From Clavelina lepadiformis (taxonomy: Eukaryota; Chordata; Ascidiacea; Aplousobranchia; Clavelinidae): a DNA stretch of 64,000 nt. Positions 1 through 64,000 of this stretch are shown piece after piece. The position numbers and the translations under genes were made by a program. The notes beneath the pieces were generated by a model. It did no database searches, had not been told where the DNA came from, and saw only the letters and a program-made list of their open reading frames with translations. The stretch's first letter is position 1. Every line of letters starts with the position of its first letter. The stretch covers positions 15,545,856-15,609,855 of the forward strand of contig NC_135246.1 in assembly GCF_947623445.1 (NCBI RefSeq). Direction: 5' to 3'.

Positions 1-184
1 CATGTTGGTGAGGTGCATTTTGACAACCTTTGCCATAGAGTATAGAATCTATACCTGAAAACAATGTCGGAATCGATGTCTAGTGTTACGTCATAAACGA
101 AATGCTGGCCTAAATAAAGAAAAATTACACAGAAACTTTCATAAACGGTACTCTTGGTAGCCTTTACATTTTTTGGAATTTTAC

Positions 185-260
185 GATTCGACTAGAAGAG
201 CCACAAAAAACATGCCGGAGAGCCGCATGCGGCTCGCGAGCCGCAGTTTGCCCACGTCTG
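185..260. repeat. Right end of a hAT-type MITE (fragment)
   Basis: The sequence up to 260 ends in AGTTTGCCCACGTCTG, preceded by GC-rich CATGCGGCTCGCGAGCCG. It resembles the right terminus of the complete hAT MITE at 37881-38377 (AGTTTGCCCACCCCTG). No matching left terminus was found upstream, so the element is truncated or begins outside the window. It sits in an EIF4E intron or upstream region. Confidence 0.5.
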
Positions 261-490
261 GTCTATACTTTAATATTTACAAATGTACAGTTTTACATAA
301 TACCAACACAAGTATCAATATTTATTATGTTTTAAGATCGTGGATGAAAGTAAATTAACTGGTTACATGGCTTATTTGATACAAAGTTGCTATTTGTAAG
401 CTTTTAAACTAATTGTTAATCATAGATTGGATGAAAGTTACTGTATAAAGGCGTTTATCACTAACTGTAATTGTTTTTGAAATTTTAAAG

Positions 491-1660
491 GTTATACAAC
501 CACATACAACTATCAAGCAAGTTACAGACCGGCTGCGATTATAATCTTTTTAAGGTGATGTCTTTAGAGTCTGCAATTTTCACCATCTATAATAATATAA
601 AAACAAATCGTGTGTTTGATATGTATGGTTCGATTCAAGCTCGTGTTGTGACAGTGTATCGCTAATATATGTTAACGTAGCACTTAAACATGCAATATAT
701 CCATGCAGGATGGTATTCAACCAATGTGGGAAGACCCGGCAAACCGAAAGGGTGGGAGATGGATGTTGCAATTGAATCGTCAACAGAGAACTAGCGAGCT
801 TGATAAAATATGGTTGGAAACAGTAAGTGATTATTGGAAAACTTTAAGTAACCTTTTAAAATTGGTTTGAGGGAAACAGCAGATATTTTAATCTTTAACT
901 GTATGTTTTCTACTACAACTATAGCTTGCAGCAATACAAACTTATTTTATTTAAATCTGTTGTGATGCTTGTGAAAGAGCCAAAAACTTATAAATTTCCG
1001 ATGTATTCTATCAGTTACTTTGTTTAATCGGGGAAGGATTTGGTGAAGACTCAGATTATGTTAACGGTGGTGTCGTGCAAATAAGAAACAAAGGAGATAA
1101 GGCGGCAATATGGACATCGGATTATAAAAGCAAAAATAGCATTATTAATATTGGGTGAGTTTTGCTGTGTTTTAGTTACGATAACACTAAAATATTGCTA
1201 CAGATAAGAAAATATTAAACATGTCTCACCGGTCCCAGCATTTATAGTAGTATTTTATTGTATGGTTATGTGTGCAGTTATACCAAGTTTTAAAATTGTA
1301 ATTTTAATTTTCAGGGACATTTACAAAAAGCGATTAACGTTGCCAAAGAAATTGACAATAGGATTTCAGGTGCGTACAGGGTACTGTACAATTTGTAAAT
1401 TCTGTAAATTAAACTTCTGCTGCACAGTACATGTGCGTTTGAATGTAAAAACATACTGTAGCGTAAACTCCGACTTGAAACATGACTTACATTCCATTAA
1501 CACAAAATGCCATGCAGGTGTTAGTTGTTTTAAACTTAAACTTAAATTCAACTTTTGCCATAAGGAATATTTTAGTTTAAGTTCTTAAATCTTTCTTCAG
1601 GCCCATGAAGACACAATAAGCAAAACTGGATCAACAGTTAAAAATCGCTTCGTTGTATGA
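491..1660 (+). CDS. EIF4E: Eukaryotic translation initiation factor 4E (3' five exons; 5' part outside window)
   Basis: eIF4E is the mRNA 5'-cap-binding subunit of eIF4F and acts in the cytoplasm. Five exons are visible: 491-554, 709-822, 1015-1154, 1315-1369, 1601-1660 (stop TGA). All junctions are GT/AG and the frames join. Recognised stretches are LYNHIQLSSKLQTGCDYNLF, GIQPMWEDPANRKGGRWM, LETLLCLIGEGFGEDSDYVN and the carboxy end GSTVKNRFVV. The cap-stacking Trp and its neighbouring Glu (PMWED) and the phosphate-binding Arg/Lys set (IRNKGDK) are present. The Ser matching human Ser209 (a known Mnk site) and the Lys three residues later are also kept. The first exon here starts in phase 1, so upstream exons with the first cap-stacking Trp must lie before the window. 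The intron upstream of 491 carries a MITE end. Ordinary orthologue, high confidence. Confidence 0.96.
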
Positions 1661-2859
1661 TACTTGGACTGTTCTGTTGGAATCAACGACCGAATGAAAG
1701 AACAATTTTAAATTTATTAATGTTGGGACCAGATTTACGTGTTACCCTGTTATTGGCAATTCTATTCAAAGTCTTAAAGCAATAACTGTACATAGTGTAT
1801 CTGCATTATTCAACTTGCAATCCATGTTATGCCTAACCCACCATGCAAACACTTGTTTCCTAGTGGTACTGAAAGTTGTACAGCAAATTAGCAACGAATT
1901 GCGTTGTTTTTATGATGATAATTATCTTTTGGGATGCTTCTTTTGGATACAAAAGTTAATTTTTTGAAGGAAAACCTGGAAGTAATACACTCACTTAATA
2001 TACAATTATTAAGTTAAAAGTTTGGCATTGCAACAAACTGTACCAGCTGCATGCACCTAATTTGGGTTACCATTACGGATTGTATGGTATTTAACGTTTG
2101 TTTAATCATCGCATTGTATGAAAGTACTTTAATAGTAGCTGTTTTAAAATGATTGACAAGGGGAATGGTGAACAACGTTTTTTGGTGAAAAGTTGTTAAT
2201 TTCAATAGCTGTTTTGTTTAATTAAGTTACAGTGGTTTGCTTGTCCCTTGTGGTAAGTTTTTGCGTTTTTGGATCGATTTATTCCCTTGCAACAATAAGT
2301 GGGCCTTCAGACAATTTTCAACTATATTTTGGTTTCGTTGCTTGTACATTTTAGTTGCTGCAGTCATCACTGCAATTTTTCTAACTTGAAAAGTTGAAAA
2401 TTGGCTGATAACAATATCTAAACCATTGTCAAGATTGAATTCGACAAACATTACATAGACCCTTGTTTGACGAACATATTTTTTCTGGTTGATCTAACGC
2501 TTTACACAAGGCTTCACTATTGACAAAATTAGTGCATCTGCGCAACATCTGGTGGTTATCCATGAAATTGAAGTACTTTTCGGGATAGTACTGTAGGCGT
2601 TTTTTGCTTCGTTGTTTGCTGACTATTTTTCGTTTACGTGTTTGAAAAACTATGTTTCATTGTAAACTATTGATTGTTGCTATCGTGAGGTCAATGACCA
2701 AAGGCTTGTGGAAGCTGACTATTCCTAATCACAGTGAGAGGTTATTCGCAATTTTCAGGCGATTGGTTACTTAAAACCACAGAACCCACCCAAAGAGAAA
2801 ATCCATCCCGTTTCTCTGACTAAACGGAGGCATGATATTTTGGGCAGTGTTTCAACGAC
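1661..2859. other. EIF4E 3' flank, no gene seen
   Basis: AT-rich sequence after the EIF4E stop. No canonical AATAAA close to the stop was spotted. Open frames here are short and show no family resemblance. Confidence 0.5.
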
Positions 2860-3308
2860 CATAGGTGGGCATTACCGCGCTACTAAACTAGTACTACCGA
2901 ATTACTGTACCCCGTACTTTTTCAGTACTGATACCGTCGGTACTTTTTTCAAGAAATTTCAGTCGGTCCCTGTACTCGGTACTTTTCACGTGATACTTCC
3001 AAAATTTTAACAAGTATGTTTTCAAAAATACGTTAATTAATCCTTAATACTAATTTCAGCATCTGTTGATTTTTTAATCTAGAAATGACAAGTAAAATTG
3101 CAAGCGATTAACGTCACATATGTTTTGATCTGGAGTAACCTTTACCGAGGGCATAATAACGGCCAAAATTGCATTGGCAGCAGCTTTTTTTACACAAAAA
3201 GTACCGAACTACACTTTTAAAATATTACCCAATACCGGAAACGTCGGTACATTTTTTGCCAAGTACCGTTACCGATGGTAGTTTCAAAGTACTGGCTGCC
3301 CACCTCTG
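2860..3308. mobile_element. hAT-type non-autonomous MITE
   Basis: The left end CATAGGTGGGCATTACCGCG and the right end GTACTGGCTGCCCACCTCTG are imperfect inverted repeats sharing the AGGTGGGCA core of many hAT MITEs. Internal sequence is rich in GTAC/CGGTAC motifs and has no coding frame. The flanking 8 bp (TCAACGAC and CTAACGGC) match at 5 of 8 positions, as expected for an old decayed target-site duplication. About 449 bp. Confidence 0.65.
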
Positions 3309-4964
3309 CTAACGGCACATAAGATGCGATGTTTGACATCCCCAAGTGGGCAGAGTAGTGGCAGAATCAAAACTACTTTACTTGTTGATGTAGGAGAACA
3401 CTGGACTATTAGGTGGAATTTTTGTAAGGGAGAAAAACGTGTAGGTTTGTGCTCCGATTCTGTGCGTCTCCTGCATGAAGCTTAACTAATGGATATCGAT
3501 GGCAGGTGAGGAAACCTATGCTATAGCATTAGAGTATTTCTTTCACAGCTGCGCTAAAGCGTTCCTAAAGATCGTGAGAGATCGAGAAAGATTTCCTACT
3601 CCGCTATTTTGGACTTTTGCAAAACATAAACGTAAAAATTGTTTTCCTTAAGTATGACATAATTATTTTTAACAGATCTGTAGTTAGCTTGGTAATGCAA
3701 AAAGGGTACCCCAAATGAAACGATCTATCCGCATGTTTCTGTTTCGAATAAGCATAAGCCGAACCAGTTTTTTGAGGTTTGACTTGCATCACGCATTAGC
3801 ATTGTATTATTTATTTTTCGCCATTGACTGTTAGGAGCGAAAAAGATTGCGCTAACCTCTTTGTAGAATGGTCAAACAGAAAGTACGCTCACAGACAACC
3901 AACGAACGTATGACGGTATAATGCCAAAATCTTTATCCTCGGACTGAGACAAGTCTTTGCACGACTTACACTTGACGATGAGTATTGTTTATCAATGCAA
4001 TACAATACTCAGCCCACGGCGTACTTGTCAGCCCGCAGCCCCAGTTGAGTATGTTCTTAAATGCAGTTTAGCATTAAAATTTTTTGTGTCAAAATTCCAT
4101 AAAATTTATGGAGGCAAATGCATTAATTTCGCTACCGCATAGAAAAACATATTGGCGCAATTGCGATAAGCTAACTTTTATCTGGGTATTTAGCGTTTTT
4201 ACGCAGTACTGTGCCAACGACAACAATTTAAATTTTAAACGTTAAATTTATTTGCGGTTTAGGGAAAGCACCTTGATGCAAACACTTTTTGTCATCATAA
4301 CTTCAAGGGGATCCGTTGTTAGGTGCTGGTTGATTATATTATTATTTTATAGGCTGCCACTATTTCACCGGAAAAAATCGTGCTTTCGAAGCTATCTTTC
4401 TCAGTTTGTTGTCAACCTAGCTTAAATATTATAACATATTAACCTAAACCTTACCTAAATCTAACTCCAATAAAACCTTTTACAGCTAAAATCAACTTTT
4501 GCATACTGTATATCCATTCTGCCATTTTTCTAACCTAATTGCCTATTGCCTATCTTTAACAACAAGCTACGTGACCTACATATGGTGAAATAGTCAATTC
4601 GTATGTCATGTTTGCAGAAGCATGCCCACTTATTTGCTATCCAGGAGTTAGGGAAAATTTTAAATTGATTTTATGTTGGTAAATGCAAATATGATATGTT
4701 AAATCCATTGAGTTGTGCTATTTTAAAATATCGCCATCATTGTCATGCTTTTTGTGCAGCTGATGGCCCTGATGCCATGCTCTCACCTTGGCCACAGAAA
4801 TGGGATTCTGATCCCTAGGATAGTGTTCATATTGGTGAGGCTTTATTTTAACCATCCATGTGCACATCAGCTACTTCTCACAAGCCAGACTGCAGAGTTT
4901 AGAGTAGGTGCACTCAAATACTGCTTTTCATTAGCTCCAATGCCGCACTTAATGACTTGGACAG
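3309..4964. other. Intergenic DNA, no gene seen
   Basis: No supported gene. A perfect 11-bp inverted repeat (ACTATTTCACC at 4359-4369 and GGTGAAATAGT at 4584-4594) may bound a small MITE. Between these arms is a CTAACCT/CTTACCT-rich stretch (about 4437-4475). Confidence 0.35.
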
Positions 4965-5065
4965 GGGTCTAGTATAGAGCGCACAACCAGATGACATCAC
5001 AATTTGAGCAGCTAGGGTCTAGTATACAAAGGCATCCTGTGGTTGTGCACTAGTATAATAGACCC
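4965..5065. mobile_element. Short hAT-type MITE with 8-bp target duplication
   Basis: A 101-bp element. The left end GGGTCTAGTATAGAGCGCAC and the right end GTGCACTAGTATAATAGACCC (as its inverse) form terminal inverted repeats. It is flanked on both sides by the identical octamer TTGGACAG (4957-4964 and 5066-5073), which is a perfect 8-bp target-site duplication. No coding capacity. The perfect duplication suggests a rather recent insertion. Confidence 0.8.
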
Positions 5066-5794
5066 TTGGACAGAACTTCTGTGCATTCAATTTTTAATTC
5101 TGAACCGAACCGAAATCTCCCTTCAGATTTCAACAAGTTCACTGTTGCTGTTGATAATTATTTTGTATTAACCCCATCAAATTTGTAACCTATCGGCTGA
5201 ATTTCATAGTGAAAATTGTGGCACCTGAAAGGTATGGCAGTTTTCGACAAAAAATTGTACATGCAATGACATAAATTTTAACGTGATGTTGTGCAATGAA
5301 GTTAGCTCTTATTTTTTATAAATCTGCATTCAAGCAACCATCTTTTTCTGGTTTGTTTCATATGAATCGTCGTGAATGTGTAAAAGTTCGGCGTGCATGT
5401 TGACGAGTCTCGTGTGTGGGTGTGCTGCACATTGCACTATGGATTATGCTTATATGTAAAACCTTGTTCAGCCACCCGATTTTCTATTTTCAACAGCTAA
5501 CCTTACAAGCCAACCTGGTTATGTTGAAAAAGTGGAATTTTTTGATAGAACTTCTGCTCTTCTATATGGTTTTTAACTCAAGAGCTGCATAAAGAAAACT
5601 GTTTGATAAAAAAATTTGTTTGTATTAGCTAACTAAGGAAGTGCATTTATAATGACTACTTTTAATTATTTTATACTTAGAGACTGTTTTTAAGAATTAG
5701 TGGATTTAAAAAATGAAATGTTTGTTTTCTTAGCTATTTTTAACCAGTGAATTAAAGAAATAGAAATTTATTACAGTACTGAATTGCCGTTGGA

Positions 5795-7440
5795 ATGGAA
5801 CTGATTCTTCAAAGATTTGCTGGCGTTGCTTTGAATAGGTCAACTTTGGCGTAAGTGTTTGGTTGTTTGTTTTGTATTAACTTGGTGTTTTCATTGATTT
5901 TACTATGATATTCCTTCAGCAAATGTATGACATAAAGCATGACAAATGCACATACAAGCTTTTTTTATTTAACTTCTTCAGATGGATGCTTTTTTACATA
6001 CACAAATTTTTGTATGGTCAACAAAAGCGTTATGCTTAAAATATGCTCATTGTGCTTTCATAAACTAGAAGCTTAGACTGCTTTGGTTGTTATCTGACAA
6101 ACTAATGCATGATACCACAGTACTGGTTAGATTATATTTTAAAACAGTACAAACTTTCTGTACAGAAGGGCATGTTTGTTTCACCAAACCTCAAAGCTGC
6201 AAGAAACTTTGCAAAAGCCTGTCCGACCACCATCAAGTTTTGGTCTTTTTTTGCTAGACAAGCATAAAGAATTTGCAGGTATTAAAATAATTTTCAACTG
6301 GATGTAAAATAACGATTACGTTTTCTTCAAGTTTTCATGACCTAATTTTCTCAACTGTAGAAAATGGAAAACTGTTTATGAAGAAAGCTGCCAACGAATG
6401 GAAAGTGCTTCCTGAGTTTGAGAGAAATGTAAGTTTTAATAATGCAGTTAAATAAAATATAGAACCTATTTAGCTTTTTGGAGTCTTTTCCTGTTGCAAC
6501 CCATTAATAAAATCTTTTCAGAAATATGTTGAAAAAGCAAATGAGATCATGGATAATTATAAAGAAGCCGTCAAAGATCTGTCTGATTTTCAACGGGACC
6601 AAATTAAGCTGGAGCGCAAGGAAAAGCGCGTTGCTCGAGCAAAGAGAAAAGATAAAAAAGTAAGCTAATTTGTCAGTTTCTAATAGATCTTTAATACGTA
6701 TTTTGTTGCAAATACTATTTGGTTTGGTTTGGTTTTTTCCTCTTTCCATGTTTTTTTGTTTAATGGCTTGTTATTAAGAGTTCGATATTGCTCACAATTA
6801 CATAAATTTATTTTATTGGTATTAATTATGGTGTGAAATGTGCTGTAGTTTATGTTTATGCTCTTTCAATATAACAGACAATAGATTTATCAATTCTATA
6901 TACTTTGGAGTAGATAAAGGTTTCAATGGGCGTGCCAAAGCGTCCTCTTAACCCTTACGCATGGTTTATCAAAACAAGGATATTACAAGATGCCACAACA
7001 ATTTACCCAAAACAGAAGATCACATCAAAGTGGGCCATGCTAGCAGTGGAATGGAGAAATATGGATGAGGAAGACAGAAAAGTATATATGTGCCTCAGTA
7101 GTTGTGATAAATTTGTTATTTTTAATACAATGGTATAATTTCAGTTCTTACCCGTTTTCTGCACCAACTGCCTGATGTTTTAGTCTATATTTCTACTGTG
7201 TTTCTTTTGGCAAAAACAGCAATCATACATAGGAGCTTCCACATGTGTATGTTGTAGGAATACCAGATACTTGCAGATGAAGACAAGGACAGATATTTGC
7301 AGGAAATGAAGGGATATGTGAAAAAATTGCGAGATTCAGACATGGAATATCTGATTCCGAATAAATATTTTAACAAATGGACAGATGATGACTATGAAGA
7401 ACCGTGGGATGATGTTATGAACAAATGGACGAAAAAATAA
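5795..7440 (+). CDS. TFAM: Mitochondrial transcription factor A (two HMG boxes)
   Basis: TFAM binds, bends and packages mtDNA and activates mitochondrial promoters. Six exons: 5795-5850, 6166-6278, 6361-6428, 6522-6659, 6920-7081, 7258-7440 (TAA). All introns are GT/AG, the phases fit, and the product is 239 aa, near the usual ~246. Residues 1 to ~45 form an Arg-rich, acid-poor leader (MELILQRFAGVALNRSTLAR) that fits mitochondrial import. HMG box A begins near PPSSFGLFLLDKHKEFAGEN and contains AANEWKVLPEFERNKYVEKA. A very basic linker (EKRVARAKRKDKK) follows. HMG box B runs from PKRPLNPYAWFIKTRI to RYLQEMKGYVKKL. The acidic/aromatic tail is DDDYEEPWDDVMNKWTKK. A splice-acceptor-like TTACAG (5771-5776) just before the start codon could be a 5'UTR intron or a trans-splice site (inference). 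Confidence 0.93.
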
Positions 7441-8103
7441 CACTTTCATTTTGACTGATGGCTTAAATGAGTTGCGAAACATTTCTTTTGATGTGCCATA
7501 ACTTGCTGCTGTGATGAAACGATGTGTTGCTTTTGTTACCAGTAATTGCAAATGTATCTTCAATAACTTTTATCAAAAATCCCACGTTTGTTTGGAGTTA
7601 AATGAAATCCACAAGGGAATTGTTATGGTGGCATGCTGCTGTATTTCTGGGCACAGGAAGTAATTTGATCAATTCATTTAAAAAGTGTCGTGTTGCAAAG
7701 AACACTTGCAGTTTAAAAAATTTATTCTTTAGCAAAGGTACTGGTTTGTATTGTGGTTTTACTCTTTTTGATAGAACTGTTAAGGCAAGTTTAAAAGGAG
7801 TTTTCCCCCTTTCATAAAGATTTTTGTATTACTCTGTGCCATTTTGCTACTAAATTGTTAAAACCTTTTGAAACAACACTATCGCATCTATATTGGTGAT
7901 AAACTGTTATTTGCTGATTACTTCGGTAATATATAAGCAGTATAGCTGGAGGTTAAGTGCATTGTCTTCCATTTTAAAGCTGTTTGAAACTGGCAGCAAG
8001 TTTATGTTAACAGTTTTTGTCTGTAAATATTTTGAAGTTCAATGCTTGCTTTGTTCCAAGTTGGTATTTTTGTTATAAGCACAAGGTGTAGGACAATATT
8101 GCA
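7441..8103. other. TFAM-AKR intergenic space
   Basis: About 660 bp between two same-strand genes. No further exon was recognised. A GTGTAG acceptor-like site ending at 8091 lies 12 bp before the reductase start, compatible with a 5'UTR intron or spliced-leader addition (inference). Confidence 0.45.
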
Positions 8104-10238
8104 ATGAAAAAGGTTAAATTATCCAACAGTGATTTAGAAGTTTCACCAGTTTGTTTGGGCTGCTGGCAGTTCAATGATGGAAAAAGTGACATAACTTGGG
8201 AAGGCCAAGACCCAAAGGTATTTACGTTACATTTGTTGTTAAGTAATTACTTGATATAAGTTTCTGCACACTTGATCTTGTGATATCTTGTACTGTACTA
8301 CCTAATAACGAAAATATTACTTGCTTCTTCTTGTTTTCTGTAGACATCATATTCAATTGTGGATAAGTGTTTTGAGCTTGGAGTAAACTTTTTTGACACG
8401 GCAGAAGCTTACAATAATCACGCTTCAGAAACTGTTCTTGGTAAAGCTTTGGAAGGCAGAAGGAGAGACGCAATTGTTGCCACAAAATTTGGTAATCGAA
8501 TGGTAGGTTTACGACTATCTGTTTTCGTGGTGTGACGTTATTAACTTTGATATTACTTTCTTTGCCCAGAAAATACTACAGTTATTTCAAGATCGACAAC
8601 AGAAAGTGTTGCCACTTGCTTTTAACAATTTTAAAATGAAGTGACCATCTTCCAATAACGTGCTTCATTACATAATCCAATCCATTACAATTTTTATTTT
8701 TATAGCCTAATAATGCAGCATACCGAGCAGAAGACATTGAAAGGTCATTGAATGAAAGCTTAGTAGCATTGCAGACAGATTACATTGATTTGTATCAAGT
8801 AAGTTGCAACTTATTATCTACACATTTTGGCAGATATTCATGCTGTTAATGAAATTTTTCTCTTTATGCTGTCTTGCAGGTACACCAGTCAACTATGATT
8901 ACTGATATGAACGAAACAGTAAAAGAACTGAAGCGACAGCAATCTCTTGGTAAAATACGATATTATGCTGTGTCAAATTTTGGCCCACTTTCCCTTAAAG
9001 AAATGCATGAAGCTGGTGGAATTTCTGTTACAAACCAGGTTACCGGCTAATAAATCAATTGAATGAATATTGTCAGTTGATATTTATTTTTGTTTTTACG
9101 TGACTTTTCTATGTTTTATAATTTTATATGCTTGGTTAAAGAAAAACGTTTACTTCAGGTTTTTCTGTAAATTACTATCTCTTTACCCAGCTGAGACTGT
9201 GCAGTATCCATAGCTTGATATTATTTATTTCCACGCTTCAGTTAGTGACTCACTTTCTTCATCTAATTTTGTTTCAGCTTCCATATAATTTGCTGTGGCG
9301 GGCAATAGAATATGAAGTTACCAATGTGTGTGATCGTTACAATGTGGACATTTTGGCATATTCCCCTTTGCAGCAGGGTTTGCTAACTGGAAAATTCCCG
9401 GATGTTGCGAGCGTACCTGAGGGAAGGAGGAGAACGAAACACTTCAAGAGCAACAGGTGCGTTTGCTTTTGGAAATTGAGCTTTCTTTTGATGTGATGTA
9501 ATGTAGTGGATGACGGAATTAATTTCCAACTGACGTTGTTTTTTGTCTTTGAGGACATCAGTTTTAAAGAAACACTTCTCCAGAAATAAGATAAGATTTT
9601 ATTTATTATTTTAAAAGATAGAAAATGTTTTGCAAAACTCAAGTTTGTTTCTACAATTTATGAACAAGGAAATTTACATGCAGCACCCCTCACTCACGAC
9701 ATGGTCAAGATGGGGCTGAAACAGAAACATTTCAGGCAATTTCTGAGATCCGGAAAATCTGTAAAGAAAACAACCTTCCCGGTATGACAAATGCTGCCCT
9801 CTCGTGGCTTATAGCGCAGCCTCGAGTTGCTTCTGTGATCACCGGAGCCAGTAAACCAGAACAGATGCAGCAGAATTGTCAACTCGTCGAATTGTCACAG
9901 GTACAGTGTCCGATGCCTGCTTCGTTATTGACCGACTCCAATGCCAAAGCAAAAGAGTTTTAATTACTTTTCCAAAAATTCGGGTTTGGACCACTCCTAG
10001 TTATAAGTATCTACGAATGATATGAATATTTGTTAGTCGTTTTTTTCAAATCCATTTTCATTATCAACCACGAGAAGAATATCAGAGTTTGTATCATTGA
10101 TTTACAGTACATTCTATTAGTTTGCAATTTCACATTTTCCAGAAAGTTCTTATTCAATTCAACGAAGTAACCCAGGCTTTAAAGGAAAAATTTGGAAGTG
10201 ATCCAGACATGTGGGCCAAAGAAACTCGAATTCGCTGA
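8104..10238 (+). CDS. Aldo/keto reductase (Tas/YajO-like, NADP-dependent)
   Basis: Seven exons: 8104-8217, 8344-8502, 8706-8798, 8880-9038, 9278-9456, 9684-9900, 10143-10238 (TGA). They join in frame to 338 aa, the normal size for this (beta/alpha)8 barrel superfamily. The start MKKVKLSNSDLEVSPVCLGC is the usual first strand. The catalytic tetrad is recognisable: Asp and Tyr in NFFDTAEAYNNHASE, Lys in VATKFGNRM, His in DLYQVHQST. The cofactor-side motifs AYSPLQQGLLTGK and SVITGASKPEQMQQN are those that bind the NADP phosphate and ribose in the family. It likely reduces aldehydes or ketones in the cytosol; the substrate cannot be told. It is on the same strand as TFAM, 663 bp downstream. High confidence in family, low in exact orthology. 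Confidence 0.92.
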
Positions 10239-10585
10239 AGAGCGACAGAAAATGTACTTGCAGTGATCAGCATTTTTGTGTTAATTGGTGCAATTGGTTC
10301 CGCATCACAGCTTTGCAAGAGTAGCATTTATGCCTCGATTTCTAACAATCCCGGTAATTCGCTTAACTCGACTCTTTACAATTTGAAAGTTTGTATAGCT
10401 CAAGTGTAACTGATGTGGCCAGGGCAAAAGCCGCTTATACAGTCCGCCACTTTTACCAATTTCAGGTTAATCAGACTTTCGATAACTTTGCAAATTCCTC
10501 AGGCGTCGTGTTAATGAGCTTCCACTCTGATCTGTGTGATTCGTAAGTAAATTGCGGCGAAAATGTTTTTATAATATGAGTTCCC

Positions 10586-10591
10586 AATAAA
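10586..10591 (+). promoter_or_regulatory. Polyadenylation signal AATAAA for the aldo/keto reductase
   Basis: Canonical AATAAA about 350 bp after the reductase stop. It is the first canonical signal on this strand and a plausible 3' end for that transcript. Confidence 0.55.
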
Positions 10592-11110
10592 CGCATGTAA
10601 TATACAATCAAGGTCGTTTGATCTGCTAGGACACCCTTATTCTCTTAAATGTTTAACTCAGTGAAAATAAATTTTCTGTGGGTAAGAAGAGAATAGCAGA
10701 TTTATTGCACGCTGATAATTCAAAGCTAATCATCGATAATGGAACTACAGCAAAGCAAAATACGCATTTCGATCATCCTTACAATAATGGGGTAGGGTGG
10801 GTACAAAGCATGTGCAGTAACGCTCAAATACAGTTCAACCATCTTTACATAACTCTATTGGCTGATACAGTTAAGATAACTGCAGGTCAATGATTGTTTT
10901 AAAAACTACAGATAACAAGAGTAAAGAAAAATGAGTACTTAAGTACAGGAAAATATCTAGGTTATAACTATCCAGCACGATGTTGTGAGGAGAGGGCCAA
11001 AAAATTCTGAACACAAATGAAGAATAAAAGATTTAAATTTTACGTTTTCATCAAAAGTAGTATTAATACGTAAGCGAGGGTAATTATTCATGGAATTTCG
11101 GAATTAGTTT

Positions 11111-14100
11111 TTATGACGATATTTCTTTGATGAATTCTTTACGCAGACGAGAGAATTGACGCGGTGACTGATGAATTTTTTTCTAAAAAAAAAACAACAA
11201 AATAACGACTGAAACCTCTATTTTTTTGCAACAAAACAACACTATTTGGGATCGTTTATATTATACTATTATATTTAGTTTAATAGCTGACACAAGAGAA
11301 TAATTAATGGCAAAAACAGTCAACACTACAAACCAATGCATGGATACCGCCGCTTTGCCCTGCGCAAGACATCCGACTAACTAGCGACCAGAACATTACA
11401 AGCAAAGTATTTGACAAGTTATTGACAAATAATACGAACTAACCTGTATTTTTGCTTCGAGAAGAGGCATGAGCGAATCTGCAACAAAAGCGGCGTTCTC
11501 CCTGATCAATTTCGCTTTCTCCTGCCTGCCGGATTCGGAACGGATTGACCCCGCCGTGAACTCTGTATATGACCTCATGATGTCCACAATTCCGGCGAGG
11601 ATGTGTATTTCGATTTCTCGTAACAGCATCTGAACACAAAAACTAGTATTATAAAACATTTATGTGAAAAGATGAGGGAGCTGACTACTCTTTACACGGG
11701 TTAATTATATTTTCAATTTGACAGAAGCGACACTCACAAATGCTGCCAGTTAAACTATTTGCGCAAACTAAAGACTAATTAACAAGTTGCTGTAGCTCTT
11801 GTACAGTTGCTATATGGTTAAGCCTTGTGTTTTATTTTAGGAAAGATTAGGGAAATCTTTTGGCTTATACATAAAAAATAGAGTTTTGGTCGTAAGCTTG
11901 CAGACAACGGACTTGGAAGGGCGAAAAATGAAAAACTGCTCGTGCATTTTGCGGTAAATCGACGTTGAAAATTTACAACTTTAGTATAAGATGTTTTCCT
12001 CACCTTTACAGCGCTGTCAACGTGACTGACAATTGCTCGCGTAAAAGCGATGGTAGAACCGGTCAAACGAACATAGCAACCGTCGTAGCAGTAATTTTCG
12101 AAATCTTTCACCCCGAGACGGAACATGTCGTCAATTAACTTCTCCGTCGCCTGCAGGTAAAGTTCTGGTAAATTTGTATTAATTTTAATTGACTTACTTC
12201 AAGAAATAAAACCTTAACGACCTGAGGAGTGACCATGTTTGAAGGTTTCCAAACCTCCTCCGAGTTTCGTAACTTGGTCGCATCAATAATCTTCTGCTTA
12301 TGACCGGTCAATACTGACAGAATGGATGGCATCAAGAGATTGTTGAGCTGAAAGTTCAAGTCAAGTCCAAGGCCGTGGAGCTGCAATATAGAATATCAAA
12401 CTTTTATCTTTAGTAAAAAACCGGGATGTATAACCCAGGGTGGTCCGAGGCTGTGAGCATGAAAGGCCACAGTAAGGTTTGAGGAGAATATTGCGGGCAA
12501 CGAATAGGAGAAACTCCAATGTTTGCAAAGGACTGAGTTTATCCACTGTTCTATCCGACTTAATGTTTGGCTGCATCACTAATAACGCATTCCTTGATAC
12601 CTTCTATACTTGTTTATGACTGTGCTTGCAACAAAATGCTAAACTTATCGCATGTATATATCGCCACACAATGCTGTGACGTTAGCCGTAAAAAAGCATT
12701 ACGGCATTACCCATAACAATCACAAATTGACTTTCACTTCAATGATGTTGTATTTATCTCAGACTTTGGCTAATGCAACCCATTTAAATAAAGCGCAGAT
12801 GGATTTTACTGTACAAACTGCGAATTTTGCACTGCAAAATACGGCGTACTAAAACTTCGAAAGTATTTACGGGCTGCACAAAATCAACACTGATATAACA
12901 GATAACCATACCCAAGAATAAAATATGCCTTTTGGCGCCATTTTGGGGCTACTAATTTGCATAATGCAAACAGCTGAGTGAAGATAAAGAGCTAGATATA
13001 TTAAGTTGTTGGCTAAATATAAATACAGTAAAATCTTAGAACTTTAACATAATATCTGATTGCTAATCGTATTTCCAGAATACCTTTGAACAATGGGCCT
13101 GGGCATTTTGCACACATTCAGCAACTTCAGTAATCTCGGCATTTCTTCCAAACACTTGCTGCGAAAAAATGTCAACAAACCCAGAAATTTCCTGACAGGA
13201 CCAGACGACAAATGCTGTGAAGTAGAAATAAATGTTGAAGAACGTGGGCAAAGAATTAGATGTATTTTAAGGGTGTCAAGTCTTTCATAATGGCAGACCG
13301 ACCCTTAGTTGTTAACTTCCAAGGTATGAAGTTTTCTGAAATTAATGCAACCTCAATACAGATATCTTGTTCAGCAAAAAACGAACTTACATGAATAACA
13401 GCCCTGAAGTTTGTCAAAAGCCTGTCTGAATTCTCTTGCTGTTTCCTCTAAATTACTGAAGAAGACCTTACAGAGTTTGCTGATGTATAACGACAACGAA
13501 CCCTCTGTCCGGAGCTGACGTACTGCATACGCCATTGCACTACTTCGATTTGTTAAAAACAAATCACAGGCCTGAAAGTAACAGAAACGTGGCATTATTT
13601 ATTCTTATATTACATCAAACGTGTAACTGGCATTTGACAATGACTTTTTGTCTGCAAAAAGGTACATAAAGTCAATTCAATACACATTCAGCAAAATTAT
13701 CCGTTCTAATTATTAGATAAAGTCTACATGCTTGCATTACCTTTGAAATTTCTTGAAGTTTAATCAGTAACAAGACAGGCCTTCTCACCACACGAGGTCC
13801 ACCTCTCAAACTACGATCAGGTGAAGTTCGAAGCTCTCTGGAGGACAAATAAGATGACCTCATATCTCCAAATGATAAAATAGAAACACGAAAGAAGTAG
13901 AACTTAAAAGAGCAGACAAGTTTAAAAGACAAAAAACTCATATTAAAGCTTTATACATTCACAGCAAACAGAATTTGCTGCATAAGCGCAACTAAAAGTT
14001 AAATGATACCTTGATAACACTTCTACCAACTGGTCACATCGGTTAATAAGTTTGGTTTCGACTTCTGACTTCGCTGGTGAATCTGGAATATCTGCTAGAA

Positions 14101-17100
14101 ACGTCTTGGCTAGAAAAGAAAAAATATTTAACTGGCTAGCTGCTTTTGTTTTCGCGAAATTAAATTTGCAAAAACATCTACTTTTTCCAATCAAGTCAAC
14201 GGCTTGCTCAAAGTTTCTCTGAGCAATGTACACGTCTAAATCTTCAGGCATTTCTTGGAGCCAGTCGACATGCAGTCTTTCATCTTGAGTTGAAGAGTTA
14301 TCAGCGACAGCATGATCTGGGGATGAGGGAACTTCCAATTCTGCAAACGCTATTTCAAAAAATATTTCAGATGATCATCTTGAAAAGATTTAAAGAAATG
14401 AACAGAATCCTACATCTTCTGATGTGTTTTACTAGGTTGGGGTAATGGCTACACTGTTGAGTTTAACAAGTGAATAAATAAAGCAGACAACCTGGAATAT
14501 GATGTTGCTTACGATTATATGCATTCAATGGGGATATGGGAACCGGAAGGGTTGGAGGATCTGCTTTTTTGTCTTTTTGGTTGAGAAAATCACGCTTTGT
14601 TGCATCCATTATCTCAAGCCATTCTCTCTGAACATAAGACTAACGTAAATTTTCGGATTTTATGTTTAAAGTATACTTAGTACATGAAACCAAGTTTTTA
14701 AAAGCACAAAGTAACCTAGCTTACTGTCTGCAATCCACAAAGGAATTTTCCAAGATTTTGCAGAACGGATAACCCAAACAGCAAGTACATTTCATAACCA
14801 TAAACGGACTATATTTACTCATAAACAATTCAATTCATACACCTTCTCCTTTGCGTTTTCGCATTGGAACATCCTGGCATCCGGGAACATCAGCACCTTG
14901 AATGCATTCTTCACAGCTAAAAATTATACCGGAGTAAACTGAAGTTGCATTTTAATTTTGACACAGATACAATGTGAAATACAAATATCCTGGTAAAGAA
15001 GTAAGAGCATATACGCAGAAAAAAGAAAATTTTTGTCGTTTTTGAAGCTACAATGTCACAATTGTAAGCAAGTAATTGTAGAGTCAAATATTTTCAAGAT
15101 CAAATCGTACAACATATTTGCAGCATAAGTCATTACTCCAACACCTGTGGTATCACCAATTTATATAGCCAGTAAGAGTACAAGTAATCTAAAATTTTAA
15201 CAATGGTACATTAGTTGGTTAGTTAGTAAGGTTGTTATTATTTCTGTAACATGTACAAAATATTCTTACATGTTTAATAACTCCATAGTTATAGAAGGAA
15301 AAATATATACATTTGTTGGTGAAAAACAACATATCAGTATATAAGTTAAAAGTATACAGATTGTGGAGAGCACTGTTCTTTGGGCAAGCAATGTATAATT
15401 ACTAAATTACAGGAAAAAAATTATCGATGATTGATAATTACTTTTAAAAAAACATACTTTGTGTTCATTAAACTGTTATAGCTGCGTTAGTAAGTATAAA
15501 CTAGACAACATGCTATTGCATACATCTAACATTAGATATCAGATTGTGATAATTCATCCAGTCGTTTGTGTAAATTACAGTGTTTTCCTGATTACATTGT
15601 GGCTGATAACACATAACAACCATAACATGAGTAAATTTGGGTCTGTCTAATAACAATGAGTATATTTATCATGTCTAATAATTTAAACTTTGTTGATGAA
15701 CCAATTAAAAACAAACAAATTTCCATCACCAAAAGTTTGTAATTTCTACTTCGTGCTGAAGTTCTAAAATGTAGCATGCAAACTTTTACGCTAAATTCCT
15801 GCGGGTATATCGATACTGGATTTCCTTGACGACAACAAATTGAAAATATTTTTTTGTGTTTTACATGATTTATCCATAAACATCAAAGAAATACAGTATC
15901 CTAAAACCTATAATCTTGATATAACAACCCAGTGGTTGCCAAAAACAATACAGCAGAGCATTTGTTAATTGTCCCACCAGAAATTACTCAAACACCATTG
16001 CTTTGTATGTAATGCGAGCATGGGAAATAGACACATGCACTTGCATGTTGCATCAAATTTTTTCAAAACTTACTTTTAGCAGGCACTTTCTTTTCTAAAA
16101 ATTCTTCTCATTAAGTATTTGATAATAATAAGACAAAAATACTAAAACAATAACATCAAAACTTAAGCATCCCGTTTCTCTAGCTGATCGATGCAACAAA
16201 TTTATAAAATGAATCTCACAAAATAAAAGCAATAAAAGAAACCGGCAAATCAGAAATACAAGCAGTGAAATGAACCATCTTTAAAAGTACTCACGGCCTA
16301 CATCCCTTGCATTAACAACCGCTACAGTGTCAAATTCCCACAAAACTTGAAATTTGTATTTTCCTGCAACAGTACTGCCACGTCTAGCAGGTACCCAAGT
16401 AGTCACCATAACACTGTGGATCAATACAGATTGTATATGCATTTATCAATAAGCATAACTATTGTCTAAAAATCACTTTCCCAAATTATGGTGACACAGT
16501 TAGTGTTTCAACTACAATAAAGTTAATATATATTTAATTCAGCAATCAATAAGTTAGGTAAGCATGTTATCAGTAACGCAGTACCAATCATTGAAGAGAA
16601 ATAAATGGATTTTTCCCATGGGACTGAAAGAATCCGTATCCAGCTCCACGACGTCACCATCATGCACCAAGAATCTTTCTGGGACTTCCAAGATGTTCTA
16701 CAATTATACAGAATCACAACGCTTGATATATTTACGGCATAAGGATTAAAAGTGAGTATATATTTTACGAGTAAGTAAGTTTATATGTCGATGCACTGCA
16801 ATAAATTGCAGAACATTTTGGACAAAAGAAAGCAATGAATTGGGCTTCAGAGTGAATTCAAACTTTCATCTAGGGCTTGTGTATTGGGTCGAAGTTTTTA
16901 TGCAAAGAACTTGAATTGAAAGTTGAAAGCCAACAGGTGATAGGTCTCTTCCTTGATCCCAGCATGGCAATAAGTAGAACCATGTAGGCTATTTATAATC
17001 ATAATCACATGATTTTTGCTAATACTTCATATGTGGTTTTTCACAGTCTCATCAAATTTGCATAATCTCAGGAACAATTCAAATCAATTTCATTAAATAG

Positions 17101-18517
17101 CTAGAAACTACGGACTACAGAAAACTGCAGACTTACAGCACATCCGTCCAACTTGCTGTGCAAAGCTGACATCACTTTCCTCTGTTCCTGCTCCTTGTCA
17201 GCTTGCTGCTTTGCCCCATCGTCCTTCGCAAGATCATCTGCAAGTCATGATAATATCTTCAAAATTATCAGGACATGATTCCTTGCCTGTTGATCATAAA
17301 CTTCATGGCACAAAAATCACTGATTTTCTTACCACTTCCCTTGGATGCAAACATCGATGTCATTTGTTCCATGAGATGTTTTTGCTCAGTTAAAATGTGG
17401 TTTAGCTGAAACATTTCACCTTCCAAAACTGCAATCAGATTAAAAAAGAAAATTATTCCAGAATAATGGCACACTCTATTGCTCTAAAGCGGAGAAGTTT
17501 GAAAAAGCACTTTAGGAATTAGTAGAAATTTAGTACTGGGTATGTAGTAACAAGTAGTACTATATTTTACGTACATGATATCTCTTTTGCAGTGTCAATA
17601 AATTGCTGGTAATTGTGATAAACTTGCTTCTTTAGAATTTGCGCAGTCTCATCACCAAGTGCCTGTATTCGCTGACGATTTTCTTGCAAATCTTTGTCTC
17701 CATCAGACTGTGCACTAATGCTGTTTGCAACTGTAACAAGAGTGACATAATTTCTAAGATTTTATCTGAACCAGGCATTAAAGCATAGCATTAGCATAGC
17801 ATTATAGCATCTTCCCAAAGATAAATGAAACTTATAGGTGACATAATCAGACGATTATGTATCTGTGCATAATAGAAAAACTCAGATATCAAGACCTTGG
17901 TATTAGATACTAGAATAAAGATGTCTCGAAACATATTTATCAAAAATGTGTGAAAATATTATATATTTAAGTATTGTTTATTTATTTATAATAGTTAAAT
18001 ACTATATTAGTAACACAACAGTCAATTACATTTCTCTGGGTCAAAATTGCGATGTCCTAACGTTTTTGCCAATGACGTTGACATTTTCGGCAGAGCTTTG
18101 CTTCTATCCGTCATCGCCATTGCAATCTCACAAAAGACACTTTTAAACTGTTTACTATCCTAGACAATTTCCACACTGGATGATAAAGCAGCAAATACGG
18201 TACTATGGTACTCACTAGCCTACTTCTACATCAGGGCTACTCAACTATTTTTAGCAAAGGTCCAGTTACAAAAGTTCAAAATTTGCTTAGGTCCGTTATA
18301 ACTCTCATGAAATAATTTAGAGTCATACAAATGTAATACGGTATATACAAAATCCGGTAAAGCGGTATTAGCAAAAGCAATAAGCGAAATTTATATATTG
18401 TTCTGTTAGCCTATGCATTTCTGGCCCAGCCAAAATTTTCGTGGATGTACGTTGCATTTGATTTCTTTCATCCCTAAATATGATTTGGCAATACTTACCA
18501 GAATCAAACATTAGCAT
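11111..18517 (-). CDS. EXOC8: Exocyst complex component 8 (Exo84)
   Basis: EXOC8 is an exocyst subunit that tethers secretory vesicles at the plasma membrane. In animals its PH domain binds Ral GTPases. Seventeen exons in transcription order: 18499-18517, 17575-17730, 17333-17428, 17137-17237, 16585-16697, 16295-16413, 14843-14916, 14513-14627, 14182-14340, 14010-14109, 13741-13837, 13391-13571, 13084-13214, 12213-12380, 12004-12150, 11444-11629, 11111-11182. They join to about 677 aa (human 725). Landmarks: AQSDGDKDLQENRQRIQALG near the N terminus; SFLEGEMFQLNHILTEQKHL; PH domain FLVHDGDVVELD...FNDCVMVTTWVPARRG...FKVLMFPDARMFQ; Exo84 C-terminal domain VDWLQEMPEDLDVYIAQRNF, SPDRSLRGGP, AVRQLRTEG, CYSSFVVWS, NSEEVWKPSNMVTP. 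Start: exon 1 offers two in-frame ATGs (18515-18517 and 18509-18511); the first is used here. Exon 14 could instead end at 12198 with a stronger GTAAGT donor, adding 15 nt in frame. The short last exon is the least certain. Confidence 0.93.
18220..18330. repeat. Truncated hAT-type repeat in EXOC8 intron 1
   Basis: CAGGGCTACTCAACTATTTT at about 18231 looks like a hAT MITE left terminus, followed by repeat-like AGGTCCAGTTAC. No matching right terminus was found before the next exon, so the copy appears truncated. TAGGCCTA-rich repetitive DNA continues near 18520-18660, upstream of the EXOC8 start. Confidence 0.4.
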
Positions 18518-21207
18518 TAGGGTTTTTACTAGGCCTATCAGCCTACGCTACAGGCTAGCCTAAACAAATATCAAAAAACAAAAACTTTGTTTCACACACG
18601 GAATGTTTTCACAGAAAAATCTCAAAGAAATGAGAAATGTAGCATCTAGGCCTACTTCACTTGCTGTGCGGCTTACTTGCTGAGAAAGATATCCAAATAA
18701 AAGGAGGGGGAGTCCCAAATTAATGGCGTCGATTTGACGCTACCAAATCAATAAAAACTATTGGTGGCCTGTAAGCTGCTGCAACTTTAAATCATGTTGA
18801 GTTGTTTACCATTACCATAAGTTGTTGGATGAAAAAATAGTGTTAAATGAAACAATAAAAATTTTGCTTGTTTTACATGAAATCAATGGGTTTGCAACTT
18901 TGCATATTAAATTATCCAACAACCAAGTCATAGCTATCATATCGAACAATAAAAGGAACTAAATCAAGAAACGAAAAGAAACAAATGTAATGAATAGATT
19001 CATTTAACACAAGAGCTCAAAAAGCGTGGTAATTAGGTGCTTAACAGAACAAACGTAAAAAATTTGGCAAAACGCGAAATTAATTGTACTCAAATACATG
19101 GAATACGGCAAAAACTGAAAATCTATTTGTTGGCACCATCTGCCGAGCTCGCAGGTGTCGCTTAAGACTTTAAATTGATTTAAATTATTACGCAGGAACA
19201 TATACGTAGAAATGCTACCGAAAATGAGTAGGTATAACAAACCACATTTTTTCCAACACGTAAAGCTTGTTGTGTATAAAATGTTGTAAAAACAAAACAT
19301 AACTAACTAAATGTGGCCGTAATGGTTAACTTTAAAAATGTACAGCCTCATTAACCCTCAACTCAGCTAATTCATCTAGATGCAGTTTACTCATGATTCA
19401 TGAATTGTTGTAGTGAAATGAGTATTGCTGCTGTTGGTGTTACGAAAAGATGCGAAGTAAGATACACGGCATGCATAGAAATAGCGTTTCTGCGGTTTTC
19501 GAAACCACTTGCAAAATTATTTGATGACCTATGCAGCCTACTGGTATTTATCCCTGAAGTTACATGCTGACTTGCGTATTTTCTTAACTTGTGGAAGAAT
19601 GTGCAAACGTTTTGTTATGATCCCAAGTCACAGTATGTTACCTGGCAGTGACACTGAGACAGACTACGCCATCACATCAGCTGCATGCGCAATTAGTGCA
19701 CGGCCTATTGATGGACAATGCAACGACAATTTTACGTTTCAATGTCGTTAGAACGCTTAAAAAAAGGCAAAAATGGATGCAAAATTTTTACAAAGCTCAG
19801 CAAACTTGCACTTACAGGCTTTGGTACAGATACACTGGCATAACGCAAGAACTAAACGTTCTACAGTCTACGGCGATAATAAAGACCTCAGCAAATGCAA
19901 GAAAACTTTTAGAAAATCCGCTTTTAAACGCATCAAAAACAGTTTTAAAGTGGCTTTATGTGAAATGTATTCTCATATTCACACGTACAATATACGTACA
20001 ACTACAAAAAAGGAAATGTGATGAACGAAAAAGAACGAAGACGTGAAAATCTCTTGATGGCCCAAAAAATTGGGTTCATGAGGAGTAGGGCATGGTACCC
20101 ACCTTTAAATACGCTAATGGTGGAATAGCCCCGTTTTTGAAATACAGACCTACGGCTAAATGATACGATGTGAAGACGACCGCCTTAAAACGTCCTCACA
20201 TTCACAATCGACTAAACCTTGTGATGTGGTCCCAATATTTACGATATATACCTTCACAACATACATGTAACATCGAGTGCCAAGATGTTAGGATTTCTCC
20301 CCATTTTCCCTATACGTTATTCAAACAGTTACTGGCCAGCAGTGGCGGATTACCATGCGGCAACTGGTATACAAGCTGCAGGGCATAATAATCAGTTTGT
20401 TAAAATAAATGAACTGATTTAAAAAGCACGCCCACCACAGGACTGCTGAGTGCCAATTGTCTGTTTTTTACTGGCCACTGTGAGGTTGTCCCGATGTTCC
20501 TTTAAACTAGTTTAAAATGAAATTTATTCTCCATACTTTGTTATAGTTGTTATAGATCAAACAAAAAGTTTAAACTCAAAAACTATTTTAAAAATTTTAC
20601 ATAATTTTATTCTGTGCTTAATGACGCTTTATTGTAACATCATAATTCACTGGAGTTAGAACAGATCTATATTTATCTCTATAAAGTGTTGTAAATTATT
20701 TTATCTATATTAATAACGTCAATCACAAAAAAATTGGGAAAATCCAAAAAAGATCGATATCATTTCGATCACTATCGTAATGAGACCGTCTGTATCTGTT
20801 TTCAACCAAATTGAGATGCTTACGCCATAAGTCATTGGGTTATGAGATTGATTTGTGTTTTCATCACTGCAAGGTCACGAAAATTAGGCCGTATGACGTA
20901 CAGCAAGTGGAAGCGACATTTCTATTACTTTATAGCAATTTGTATAAGCTACTGCTATTCAAGCATATATTGAGATAACAATCGAAGACATTGTCTCTTG
21001 CCATTCGTTTCCACTTACAGACAATTGCAACATATCAAACTATCATACTGTCATCAGACACCTAAAACTATGTGTAAATGTTTCTGACTCATAAAAGACA
21101 ATCTTTTAGTAAATAGTTCTTTTATCAAATGCGGAAGGTATAGCTTTGCCGGTTGAAGTTGCATGTCAGCAAGTTTGTTTCCTCTCTTATTTTATACTCA
21201 TTGCAAG
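18518..21207. other. Intergenic DNA between EXOC8 and the peptide cluster
   Basis: No supported gene. The longest open frame here (about 130 codons, 19648-20046, +) overlaps another open frame of 82 codons and matches no family I know. It has no signal peptide or splice logic. Confidence 0.4.
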
Positions 21208-21894
21208 ATGAAATTTGTGCTTTTGTTCAGCTGCATTATCGCCAGCTTTGCTTCTTCTGCTGCAAGTAAGTGGTTCAATGATTTAGTGTATAACTCTGAA
21301 CGTTTTATTTCTATGCTTTTTTGGGGCGAATTTAAGCTGTGTTTGAATTTGAATGCTAAATTTGTTTCAGGTTACACGAATCAACAAGTTGCTATACAAA
21401 AGCAAACCAACCAAGAAACGGATGACGATATCAAATTCAAATATCCTGCTATACCCGTTGCCATCGGCCGCTTTATGGTAATTCAATCGTTTTCTGTACT
21501 TGCATTATAATACCTCTATAACGCCGGGAAGCATTCTTATCATATTTTACATGGCCAGGTCGACTGTTCAAGCCATTGTTTGATGAGCAGCGTCACTAGG
21601 GATTATCTGACACCTTGCATTTATCAGCGTTTTCCGTGTAAGTTAAACTTTAATAAAATTGAAGTAAAAAGTAAAGGTACAACCAAAAGGGAAAGGCGCC
21701 ACGTAAAGTGTGTAATGCTGTTACTTATGTATAACCTAGTACACGATTATCGCTAATTTACTTATTATATCGCTATTATCGCTAATGCATTTTCATAAAG
21801 TAGACATGATAAAACTTTTTTTTGTGTTGCAGTTATTTGCCAATTTTGCCGTTACACTTATAAATGCGGAATCAGGCGGTCCTACATGCACTGA
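21208..21894 (+). CDS. Gamma peptide: secreted six-cysteine cationic peptide precursor
   Basis: Four exons, 21208-21265, 21371-21477, 21559-21637, 21833-21894 (TGA), give 101 aa with intron phases 1-0-1. Residues 1-19 (MKFVLLFSCIIASFASSAA) are a clear signal peptide. Exon 2 encodes a propeptide with Gln/Asp-rich QKQTNQETDDD, ending in AIGRFM. Exons 3-4 encode the Cys core VDCSSHCLMSSVTRD...CIYQRFPFICQFCRYTYKCG. Cysteine spacing is C-x3-C-x12-C-x8-C-x2-C-x5-C and the core is basic. Exon 1 length (58 nt), phases and cysteine framework match the alpha and beta genes on the opposite strand, so it is a founding or inverted member of the same family. Polyadenylation signal at 21945-21950. Architecture suggests a host-defence peptide released to the outside; function is inference. 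No database family was recognised. Confidence 0.85.
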
Positions 21895-21944
21895 GCACAT
21901 CTTTTGTGGTCTCGGTTAACTCGATGTCGATTTCCGGTCGGTAT

Positions 21945-21950
21945 AATAAA
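21945..21950 (+). promoter_or_regulatory. Polyadenylation signal AATAAA of the gamma peptide gene
   Basis: Canonical AATAAA about 50 bp after the gamma stop codon, giving a very short 3'UTR and supporting the 3' end of the gene model. Confidence 0.65.
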
Positions 21951-23377
21951 AGCTGTCGACGTCGAAACATCGTTCACTCAAAATGACGTCTCATCAAATG
22001 GATTGAATGTATACGTGCTATTGTTTGCATTATTCTCTTTTAACTGTTGCTTTTCGAGAACTAAGCATTTTCCTGACATTATATTCATTACAGTATTATA
22101 AATTAACCACTTATTTATTACGTTATTTTTTGTCGCCCACTGAAAATAAATGAAGAAAAATTTTGAAGTGAGTAAATGAATACGAAACAAATAATCAAAC
22201 GTAAGTGCGTTCGAAAAGAATCGTGGTCGTAAATTACTGCACACATTAATGATATAAAATATAAAACAGGCTATTTACGCGATGTTTGTGGGCGGCGCTG
22301 TATTAGCATATAAAGTTGATCAAAGCGTTGAAGAAAGTCGTGGCGTAAACATATACATTGACACAGTTTTGTTTAAGGTTGAGAGCAGATTTAACCAACT
22401 GGGACAAAACCATATCGGTGCAGAATTTTTGCTGTAGTCTGCATAAATATGTTACGCTATTTTGTTAAAATGTAAACTGATTTAGAGCCCCAAAAATAAC
22501 TTTTTTCCCTGAAAGATCCGTTTTTCCGTGAAAGATCATGCTTACTTTTATAAGTGACAGGCCCCAATTTCAAATGTCGTGATAGCCTTTGTTCCATTAC
22601 TTTTTTAAATTTTCACCGGAAATGGGACAATTAGTCTGTATTGTGACGTCTGGTCCATTTCCGGTTTGATATGGTAATTTCGCACGCGGCATTTGTTAGA
22701 ATTGTAAAAGGGTGTAGTACTGTAGTTGGTTATTTTTGGCCCAACTGATGAGTCATCTAATTTCATCGCAACACACAGACACGCCTTGGCAATACGGTAG
22801 AGAATGTTTGGATTTCGTCGTCATTTATTTTCATGGTTATTTCTCCGTTAGTTATAATTAAGCTTTACATTTAGCGTTATTAATGTCCTGAAATTTTCAG
22901 CCGTAAAAGCCCTTTTCAACAGCTTGCTTTGCCTTGTGAGTCTCTCCATTCTATACCTTATATCGAAAATATCAGCCTGGTAAAAAAATCGATGTAAAAG
23001 TTGAGATCACGACTCCACACAACAGCTACTTTGAATTTCGTTTGTGTCCTTGGAACAATCTAAATTTTTGAGGTACGGAAAATACGGGTCTGGGTCTGGG
23101 TCTGGGTCTGGGTCTGGGTCTGGGTCTGGGATAACAAGAGGAATTCTACGGTTATTTAGATGTTCAAATCGTGGACGATTCTTTAAACCTAGTCGGGTCG
23201 GAAACTTCCACAAAAGGGAGCCTGTTAACAACCGTTGCTAACATTCTTGTTAGCACCAGTTTCTCATCATCTGCAGCTTCAGCGACAACAGCAACCAAAG
23301 AAAATACCAGCACCGGCAGCGTTGTTAATTGTTATTTTTAAACGTTTATATGATGCGACGTTGATGTTTTTTTGCAG
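21951..23377. other. Region between gamma peptide and CBM14 exon; upstream exons unresolved
   Basis: Should contain the 5' exons of the CBM14 gene, but none could be placed with confidence. A CATATAAAG TATA-like site is near 22298. A Thr/Ser-rich open stretch (TTATKENTSTGS in one frame, near 23282-23320) is a possible mucin-like exon, but its phase does not join the last exon cleanly. Confidence 0.3.
23086..23130. repeat. (GGGTCT)n hexanucleotide microsatellite
   Basis: About seven and a half perfect copies of GGGTCT. Runs of GGG spaced by three bases fit the G-quadruplex consensus on the + strand. In frame it would read Gly-Ser (or Asp-Pro on the other strand), but nothing suggests it is translated. 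Confidence 0.9.
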
Positions 23378-23565
23378 AATTTAGCCACGGAAACGTAAAG
23401 ATCGGCACACCAGTGTTCCGGAACTGCGGCTCCTTCTATACGTGTACCGCTTCTTACCTCGACCCGGTTGCCTTTGCTTGTCCAGCTGGTACGGTGTGTG
23501 ACGTCAGCAGTGGCAGATGTGACCAAGAATACAGAATTCCTTATCAATACGAATCATACCAGTAA
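23378..23565 (+). CDS. Chitin-binding (CBM14/peritrophin-A-like) domain, terminal exon
   Basis: An open terminal exon after a strong pyrimidine-rich TTTTTTTGCAG acceptor, stop TAA at 23563-23565, with AATAAA signals at 23575-23584. It encodes FSHGNVKIGTPVFRNCGSFY, then TCTASYLDPVAFACPAG and TVCDVSSGRCDQEYR. The C-x5-C-x11-C-x12-C arrangement with Phe-Tyr before the second Cys and a C-P-x-G step is the core of CBM14 domains, which bind chitin in secreted proteins of gut linings, cuticles or immune effectors. It enters in phase 1, so at least one upstream coding exon exists but was not resolved. It lies 1.5 kb from the gamma peptide gene on the same strand. Single-domain CBM14 proteins can be immune effectors (inference). 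Confidence 0.7.
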
Positions 23566-23784
23566 TTTAATAATAATAAATAAAACATTTGAATGACATT
23601 GCAAAAATTGCACGTGATCATAGTCTTTGATAATTACTGGAATATTTTAAAATATCTTAATTAAGGCGGCCAATTTGCGAAAATAAATATAATGGAAGAA
23701 ACATGCAAAAATATTCCAAGATTGTTGGCCGCGACTGTTGGTTGTGTAGTTAAAAATCTTCAGTCTAAATTGTTTTCCTTTTTT

Positions 23785-24200
23785 TGAAACAAAGCTGTCA
23801 GAAATCCAAAAGAGCAATAAGTGCACAAGGAAGCCCTTTTGTTTATCTCGGTTTGATGCCCTTAATTGCAAAATGCGTGATTTGAATCAATATGAAGTTG
23901 CACGCATGCAGTTGCCTTTGCATGCTTTACTTTTTGGCCTATGCTTGCCGATTTGTTACGAAATCGAGCAGAACCTTGTGATCCTGTCTATTGGAAGATG
24001 GAAAGACGTTTTTCAAAGTAATGAGAACTCAAATGACTAGAACCGACCACGTATACGAGAAAACAAAGTTTTTTGATGAAATGCAATAAAGGAAACGTGC
24101 CGTGACCGATCAAGCATGAAAGTTTTTCTTGATTTAATTAAATTTTTAATCTCTTTAATAAATTTTAGTCTAATCATCACCACGTGACCTTTAAAACTTC
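23785..24200. repeat. Dispersed duplicate, copy 1 (partner at 42250-42650)
   Basis: Starts with GCTGTCAGAAATCCAAAAGA, followed by GCAATAAG and GTGATGC/TTGATGCCCTTAATTG-type sequence. This is shared in the same orientation with 42250-42650, with divergence rising toward the right. Non-coding; part of the duplicated background of the peptide cluster. Confidence 0.6.
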
Positions 24201-25743
24201 TGCTGTTGCTAGCGAATTAATAATTAAAGCTTTGAAATTGATTAAGACCCTGTTTGTAATCTTGTCACATGATGATTCGATCTGTGAGTCAAATGCGTAA
24301 AAACGGAATACAAATGCGTGCAAAGTTTAAGTTTACATTTACAGTAAAAAGGTTAAAAAGCAAGTGCTACGACAAGTTACCAGCCTTGACTAAATTGTCA
24401 TTTGTTTCCAAACTATCATGTAAACTCGTTTGATTTTAATGTATTGTCTTTGTTGTTGTTTGCTTCTAATGTTTGTGTCTAATTTCAATCTATCGATATG
24501 ATATTGAGAGGAAGCAAAGTCTAGTCGTAGGGGCCGCGTTTAAATTTCAATACAGGGTCTGCTGATCGCAAAGGAAAAGATTCTCGGCGACACAACCTTT
24601 ATGAAACACCTGACTGGTCGCGAAGATATCCAAAAGTATAGAACGGTCATGATATGCCGCGTTTTTAATGACAAAATTTAACCGTGTTTATAGCTATACT
24701 GATTATATTATCGAAACAAATATCATCAAAATCAAGAATCACATATATTGCGTGCTAGTATTTTATTTTATTGTTTTGTGCATTTTATTTCTTACCCCAT
24801 TATGGGTAAATATTGGGGCAAGGGACGGCGAAAAAATCTTTTCGGAAATTACACAATGATTATAATTGTGTCGATCTCAGTAGATACTGACGTTATTGCA
24901 AAATAACTTATAGAAAAAAATTCAATCAATTATCACGTATAATTGTTCCAAAACCGACTAAAAAGCACGATCACATACAAAATCCTCGATTTGTATTTTA
25001 TGTTTGTTTTCTACGGAATCCGTGTGACTAACAACATGCGCGTCGGTATCTTGCATCGTCATGGTGACGTTAGCAATCTATGAAGAGCTAAGACCTTAGA
25101 GAAAATACGTGAAAATTTTTCGTTTCCGTGTAATGGAGGCCAATTGAAAACGGTTTGAGTACCAGACCTAGTTGGCATTTATCAATCTATTTAACCGATT
25201 TTCTTGAGTTGAATTTCAAGTTTAGTTAATAGTGCGTCGTATATAAAAACGTTTGCTCAAAATTACAAGTGCCCTGAAAAAAGCAATATTTTATCAGCTT
25301 TATAAACTTGACAGTACAGCGGCTGACATTTGACGGTTTCCTTTTTTCCAAAAACCTGTGCTCACTCTGACGTTAAAACCAAACATACAATCTTGAAGAT
25401 AATACAAAGCTCTCTTCGACAAAGTTTTGTATATTTTTAATAACTGCATTATATTTTTCTACAAAACTCTACAAGAAAATAAAATATAGGCAGCGTTTAC
25501 AAAAATAAATTAAACCTCACACTTAATAATTATTTACAGTAAACAAAAACATTAAATTTTAAATTAATTTATTTTAAATTAATTTAAACATTAAATCACA
25601 AAAAATATGATGCATGACAATTTTGTCGAGTGACCAAAATAGTCAAACACTTGGCAGCTTTCCTTCACCGGTCAGATGGTAAAAAAATAATAAAGTCATG
25701 GATAATGATCTAAACAAAGTAACGTGTGTGACCGTGAAGTAAT
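24201..25743. other. Downstream flank of beta1, no gene seen
   Basis: About 24995-25210 is recognisably homologous to sequence downstream of the other beta copies (about 38400-38490, 49735-49930 and 57820-58020), including the TACGTGTAAA...CGTTTC core. It supports duplication of whole beta loci rather than exons only. Confidence 0.5.
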
Positions 25744-27019
25744 TTAAGGTCCGATTCTCGATGATATTGTTCTGCATTTGAGGACGTATCGGCAGATCCG
25801 ACAAAGAACTGTAAAATAAATGAGCATTCAATTCAACCATGAAATACTGTATTTTATTATCGATGCTAGATTGCAGTTTATACTTTAGTGCACTATACAC
25901 AATGCACAGTTGCAGTACTGTGTTTACAATTAGCTCAACGCTCAACAACATTCAAATACCTACACAGTCGAGCAACATGTTTGTATAGGAATAAAAAAAT
26001 AAATAGCAAAATTAAAAAACAGCCGGATCAAATATTTTATATGCTTCAAGTGAGACAGCATGTATATACGCGGTTAAGGTGCATGAAAACTGTCAGAATC
26101 TGGAAGAAGGTATAACACACCACCTTGCTTTGTCTACCTTTTCAGTTTTGAGTGTGGGGCAAAGTGCAAAACGATTTTGCAAATAACAAACGAGACGCTT
26201 ATCGGTTCGACTTGGATAAACCTATTCTAGCCTTCACAGGGTGTTTGAAACGAAAAAGCGAAATGAACAACCAACACGCCGGCATGAAACAAACATATCT
26301 TAAAGATTGTTGTGGCATTGGTTTCTGTATACATGCTATCGGTCTCTTGAAGCGCTTCATCTGTTTATTCGGGTGAAAAAAAACATACTATAACTTACAT
26401 TGTCGTCTTTTGTCATTAGCAGGACAGCTATTCCATGACTTGGTGAGTACGTTGTATCTACAGTATGGAGTGCAGTCAAGCTACAAAGTAAACCGTGAAA
26501 TTTTATCGAAATATTTCGCATCAGCAAAATTATCTCGATTTTTTGACTTTCAATCATATTTTTTTGTTGTCGATGAACTATAACCAACTTTTTATACTTA
26601 TAAGGGAACAAAAACTTAGTTTAACGCACATTCATACTTTCATTGAGTATAAAAAATTAAAGTGATATGTGTCTGATGATGTTATAAGTGCAATATTGCC
26701 AGTATATGATACACTGCACGTTTTCGTATTTGTTTTTGACTTACTATGAATTTCTTGGGCCGGGGTGTAGTCGTAGATTTTTCAACACTTGCTGCCGTTG
26801 TTGCGAGTTCTGTTTCAGAATCTTTGTTTACTTGTGGTGCGGGAACTGCAAAGTTATATGTTGTAATTTTTACCGATGTCGATTAGTCTCATATAGTGAG
26901 ACGTTTATACATGCAGGTGGTTAAGGATGAATCGCTTGCAACTGGCAGCCATCTCACTCACCTGCGTTGACTGACAAGACAAAGTAGAGAAATGCGAACA
27001 AGATAACGCAGGTCTTCAT
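25744..27019 (-). CDS. Beta1: secreted six-cysteine cationic peptide precursor
   Basis: Four exons in transcription order, 26962-27019, 26745-26845, 26399-26480, 25744-25808 (TAA), make 101 aa with phases 1-0-1. Residues 1-19 (MKTCVILFAFLYFVLSVNA) are a signal peptide. Exon 2 is a Thr/Glu-rich propeptide (ETELATTAASVEKSTTTPRP) ending KKFI, a possible dibasic processing site. Exons 3-4 give DCTPYCRYNVLTKSWNSCPA then NDKRRQFLCRICRYVLKC. Framework C-x3-C-x11-C-x10-C-x2-C-x5-C; the mature part is about +8. LCRICRYVLKC aligns directly with ICQFCRYTYKC of gamma and LCRFCRRIKC of alpha. Likely an extracellular defence peptide. Family assignment by architecture is strong; activity is inferred. Confidence 0.85.
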
Positions 27020-29690
27020 TCTTTCGATCGTTCACAAAACTTTCAAATATAATATAAAAAACTAAAATTTGCAAAGTATTTTGCACGCTATTAGCGCTGT
27101 TTTAATGTCTGAAGTCTGAAAAATTAAAAAAAAAAATTAACATTTATTATAGCTTTCTCTATAATGCATACGCTACGTTAAATCCATTCATTGCTACTAC
27201 TGTGTAACACATGCATAAGTCGGCAAGCTAATTGCTCAGACTACAAATTAGGTCACATCATTATTAATACACTGTATTAATTGCACATTAATAAATAATT
27301 AATATATTGTATATAGTGAATGTAATATAATTAATGTCTTGTGTAACACTCTTAAGCGATAAAGTCAAGTCTGTAAGATTAATAAACGAACATGTATTAC
27401 AGTAAGATAAATGTGTTTAAACACATTCATTGCTTAAATGTAATGTAACACATGCAAAAGTCTTTACGCTCATTGTACAAAGTACAAGTAAAACTCTTCT
27501 CTATACCAGAGCAAAAATACCACTTGTTTTACATATCCTCCATTTTCTGCTACAGCACGACGGACTTTGATCCGAAGCCGTTTGAAGCAAACTGATTAAA
27601 CGACCGACAAATATATACCGTTTTTAAAAGTGACGTAACATATTGCTCGTTGATATTAAAAACCAGATTAATTGGCGATAGTGGAGTTCAAAATAAAGAA
27701 GAGTTCATACATGGATGTTGACATGATTTCCGAGATATTTAGAGACATAAGCTCAGAATAACGTAAAATGGCTAAAAATTGCAAACCATTTTTTGTCAAC
27801 TCCAACTTTTACTTCTATTCTGAAACTGATGGGCTAGTTTCAAAGTAAGAATTACTACATATCATGTCTTGTGGACTTAAGTCTATATCGAGATGAATTT
27901 TTGAGTTATAACAATGTAAAATAAAAACAATTTATAATACTAGCGATGAAGTGAATGTTTTATACATGTTACCGCCTCCGGATGAGTGTATATGTCGGTT
28001 GAATGAAACTTAAATGCAATTTTGCACAATTTTCGAGCCTGTAAAAGCGTTTGGCTCCACCTCCGTTTTGGCAGGATGATTGAAAGTGACGCAATCAAAA
28101 AAATTTATAGAATAAATCTCGCCATCAACGCACGCTGACATTTGATTGACAGGCGACGAGATGATTTCAAGATCTTAATTAATTGGCAACACGATGAAAG
28201 GTTCTTAAAAATATTAAACGAACAATTGTCAGACACAAAATGAACGCAGCTCCCAGAAATGGGATAGAACAATTTAGCAATTCCTTTATGGGTTTCCACC
28301 TTCCAGGTATTGACTGCAGCCAATTGTCGCCTCCATTTAAGGAAAATGAATCTGACACCGACAGACGCTTTTAATTATGACCTCATTTAACGTTTACACG
28401 AATTGGTGAAATGACCTGAGGTAAACTTTAGCAAAAAATGCTTTCAAATACGGAGTTAACGAGCTTTAGCTTCATGTGTTTTATTTCCTCAGTTTTGCGT
28501 GAAAGTTGCTTTATAAATAGAAACAATTAAAGTACGAAAATAAAATGTTTTCTATAATACAATATATATATAATAATCTATATAAATATATATATATAAT
28601 ATATTAATAATATTTCCCGAATGTTGAATGAAGGAAGTGAATTAATATATAAAAATAAAATATATGACAAATCTTTGCTGGCCATGTGACCAAGTCATTC
28701 CACTTAGATTAATAAAAACGTACGGTATTTACAAAATAATGAATAAATTTTTCATGTTATGCGTCATTAGTGGAAAATATACACTATACAGTCATCCTCA
28801 AGCATCAGCATAAACTGCAAAAACAGAGTTACTTAATTGTACAGATTTGCACGCAAAGTAAAATGTAAGAATTTTTTCGAAAAAGTGTCAATTATTGCGG
28901 AACATATTCTTAAAAAAGACTCTGATTTTCTAGAAATAGTTTAATAAGCATTTCCGGGAAAGCTTAAACGCTATTTCCCGGAAAAAACCATAACCCATGC
29001 GGCCACAGGGTTATTTCTCCATTACGAGTTTTAGCCAAAAGCCTTAGGCTAATATGCATGCGCTTTGCACGTTATCAGTTTCTGTCACGAGGTGCGTGCT
29101 GCAAGGAGAAGGTTGCTTGTGGCTCTAAAAATTTCAAAACTTTGAAAAAATTTTTAATCTACTTGCGTATCCGGAGGTTATGTTTATATGTTGCGTAAAC
29201 CAAGCTGCGCTAAACATAGCAGGATTAGGCTAAATTTAGAGCGATGAGTGTGTAAATTTAGATACATCATCTCCAAAGTAAAACAGAACCTTGTTTGACA
29301 GAGTTAAAAATAACTCCGAAAGGACTTATTTTTGTAAGTCTGAATCAAAACCAATTTCGTCTACGTTTTAGATAAATAGACGACTGAAGTTTTTGGATTC
29401 GAAAGTTTAGCATATCTATTACGTAAGAAAAAACATACTTATTCCTAAAAATGGAAATGTTTGATTTTGGGGATATTTTACAATCAAAACGACGGCAGCT
29501 GTAATGAGCTGCCTGATTCATAGAGTTGCGGGGTAAAAATTTTGACGTAAAAATCCCTAAATAACATGTCACATGTTAATCTACTAAAATGTTAAAAAAA
29601 GTAGATTACGTTATAAAGTTTATTTAATTTTATAAAAATTCTTTTTAACATTTATGAATTACAAGAGCCTGCTTCGTGTGTCTGAAATTA
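27020..29690. other. Upstream flank of beta1, no gene seen
   Basis: About 27500-28400 is diverged but homologous to 40100-41000 upstream of beta2 (shared GCAAACTGATT, ACCGTTT and AGTGACGTAA/TGCCGTAAT stretches). An (AT)-rich simple tract occupies about 28559-28612. No exon recognised. Confidence 0.45.
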
Positions 29691-29694
29691 TTTG

Positions 29695-30190
29695 AGATTG
29701 TTTAATGTTTTCGTAATATTTAATTTTTTTTGGAATTTACACGAATTTACATAAATTTCGTTTTTTTTGAATTTATATAAGCTTGTATGAACTTAATCGA
29801 TTTTGCACAAATTTACTCAAAATTAAATGATTTTCATGTAAGTTTTCTGAAGGTTATAAAAAGCTATTAAATTTTAAATAAAGATATTTCAACTTTCAAA
29901 GAATGCATTTGAGTTTATATCAAATAATAAATTTTCATGAAATTATTTTAAGTTATTTTGCATTTATTTAAATTCCTTTGTTTGAATTTAGTTAAATTTA
30001 TATGAGTTCGAATAAACTTATTTGAGTTTATATAATTTTTTTAAACTTTAGGAAATACAATATATCTTGTTTGAATTTATCAATTTAGTTGAATTTATAG
30101 CTTTATTTCCATCATTTTTTGAAAGGGTTTAAAGTTATTTGAATTTTTATGATGTTATACGAACTTATTCAAATTTACACAAATTTGTAT
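29695..30190. repeat. AT-rich degenerate internal repeat
   Basis: Many imperfect iterations of GAATTTA/ATAAATTT-like units with no fixed period visible by eye. Low complexity, non-coding. It is followed at about 30235-30360 by a GTAACT-rich block reminiscent of a decayed hAT end. Confidence 0.4.
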
Positions 30191-30889
30191 AATTTTACAT
30201 TGAAGTGAGTGTTTTAACAACAACCTTTCTAAGATTAGGAATGAGTAACTTAATAAGTAACCGGGTGACCGGTAACTAACTTTACGTTTTAAAAAAGTAA
30301 CTGAATAATTGTAACGAATATTTTAGTTACTATTGTTTTTGTAACAGTAATTAATATTTAGTAATATTAAGTTATTGTAAGTGTTTTTGTTTCACTACTG
30401 TAGCATTAGCTAATGCATTTAATGAATAGTCACCGTGTCACCTTATACGTAGCCTATATGTGTTTTATACCGTTACATTCAGCAGAAGTAGATTCCTCAA
30501 TTGCGTTATCGTTTTCCTAACAAATTGTAATAAAATACTCACAGTGCATTATTCTAATACTCAAACATAATCCCTATGCATGACAGTTGAAATGCGTTTT
30601 GAATGCATGCGTGTTTTTTCTGGTATTTATTTGTGTACCCCAAAGCAATAATTTCTCTCAAGCGCCTGACTTTTTTACGTGAAGTGTGATCAACTGAGGA
30701 TGACTGCTGTACGATTTTGTGTGAGTGAGAACACGCGGGAGCGATGAAGGTACAAAGGACGGTCACGTTTTGTGTTCTACAGTGTAAATATAAGCGCTTT
30801 AGGCTTCATTCATAAAAAGTGGCTTTCAGTTGTTTGTCGGCTTTTGTCCCCTTATACTGAATCAATGAGTTTTAGGCGGTGACGGTGAT

Positions 30890-31093
30890 TTATTTTACAA
30901 CCTTCGAGTTTTGAAGATTATAATCGTACAGCTGTATTTCCCTACATGGCAGTCTTTTTAACTGCCCGAGCCTGATTGCCTGACCCTTGACGATGACTTG
31001 GTCAGTGTCAGTCGTGAAGCTGTTATTAGACTCTGTGTATTTTTGCAAGTTTTCGTTCCCTGGTTTGGCTACACTTTCATTATAACCATCCAT
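30890..31093 (-). CDS. Unrecognised small open frame (67 codons)
   Basis: A 67-residue open frame begins MDGYNESVAKPGNENLQKYT and ends KVVK, with AATAAA overlapping the stop codon. Composition is protein-like (balanced charged residues, few rare runs) and unlike the surrounding AT-rich noise. No signal peptide, cysteine framework or known motif. No splice partners were found. It could be a small gene, an orphan exon or chance. Confidence 0.25.
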   Translation of the reverse strand: MDGYNESVAKPGNENLQKYTESNNSFTTDTDQVIVKGQAIRLGQLKRLPCREIQLYDYNLQNSKVVK

Positions 31094-32507
31094 GATCTAT
31101 ACGAAGCTCTGATTCTTTTGCACGACTCCAGAGAAAACGATTATCGGCTATCTATATGTCTACTCACGCATGTATTTTTCATGAAGACGTGACATCTGCA
31201 CTGCTCATGTTGGTAGTGATATGTCAAACGTGATATCGCAATCTCTTTTTTAGTATCAGCAGTTAGCGCAAAACCCGTTTGACATTTCATTTTTCACCGT
31301 TAATAGTAAATAAAATAGTACAGATATGCTTATAATGCAAGATCACAAAGCGATCAAAAAAAACGAAAACATTTGTGCAACTTGTGCAAAAGAATTGTAA
31401 AGGATGACGTGTTACATAATGTCGCAGTATAGTAGGATGCAACAAGTAGGTGCAGCACATGTTCGCGTAGAGATTAGTTGTTTACATTTCTTTGAAATAT
31501 CAAATGAGTGAAGGCTTGTAAATTTAAATTAAAATTTTTGGACTTTTTGAATATTGCACATCTTTATATTGCTAAAAACAATTGCCTATAATATTGATCT
31601 CAACCTCTTTCTGCAGTTAGTGGGAATAATAACTCCTATGGGAACTGTAGCATCAATAAAGCCAAAATGTTAAAGTTAGCGCTCACTGCTGCTCTACAGG
31701 ATGTGTTTATTCTATTTTGTTTGTTTTTTCCGCTGAGGTTATGGAATGACAAAATGCTAGATGCCAAGCCAATCCCAGCATACCCAACACTTGATGGTCC
31801 TTGGTCTTACCTTTCATGTCAAGCGAACCTTGTGCAATCGTTCTATCAGTAATGTTTAATCAATGTTTCGTGATTGAATTTAACTGGAAATGCAGTTGCA
31901 GCAACTCGTTACTGCTTTCAATTGTCATGATTATCAGTGGGCGAGACGTTACGTTATTCAGTCATTTCCGGAAGCTATTTGTATCGGCTCTCATGTCCAA
32001 CTTTATAAATCGATTGATTGAGGAGATATATATGCAAACGGCACACTTCCACGACAACTGCGATTCTAGCACTTTTACAGACATTATGCACACAAATCCA
32101 CAACTATATGTCACTTGCATTATTTATAGCACTACATATGATGAAAACAGACCTCAAGTTTCTTTTATTAAGTTATCAGTTCAAAGTATATGATGACAGG
32201 GCATGCACATTGTGCTCAAAAACAATTGTCAAACTTTATGCACATTTTTGCTCATATTTTAGTGATTATACGGTTATTAAACTATTAATCATTAAACATT
32301 AATCACCGGCTAACGATAATTATAACTTTTATTTTAATGCGTTCAAGGATAAACACATTTTATTAAAGATCAACTACGAAATAAAAAAATAAAAAAAATA
32401 TATGTGAAATACTTATTAACCCACAACTGGCGCAGTTATATGGAAAAAGTAAATTAATTTACACAATGCTGATGTATTTTCAAACGCTGTAGCGTGTTTC
32501 AACCCAT
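31094..32507. other. Downstream flank of alpha0, no gene seen
   Basis: About 31210-31290 matches 44140-44230 (shared GCATCAGCAGTTAGCGCAAA core), which places this block in the same position relative to alpha0 as the other relative to alphaA. Several short open frames at 31660-32300 show no coding signature. Confidence 0.4.
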
Positions 32508-33895
32508 CTAAAGTAAAGGTCCGCTTGTAGAAACGCATTTGATTCGACGACAGAACCTGCACAGGACTGCAAACAAACAAAAAAATGCTTGATTAGAAAA
32601 TTTGAAAACTTTACAGATTTGCAAGAAATTTTTCTGAAAGAGCTGATATATTCAATAAATAGTTAAAATAAGTGGAAATTAAAGTTGTAAAAATATAGAA
32701 GACATACTGTAAATATCACATCTATATGTATGGTACAATTTTTTGGCTCTTTGCTATAACTTACTTGGAAAAAGTTTTTTGTTGCAATCGCCGACGAATG
32801 ATCGGTTTGTTGTGCTCTTGCGGCAATATTCTTGACATTTCTTTAAGGTAAACATGGGTACAGGTTGTTGTTATTGGTTTAAAAAGAAGCAACATCTGCT
32901 TAGCTTTACATTTATTTGTTCTTGATTTACACCGAAAGTAAATAAAACGTTTGATTGTTATATTTTTTAACTTTCGTTTCAATTAATTAGATTCTCACCC
33001 TGTTGATAAAAGAATTCCCAAGACTAAATGGAGAAATCTGATTCTCTCTTATTATCTGTGCGAGATAGAAGTCCGGTAGCGATTCGCCGGACGAATGATG
33101 GGTGACATTTCCTAACACTTCATTTTCGATAGGCTCCGCAGATGTCACTACATAGAAGGAAAACGTTTTCATTAACAGCAAAAGAAAACCTGTTTTGCTT
33201 ATCACTTATCAGTTATCACCGTGCAAACTATAGCATCGCTTCATAGATAACTCTATTACTGGCAACAATAGATTAAAAGCATATTCATAAAAGAAGCCTA
33301 ATGTAGTTTAACAAAAAGAATTAAGAGAAAAAAACAAAATGTTTACATATTTTAAGGCGCAAAACGCATATATTATTTCTAGCAAATTTTCAACGATGAA
33401 GTCGTACGATCAAATAAAAGAAAGTTTTAAATGACTACAAACAACGCAAAGATTACTAAGTTTGCTGACCAGAGCAAAGTTAAGATCACCAATCACCGAG
33501 GATTTGGTTAGAAGACCAATTTTACAATTGATCGCTAACTTCAACATATACTACAACTGACACCAAACAGACACCAGAACCTTGAAAAACCTAATGATGC
33601 CGAACGTAAATGCACTATATATACAATATATTAATGAACGATTCATCGTTCAAGACGCTTAGGTTTGAATCAAGAATCAATTAAATATGAGGCTTATATA
33701 TTAAATATTGGTTGCATTATGATCTTTATTGTGTTATCATGTCATTGCTATATATTTCATAACATTAAACTTTATGAATATATTCTTATTTTACATTTTA
33801 ATTCATTCGGAAAAGAATCAGAAAAATGTTTTCTTACTCGAAAAAGATGCCAAAATGAGACAAGTTACGGCCAATAAAGAATAGATAGTTTTCAT
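32508..33895 (-). CDS. Alpha0: secreted six-cysteine cationic peptide precursor
   Basis: Four exons in transcription order, 33838-33895, 32999-33147, 32765-32840, 32508-32566 (TAG), make 113 aa with phases 1-0-1. The signal peptide is MKTIYSLLAVTCLILASFS. The 49-residue propeptide (exon 2) includes EPIENEVLGNVTHHSSGES and LGNSFINR and is net acidic in its first half. It ends Arg-Lys at the exon 2/3 join, a natural dibasic cleavage site. The mature part is KCQEYCRKSTTNRSFVGDC, then NKKLFPILCRFCRRIKC. Framework C-x3-C-x12-C-x8-C-x2-C-x4-C. This is the most diverged alpha copy and lies outside the young 8-kb tandem. Likely the older single-copy relative of alphaA-C. Confidence 0.85.
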
Positions 33896-35029
33896 CTTGT
33901 TGGAGATATCTTCGCTTACAAATTTATCAATTAAAACAACAGCTTTCACAGAAGTTTATACAATCTAAAATCCTGTAAAAACAAAATTTTTAAAGGCATC
34001 TAAGAAGTTTCCGTTTCAAGTGTTTATAAAAACCACAAGCAGACACAATCATGCTCATCTATATAACAACAATGATTTTTTCATGTAGTCATCTCGCGTT
34101 CTAGTTTGCAATGCAATTTTGTAATTTCCTTGCCACCAGTCAGCCAGTTAATTCGTGTGAACTTATCATCCAAACTCGCAAACATGTCCCATCACGTTTA
34201 TGCTGGCGCAGTCTGTTTTATATCCGGCAGACAAGAAATGACTTTTTCACAAACTTTTCGAGAACATTTTCCCACTGTACTCTTGACGCGCAATTCTCTT
34301 TTTTGCTGTCTCTCTTTCAGGGCTCTGTAAATTACTATCACTCATTCAGTTTTGTACCACCCTTATTTAGAATTAAAGATTACTTAGAATTTTGACAGTA
34401 ATGTCAAAGTTTCTACTATAGTTTTAGCAATGGACTGATCAACGTTTAACTAAAAAACTTAGTTACGATTTGTTAAAATTACGGAATTTTTTGGGGTAAT
34501 TAAGATTACAATTAAGCAGCATGTTGCATGAAATCGACATCTAATCTCTCCAAATAAAACTCAAAAAAATTCAATTAAACTATAAGTTTTACTTAAAGAA
34601 CTTTCATTGGCAAACAGCAAGTAAAATAATAATGTTCTTCTGAAAATTCTCCTCAACTAAAGTGAACTGGAAACAGTAAATTCGGAGCTATATATACAGT
34701 CATTCTGTATAAGCAGAAACACGCAGAAACGTGTTTTCCCCCATATAACGTCGCAGTATGCAAATAATCTTAAGCAATTAAGTAAAGCAAAGGAAGTTGT
34801 CAAGCGTGTCGCGAAACGTTGTTTTGCGGGGACAAAATGTTTCGGACGACAAAAATATATTCTCGACTAAATTAAGACATCTTGTGATCGTGGAGTGTTT
34901 CCGTGCGGGATAAAACGTTTTGTCTATATATAGTTTTATATATATAGACAATAGGATGGTTTGCTTTGTTAAATAGTGTCTCGTCAAAGCTACTTATTAA
35001 AAATGCTTGTTATTACCATGCTCTTACAT
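33896..35029. other. Upstream flank of alpha0, no gene seen
   Basis: Contains a TTTATAAA TATA-like site about 130 bp upstream of the alpha0 start (near 34023). No further exon recognised. Confidence 0.35.
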
Positions 35030-35512
35030 CAGGGGTGACGAACCTATTCGATGACGCGGGCCACTTTGTCAGTTACGGCTGAGCAAGCGGGCCGCACAAT
35101 TGTTTTAACATTTTGCATAATAATTAGCATTCAAGCACAACCGCTTCATTTGGCAGATTTTTAGCTGCTCCCGCGGCCGCAAAAAATACATCGATTGAGT
35201 GCGGCAATCTATTGAAGACATACTGCTGTGACTCAATTGTGCTATCAGCTTTTGATATCGCATTGCGCAAAGATTAGAAACAGGTGAAAGAAAGTTCAAG
35301 ACTGCTGGTCTCACCGGACGCTTCGTTCAAGACTGCTGGTCTCCCGGACGCAAAATTTAACCCTAAATTCTGGACATGTCCGGAATTTTCCGGACGGTAT
35401 GGCAACCCTAAAATTCCTATAAGTCCTATATGCCTTGCATGTATGGGCGTTTGTCAAATCGTTTGGTGGGCCGCACAAAATTGTTTGGCGGGCCGCAGGT
35501 TCGTCACCCCTG
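35030..35512. mobile_element. hAT-type MITE with perfect ends and target duplication
   Basis: A 483-bp element. Perfect 16-bp terminal inverted repeats: CAGGGGTGACGAACCT left and AGGTTCGTCACCCCTG right. Identical 8-bp flanks TCTTACAT (35022-35029 and 35513-35520). Internal GCGGGCCGC-type subterminal motifs at both ends. No transposase frame. The perfect ends imply recent mobility. Confidence 0.92.
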
Positions 35513-35967
35513 TCTTACATCATGAAATGCCATTAAAATTACTTACCATTTAGAGACGGGTTTTTGAAAGTTCATTTTACAACAGTAAAACTTGCTAAGC
35601 AGTTTGCATGTTTATGTGAAATATTGTTTGTTATTTTATTGCTGTTGTTATTGAAGTACAGTGGGACCTGTTAATCCGGACCCCGATGAACCGGAATCCC
35701 CGCTATCCGACACAAAACTGCCGGGAACGGATTTCTTCCTATGCATTTTACCCCTTTAATCCGGAAACCCCGCTGTCCGACTCCGACACAAAAGTTTTGG
35801 AACAAATGTGCTAAATCAATAGCAATAAAATCCGATAAACCGGATTATTAACAGTTAAGCGAAAATGATTCACGATTGTCCTAATACAGTATTGTTAGTT
35901 TGTTGACGAAACAATAGCCGATTATTATCTACGCATAATTACGTTGCGTTGCATAATGACGTTGTAG

Positions 35968-36335
35968 CAGCGGTGACGGTCCTATTCGTTGTGGCAAGCC
36001 ACTTTGTCAGTTACAGCTGAGTAAGCCGCACAGCTTTTTAGTCATACTATGAAATACTGTACAGTATTTTAGAAACGAAAAAATAAATTGTTCATCAACA
36101 CTAACAAACAACGCTTCCGCGGTCGCAAAAAAATACGTACATTACATAGGTTGAGTGCGGCAATCTATTGAAGACATACTGCTGCGACTCAATCGTGCTA
36201 TCAGCTTTTGATATCGCATTGCGCAAAAATTGGAAACAGGCCTAAGAAAGTTCTAGACTGCTGGTCCCGCCGGAATGCTTCGCCATGCAAGAGCGGTTGT
36301 CAAACCGATTTGCGGCCGCATGTTCGTCACTTCTG
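35968..36335. mobile_element. Diverged hAT-like MITE nested in the pogo-type MITE
   Basis: The sequence follows the 35030-35512 element in order (GGTGACG..CCTATTCG, CCACTTTGTCAGTTAC, TTGAGTGCGGCAATCTATTG, CATGTTCGTCAC) with many differences and a shorter interior. It is therefore a related, older copy. Target duplication not clear. Its position inside 35659-36593 shows the order of insertion. Confidence 0.7.
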
Positions 36336-36400
36336 GCTTAGAGCATTCGTCTTTAATACGGTGGTTCGGGGGTTCGACACTGGGTCGGATCATACAAAAA
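36334..36400 (+). repeat. tRNA-like / SINE fragment
   Basis: TGGCTTAGAGCATTCG resembles a polymerase III A box and GGGGTTCGACACTGGG a B box, about 45 bp apart as in tRNA-derived SINEs. Base-pairing for a real tRNA is not convincing, so this is at most a degenerate fragment. Confidence 0.3.
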
Positions 36401-36593
36401 ATATAATTTTATTTTAGTTGCTGTCCAGCCAGAAACTCGGTACTTAGAATTGGAGTAAGGTGCATACTGCGTATCGAACACGGTGCTGCATTTGCAAGAT
36501 TGATTGATTTTTTACTTTCCAATAATCCGGATACCCCGCTAAACCGACATTTTTTGACGAAACGAAGTGGTCCGGATTAACGAGGTCTCACTG

Positions 36594-37880
36594 TACTTGA
36601 AAAGGAGATAAAACCCGTTTCATATAAATGAACTTATTGGGCAATTTCATATACGGAACAGCTTGTTGGAAAAGTTAATTCTTTGTATTTCTATACCAAA
36701 CAATGTTTACTTACTTGTTTCTCGGAATATTTCTAAATTTCTCCACCGCCTCGATTTATTTGACATCTTTTCAAATAAATCCAGACCAGTTGTTTTATTA
36801 ATTTTCTCAAATGTTATACGATTTTGTTTTATAGTGTCTTGTGTAGACGTTTATCCGCTTTTACAAAATCCCAACATGCCGAAGTGTATTAGGGCCAGGG
36901 GTCTGATTTTATAATGTATTTTTTTTTTACGCCATTGATATCACAGGTGAGATCGAGCGAAAGCTCTTCTTTAAAACCTGTAAGAGTTGGCATATAGATT
37001 CTCCGCTATTTAACCTTTGTGCAGAACACCCTTGTTCAGAAAAGAAGGTACAAGTGTTTATAATATGCTTTGCATGTGTATAGGATAGCAATGATTAACC
37101 ATGCTTCATACAACGAAATGGATAAAAAAATTTGCATTTGCATGAATTGTCTGCTGACATTTTATTGTTTAAAGCGTTCATTCCACACGTCTTTTGGATT
37201 AATGTTGGACGAAGGGATAAATATGGAGTTGTGATAGTAACAGCAGGATCTTAATAGCAATAATAATAATAGGATCTTTTTCTGGAATTCGGTCGTACTA
37301 ATCACATACAGTGATTATACAAATAAATGTTGCAAAACATTTTCGCTATTAGTAGGCCAATCACAACTAGTGTTCGAAGACGGCTAAATATAATTTTCGT
37401 AGAAAATAAATAAAACGTCTTAGCCAAATCCTAGTATTTTTTGTTTTATAATGTTTCAGGGAAGTTTTAACTTAACGTTCTAGAAATAACATTTGGAAAC
37501 TATATATAGAACATTATCTTGACGTTGTACAAATGTAATGCAAAAAAACTTGTTGACAACTTCAAGACAACGATGCATAACGTCGAAAATACGTTGTCTG
37601 CTTCCTGGACAGACAGGTGAAAGATTTCAAGAATGCAACAACGAGCAGGCAGCAATGTAGGAATGATCCAGTCATTTGCAACGTGATAAAATTGCTGCAA
37701 AAGAGTCTGAACACGAAGACTGACAAAAGACGTGCTGAAAGATGCTTGTAAGAAATCTTTCTTGCCCTTTGCATGTCCATACTTTTGTTTGGGGCATATT
37801 TCCTGACTTATCAATAGACGTGTGCGTAAAGGTCCTGCAACGTGACGTTATCAATGTGCCAGTGTACAATTAGTTTAGCG
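36594..37880. other. Intergenic DNA, no gene seen
   Basis: AT-rich; several overlapping short frames near 37500-37870 on the minus strand but no recognisable protein. Confidence 0.35.
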
Positions 37881-38377
37881 CAGGGGTGGGCAAACTACGG
37901 CCCGCGGGTCCATTTTCTGCGGCCCGCCGGCACTTGCAGAAACTCCTACTCATCACTTATTGTTTTAATTAAACAGGTTACATGACAAAATATTATTCCC
38001 TTTACGAGTGTGTTTTTCTCTTCACTTTCAGTGCGTAAACACACACACGTCAGTCGCGCATGTATTGCAACATACACTTCTCACGCATTGCTTGATTCAA
38101 TTGTTTGATCATAAAATACAATTACGGTAGCGGCTACCGTAGGCCTACCGTAACCGTAAAACTGTGAACAGTTGCACAAGTCTCATTAAATTTTGTGATG
38201 ATGATTGCATAGATTTAAACGTAACTGAGTGTGGAATACAAAAATTGTGTTTAATATGAATATGCGTTTATTTACACACCGGGTAAATTTTCCTACTTTG
38301 TAATGAGAATGTGCGGCGCGCCGGCTGCAACATTTTTTCAAATGTGGCCCTCAGTACAAAAAGTTTGCCCACCCCTG
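37881..38377. mobile_element. hAT-type MITE with 8-bp target duplication
   Basis: A 497-bp element bounded by CAGGGGTGGGCAAACT and AGTTTGCCCACCCCTG, perfect 16-bp inverted repeats. It is flanked by identical GTTTAGCG octamers (37873-37880 and 38378-38385). CGGCCCGC-type subterminal repeats are typical of this hAT MITE group. Non-coding and apparently young. Confidence 0.93.
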
Positions 38378-39106
38378 GTTTAGCGTGTTCGGACATATAC
38401 GTGTAAAGTTATCGTTTCTGTTGTCACGAATTGCAGCTGACTGAAAACGATTTGCCGATTTGGGTCCAGTCAGCATTTACCAATTTACTTAACTGTTCTT
38501 TTTTAGGGCAAACCATTAAAATGTGTAGTGTTTTATCAATTCAATCAATCAATTCATAGCATTAATTTATTAAGCTACAGATCTGTTGATATATACCTTA
38601 TATACGTAGATCAGTCAACAGTTACATCGCTTTCACGATAATATTTTTTTTGTCTTATAAAGATATATTTCCTCAAAATTTCTACAAACGCCTGGCAATA
38701 AAACAACAAAAAAATTAAATACCATATTCTAGTATTGACACTGTGTCAGGTGTCAGACATCCAGGGGTTTATTTTTTCCTAATTAACATATTTAGTCTGA
38801 CATCAAAACCAAACCAAGTATTGAAAAGTATTACAACGTTTTTCTATAAAATTGTGTATTGCTTTTAATAATTTTATTTTTTTTTTAGCAAATCTTTGCA
38901 AGAAATTTATCTATAGCGGATTATGCCGCTTCATTGAGGACACTCAGCTACATTTAAACGTTAAGCCACAAAATAGCGAGTATGACGTATATAGTTACGC
39001 ATTATAAACAAACGCACAAGTATTTGGCATTTTTTACCCTGGCCAGATCCTAATCACATAAATAATGATCAATTGCATGAAATGATATTTGTGATTGTGA
39101 AATAAT

Positions 39107-39924
39107 TCAAGGTCCGATTTTCGATGATGTTGTTCTGCAGTTAAGGACGTATCGACAGACCCGACAAAGAACTGTAAAATAAATGAGTATTCGATTAAAA
39201 CATATAGATTATTTTATTGATAATTTAATGAATTGTAAATTCTATTGCAATGTTTGCAGTTATCTAAAACGACAATATTTAAGTAATTTTATCGTAACGT
39301 AACATGTTTGTATAGTAAAAAGTATTAAAAAATACTGTATATTACTAAAACTTAAAATACCAAAGTCTAACTTACATCGTCCTAGTTTTTCAGTAGGGCA
39401 GCCATCCCTTGACTTATTGAACACGTTGTATCTGCAGTATGGAGTGCAGTCGAGCTATAAAGTATGATAAAAAAATTTCATCAAAACGTGTATATGCAGT
39501 TTTCAACTTTTTAAATCATTATGCACTTATTATTTGAAAAATTTACATACATTTCTTTATAGTTATAATAACCAAAGAACAATTTAATTACATGCGAAAT
39601 CTTACTCTCATTTGTAATAATGATGCATTAGTTTTCGTTTTTGACTTACTATAAATTTCTTGGGCCGGGGTATAGTCGTAGGTTTTTCAACATTTGCTGC
39701 CGTTGTTGCGAGTTCTGTTTCAGAATCTTTGTTTAATTGTGGTGCGGGAACTGCAAAGTTATATGTTGTAATTTTTACCGACGTCGATTAGTCTCATATA
39801 GTGAGATGTTTATACATGCAGGTGGTTAAGGATGAATCGCTTGCAACTGGCAGCCATCTCACTCACCTGCGTTGACTGACAAGACAAAGCAGAGAAATGC
39901 GAACACGATAACGCAGGTCTTCAT
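39107..39924 (-). CDS. Beta2: secreted six-cysteine cationic peptide precursor
   Basis: Four exons in transcription order, 39867-39924, 39650-39750, 39376-39454, 39107-39171 (TGA), make 100 aa with phases 1-0-1. Signal peptide MKTCVIVFAFLCFVLSVNA. Propeptide VPAPQLNKDSETELATTAAN ending PRPKKFI. Core DCTPYCRYNVFNKSRDGC, then PTEKLGR and LCRVCRYVLNCR. The third-to-fourth cysteine spacing is one residue shorter than in beta1. Exons 1-2 are nearly identical to beta1 while exons 3-4 differ more, so the mature part changes faster than the leader. Intact reading frame. Confidence 0.85.
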
Positions 39925-42249
39925 TCTTTCGATCGTTCACAAAACTTTCAAATATTATAACCGACCTAAGGTCTATTATGGGTACTGCACGTCTGCAAAA
40001 TTTAGAACAAAACCTGCTTTAACATTTCTTACCCTGTTGCTTGCAAGCATTATAAACCATGCCTAAGCCTGTATGCTTATTAAACTGTTCACTCTCCAAG
40101 AGAAACCGCTTTTTTATCCAGTGCAAAAATATAATTTGTTATATCTTTTCTTCCTGCTTTACCCGCTCCACTTTTTCAAGCAAACTGATTGAATACCGAC
40201 TTTAATACCGTTTACAAAGTGCCGTAATATATTGTTCATTTCCAGAAAAAAGCTGCAATAATTGGCTAATTTATACAGTCAGTAGATAGAGTATAAGGAA
40301 GTATTTGGCCATATCACATTTACGTAATACATTACCAATAATGTAAAAATGCTGAAACTTGAAAATCACTTTCGTCAATTGATATTTTCTCCCTTATTTT
40401 GAAAATAAATTGGTTTGATAAGAAGCAATGTTCTGTATCATGTTGTCTAAAGTCTAGACTTTTGCCTGGAAGGTGTTTGTGAGCTAAATCAATGCAGATT
40501 GAGAGTTATTGATAAAAGAAGTGCTGAAGTGATTCCGTATTATGTTACGCCTTCGGGTTTTATATTTTAGTTAACAAAAGCTTCCACTGTATCTTTGGGT
40601 AATTTGCAAAATTTTAAAAGCATATTTTGGCTTCATTTCGATCTTAGTTGAGTGATTGGTAGAAGGTTAAGCAAACAGTTTTGCGTAATAAACTACGTCA
40701 TCAGCACACACTGGCCCACGCTGATACACGACGAAATGATTTTACGATATCAACTTGGCACCAAGACGAAAGCAAATTTTTGAACAAAGTCCAGCAAGCA
40801 ATAGCCAGACATTAATCGATCGTAGTTCCTAGAAATAAGTTAAAGCGAACTTCTTTAGCAACTCCTTCACGACAAAGATGATGAGTCACCGACAGACGCT
40901 CCAAATTATATGACTTCATTTCACGTTTATGCGAGTCGGTCATATACGGATTGAGCCAAACTTTAGAAGAAAAACCTTTGTGAATAAAGAGGTGAAATAC
41001 TGGCCTTTTATTTTCTTTTCTCGATCCCTTGTGAAATTGATTTTTCCTTAAAAACATTTGCCTGTATAGTACATAGGATACTTGTCTGTGCATGAACTGT
41101 TTCTGTCACTAGGTGCATGGGCATGCATGGTTACTTTTGGGCTTAAAACTTTGAGATGGCATGTATACTTGCTGATTTAAAGATCACATTTTAGTGTCGC
41201 ATAAACAAAACTGCGCTAAACCGCTACATCTCATTTAAATTTCAAGCAACAAGTGCGTTAATTAGAAAGAACCGTTTTGAAACAAACCACAGGGTTATGC
41301 TCAATTTAAATATTTTTCTTTTAAGGAGAAATAAGAATTTTTTTTATTTAAGAAGTATTAGATTTTGAAATTAACTAGATTTAGTATAAAACGTTCAATT
41401 TCTGGACTTTTCTCAAACTAGAACAAATTATTTTACGGCATGAAATATTTCATGACGCATATAACAATGTGCAACAAAATTTCAACTTTAAAAAACTTCA
41501 AGAACTAATGAGGTTGTATTTAGTAAATTCCGGGGCGCTGAATCCGAATATGGGCTTGGTTTTTTTATGATCATGTCATAATGTTTTCAAAAAAAGATTT
41601 TTAATTTTTTCAATATTAGGCTTGAAAATACGATAAAATGAACATTACACGCACGCCTAATAAGCAACATTCAAATTCACGCCTGTGAATAGACTATTCA
41701 TGCTTAATTTCTTATGCTACCTGAGAATTGTTCCGTCAAATTTTGCTCTTTTGTCCAGTTCTAACATCACTTAAAATTGTAATCAATGTAATTTAATGTA
41801 ACAAAAGTAATCAAAGTGGCAATACACTTTTACATTTTACAAGTTTACATTTCCATTTTACATTTATTTTATATGCATGGGCTTTGAGAGGTAAGTAATG
41901 CTGTTATTGACACGTGATTGCGCTTCATAAAATGAGTCTGTGAGCAACCAACCTTTTATCGGTCTTTACAGTTGATCGTTTCAACAGGACTTTACACGGT
42001 TCGACCAACCAAACGTTGAAAAAGAAAAATTTTAAAACTTTTGCATAAATTTTCCGTGATCACAAAAGTACACAATGATTGCATCTGTACTTGGAAATGG
42101 TTTACTTGGTGCCAGTCAAATCGTGAAAACTGGGACACGTCTGGATTAGAATAATGGAATAAGCATGCACAATACGCTAATTAGCCTGGTTGATGACAGC
42201 TGATTGTATAATTAAGAATGATTAATATGCAGAGCTTTTTTATAAAAAA
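39925..42249. other. Upstream flank of beta2, no gene seen
   Basis: About 40100-41000 is homologous to 27500-28400 upstream of beta1 (see the older duplication). Remaining sequence is AT-rich and shows no exon. Confidence 0.4.
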
Positions 42250-42650
42250 ATAAGCTGTCAGAAATCCAAAAGAGCAATAAGCGAACAAGGAAGCCGTCTT
42301 TATTTGCATTGGTGTGATGCTCTTAATTGTAATGTTCGTGATGGAGATCACTGAAAGAGGCCGCAGCTGCACATGTGATTGCGATTTGGCCTATGTGCTT
42401 GCCATTCTGCTATCCGAGCGATATTGTTATCCTATTTCTTTTGGAGGAAGATAAACCATTTTTGGAAGTTATTAGCTTGTTGACGCAAACGGACTCAAAT
42501 GACTAAACGATAATGCACGTGAAAACAGACCTTTTCTGATAAAAAACGGATTTTGGAATCGCGCCCTGCCCAATCAAGAAATCGCACGTTAACCGACCGC
42601 TGTGCTTAATTAAATTTTTTGATTAATCGTTACCACATATTCTTAAACTC
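42250..42650. repeat. Dispersed duplicate, copy 2 (partner at 23785-24200)
   Basis: Shares GCTGTCAGAAATCCAAAAGA, CAAGGAAGCC and following sequence with 23785-24200 in the same orientation. Non-coding. Confidence 0.6.
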
Positions 42651-45108
42651 TCCTGTTAATACCTAATCAAAAATTGGAACATTAATGCAATATGAAGATT
42701 TTCCGTTACTGGTACTCGATCGTTTTTGGTCTCAAACTCACATGTTTTTGAACAAAAGCATGAAACAGGAGAATCAAGCCAAAACGCTAATCAAAACATT
42801 TTTTCATTGGAAGGAAAGTGAAATGTTAGTAATAATGTTCACACATGATATGGGAATCTCTTAACATTTCTGTTTTTTTGGCAAATTGACCTACTGTACA
42901 TCAGTATATTTAAACCAATAAGTTTTACCACACGGACACGATATGCAAAGTTATGCAGCGCTATACAAAAATTCAGATTCAACACAACAGCACTACCAAG
43001 TGGTGTCTGTTGAAAAACTATCTAAATATATCAGGGATGTGGAAATAAGAAACATCTCGGTCTCATGAGAACCAAGCTTTCGATTGACATACATTTGAGC
43101 TAAATGTGGTATATTGAGTGTGTAAAGCAAAACAAACCGTCTTTGAAATGCAACAGACCGCTTTGTGCCACAATAGCAAAGATAAACCAAAGAAAATTAA
43201 ACTTTCAAGATAAGCCAAACAAAGACTGAAATTAAAAAATGAAATTGCAATTGACTTCCATTTGTTAAAACCAGCCTTTTCCAGCTTCAGAACAAGGACA
43301 TCATTACCACATCCTGCAGCGTTTCAGTTCACGGAATTGAAAAAATGATTTCTCGTCATTTTTTTAACATAATAAGCAAGGAGCGGAAACGTTACAGTCT
43401 GTGTCGTGATGAAGGGTTATTCGTTTCCTTTCGAATAACCTGAAAAGCTTCACGTTTCTTAACGATGTCTGGTACAGTGCCAGGTAAGTTTTCGGTGTTT
43501 GGTTATCTGCAATCTTTAGTGGGATTTTAGCTCGTTCTTGTCTGTACACTCAAGATGTCACATTACAGGAATATGTATCATCGGAACACGTTTATCTTAA
43601 ATACATTTCGAGCGTTGATTATCGTGTTCTTTATAAATTGAACCAATAACTTAAGCACTATATTCACCGTGTCTTGCTGTACAAACGTTTCAATCGTTTG
43701 AGCGTTTCACATACCTTCTTGTATCAGCAAGGCACTAATTTAGCCTTGAATGTCGGAATAGCTGATGGGCGTTACGATTGCACCTTGTAAATTGCACTCC
43801 AAACAAAACACTTGACATGTATATAAGGTTGGAAGGTATGATGGCCGGTCGTTGGTAATGCATATATTTTGATTAACTGTATGATGAATACCTTCGGCGC
43901 CGGTGTACGCGGTGATGTATGCCGGTTTTTAAGATTAAACACCACTTACGCTTATAAATCGAGAATAAGAAATCTGAAAACTTTAACGTTCAAATCGTTG
44001 ACAACAGGCACGTCAGAAAAAGTGATATTAAAATTGGGTAAAAATTCGCTTTACTGTAAACTAATAAAAATAGTATTAGCTTTAATTAGGGAGGTCCGCA
44101 ATGACTATACTTTTGTGCGGTTGATTTTGCCGCAATGAGATGTCAACTTGGTGTCACTATCTCTTCTTTAGCATCAGCAGTTAGCGCAAAACCAGGTCGG
44201 CACTTCGTCTTCCGCTGCAATAGTCGATGTTTATGACACAATACAGCCTCGATTTTCAAAGAAATTATGTTCAAAATAGATTCGTTTCATTGGTTAAATG
44301 GTCGTAACTCGTAAGCCAACGTCTTTTCACTAACTAATAAACTCGTGTATACCTACGTAATTACATATAATAAAATTATTTCAATAAATTCCTCACTTGC
44401 GTATTTTCTACGAAGTGAACCGCATTTCCACGACTGTATATATGCTCCACTAAACTTCTTTTAACAGTGATCTCGCTTTTTGCCTATCTGACCAAATGAT
44501 ATTACAGAATATGACATTAAATAAACATAATTTGAGTACAGTATGATGAAGGAAAGAGGTAAATTAATAGTTGAGTTGTGTTTTTCGAATCTAAACTAAA
44601 ATATTAACAACGTTTAAGTAGGCTACTGGTTACTTACGGACTAATCAAATTCTTGGATATATCAGCAAAAGCATAGTAATGTCATTGAGAGGGCATATCA
44701 TAATAAACTACGCTTAGTGCCATTTTATAGCCTGACCTTAATATAACTAGAATTTTCTCGTTCGTGAAGTCAAGTTTAATTTCACGTTTACGGTGAACCG
44801 TAACACCCTGAACTATGAGTAACTATATGCTGTGTAGCGTTATCACGCTAATAAAACAAACCGATGATCTTTGAAATGTCACATTTAATTAGTCAAAACC
44901 AGATACCTACTACCCCCACCCCAACCCCCCCAAAAAGCGCACTGCCTTTATATTTGACGAGGGTGCCAAATCATGTTATCAAAATAGCTAAGAACAAACT
45001 CCCAAAAGGTGCTAATTGGCAAAAAAGCTTCAAACGAAAACACGATGATAAGCAACCGTACAATTCCTGAGGAACAAAATTCGTAACAGTAAGATGTAAT
45101 ATTTTTCT
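42651..45108. other. Flank before the 8-kb tandem, no gene seen
   Basis: Contains the block homologous to 31210-31290 (at about 44140-44230) and a C-rich tract at 44912-44935. An 89-codon open frame at 43869-44138 (+) has no recognisable features. Confidence 0.35.
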
Positions 45109-45893
45109 TGTACCATACCTATCCTTAAAGTAAACACATAGTGCTATACTAATACTGCTATTATTACTAAAACGATGACAATTTTTAAGATATAATGATA
45201 ATGAAAGTCGGTATATAAGTTATATCTATATTTTCTGATTGACATTAATTTAAGGACAAGCGAAATAAATTTGTTCCAATTTACTTGAATTTTTATGAAT
45301 TTATTTTAAATTATAAATTTTACAACAAGCAGCAAGTGAGTTTATGAATGACTCGTTTCATTTGTGAATAAGCAACCAGGGAATCGGGAACTTGCTTCAC
45401 TCCGGTCAACTTTAGCGAGTTCTCAATCGAAACTTATGGCTTTCTTTTCTACACTCATTATATTTTAAAACTGGTCGGTTAGAGTACATTTACAATACAT
45501 GTAGGTTGGTTTAAAATGTAGTGGAACCCAACTGTATGCCGCTAGCTCAACACATTCCATTGAAAGTCGAAAAATGACCCTTTCTGTCTTTTATTAAATC
45601 ACGTTTATGGTGTATGATGACAAGTGCTCATAAACATTTGATGCATTTTATTGCAAACTTTTCTGATTGCATGCTAAAATTGTTATAAGAAAACGATATG
45701 TAATAATGTATTTATGTTAAACATAAATTTGCCATCGATTATTATAAGTTTTGTTTCACTTCAGTCCGTTTAAAGTTATAAGTACATTTTCTATACATTT
45801 TAAGTGCATCAACAGCTGACCCTGGTTAATTGTTAGAAATATCAATGACCAAATGCTAATGTGTTTTGAAAATGCTCCGGCTTTGAAACTCAT

Positions 45894-47490
45894 CTAAAGT
45901 AAAGGCCCTTTTGATGAACCGCATTTGACCCGACGACAAAATCTGCACAGAGCTGAAAACAAACAAAAAGTGTTTGATTAATAAATTTTTAAACTTTAGT
46001 TTTAAATATAATGTTTTTTAGAACAGTTTGGAAAAAATCCAAACATGCCCTTGAAATTTTAAGAACACTTGAGAATTAAAGATGTTCAAGATAATAACTC
46101 CTGAAGCAGATATATAAAAGATATACAAATCAAAACACGTAAATCACTGCCCTTTGGTAAAACTTACCTTTAAAAAGCTTTTTGTCACAATCGCCGTTGT
46201 ATGATCTGTGTGACGTATTTTTGCGGCAATATTCGTCGCATTTCTATAAAAGAAACATATTTTAGCTGTTGTTATTGGCTTAAAACTAAAGTAAAGTTAT
46301 TCAATCTGACATATAAGTCATATATGACAAATTTGTGACTTTGATCTTGACATGCAGTTGTACACTGAAACTAAATGGAAACTTTGATTGCTACATACGA
46401 GCTGATAGATATGAAGTTTTATCTTTCTTTTCAATTCATTTATAGATCCTCACCCTGTTGATAAAAGCATTCCCAAGACTAAATGCAGAAATCTGATTCT
46501 CTTTCAATATTTTTGCGAGATAAAAGTCTGTCAGCGATTCACCGGACGAATGATGGGTGACATTTCCTAACACTTCATTTTCGATAGGCTCCGCAGATGT
46601 CACTACATAGAAAGAAAACGTTTTCATTAGCAGCAAAAGGAATCTGTTTCGATTACCAAACGTTACAAAGTTACCAGCTAGCGTGTTTAATCATGGCTTG
46701 TGTAAAATAAATGTTATTGAACAAAAAATGAAGGCAGAAACAAAAAATCCTGTTTGTCAATTTCGTGATGCGGAAAGGCTTATTTTATTTCAAATAATTG
46801 GCAACGAATATGTACAGCTATGTTGTCATAAACAAGCTACAATTGAAGCCTGTGCAGAAGATCCAGTCACACTGCAATATAAAGTTGCTATACAGAAGCC
46901 ACTATATCTGAAAAAGCAATCGCTAAGTTTAACTATAGTTTGAAACCGTGATTATATCTTATGACGTTTTGTGTTTGTTAAGTATAGTGGCTGGTTTGTA
47001 AGCTCTGGTGCTTCATTTAACTTGTTAAAATAACTTTTGTTTCGTGCAAGATTCATCGTTTATACAGATTTTGAAGTGCTGAAGCGTCATTAGATACAAA
47101 AATGTTTATCTGTTTTGCTGATAAGGTGCTAAAACATCGGAAAATCTAACCGCCAAACATAAAGACGATAAACTAACAATTAAAATAGTCAAATAAAGGA
47201 ATTAATATATGTGGAAGAATATTTTGATAAGATGTATAAACTTAACCTGCCAATTCTCTGACATCCAATTGGGTAATGTAAACATATATTGTTTCGTAAA
47301 GTGTTTGCCATATCATGTTATTGTTACTTTATTAAAATATATACTGTAACTCGCAATAAACATTAAACGGATCATTATACTTTACATTACGAGCTAATCT
47401 GAACAGAAAATTAAAAAAAGTTTGCTTACCAAAAGGTGGTGGTGCAAGAATGAGGCAAATCAAGGCCAATGTAGCAAGGATGGCTTTCAT
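45894..47490 (-). CDS. AlphaA: secreted six-cysteine cationic peptide precursor
   Basis: Exons in transcription order, 47430-47490, 46454-46602, 46168-46243, 45894-45952 (TAG), make 114 aa with phases 1-0-1. Signal peptide MKAILATLALICLILAPPPF. Propeptide VTSAEPIENEVLGNVTHHSS ending INR. Mature KCDEYCRKNTSHRSYNGDC, then DKKLFKALCRFCRRVKCG and a tail SSKGPLL. Framework C-x3-C-x12-C-x8-C-x2-C-x4-C; about 12 Lys/Arg against 4 acidic residues in the mature region (about +8). Arg-Lys at the pro/mature border fits furin-type processing. Intact. Confidence 0.87.
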
Positions 47491-50352
47491 CTTGGTAGTT
47501 AGATTTGCACGTACGGTACACAACTGTATTAATTTGTGGAGAAAAAACTTACCAATGTCACTCTAAGATCCTGCATGAAAAGAGTTGTTTGCATACTTTT
47601 GTTGTAAATATTACAAAAATCTTAAGTAGACATAAACGCGAGTGCTCTTCCTTTTGAAGTCAGTTAAGGAAGATTAGAACAACGCATTTTTAATTACGAT
47701 CGATCTCGCGGTTTGGCGTGCATTGCCAGTCAGCCAGACGTTTCTCTTGAAAAGATTTGCATCCAAACGATCAAATCACGTTTATTGAATTATAAAATGG
47801 AGTGATTTCTACCAGTTTGCCAAGGAATGACTTTGCCACCCCGCAACTTTGTCTGAAAATATTAACTACAGTACCCTTAACGCTGTTGTTTTTATTGCAC
47901 TTTTTGCGCCCAATTAACTATGTAACGTGGTTTTGTACTTTAAGCTAATAATCTCATTTTTCTATATTTAAAACTGTTATTGTTAACAGCAAACAATTTT
48001 ATTGATTTTAACAGCAATTGCAGAATCACTGGTTAACTTGAAGATATTAAATCTGGATTTTATTAATTCATTCCTAAGGTATCAGAAATCGCAAAAACAC
48101 CTGACGCCAATATATGCTTCAGAATTAAGGAATATCTTCGATATTTGCCTGGGTCCTGTCCACCAGACAATGCTGCTGATGACAAACTTGCTCTTTGTAT
48201 GTTTCTTATATACTGTATGAAAGCTGCAGGATGCGAGTTAGACTGTTTGCCAAGAAACGTGATTGTCCCAAATTAGCGAGTTTGCATGCGCTTCCTAGTT
48301 ACTGAGTACGACGCTAGCAATCCGTTGGACCGTAATTAACTTTTCAATGGCTTTAACGTTTACGTTGTTTAAATCTGGTTAAAAAGAATCACGACATACT
48401 AGTTAAGTTCCAGACCCGTCAATTTCATTACGTATGTAGGATGCTGAGATGTATGAGTGTTGCGTCACCTTTTCTCGACACCATCACCATTTAAGCCGGA
48501 ATTTTTGGCAAACTTCTCCCCATGGAAGTTCTACCTATGGCAATCATCCAAGTTAGGAGCTAAGTCACTTACAGAACTTAATACGGGCAATTTATTAGAA
48601 GTATTAATATCATTTTTTAAAAGGTATATATTAAAATTAAGATGATAGAATTGATAGAATCGATACAATTGAAATCATAACTAAAACAAAGGATTTTCAA
48701 CAGGAATTGCAGGAATTACATAAATAGATGTATACAGTAAAATCTTCCCGCGTAATTCAACAAAATTTCATTATAAAAACCGTTTTCTTAAAATTTTAGA
48801 TTTTCTTGCCAAAGGAAATTTGATTGGCAGACAGTTGATGAAAATGTGCGTCAGGAAATCCTTTTAAACAGGAAGGAACCGGAAACTGCGAAACCCGAGA
48901 GGCATATAGACTGCTATTTTTGTGCTGATATTGATAAGTATAAAACTTTTCAATTCTTTTACTTTTTTTGTCCATGTTGAAATTATGAAATTGCAATATT
49001 CAAATAAAAATATTGTTTCGTATCCAATAAGATGATTCCGGTAATTTTAGTCCAGTTTAGCAAGTTGTGAAGAATATTGTCGGTAATTGTAATAATAATA
49101 TTGTTGAATATTGTTGGCCAGTATACTTTCAAATGTGCTCTTATCAGTTTACATTTTAGGTGTAAACCAGCCCACCATGAAGGTTATTTACATTGCATTT
49201 CTAGCTATGTAATTAAACAGGTTTGCATCGTGATTTAATAAAACAAAAATTGTATAAAAATACAAATCTGATCGTTATACTTAAACAATCCATTGAAAAA
49301 TCTGATATGACTTTAGGTATACAAATTTGAAACGCCGTATACAAAAATTTTGTCACGTCGTATAGCCACGGCCTGACAAATGACCCGTGTTGTTTCGGGT
49401 TTTATATTTTTTAGTGATGATAACTTTTGTGTTGGGACTAGGAGGGTTGGTTTGTTAACCAATTTATTGGTAAGCTTCATTGCGTTTCTGGCAACTGGAT
49501 AGTTATGCCTTTTACAAAACCTATTTTTCAAGGATCCACCAAGCTTTTTATAAAAACAAGATCATACATTTTTAAGATTATGTTCTATATGATTGTTTTT
49601 TGAAAATACAGTTTTAAAAAGATTCAATCCATTATTATGCCAATGGCACAAAAGCTATCGAAAAACTCGACTGCCTAAAATCAATCGAGCTGTCAGATTC
49701 AGCAGAAAAAAATCATTCCTGTTTCTCCATTTTTACGTTTGTTTTTTTTGCGCCTTCCGTAACTAGCAACAGACGCTTGCTTATGTCTCCTGCATCGTGA
49801 CGCTAACGGTCTATAACCAGATTAAAGTGTAGAAATACGTGTAAAAGTATCGTTTCCGTTTTAACGCAATGGGGTTAATTAAAAACAATTTCCTGATTGG
49901 ACCCAGTTGACATTTACCATTTTGATTAACAAATGTTTTCAGTCGTGTCATCAAAACTTACAGCGTGTCCATCAACAATTTAACATGGTTACAAAGATTT
50001 ATGACTATACACTATATTGTTAAAAACATAATAAAAAATACAAACCATTCATCATTATAATTAGGTGATTGTAATAATACCATCATGTTTTTTCTGCAAA
50101 ACTATGAAATAATAAGTGGAAGTTTACATATAATAGACTATCAGGTCAAGACACACGATGACCGACATTCACATCTTGTAAACAGCATATATCCCAAAAC
50201 ATAGTATGACCTATATAGTGACCTGATATCAGCAAACGCACAAACACTTGGCAGTTTTCTTACGCTGGAATAATAACCGGAATAATATTTGAATAATGTC
50301 ACATGAAATGATATTTGTGACCGTGAAAGAATATTTGTGATTGTGAAATAAT
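47491..50352. other. Unit A spacer between alphaA and beta3
   Basis: Matches 55614-58438 in unit B and 63232-64000 in unit C. It holds a short conserved open stretch at 48219-48305 (+) encoding ESCRMRVRLFAKKRDC and then stopping, see findings. No complete gene was recognised. Confidence 0.4.
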
Positions 50353-50691
50353 TTAAGGTCCAATATTCGACGATATTGTTCTGCATTTAAGGACGAATCG
50401 GTAGACCTGACAAAGCACTGAAAAAAAAATGATTCCATAAAAGCAAGAATTATTTAATTGTCAATGGCTCATAGTTTGCGTTTTAGGGCTCTGTGTTTGC
50501 AATTACCAAATACAACAATTTTTAAGTAACTGCTTAGTCAGGTAAGATGTTTGTATAAACAAAATTAATTACAAAAAATTAAAAAATTCTTAAAAGCCAA
50601 AACTGAACTTACATCGTCGTCTTTTGTTAGTAGGACAGCTACCTCTTGACCTGTAGAATGCGTTATATCTGCAGTACGGTGTGCAGTCGAA
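50353..50691 (-). pseudogene. Beta3 remnant: exons 3 and 4 only
   Basis: Two exons in transcription order, 50613-50691 and 50353-50417, correspond to the mature part of beta genes: FDCTPYCRYNAFYRSRGSC, PTNKRRRL, LCQVYRFVLKC. Frame and splice sites are kept. The signal-peptide and propeptide exons seen in beta1 and beta2 were not found upstream, where Ras-like copy A now lies. One cysteine of the C-x2-C pair is Tyr. Most likely a decayed partial copy. It could still be an alternative 3' exon pair for an unseen transcript. Confidence 0.65.
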
Positions 50692-51307
50692 CTACAAACA
50701 TTTTAGCATGGGTTCAGAATATTTCAGCAGAATGTTTTGCATTAGCAAAAATATCTCCAGTTTTCGATGTATTATCACACTTTGCATTTTGGTAAATTAA
50801 TTATTTAACACACGTGTTATAACTATATGATCAAAGAACAACTGAAGTCTTGTTATAATAGTTTATACATTATAACTAAAAATCTGCTTTTATATCCAGT
50901 ATAGCAACGGTATGGTATGATATCATAATAAAAAAACTGATAAATGTGATTATGCCTTGCCCGTTGTCGAACGAGACATTCTACCGTGCCTACTTTTTAC
51001 CGTTTTGAAATACAATACTATAGTTAACTGCAGGTTCCTTCAAACCAGCACTAAAAAAAGCCGGTAACACTAAAACCCTCCAAGGACAATTTAAGTCAGA
51101 ATATCATAACATTTATGTTAGGAATGCGCGATTTTTCCCGGTGAAATGGCGGAAGCTTAATGCAAATGGCTAAACAATAGTGAGACAAAGAGCATAGCTT
51201 GGATTGAAAGCAAAGATCTTTTATTGAGCAGTAAGGCGGGACCGACACAGATAGAAACGAAGCCGCAATGTTAAATGTAACAAATACTTTCGCGTTGCAA
51301 AAGCCCA

Positions 51308-52297
51308 TCACAATGTAAAACGTGCAATATAACAACCATGTGCGTTAACAACACGGTAAAACGAACGAAAACATAAGTCAAAGTTTTTCGTGCACCTTCG
51401 AGATATAATGCAACATTTTTTCTTGAACGATTGCTTTTTGTTCTTCTCCACGCCTAAGTTTTTTGTGATTTCCGCCAGAAGACAACGGAAAGCTTTGGGA
51501 ACTTCAACGTTGCAAGTTGCCGCCGTCTCAAAGAAGCCAACGCACGACAAGTCACGTGACAATGCATCACCGACATCTTGCTCGATTTCTCTGGACAGTT
51601 CAGCCTCATCCACTTTATTGCCCACAAGCACCACCGGTATGCTTAGGCCCGCCGGGGCGGGATTTCTTGTCGGGGTCTTCACCGGGTTCTGCCCGTCATT
51701 TCTTGTCCCTTCTGGGTCGTTACTTGCGTCTTCAGACTTCGACCTGAGGCTTTCGAAAAGTTTCTGAAGCGCCGTCGTCTTGAGGAATTGGAACGACGCT
51801 TTATCCACGACCGAATAAACGACCATCACGCCTTGACAGTCTTTCAACCTCTCGTCGTCCAGGTCACGAAAGACGATAACTTCGAGGTCATATTTCCCAT
51901 TGTCGAGTTGGACGATCTTGGAAGGATTGTCACCGGGTTCTGTGAATTATAAGTCAAAAACAGAGATTTACCCAAACGTATACGTAAAAAGTAAAAAATA
52001 CTATAGTAAAAATATAAAACCCTTTGCAATATCGTTACAAAGTCGCGGGATGTTAAATCATACATCAAACGAGAGTTTATTTTACTGTAAGGGCTGTAGA
52101 GATAGTATAATTATTGTCGGATGCGCTGTTCTCCTGATGAAATGCCGTCACACAATAAACTACATCACACCCAACTTACCGTTAGAATCCCTGGGAGCAA
52201 TCCAGCCGTTTGCAAATTGATGACTCAACGAATACTTCCCGACGCCCGAAGTACCCACTATAGCAATCTTCAGCCGTGGCAGAAATTTCTTTCCCAT
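51308..52297 (-). CDS. Divergent Ras-like small GTPase, copy A
   Basis: Two exons, 52180-52297 and 51308-51939 (TGA), give 249 aa; the intron is GT/AG, phase 1. N-terminal P-loop region LKIAIVGTSGVGKYSLSHQF: the residue after the P-loop Lys is Tyr, not the usual Ser/Thr. Switch II lacks a clear DxxG (VFRDLDDERLKDCQG). The guanine-specificity motif is intact (VVLVGNKVDEAELSREI), followed by FFETAAT in the G5 position. An insert of about 40 residues rich in Asn/Asp/Pro (SEDASNDPEGTRNDG) precedes G4. Near the end, KKKCCIIS looks like a polybasic-Cys-CaaX lipidation tail, but the frame continues for 30 further residues. Probably a membrane-associated signalling GTPase with altered nucleotide handling. 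Exact family not recognised. Confidence 0.82.
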
Positions 52298-52762
52298 TTT
52301 CGTAGTAATTCTGCGCAGGCTGAGCTCAGTAACAGTAGCAAGACGTAACAAATGGTTTTACAGCATTTCGAAAGTCTTTTATAGGATGCGTGTGTAGAAA
52401 AAATAGAAAAAAGTTTAATAGAAAGTCTGATAACGTTATAGATTATGATAACGAGGTTTGTTTACAAATCCAAGATCTGTTAGAATTTATCTCCAGTCCG
52501 CCACAGGGAAAGATAATTGAGTGATTTTTGTTATCGTCAATCATCGACTCGACGTGACATTGCGCCACTACCAAATACCTTCAAAGGTTACGTTGAGAAT
52601 TTGTTGTTTGATACAAGATTGAACCATTTTATCGCTTATCAGCTCTGGAACCACTACTTTGTTCCACAAGCAAGAAGAAGCAAGAAGTATCTCGTTAAAA
52701 CTAAAAGCAAACCAAATCCTTTGATTTTATATTTTCGCGTCGTAGACTTTGTTGCCCTAACA
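52298..52762. other. Upstream region of Ras-like copy A
   Basis: Conserved with 60695-61159 upstream of copy B. It probably includes the GTPase promoter. The long + strand open frame here runs into the MITE and is treated as chance. Confidence 0.4.
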
Positions 52763-52927
52763 CAATGGTTCTCAGCCTATTTCTACCTGCGGACAGCTGG
52801 CCGTAATAATTCCTATCTTGTGAATTCCGACTTCAAAATTGTGACTTAATAAACTCTTTATGAAGAATTAAAGTATAACTCGCGTACCCCTGCACCACCT
52901 TTGCTGGCTTCAGGTTGGGAACTACTG
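52763..52927. mobile_element. hAT-type MITE (CAGTGGTTCTCAA family-like)
   Basis: About 165 bp. Left end CAATGGTTCTCAGCCT, right end AGGTTGGGAACTACTG: imperfect terminal inverted repeats of the hAT/Charlie MITE type. The flanking octamers CCCTAACA and CTCTAATC match at 5 of 8 positions. The copy is complete here in unit A; the unit B copy is cut at its right side. Confidence 0.72.
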
Positions 52928-52936
52928 CTCTAATCC

Positions 52937-53165
52937 TAAAGAACTCGATTATATTTGTTTAACAAGGACAGTTGATGACGACGACTTGTACGATGGCGGA
53001 GGTTGCGGTAGAGATAACGAAACCATCTCCAAGTCGGAATGGGACAACTTCTTCAAAGAGCAGTCTTCGTTAAGGGCCTGTGGTATTATTTTAAGCAATT
53101 TTGAAACGGAAAACGGCAATTGTGACGAAATTCGCATGCAAGACGTAACTATAGAAAAAGCATAA
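52937..53165 (+). CDS. Unrecognised exon-like open frame at the A/B junction
   Basis: The open frame ends with TAA at 53163-53165 and encodes PKELDYICLTRTVDDDDLYD, then GGGCGRDNETISKSEWDNFF and LRACGIILSNFETENGNC, closing EIRMQDVTIEKA. It is acidic, with several cysteines, and much more protein-like than its surroundings. No start or reliable acceptor could be fixed, since the 5' side runs into the MITE. It lies in the part of unit A missing from unit B. It may be the last exon of a gene broken up by the duplication. Family unknown. Confidence 0.35.
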
Positions 53166-54011
53166 ATGGTTTCGGTCCAATGCGCTTGTGTTCTTAATTT
53201 GTGATGGTTTGCTGAGTCCACCCCTTCATTACTTTTCTTGTATCATACGTATCCTTAAAGTAAACACATAGTGCTACTAATACTGCTAGTATTACTAAAA
53301 CGATGACAATTTTTAAGATATAATGATCATGAAATTCGGTATTTTTTTAATTTACATTAACTTAAGGACAAGGCGAAAATTTTTTTTTCCAATTTACTTG
53401 AATTTTTATGAATTTATTTTCAATTGTAAATTTTACAACAAGCAGCAAGTGAGTTTATGAATGACTCGTTTGAATTGTAAATAAGTAACCAGGGAACCGG
53501 GAACTAGCTTCACGCCGGTCAATATTAGCGAGTTTTCAATCGAAACTTATGGCTTTCTTTTCACGCTCATTATATTTGAAAACTGGTCGGTTAGAGTACA
53601 TTTACAATACACGTAGGTTGGTTTAAAATGTGCTGGAACACAACTGTATGCCGCTAGCTCAACACATTCCATTGAAAGCCGAAAAATGAACCTTTGTGTC
53701 TTTTATTAAATCCCGTTTATGGTGTATGATGACAAGTGCTCAAAAACATTTGATGCATTTTATTGCGAACTTTTCTGATTGCATGCTAAATTGTTATAAG
53801 CAAACTATAAACTTATATAATAATGTATTTATATTAAATATAAGTTTGCCATCGATTATTATAAGTTTGGTTTTACTTCAGTCCGTTTGAAGTTATCAGT
53901 ACATTTTCTATACATTTTAAGTGCATCAACAGCTGGTCCTGGTTAATTGTGAGAAATATCAATGATCAAAATGCTAATGTGTTTTGAAAATGCTCCGACT
54001 TTGAAACTCAT

Positions 54012-55613
54012 CTAAAGTAAAGGCCCTTTTGATGAACCGCATTTGACCCGACGACAAAATCTGCACAGAGCTGAAAACAAACAAAAAGTGTTTGATTAAT
54101 GAATTTTAAAACTTTAGTTTTAAATTTAATGTTTCTTCGAACACTTTGGAACAAATACAAACATGCCCTTGAAATTTTAAGAACAGTTGAGAATTAAAGA
54201 TGTTCAAGATAATAACTCCTGAAGCAGATATATAAAAGAAATACAAATCAAAACACGTAAATCACTGCCCTTTGTTATAACTTACCTGTAAAAAGCTTTT
54301 TGTCACAATCGCCGTTGTATGATCTGAGTGACGTATTTTTGCGGCAATATTCGTCGCATTTCTATAAAAGAAACATATATCAGTTGCTGTTATTGGCTTA
54401 AAACTAAAGTAAAGTTATTCAATCTGACATATAAGTCATATATGACAAATTTGTAAAATTGATCATGACATGCAGTTGTACACCGAAACTAGCTGGAAAC
54501 TTTGATTGGTACATACAAGCTGATAGATATGAGGCTTTATCTTTCTTTTCAATTCATTTATAGGTCCTCACCCTGTTGATAAAAGAATTCCCAAGACTAA
54601 ATGCAGAAATCTGATTCTCTTTCAATATTTTTGCAAGATAGAAGTCTGTCAGCGATTCACCGGACGAATGATGGGTGACATTTCCTAACACTTCATTTTC
54701 GATAGGATCGGCAGATGTCACTACATAGAAGGAAAACGTTTTCATTAATAGCAAAAGGAATCTTTTTCGATTACCAAACGTTACAAAGTTACCAGCTAGC
54801 GTGTTTAATCATGGCTTGTGTAAAATAAATGTTATTGAACAAAAAATGAAGGCAGAAACCAAAAATCATGTTTGTCAATTTCGTGATGCGGAAAGGCTTA
54901 TTTTATTTCAAGTAATTGGCAACGAATAAGTACAGCTATGTTGTCATAAACAAGCTACAATTGAAGCCTGTGCAGAAGATCCAGTCACACTGCAATATAA
55001 AGTTGCTATACACAAGCTAGTATATCTGAAAAAGCAATCGCTAAGTTTAACTATAGTTTGAAACCGTGATTATATTTTAAGACGTTTTGTGTTTGTTAAG
55101 TATATAGTGGCTGGTTTGTAAGCCCTGGTGCTTCTTTAAACTTGTTAAAATAACTTTTGTTTCGTGCAAGATTCATCTTTTATTCAGATTTTGAAGTGCT
55201 GAAGCGTCATTAGATACAAGAAATGTTTATCTGTTTTGCTGATAAGGCGCTAAAACCTCGGAAAATATAACCGCCAAAGATAGAGACGACAAACTAACAA
55301 TTAAAATGGTCAAATAAAGGAATTAATATATGTGGAAGAATATTTTGATAAAATGTATAAACTTAACTTGCCAATTCTCTGACATCCAATTGGGTAATGT
55401 AAATATATATTGTTTCGTTAAATGTTTGCCATATCATGTTATTGTTACTTTATTAAAATATATACAGTAACTCGAAATAGACAATAAAAATGCCATTATA
55501 CTTTACATTACGAGCTAATCTGAACAGAAAATTTAAAAAAAAGTTTGCTTACCAAAAGGTGGTGGTGCCAGAATGAGGCAAGTCAAGGCCAATGTAGCAA
55601 GGATGGTTTTCAT
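54012..55613 (-). CDS. AlphaB: secreted six-cysteine cationic peptide precursor
   Basis: Exons in transcription order, 55553-55613, 54572-54720, 54286-54361, 54012-54070 (TAG), make 114 aa with phases 1-0-1. Signal peptide MKTILATLALTCLILAPPPF. Propeptide VTSADPIENEVLGNVTHHSS ending INR. Mature KCDEYCRKNTSLRSYNGDC, then DKKLFTALCRFCRRVKCG. It differs from alphaA by a few replacements in every part, so the pair has had some time to diverge. Intact frame and GT/AG junctions. Confidence 0.87.
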
Positions 55614-58438
55614 CTTGGTAGTTAGATTTGCACGTACAGTACACAACTGTATTAATTTCTGGAGAAAAAACTTACCAATGTCACTCTAAGATCCTGCATG
55701 AAAAGAATTGTTTGCATACTTTTGTTGTAAATATTACAAAAATCTTAAGTAGACACAAACGCGAGTGCTCTTCCTTTTGAAGTCAGTTAAGGAAGATTAG
55801 AACAATGCATTTTTAATTACGATCGATCTCGCGGTTTGGCGTGCATTGCCAGTCAGCCAGACGTTTCTCTTGAAAAAATTTGCATCCAAACGATCAAATC
55901 ACGTTTATTGAATTCTAAATGGTCTGATTTCTACCAGTTTGCCAAGGAATAACTTTGCCACCCCGCAACTTTGTCTGAAAATATTTGCTACAGTACCCTT
56001 AACGCTGCTGTCTTTATTGCATTTTTTTGCGCCCAGTTAACTATGTTACCGTGGTTTTGTACTTTAAGCTAATAATCTCATTTTTCTATATATAAAATTG
56101 TTATTGTTAATAGCAAACAAATTTATTGATTTTAACACACATTGCAGAAGCACTGGTTACCTTCAATATATTAAATCTGGATTTCATTTATTCATTCTTA
56201 ATGTATCAGAAATCGCAAAAACACCTGACGCCAATATATGCTTCAGAATTAATGAAACCTCCGATATTTGCCTGGGTCCTGTCCACCAGACAATGCTGCT
56301 GATGACAAACTTGCTCTTTGTATGTTTCTTATATATGAAAGCTGCAGGATGCGAGATAGACTCCTTGCCAAGAAACGTGATTGTTCCAAATTAGCGAGCT
56401 TGCATGGGCTTCCTAGTTACTGAGCACGACGCTAGCAAAAGGTTGGACCGTAATCAACTTTTCAATGGCTTTAACGTTTACGTTGTTTAAATCTGGTTAA
56501 AATTAATCACGACATGCTAGTTAAGTTCCAGACGTGTCATTTTCATTACGTATGTAGGATGCTGAGATATATGACTGTTGCGTCACCTTTCCTCGCCACC
56601 ATCACCATTTAAGACTGAATTTTTGGCAAACTTTTCCCCGTGAAAGTTCTACCAATGGCAATCATCCAAGTTAGGAGCTAAGCCACTTACAGAACTTAAT
56701 ACGGGCAATTTATTAGAAGTATTAATTTCATTTTTTAAAAGGTATACATTAAAATTAAGATGATATAATTGATAGAATCGATACAATTGAAATCATAACT
56801 AAAACAAAGGATTTTCAACTGAAATTACACTAATTACATAAATAGATGTATACAGTAAAATCTTCCCGCGTAATTCAGCAAAATTTCATTAAGTTATAAA
56901 AAACCGTTTTCTTGAAATTTTAGATTTTCTTGCCAAAGGAAATTTCATTGGCAGACAGTTGATGAAAATGTGCTTGAGGAAATCCTTTTAAACCGGAAGG
57001 AACCGGAAACTGCGAAACCTCTAGATGGCATCTAGATTGCTATTTTTGTGTTGATTTTGATAAGTATGAAACTTTTCAATTCTTTTATTCTTCTTGTCAA
57101 TGTTGAAATTATGAAATTGCAATATGCAAATAAAATTTTTTTCGTATCCAATAAGATGCTTCCGGTAATTTTAGTCCAGTTTAAGAAGTTTTTAACAACG
57201 TCCGGTATATTTTCAAATGTGCTCTTATCAGTTCACATCTTAGGTATGTAAACCAGCCCACCATGAAAGTTATTTTCATTGCATTTGGAGTTATGCAAAT
57301 AAACAGGTTTGCATCGTGATTTAATAAAACAAAAACTATATAAAAATACAAGTCTGATCGTTATACTTAAACAATCCATTGAAAAAGCTGATTTAATTTT
57401 TGGTCAACAAATTTGAAACGCCGTATACAAAAATTTTGTCATGTCGTATAGCCAAGGCCTGACAAATGACCAGTGCTGTTTCGGGTTTTATAATTTTTAG
57501 TGATGATAACTTCTGTGTTGGGACTAGGAGGGTTGGTTTGTTAACCAATTCATTGGTAAGCTTCAGTGCGTTGCTAGCAACAGGATAGTTATGCCTTTTA
57601 TAAAGCCTATTTTGAAAGGATCCGCCAAGCTTTTTATAAAAACTAGATCATACATTTTTAAGATTATGTTCTATATGATTGTTTTTTGAAAATACAGTTG
57701 TAAAAAGATTCAACCCATTATTATGCCAATGGCACAAAAGCTATCGAAAAACTCGACTGCCTAAAATCAATCGAGCTGTCAGATTCAGCAGAAAAAAATC
57801 ATTCCTGTTTCTCCATTTTTACGTTTGTTTTTTTTGCGCCTTCCTTAACTAGCAACAGACGCTTGCTTATGTCTCCTGCATCGTGACGCTAACGGTCTAT
57901 AACCAGATGAAAGTGTAGAAATACGTGTAAAAGTATCGTTTCCGTTTTAACGCAATGGGGTTAATTAAAAACAATTTCCTGGTTGGACCCAGTTGACATT
58001 TACCATTTTGATTAACAAATGTTTTCAGTCGTGTCATCAAAACTTACAGCGTGTCCATCAACAATTTAACATGGTTATAAAGATTTATGACTATACACTA
58101 TATTGTTAAAAACATAATAAAAAATACAAACCATTCATCATTATAATTAGGTGATTGTAATAATACCATCATGTTTTTTCTGCAAAACTATGAAATAATA
58201 AGTGGAAGTTTACATATAATAGACTATCAGGTCAAGACACACGATGACCGACATTCACATCTTGTAAACAGCATATATCCCAAAACATAGTATGACCTAT
58301 ATAGTGACCTGATATCAGCAAACGCACAAACACTTGGCAGTTTTCTTACGCTGAAATAATAACCGGAATAATATTTGAATAATGTCACATGAAATGATAT
58401 TTGTAACCGTGAAATAATTTTTGTGAATGTGAAATAAT
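55614..58438. other. Unit B spacer between alphaB and beta4
   Basis: Counterpart of 47491-50352. The open stretch near 56337-56423 (+) is conserved with unit A. No complete gene recognised. Confidence 0.4.
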
Positions 58439-58777
58439 TTAAGGTCCAATATTCGAGGATATTGTTCTGCATTTAAGGACGAATCGGTAGACCTGACAAA
58501 GCACTGAAAAAAAAATGATTCCATAAAAGCAAGAATTATTTAATTGTCAATGGCTCATAGTTTGCGTTTTAGGGCTCTGTGTTTGCAATTACCAAATACA
58601 ACAATTTTTAAGTAACTGCTTAGTCAGGTAAGATGTTTGTATAAACAAAATTAATTACAAAAAATTAAAAAATTCTTAAAAGCCAAAACTGAACTTACAT
58701 CGTCGTCTTTTGTTAGTAGGACAGCTACCTCTTGACCTGTAGAATGCGTTATATCTGCAGTACGGTGTGCAGTCGAA
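58439..58777 (-). pseudogene. Beta4 remnant: exons 3 and 4 only
   Basis: Exons in transcription order, 58699-58777 and 58439-58503, are the unit B counterpart of beta3 and near-identical to it, with the same Tyr in place of one core cysteine. As in unit A, no signal-peptide or propeptide exon was found upstream. The decay therefore predates the 8-kb duplication. Confidence 0.65.
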
Positions 58778-59007
58778 CTACAAACATTTTAGCATGGGTT
58801 CAGAATATTTCAGCAGAATGTTTTGCATTAGCAAAAATATCTCCAGTTTTCGATGTATTATCACACTTTGCATTTTGGTAAATTAATTATTTAACACACG
58901 TGTTATAACTATATGATCAAAGAACAACTGAAGTCTTGTTATAATAGTTTATACATTATAACTAAAAATCTGCTTTTATATCCAGTATAGCAACGGTATG
59001 GTATGAT

Positions 59008-59338
59008 TGTAACGAAATTATGTCACGCGTTATTCACAGTATTTTGTATTTTACCGTTTTTGTGAGTTTGTTCTCTAGTGCGTTGATTGGTTGCAATTAC
59101 CGTTGTTTGTCTCACGTTTTGTGCACTTTTATATTATCATTTATCACTAATTTGGCGCCTTGCCTTTTGTACCCTATAAAAGCCGTTCGTTAAGTGATTT
59201 GAGTAAGTCGGTTTTGGTTTTGGGTCGTAGAGGCTGTTGAATAAAATGAGTTGATTTCTTGGGTTTATTGGTGGTGTCGCGGTTCACCGTGAATGTGGAA
59301 ATTGAGCCTGGCTACAGGAAAGAAAAAGTTCTGTTACA
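59008..59338. mobile_element. Solo LTR of an LTR retrotransposon
   Basis: A 331-bp insertion present in unit B and absent from the matching site in unit A (about 50927). It starts TGTAAC and ends GTTACA, the usual TG..CA form. It is flanked by a 4-bp duplication TGAT (59004-59007 and 59339-59342). It carries a TATA-like CTATAAAAG (about 59174) and AATAAA (59240-59245), as LTRs do. No internal region: a relic left by LTR-LTR recombination. The 4-bp duplication would suit a Ty3-type or Copia-type element; the family is not settled. Younger than the A/B duplication. Confidence 0.8.
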
Positions 59339-59729
59339 TGATATCATAATAAAAAAACTGATAAATGTGATTATGCCTTGCCCGTTGTCGAACGAGACAT
59401 TCTACCGTGCGTACTTTTTACCGTTTTGAAATACAATCCTATAGTTAACTGCAGGTTCCTTCAAACCAGCACTAAAAAAAGCCGGTAATACTAAACCTAA
59501 TTCCTAGGACAATTTAGGTCAGAATATCATAACATTTATGTTAGGAATGCGCGATTTTTCCCGGTGAAATGGCGGAAGCCTAACGCAAATGGCTAAAAAA
59601 TAATGAGACAAAGAGCATAGCTTGGAATGAAAGCAAAGATCTTTTATTGAGCAGTAAGGCGGGACCGACACAGATAGAAACGAAGCCACAATGTTAAATA
59701 TAACAAATACTTTCGCGTTGCAAAAGCCA

Positions 59730-60694
59730 TCACAATGTAAAACGTGCAATATAACAACCATGTGCGTTAACAACACGGTAAAACGAACGAAAACATAAGT
59801 CAAAGTTTTTCGAGCACCTTCGAGATATAATGCAACATTTTTTCTTGAACGATTGCTTTTTGTTCTTCTCCACGCCTAAGTTTTTTGTGATTTCCGCCAG
59901 AAGACAACGGAAAGCTTTGGGAACTTCAGCGTTGCAAGTTGCCGCCGTCTCAAAGAAACCGACGCACGACAGGTCACGTGACAATGCATCACCGACATCT
60001 TGCTCGATTTCTCTGGACAGTTCAGCCTCATCCATTTTATTGCCCACAAGCACCACCGGTATGCTTAGGCCCGCCGGGGCGGGATTTCTTGTCGGGGTCT
60101 TCACCGGGTTCTGCCCGTCATTTCTTGCCCCTTCTGGGTCGTTACTTGCGTCTTCAGACTTCGACCTGAGGTTTTCGAAAAGTTTCTGAAGCGCCGTGGT
60201 CTTGAGGAATTGGAACGACGCCTTATCCACGACCGAATAAACGACCATCACGCCTTGACAGTCTTTCAACCCCTTGTCGTCCAGGTCACGAAAGACGATA
60301 ACTTCGAGGTCATATTTCCCAGTGTCGAGTTGGACGATCTTGGAAGGATTGTCACCGGGTTCTGTGAATTATAAGTCAAAAACAGAGATTTACCCAAATG
60401 TAGTAAAAATCTAAAACCCTTTGCAATATCGTTACAAAGTCGCGGGATGTTAAATCATACATCAAACGAGAGTTTATTTTACTGTAAGGGCTGTAAATGT
60501 AGTATAATTATTGTCGGATGCACTGTTCTCCTGATGAAATGCCGTTACACAATAAACTACATAACACCCAACTTACCGTTAGAATCCCTGGGAGCAATCC
60601 AGCCGTTTGCAAATTGATGACTCAGCGAATACTTCCCGACGCCCGAAGTACCCACTACAGCAATCTTCAGCTTTGGCAGAGGTTTCTTTCCCAT
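59730..60694 (-). CDS. Divergent Ras-like small GTPase, copy B
   Basis: Two exons, 60577-60694 and 59730-60361 (TGA), 249 aa, same structure as copy A. It begins MGKKPLPKLKIAVVGTSGVG, followed by KYS with the same Tyr after the P-loop Lys. G4 reads VVLVGNKMDEAELSREI and G5 FFETAAT. The KKKCCIIS motif followed by an Arg codon and a 30-residue extension is also shared. Both copies keep long intact frames with few, mostly conservative, replacements, so both may be expressed. Divergent transcription from the upstream + strand side was not established. Confidence 0.82.
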
Positions 60695-61159
60695 TTTCGT
60701 AGTAATTCTGCGCAGGTTGATCTCAGTAACAGTAGCAAGATGTAACAAATGGTTTTACAGCATTTCGAAAGTCTTTTATAGGATGCTTGTGTAGAAAAAA
60801 AAAGAAAAAAGTTTAATTGAAAGTCTGATAACTTTATAGATTATGATAACGAGGTTTGTTTACAAATCCAAGATCTGTTAGAATTTATCTCCAGTCCGTC
60901 ACAGCGAAAGATAATTGAGTGATTTTTTTATCGTCAATAATTGACTCGACGTGACATTGCACCACTACCAAATACCTTCAAAGGTTACGTTGAGAATTTG
61001 TTGTTTGATACAAGATTGAACCATTTTATCGCTTATCAGCTCTGGAACCACTACTTTGTTCCACAAGCAAGAAGAAGCAAGAAGTATCTCGTTAAAACTA
61101 AAAGCAAACCAAATCCTTTGATTTTATATTTTCGCGTCGTAGACTTTGTTGCCCTAACA

Positions 61160-61304
61160 CAATGGTGCTCAGCCTATTTCTACCTACGGACAGCTGGCCG
61201 TAATAATTCCTATCTTGGGAATTCCGACTTCAAAATTGTGACTTAATAAACTCTTTATGAAGAATTAAAGTATAACTCGCGTACCCCTGCACCATCTTTG
61301 CTGA
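61160..61304. mobile_element. hAT-type MITE, right end missing
   Basis: Counterpart of the 52763-52927 element. It follows it up to CACCATCTTTGCTG at 61304, where the sequence jumps to the unit C start (AACCTTTCTGTC). The right terminal repeat is therefore absent: the duplication breakpoint lies in the element. Confidence 0.75.
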
Positions 61305-61624
61305 ACCTTTCTGTCTTTTATTAAATCACGTTTATGGTGTATGATGACAAGTGCTCAAAAACATTTCATGCATTTTATTGTGAACTTTTCTGATTGCATG
61401 CTAAAATTGTTATACGCAAATTATATATAATAATGTATTTATATTAAATATAAATTTGCCATCGATTATTATTATAAGTTTTGTTTTACTTCAGTTCGTT
61501 TAAAGTTATAAGTACATTTTCTATACATTTTAATTGCATCAACAGCTGGCCCCGGGTAATTGTGAGAAATATCAATGATCAAAATTCTAATGTGTTTTGA
61601 AAATGCTCCGGCTTTGAGACTCAT

Positions 61625-63231
61625 CTAAAGTAAAGGCCCTTTTGATGAACCGCATTTGACCCGACGACAAAATCTGCATAGAGCTGAAAACAAACAAAAA
61701 GTGTTTGATTAATAAATTTTAAACTTTAGTTTTAAATTTAATGTTTTTTGGAACACTTTGGAAAAATTCCAAACATGCTCTTGAAATTTTAAGAACACTT
61801 GAGAATAAAAGATGTTCAAGATAATAACTCCTGAAGCAGATATATAAAAGAAATACAAATCAAAACACGTAAATCACTGCCCTTTCTTATAACTCACCTT
61901 TAAAAAGCTTTTTGTCACAATCGCCGTTGTGTGATCGGTGTGACGTATTTTTGCGGCAATATTCGTCGCATTTCTATAAAAGAAACATATATCAGTTGTC
62001 GTTATTGGCTTAAAACTAAAGTAAAGTTATTCAATCTGACATATAAGTCATATATATGACAAATTTGTATGATTGATCTTGACATGCAGTTGCACACCGA
62101 AACTAAATGGAAACTTTGATTGTTACATACAAGCTGATAGAAATGAGGTTTTATCTTTCTTTTCAATTCATTTATAGGTCCTCACCCTGTTGATAAAAGA
62201 ATTCCCAAGACTAAATGCAGAAATCTGATTCTCTTTCAATATTTTTGCAAGATAGAAGTCTCGATTCATCGGACGAATGATGGGTGACATTTCCTAACAC
62301 TTCATTTTCGAAAGGATCCGCAGATGTCACTACATAGAAGGAAAACGTTTTCATTAACAGCAAAAGAAAATCTGTTTCGATTACCATACGTCACCGCAAA
62401 GTTACAAAGTTACCAGCTAGCGTGTTTAATCATGGCTTGTGTACAATAAATGTTATTGAACAAGGCAGAATCCAAAAATCATGTTTGTCAATTTCGTGAT
62501 GCGGAAAGGCTTATTTTATTTCAAGAAACTGGCAACGAAGATGCACAGCTATGTTGTCATAAACAAGCTACAATTGAAGCCTGTGCAGAAGATCCAGTCA
62601 CATTACAATATAAAGTTGCTATACAGAAGCCACTACTGTATATCTAAAAAAGCAATCGCTAAGTTTAACTATGGTCTGAAACCGTGACTATATTTTATGA
62701 CTTTTTGTGTTTGTTAAGTATATAGTGGCAGGTTTGTAAGCCCTGGCGTCTCTTTTAACTTTTTAAAATAACTTTTGTTTCGTGCAAGATTCATCGTTTA
62801 TACAGATTTTGAAGTGCTGAAGCGTCCATTAGATACAAAATTGTTTATCTGTTCTGCTGATAAGGCGCTAAAACCTCGGAAAATGTAACCGCCAAAGATA
62901 GAGACGATAAACTAACAATTAAAATGGTCAAGTAAAGGAATTAATATTTGTGGAAGAATATTTTGGTAAGATGTATAAACTTAACCTGCCAATTCTTTGA
63001 CATCCAATTGGGTAATGTAAACATATATTGTTTCTTAAAATGTTTGCTATATCATGTTATTGTTACTTTATTAAAATATATACAGCAACTCGAAATAGAC
63101 AATAAAAATGCCATTATACTTTACATTACGAGCAAATCTGAACAAAAAATTTAAAAAAAAGTTTGCTTACCAAAAGGTGGTGGTGCCAGAAGGAGGCAAG
63201 TCAAGGCCAATGTAGCAAAGATGGCTTTCAT
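61625..63231 (-). pseudogene. AlphaC: third tandem copy of the alpha peptide gene, probably broken
   Basis: The four exon blocks are recognisable: 63171-63231, 62186-62329, 61898-61973, 61625-61683. The signal peptide is good (MKAIFATLALTCLLLAPPPF), and the mature part reads KCDEYCRKNTSHRSHNGDC and ALCRFCRRVKCG with all six cysteines. The propeptide exon is not intact compared with its sister copies (about one break), so the usual precursor is probably not made. Splice sites and the mature exons remain well preserved, so the loss is recent. Confidence 0.7.
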
Positions 63232-64000
63232 CTTGGTAGTTAGATTTTCACGTACAGTACACAACTGTATTAATTTGTGAAGGAAAAACTTACCAATGTC
63301 ACTTTAAGATCCTGCATGAAAAGAGTTGTTTGCATACTTTTGTTGTAAACATTACAGAAATCATAACTAGACACAAACGCGCGTGCTCTTCCTCTTGAAG
63401 TCAGTTAAGGAAGATTAGAACAACGCATTTTTAATTACGATCGATCTCGCGGTTTGGCGTGCATTGCCAGTTGGCCAGACGTTTCTCTTGAAAAGATTTG
63501 CATCCAAACGATCAAATCACGTTTATTAAATTTTAAATGGTCTGATTTCTACCAGTTTGCCAAGGGATGACTTTGCCACCCCGCAACTTTGTCTGAGAAT
63601 ATTTGCTACAGTGCCCTTAACGCTGTTGTTTTTATTGCATTTTTTTGCGCCCAATTAACTATGTAACGTGGTTTTGTACTTTAAATTAATAATCTCATTT
63701 TTCTATATTTAAAACTGTTATTGTTAATAGCAAACAAATTTATTGATTTTAACAGCAATTGCAGAATCACTGGTTAACTTGAAGATATTAAATCTGGATT
63801 TCATTAATTCATTCCTAATGTATCAGAAATCGCAAAAACACCTGACGCCAATATATGCTTCAGAATTAAGGAAATCTTCGATATTTGCCTGGGTCCTATC
63901 CACCAGACAATGCTGCTGATGACAGACTTGCTCTTTGTCTGTTTCTTATATATGAAAGCTGCAGGATGCGAGTTAGACTCTTTGCCAAGAAACGTGATTG
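63232..64000. other. Unit C spacer upstream of alphaC
   Basis: Counterpart of 47491-48260 and 55614-56380. Window ends inside it. No gene recognised. Confidence 0.4.

Follow-up and report, generated by a model that had tools for sequence, protein, structure and literature searches.

Analysis of a 64,000-nucleotide stretch of the Clavelina lepadiformis genome (hereafter the window) and of its flanking DNA revealed a single array of 13 loci, spread over about 75 kb, 10 of which are intact genes for small cationic peptides with six cysteines. Within the libraries searched, these peptides match no known family, and we infer that antimicrobial defence is their most likely role. The initial annotation had placed the cluster at 21208..63231. 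The loci are indeed present there, but the array runs past this interval and past the right edge of the window, where four further intact beta genes (beta5 to beta8) were found. Protein searches of the whole genome found no other credible member elsewhere.

Nine loci lie in the window, namely six intact genes, one frameshifted copy and two fragments. The gamma gene is on the forward strand (21208..21894; exons 21208-21265, 21371-21477, 21559-21637 and 21833-21894), and the other eight loci are on the reverse strand. The intact ones are beta1 (25744..27019; exons 27019-26962, 26845-26745, 26480-26399 and 25808-25744), alpha0 (32508..33895; exons 33895-33838, 33147-32999, 32840-32765 and 32566-32508), beta2 (39107..39924; exons 39924-39867, 39750-39650, 39454-39376 and 39171-39107), alphaA (45894..47490; exons 47490-47430, 46602-46454, 46243-46168 and 45952-45894) and alphaB (54012..55613; exons 55613-55553, 54720-54572, 54361-54286 and 54070-54012). 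The alphaC locus (61625..63231) also has four exons, three of them open (63231-63171, 61973-61898 and 61683-61625). Its exon 2 (62329-62186) counts 144 bases, compared to 149 in alphaA, and this 5-base deletion breaks the frame. The seven four-exon loci first proposed for the window were all recovered in place, but six rather than seven are intact. All seven display GT-AG introns and encode a hydrophobic, signal-like start (judged by eye), followed by a propeptide and by a basic core with six cysteines; intron phases 1, 0 and 1 are common to every full copy. Splicing in vivo and expression are predicted from these models. The remaining two loci, beta3 (50360..50700) and beta4 (58445..58790), both with approximate ends, had been described as keeping only the mature exons. 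Exons 1 and 2 are indeed absent, but the six-cysteine core is itself incomplete: the codon for Cys5 is TAC (Tyr), versus TGC in the intact beta5.

The cysteine spacing is C-x3-C-x12-C-x8-C-x2-C-x4-C in alpha, C-x3-C-x11-C-x9/10-C-x2-C-x5-C in beta and C-x3-C-x12-C-x8-C-x2-C-x5-C in gamma, which bears out the composite framework initially proposed (C-x3-C-x11/12-C-x8..10-C-x2-C-x4/5-C). None of the 10 intact genes has adjacent cysteines. Net charge, counted as K+R-D-E over exons 3 and 4, was +4 for gamma and between +6 and +8 for the six remaining four-exon loci inside the window, in agreement with the first estimate of about +4 to +8 for the mature region; it was +7 to +9 in beta5 to beta8, outside the window. 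One or more basic residues lie within five positions before Cys1 in all 10 intact precursors, the presumed cut site being KK or RK/RKR in beta and, in alpha and gamma, a lone R. All 10 end in GPLL, GP or MH, and none encodes a C-terminal glycine for amidation. The signal-like start, the propeptide, the short cationic core with six cysteines and the multiple copies are those expected of gene-encoded cysteine-stabilised host-defence peptides.

Profiles built from one subfamily recognised the others: in eight tests, whose targets were two of the three alpha peptides and three of the six beta peptides, 0 to 8 of 1000 Cys-fixed shuffles scored as well. The alphaC, beta3 and beta4 loci were left out of profiles, trees and dN/dS. 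Together with the common intron phases, these scores uphold the proposal of one multigene family.

Three tandem repeat units, 92-96% alike, were delimited (45100-52906, 53230-61303, and a third that starts at 61302 and ends about 2.7 kb past the right edge of the window). Each contains an alpha gene and beta exons 3-4, and the first two also carry a Ras-like gene. The beta genes are mosaics: among beta1, beta2 and beta6 the signal/propeptide halves differ by 3-4% and the mature halves by 27-31%. A near-invariant 5' block, composed of some 28 leader bases, exon 1 and the first ~50 bases of intron 1, lies at 26912..27047 on the reverse strand in beta1 and at about 39817-39952 in beta2; RNA folding of this block gave no useful signal (z -0.85). 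The mature part is under purifying selection, with a pooled pN/pS of 0.45 for six betas and 0.40 for three alphas, and positive or diversifying selection, looked for through pN/pS in the same sequences, was not seen there. A pN/pS of 1.24 was obtained for the beta signal exon, from very few changes.

No significant match to the peptides was found in Pfam, NCBIfam or PDB sequences, and the profile searches placed the core in no known family, defence or otherwise, above cut-off. Pfam (four precursors) and NCBIfam (three) returned only sub-threshold Kelch_6 (E 0.11), zf-AN1 (E 1.6) and GldN (E 0.08). Among PDB sequences, the alphaA peptide matched none, a six-sequence profile only two (E 4.8 and 8.9), and the beta profile three, two NR4A1 chains at E 0.48 and 'EsRRA' at E 9.9. 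EBA-175 region VI, a Pfam entry, matched 4 of the 6 beta peptides under its cut-off (best E 0.012), and was taken as chance. Rfam gave no match over the whole window. The view that no published family has this framework held only within the searched libraries and open-access papers, and a partial overlap with the framework of the turgencins, treated below, had been overlooked. The exon-4 pattern (x4 form) occurred at 40 places in the genome, and its reversed control at 3. Four of the 40 are alpha genes. Twenty of the others were extracted as loci, and none of the twenty has an acceptor in the right phase; two that were tested are nuclear receptor fingers, and several more carry one common repeated sequence.

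The exon joins are predicted from genomic sequence alone, and the exons might be chance open frames joined in error. A two-exon cysteine grammar, composed after the genes had been seen, returned 7 pairs in the window and none in each of 60 dinucleotide-shuffled windows. It was also silent in about 102 kb of other genome DNA (82,060 bases from 27 other loci, and 20 kb left of the window), and found 4 more pairs in the 60 kb to the right. Phases, frameworks and coding constraint are moreover concordant across the ten intact genes, which makes an error of this kind extremely improbable. We concluded that the genes are real. Only slightly less improbable is an origin of the cysteine core in a nuclear receptor, whose second zinc module would have been captured by a secreted gene. 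The NR4A1 chains are the top PDB matches of the beta profile, zf-C4 (PF00105) matches one of the six beta peptides (E 0.36), and two receptor exons of the same genome scored 13.0 and 6.8 bits (values reached by 20 and 134 of 2000 Cys-fixed shuffles), in a test that is partly circular because these exons were found with a pattern taken from the Clavelina family. However, no match was significant or above a curated cut-off, PF00105 had no match in four precursors, and the likeness is confined to CRxCRxxKC, the first half of the core being unmatched.

As for function, we consider it rather probable that the cluster consists of secreted host-defence (antimicrobial-type) peptide genes. The signal peptide would be encoded by exon 1 and the propeptide by exon 2, with three of the six cysteines in exon 3 and three in exon 4. 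Cleavage of the propeptide at the basic residues immediately ahead of Cys1 would release a peptide of about 44-50 residues with a net charge of +4 to +9, which would fold with three disulfides, and bind and disturb negatively charged microbial surfaces. The family would have grown by tandem duplication plus decay, and gene conversion or recombination among beta copies would have joined the common signal/propeptide half to diverged mature halves. A defence role is suggested by the ten intact precursors with identical exon phases and a basic six-cysteine core, by the purifying selection on the mature part, by the array with its decayed copies and nearly identical units and, by analogy, by the antibacterial cysteine-rich peptides of partly similar framework described in another aplousobranch ascidian, in the available part of PMC7024374. 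Against it stand the presumed alpha and gamma cut sites, which have only one basic residue, the lack of diversifying selection and of homology to known antimicrobial families, turgencins included, and the count of NF-kappaB-like sites, which was 0 in the 1 kb upstream of 11 loci for 2.3 expected from background. In animals, inhibitor, channel-ligand, signalling and reproductive roles are filled by small, cysteine-rich secreted peptides that have basic cleavage sites. Alternatively, the Clavelina peptides, with their presumed disulfide scaffold, may inhibit proteases, bind ion channels, or serve in signalling or reproduction. Such roles would agree with the purifying selection and the missing NF-kappaB-like sites, but no inhibitor or hormone family scored above cut-off in Pfam or PDB sequences, and the high positive charge and the multi-copy array with decayed copies fit defence better; we hold this alternative to be somewhat unlikely. 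The ten intact genes give a peptide set for testing, and the conserved secretion cassette with varied mature cassettes offers a testable model for the diversification of such families.

Several known systems share part of this organisation. Beta-defensins and big defensins are cationic six-cysteine peptides from clustered genes, with the last two cysteines adjacent. This final CC is absent in Clavelina, where the last spacings are 2 and 4-5, and no defensin in Pfam matched the Clavelina peptides. From what is available of PMC10138031, Mytilus CRP-I has clustered genes, a signal peptide, a propeptide, a basic cleavage site, six cysteines and decayed copies as well, but a C-C-CC-C-C (knottin) array, a mature peptide encoded by a single exon instead of exons 3 and 4, and positive instead of purifying selection on the mature part. 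Other ascidians have styelins and botryllin, which are likewise pre-pro-peptides giving short cationic peptides, but styelin-like peptides are helical, and the botryllin text in the available part of PMC9966394 does not contain the word cysteine. St-CRP-1 and -2 of the aplousobranch Synoicum turgens also have six cysteines, but are neutral, 18-19 residues long, and arranged as CC-C-C-CC with connectivity 1-6, 2-4, 3-5 (PMC13208793, available part).

Judged by sequence, the framework of turgencins A and B appears to be the nearest published one within the libraries and open-access papers searched. According to the part of PMC7024374 available, which gives no gene or precursor, these antibacterial peptides of S. 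turgens are amidated, 35-36 residues long, carry the motifs CXMAC and KKXGG, follow the spacing C-x3-C-x4-C-x7/8-C-x2-C-x3-C, and have disulfides 1-6, 2-5 and 3-4. Like the Clavelina peptides, they come from Aplousobranchia, are net positive, and have six cysteines, none adjacent, with a C-x3-C start and C-x2-C at positions 4-5. Loops 1 and 4 are equal and loops 3 (7-8 versus 8-10) and 5 (3 versus 4-5) near, which would fit a branch of the turgencin lineage with the same nested disulfides, membrane action and a lengthened loop 2. However, loop 2 counts 4 residues in turgencins versus 11-12 in Clavelina, and neither the two motifs nor the amidation glycine is present in any of the 10 intact precursors. 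The family profile gave turgencins A and B scores of -0.5 and -0.3 bits, with 409 and 399 of 1000 Cys-fixed shuffles as good, and turgencin queries matched nothing in the Clavelina genome, which is a weak test with a query of 35-36 residues. Given the differing loop 2 and these shuffle-level scores, kinship with turgencins is not demonstrated, and we regard such a branch as unlikely. Equally doubtful is the wider proposal that aplousobranch ascidians possess an old disulfide-stapled antimicrobial superfamily, with turgencins and the Clavelina cluster as branches, encoded by four-exon 1-0-1 genes in which the core is split after Cys3 and a shared signal/propeptide cassette is recombined with different mature cassettes. 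As far as the turgencin authors knew, no cysteine-rich antimicrobial peptide of a tunicate had been characterised before, and they stated that the evolutionary place of turgencins can be settled only with the genes, whose cloning had not succeeded (PMC7024374, available part). The ten intact genes described here, from an ascidian of the same order whose genome is assembled to chromosome level, supply precursors, an exon structure and a framework to seek in Synoicum and Aplidium.

Rebuilding the gene models from the sequence recovered four exons and GT-AG introns at seven loci of the window, as the initial annotation had proposed: gamma on the forward strand, and beta1, beta2, alpha0, alphaA, alphaB and alphaC on the reverse strand, the Greek letters designating three subfamilies of candidate secreted peptides. 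In the four-exon loci, introns 1, 2 and 3 are in phase 1, 0 and 1, respectively. Intact precursors, inside and outside the window, are 98-114 residues long. The part contributed by exons 3-4 makes up 44-48 of these and holds six cysteines, arranged as C-x3-C-x12-C-x8-C-x2-C-x4-C in alpha, C-x3-C-x11-C-x9/10-C-x2-C-x5-C in beta and C-x3-C-x12-C-x8-C-x2-C-x5-C in gamma. The basic nature of this core was confirmed upon recomputation: exons 3-4 carry a net charge (K+R-D-E) of +4 in gamma and between +6 and +8 in the remaining six loci. One or more basic residues lie within the five positions ahead of Cys1 in 10 of 10 intact precursors.

The seven copies are not all intact: the four exons are present in each, but exon 2 of alphaC is 5 bases shorter than that of alphaA and out of frame, leaving six intact loci among the nine of the window. 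Likewise, beta3 and beta4 do consist of exons 3-4 only, but with a Tyr at Cys5. The mature exons of beta5, a gene outside the window with all four exons and Cys5 kept, are nearly identical to theirs, so that the two fragments appear to be degenerate copies of a gene like beta5.

Scores in seven cross-subfamily profile tests ranged from 8.9 to 19.8 bits, and between 0 and 8 of 1000 shuffles holding the cysteines fixed did equally well; the combined alpha and beta profile scored 24.2 bits against gamma (0 of 1000). Together with the identical intron phases, these scores support common descent of the three subfamilies, in keeping with the single multigene family first suggested. A two-exon grammar, composed after the genes had been seen (AG-bounded C-x3-C-x11/12-C with a phase-1 donor, then, at most 1 kb further, AG-bounded C-x2-C-x4/5-C and a stop), matched exactly the seven four-exon loci in the window. 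It matched nothing in 60 dinucleotide-preserving shuffles of the window, in 82,060 bases from 27 other genome loci, or in the 20 kb to the left, and four genes in the 60 kb to the right.

These four are intact beta genes (beta5, beta6 and beta7 on the reverse strand, beta8 on the forward strand; net charge +7 to +9), and the limits 21208-63231 initially given to the cluster were therefore too narrow. Protein searches of the assembly with alphaA, beta1 and gamma gave 16, 30 and 4 matches. All but two are confined to positions 15,567,063-15,641,898 of the same contig, of which the window covers 15,545,856-15,609,855. The two exceptions, both low-scoring beta1 matches (E 1.49 and 7.6), fall on other contigs within long open frames and were treated as chance. 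This brings the total to 13 loci, of which 10 are intact, one is frameshifted and two are fragments, as counted by an exon-by-exon search, which strongly diverged members could escape.

Self-comparison revealed three tandem units, 92-96% alike, each with one alpha gene and beta exons 3-4. The first two add a Ras-like gene (51395-52297 and 59817-60694, reverse strand; larger exon, Pfam Ras E 4.6e-12; pieces 96% and 92.5% identical). The P-loop of the first copy, GTSGVGKY, carries Tyr where Ser or Thr is usual, so its predicted nucleotide binding may be altered. The second unit holds about 330 bases missing from the first (59008-59337), solo-LTR-like by eye, with a TG start and a CA end. Segments 35040-35510 and 35970-36330, between alpha0 and beta2, appear by eye mutually similar and repeat-like. 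Exons matching other families are found at 9140-9493 (forward; aldo/keto reductase, E 3.6e-07), 13946-14374 (reverse; Exo84 C-terminal, E 6.7e-08) and, 1.5 kb from gamma, 23380-23565 (forward; chitin-binding peritrophin-A, CBM_14, E 5e-06).

Among beta1, beta2 and beta6, pairwise differences amount to 3.3-3.6% over exon 1-intron 1-exon 2, and 27-31% over exon 3-intron 3-exon 4. Synonymous differences, pooled over the three non-independent pairs, number 2 in about 114 sites for signal and propeptide, and 31 in about 99 for the mature part. In AU tests the two beta trees proved only partly discordant: the 3′ tree is disfavoured on the 5′ alignment (p 0.027), but the 5′ tree is not rejected on the 3′ one (p 0.091). 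All six intact betas share a nearly unchanging block, coding and non-coding sequence alike, that spans some 28 bases upstream of the ATG, exon 1 and the first 50 or so bases of intron 1; elsewhere the genes have diverged. Its copies lie at 26912-27047 and about 39817-39952 on the reverse strand, with four more right of the window. Pooled pS in intact betas is 0.030 for exon 1 versus 0.375 for the propeptide. A genome search with a block-containing query returned six matches, all within the cluster family, and RNA folding of the block was not significant. The invariance would be accounted for by either gene conversion or a regulatory element.

We lean, with moderate confidence, towards the cluster encoding putative host-defence peptides, a role fitted by the pre-pro build, the basic residues before Cys1, the charge, and a single array gaining and losing copies. 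Two results count against it: NF-kappaB-like sites were absent from the 1 kb upstream of 11 four-exon loci (2.3 expected), and pooled pN/pS of the mature part (beta 0.45, alpha 0.40) gives no sign of diversifying selection.

Nothing significant was found in Pfam (four precursors, six beta mature peptides), NCBIfam (three precursors) or PDB sequences, nor any description of such peptides in the open-access papers searched; to that extent, the claim that no published family has this framework stands. A weak resemblance to the second zinc module of nuclear receptors came up repeatedly, but it falls short of significance and the case for it is partly circular. Defensins do not fit on size or framework, nor do the St-CRPs (PMC13208793) and Mytilus CRP-I (PMC10138031). 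Turgencins come from Synoicum turgens, an ascidian of the same order, and have the C-x3-C and C-x2-C spacings in common with the Clavelina peptides, along with a loop 3 of almost the same length, whereas loop 2 has 4 residues in turgencins and 11-12 here. Against the family profile, 409 (turgencin A) and 399 (turgencin B) of 1000 cysteine-fixed shuffles score as well as the real peptide. PMC7024374 gives the NMR-determined disulfides of turgencin B as 1-6, 2-5 and 3-4. The Clavelina peptides may act in a turgencin-like way; these comparisons do not place them among the turgencins. What is new here is the framework and the gene architecture; the kind, clustered cysteine-rich defence-type peptides, is known.
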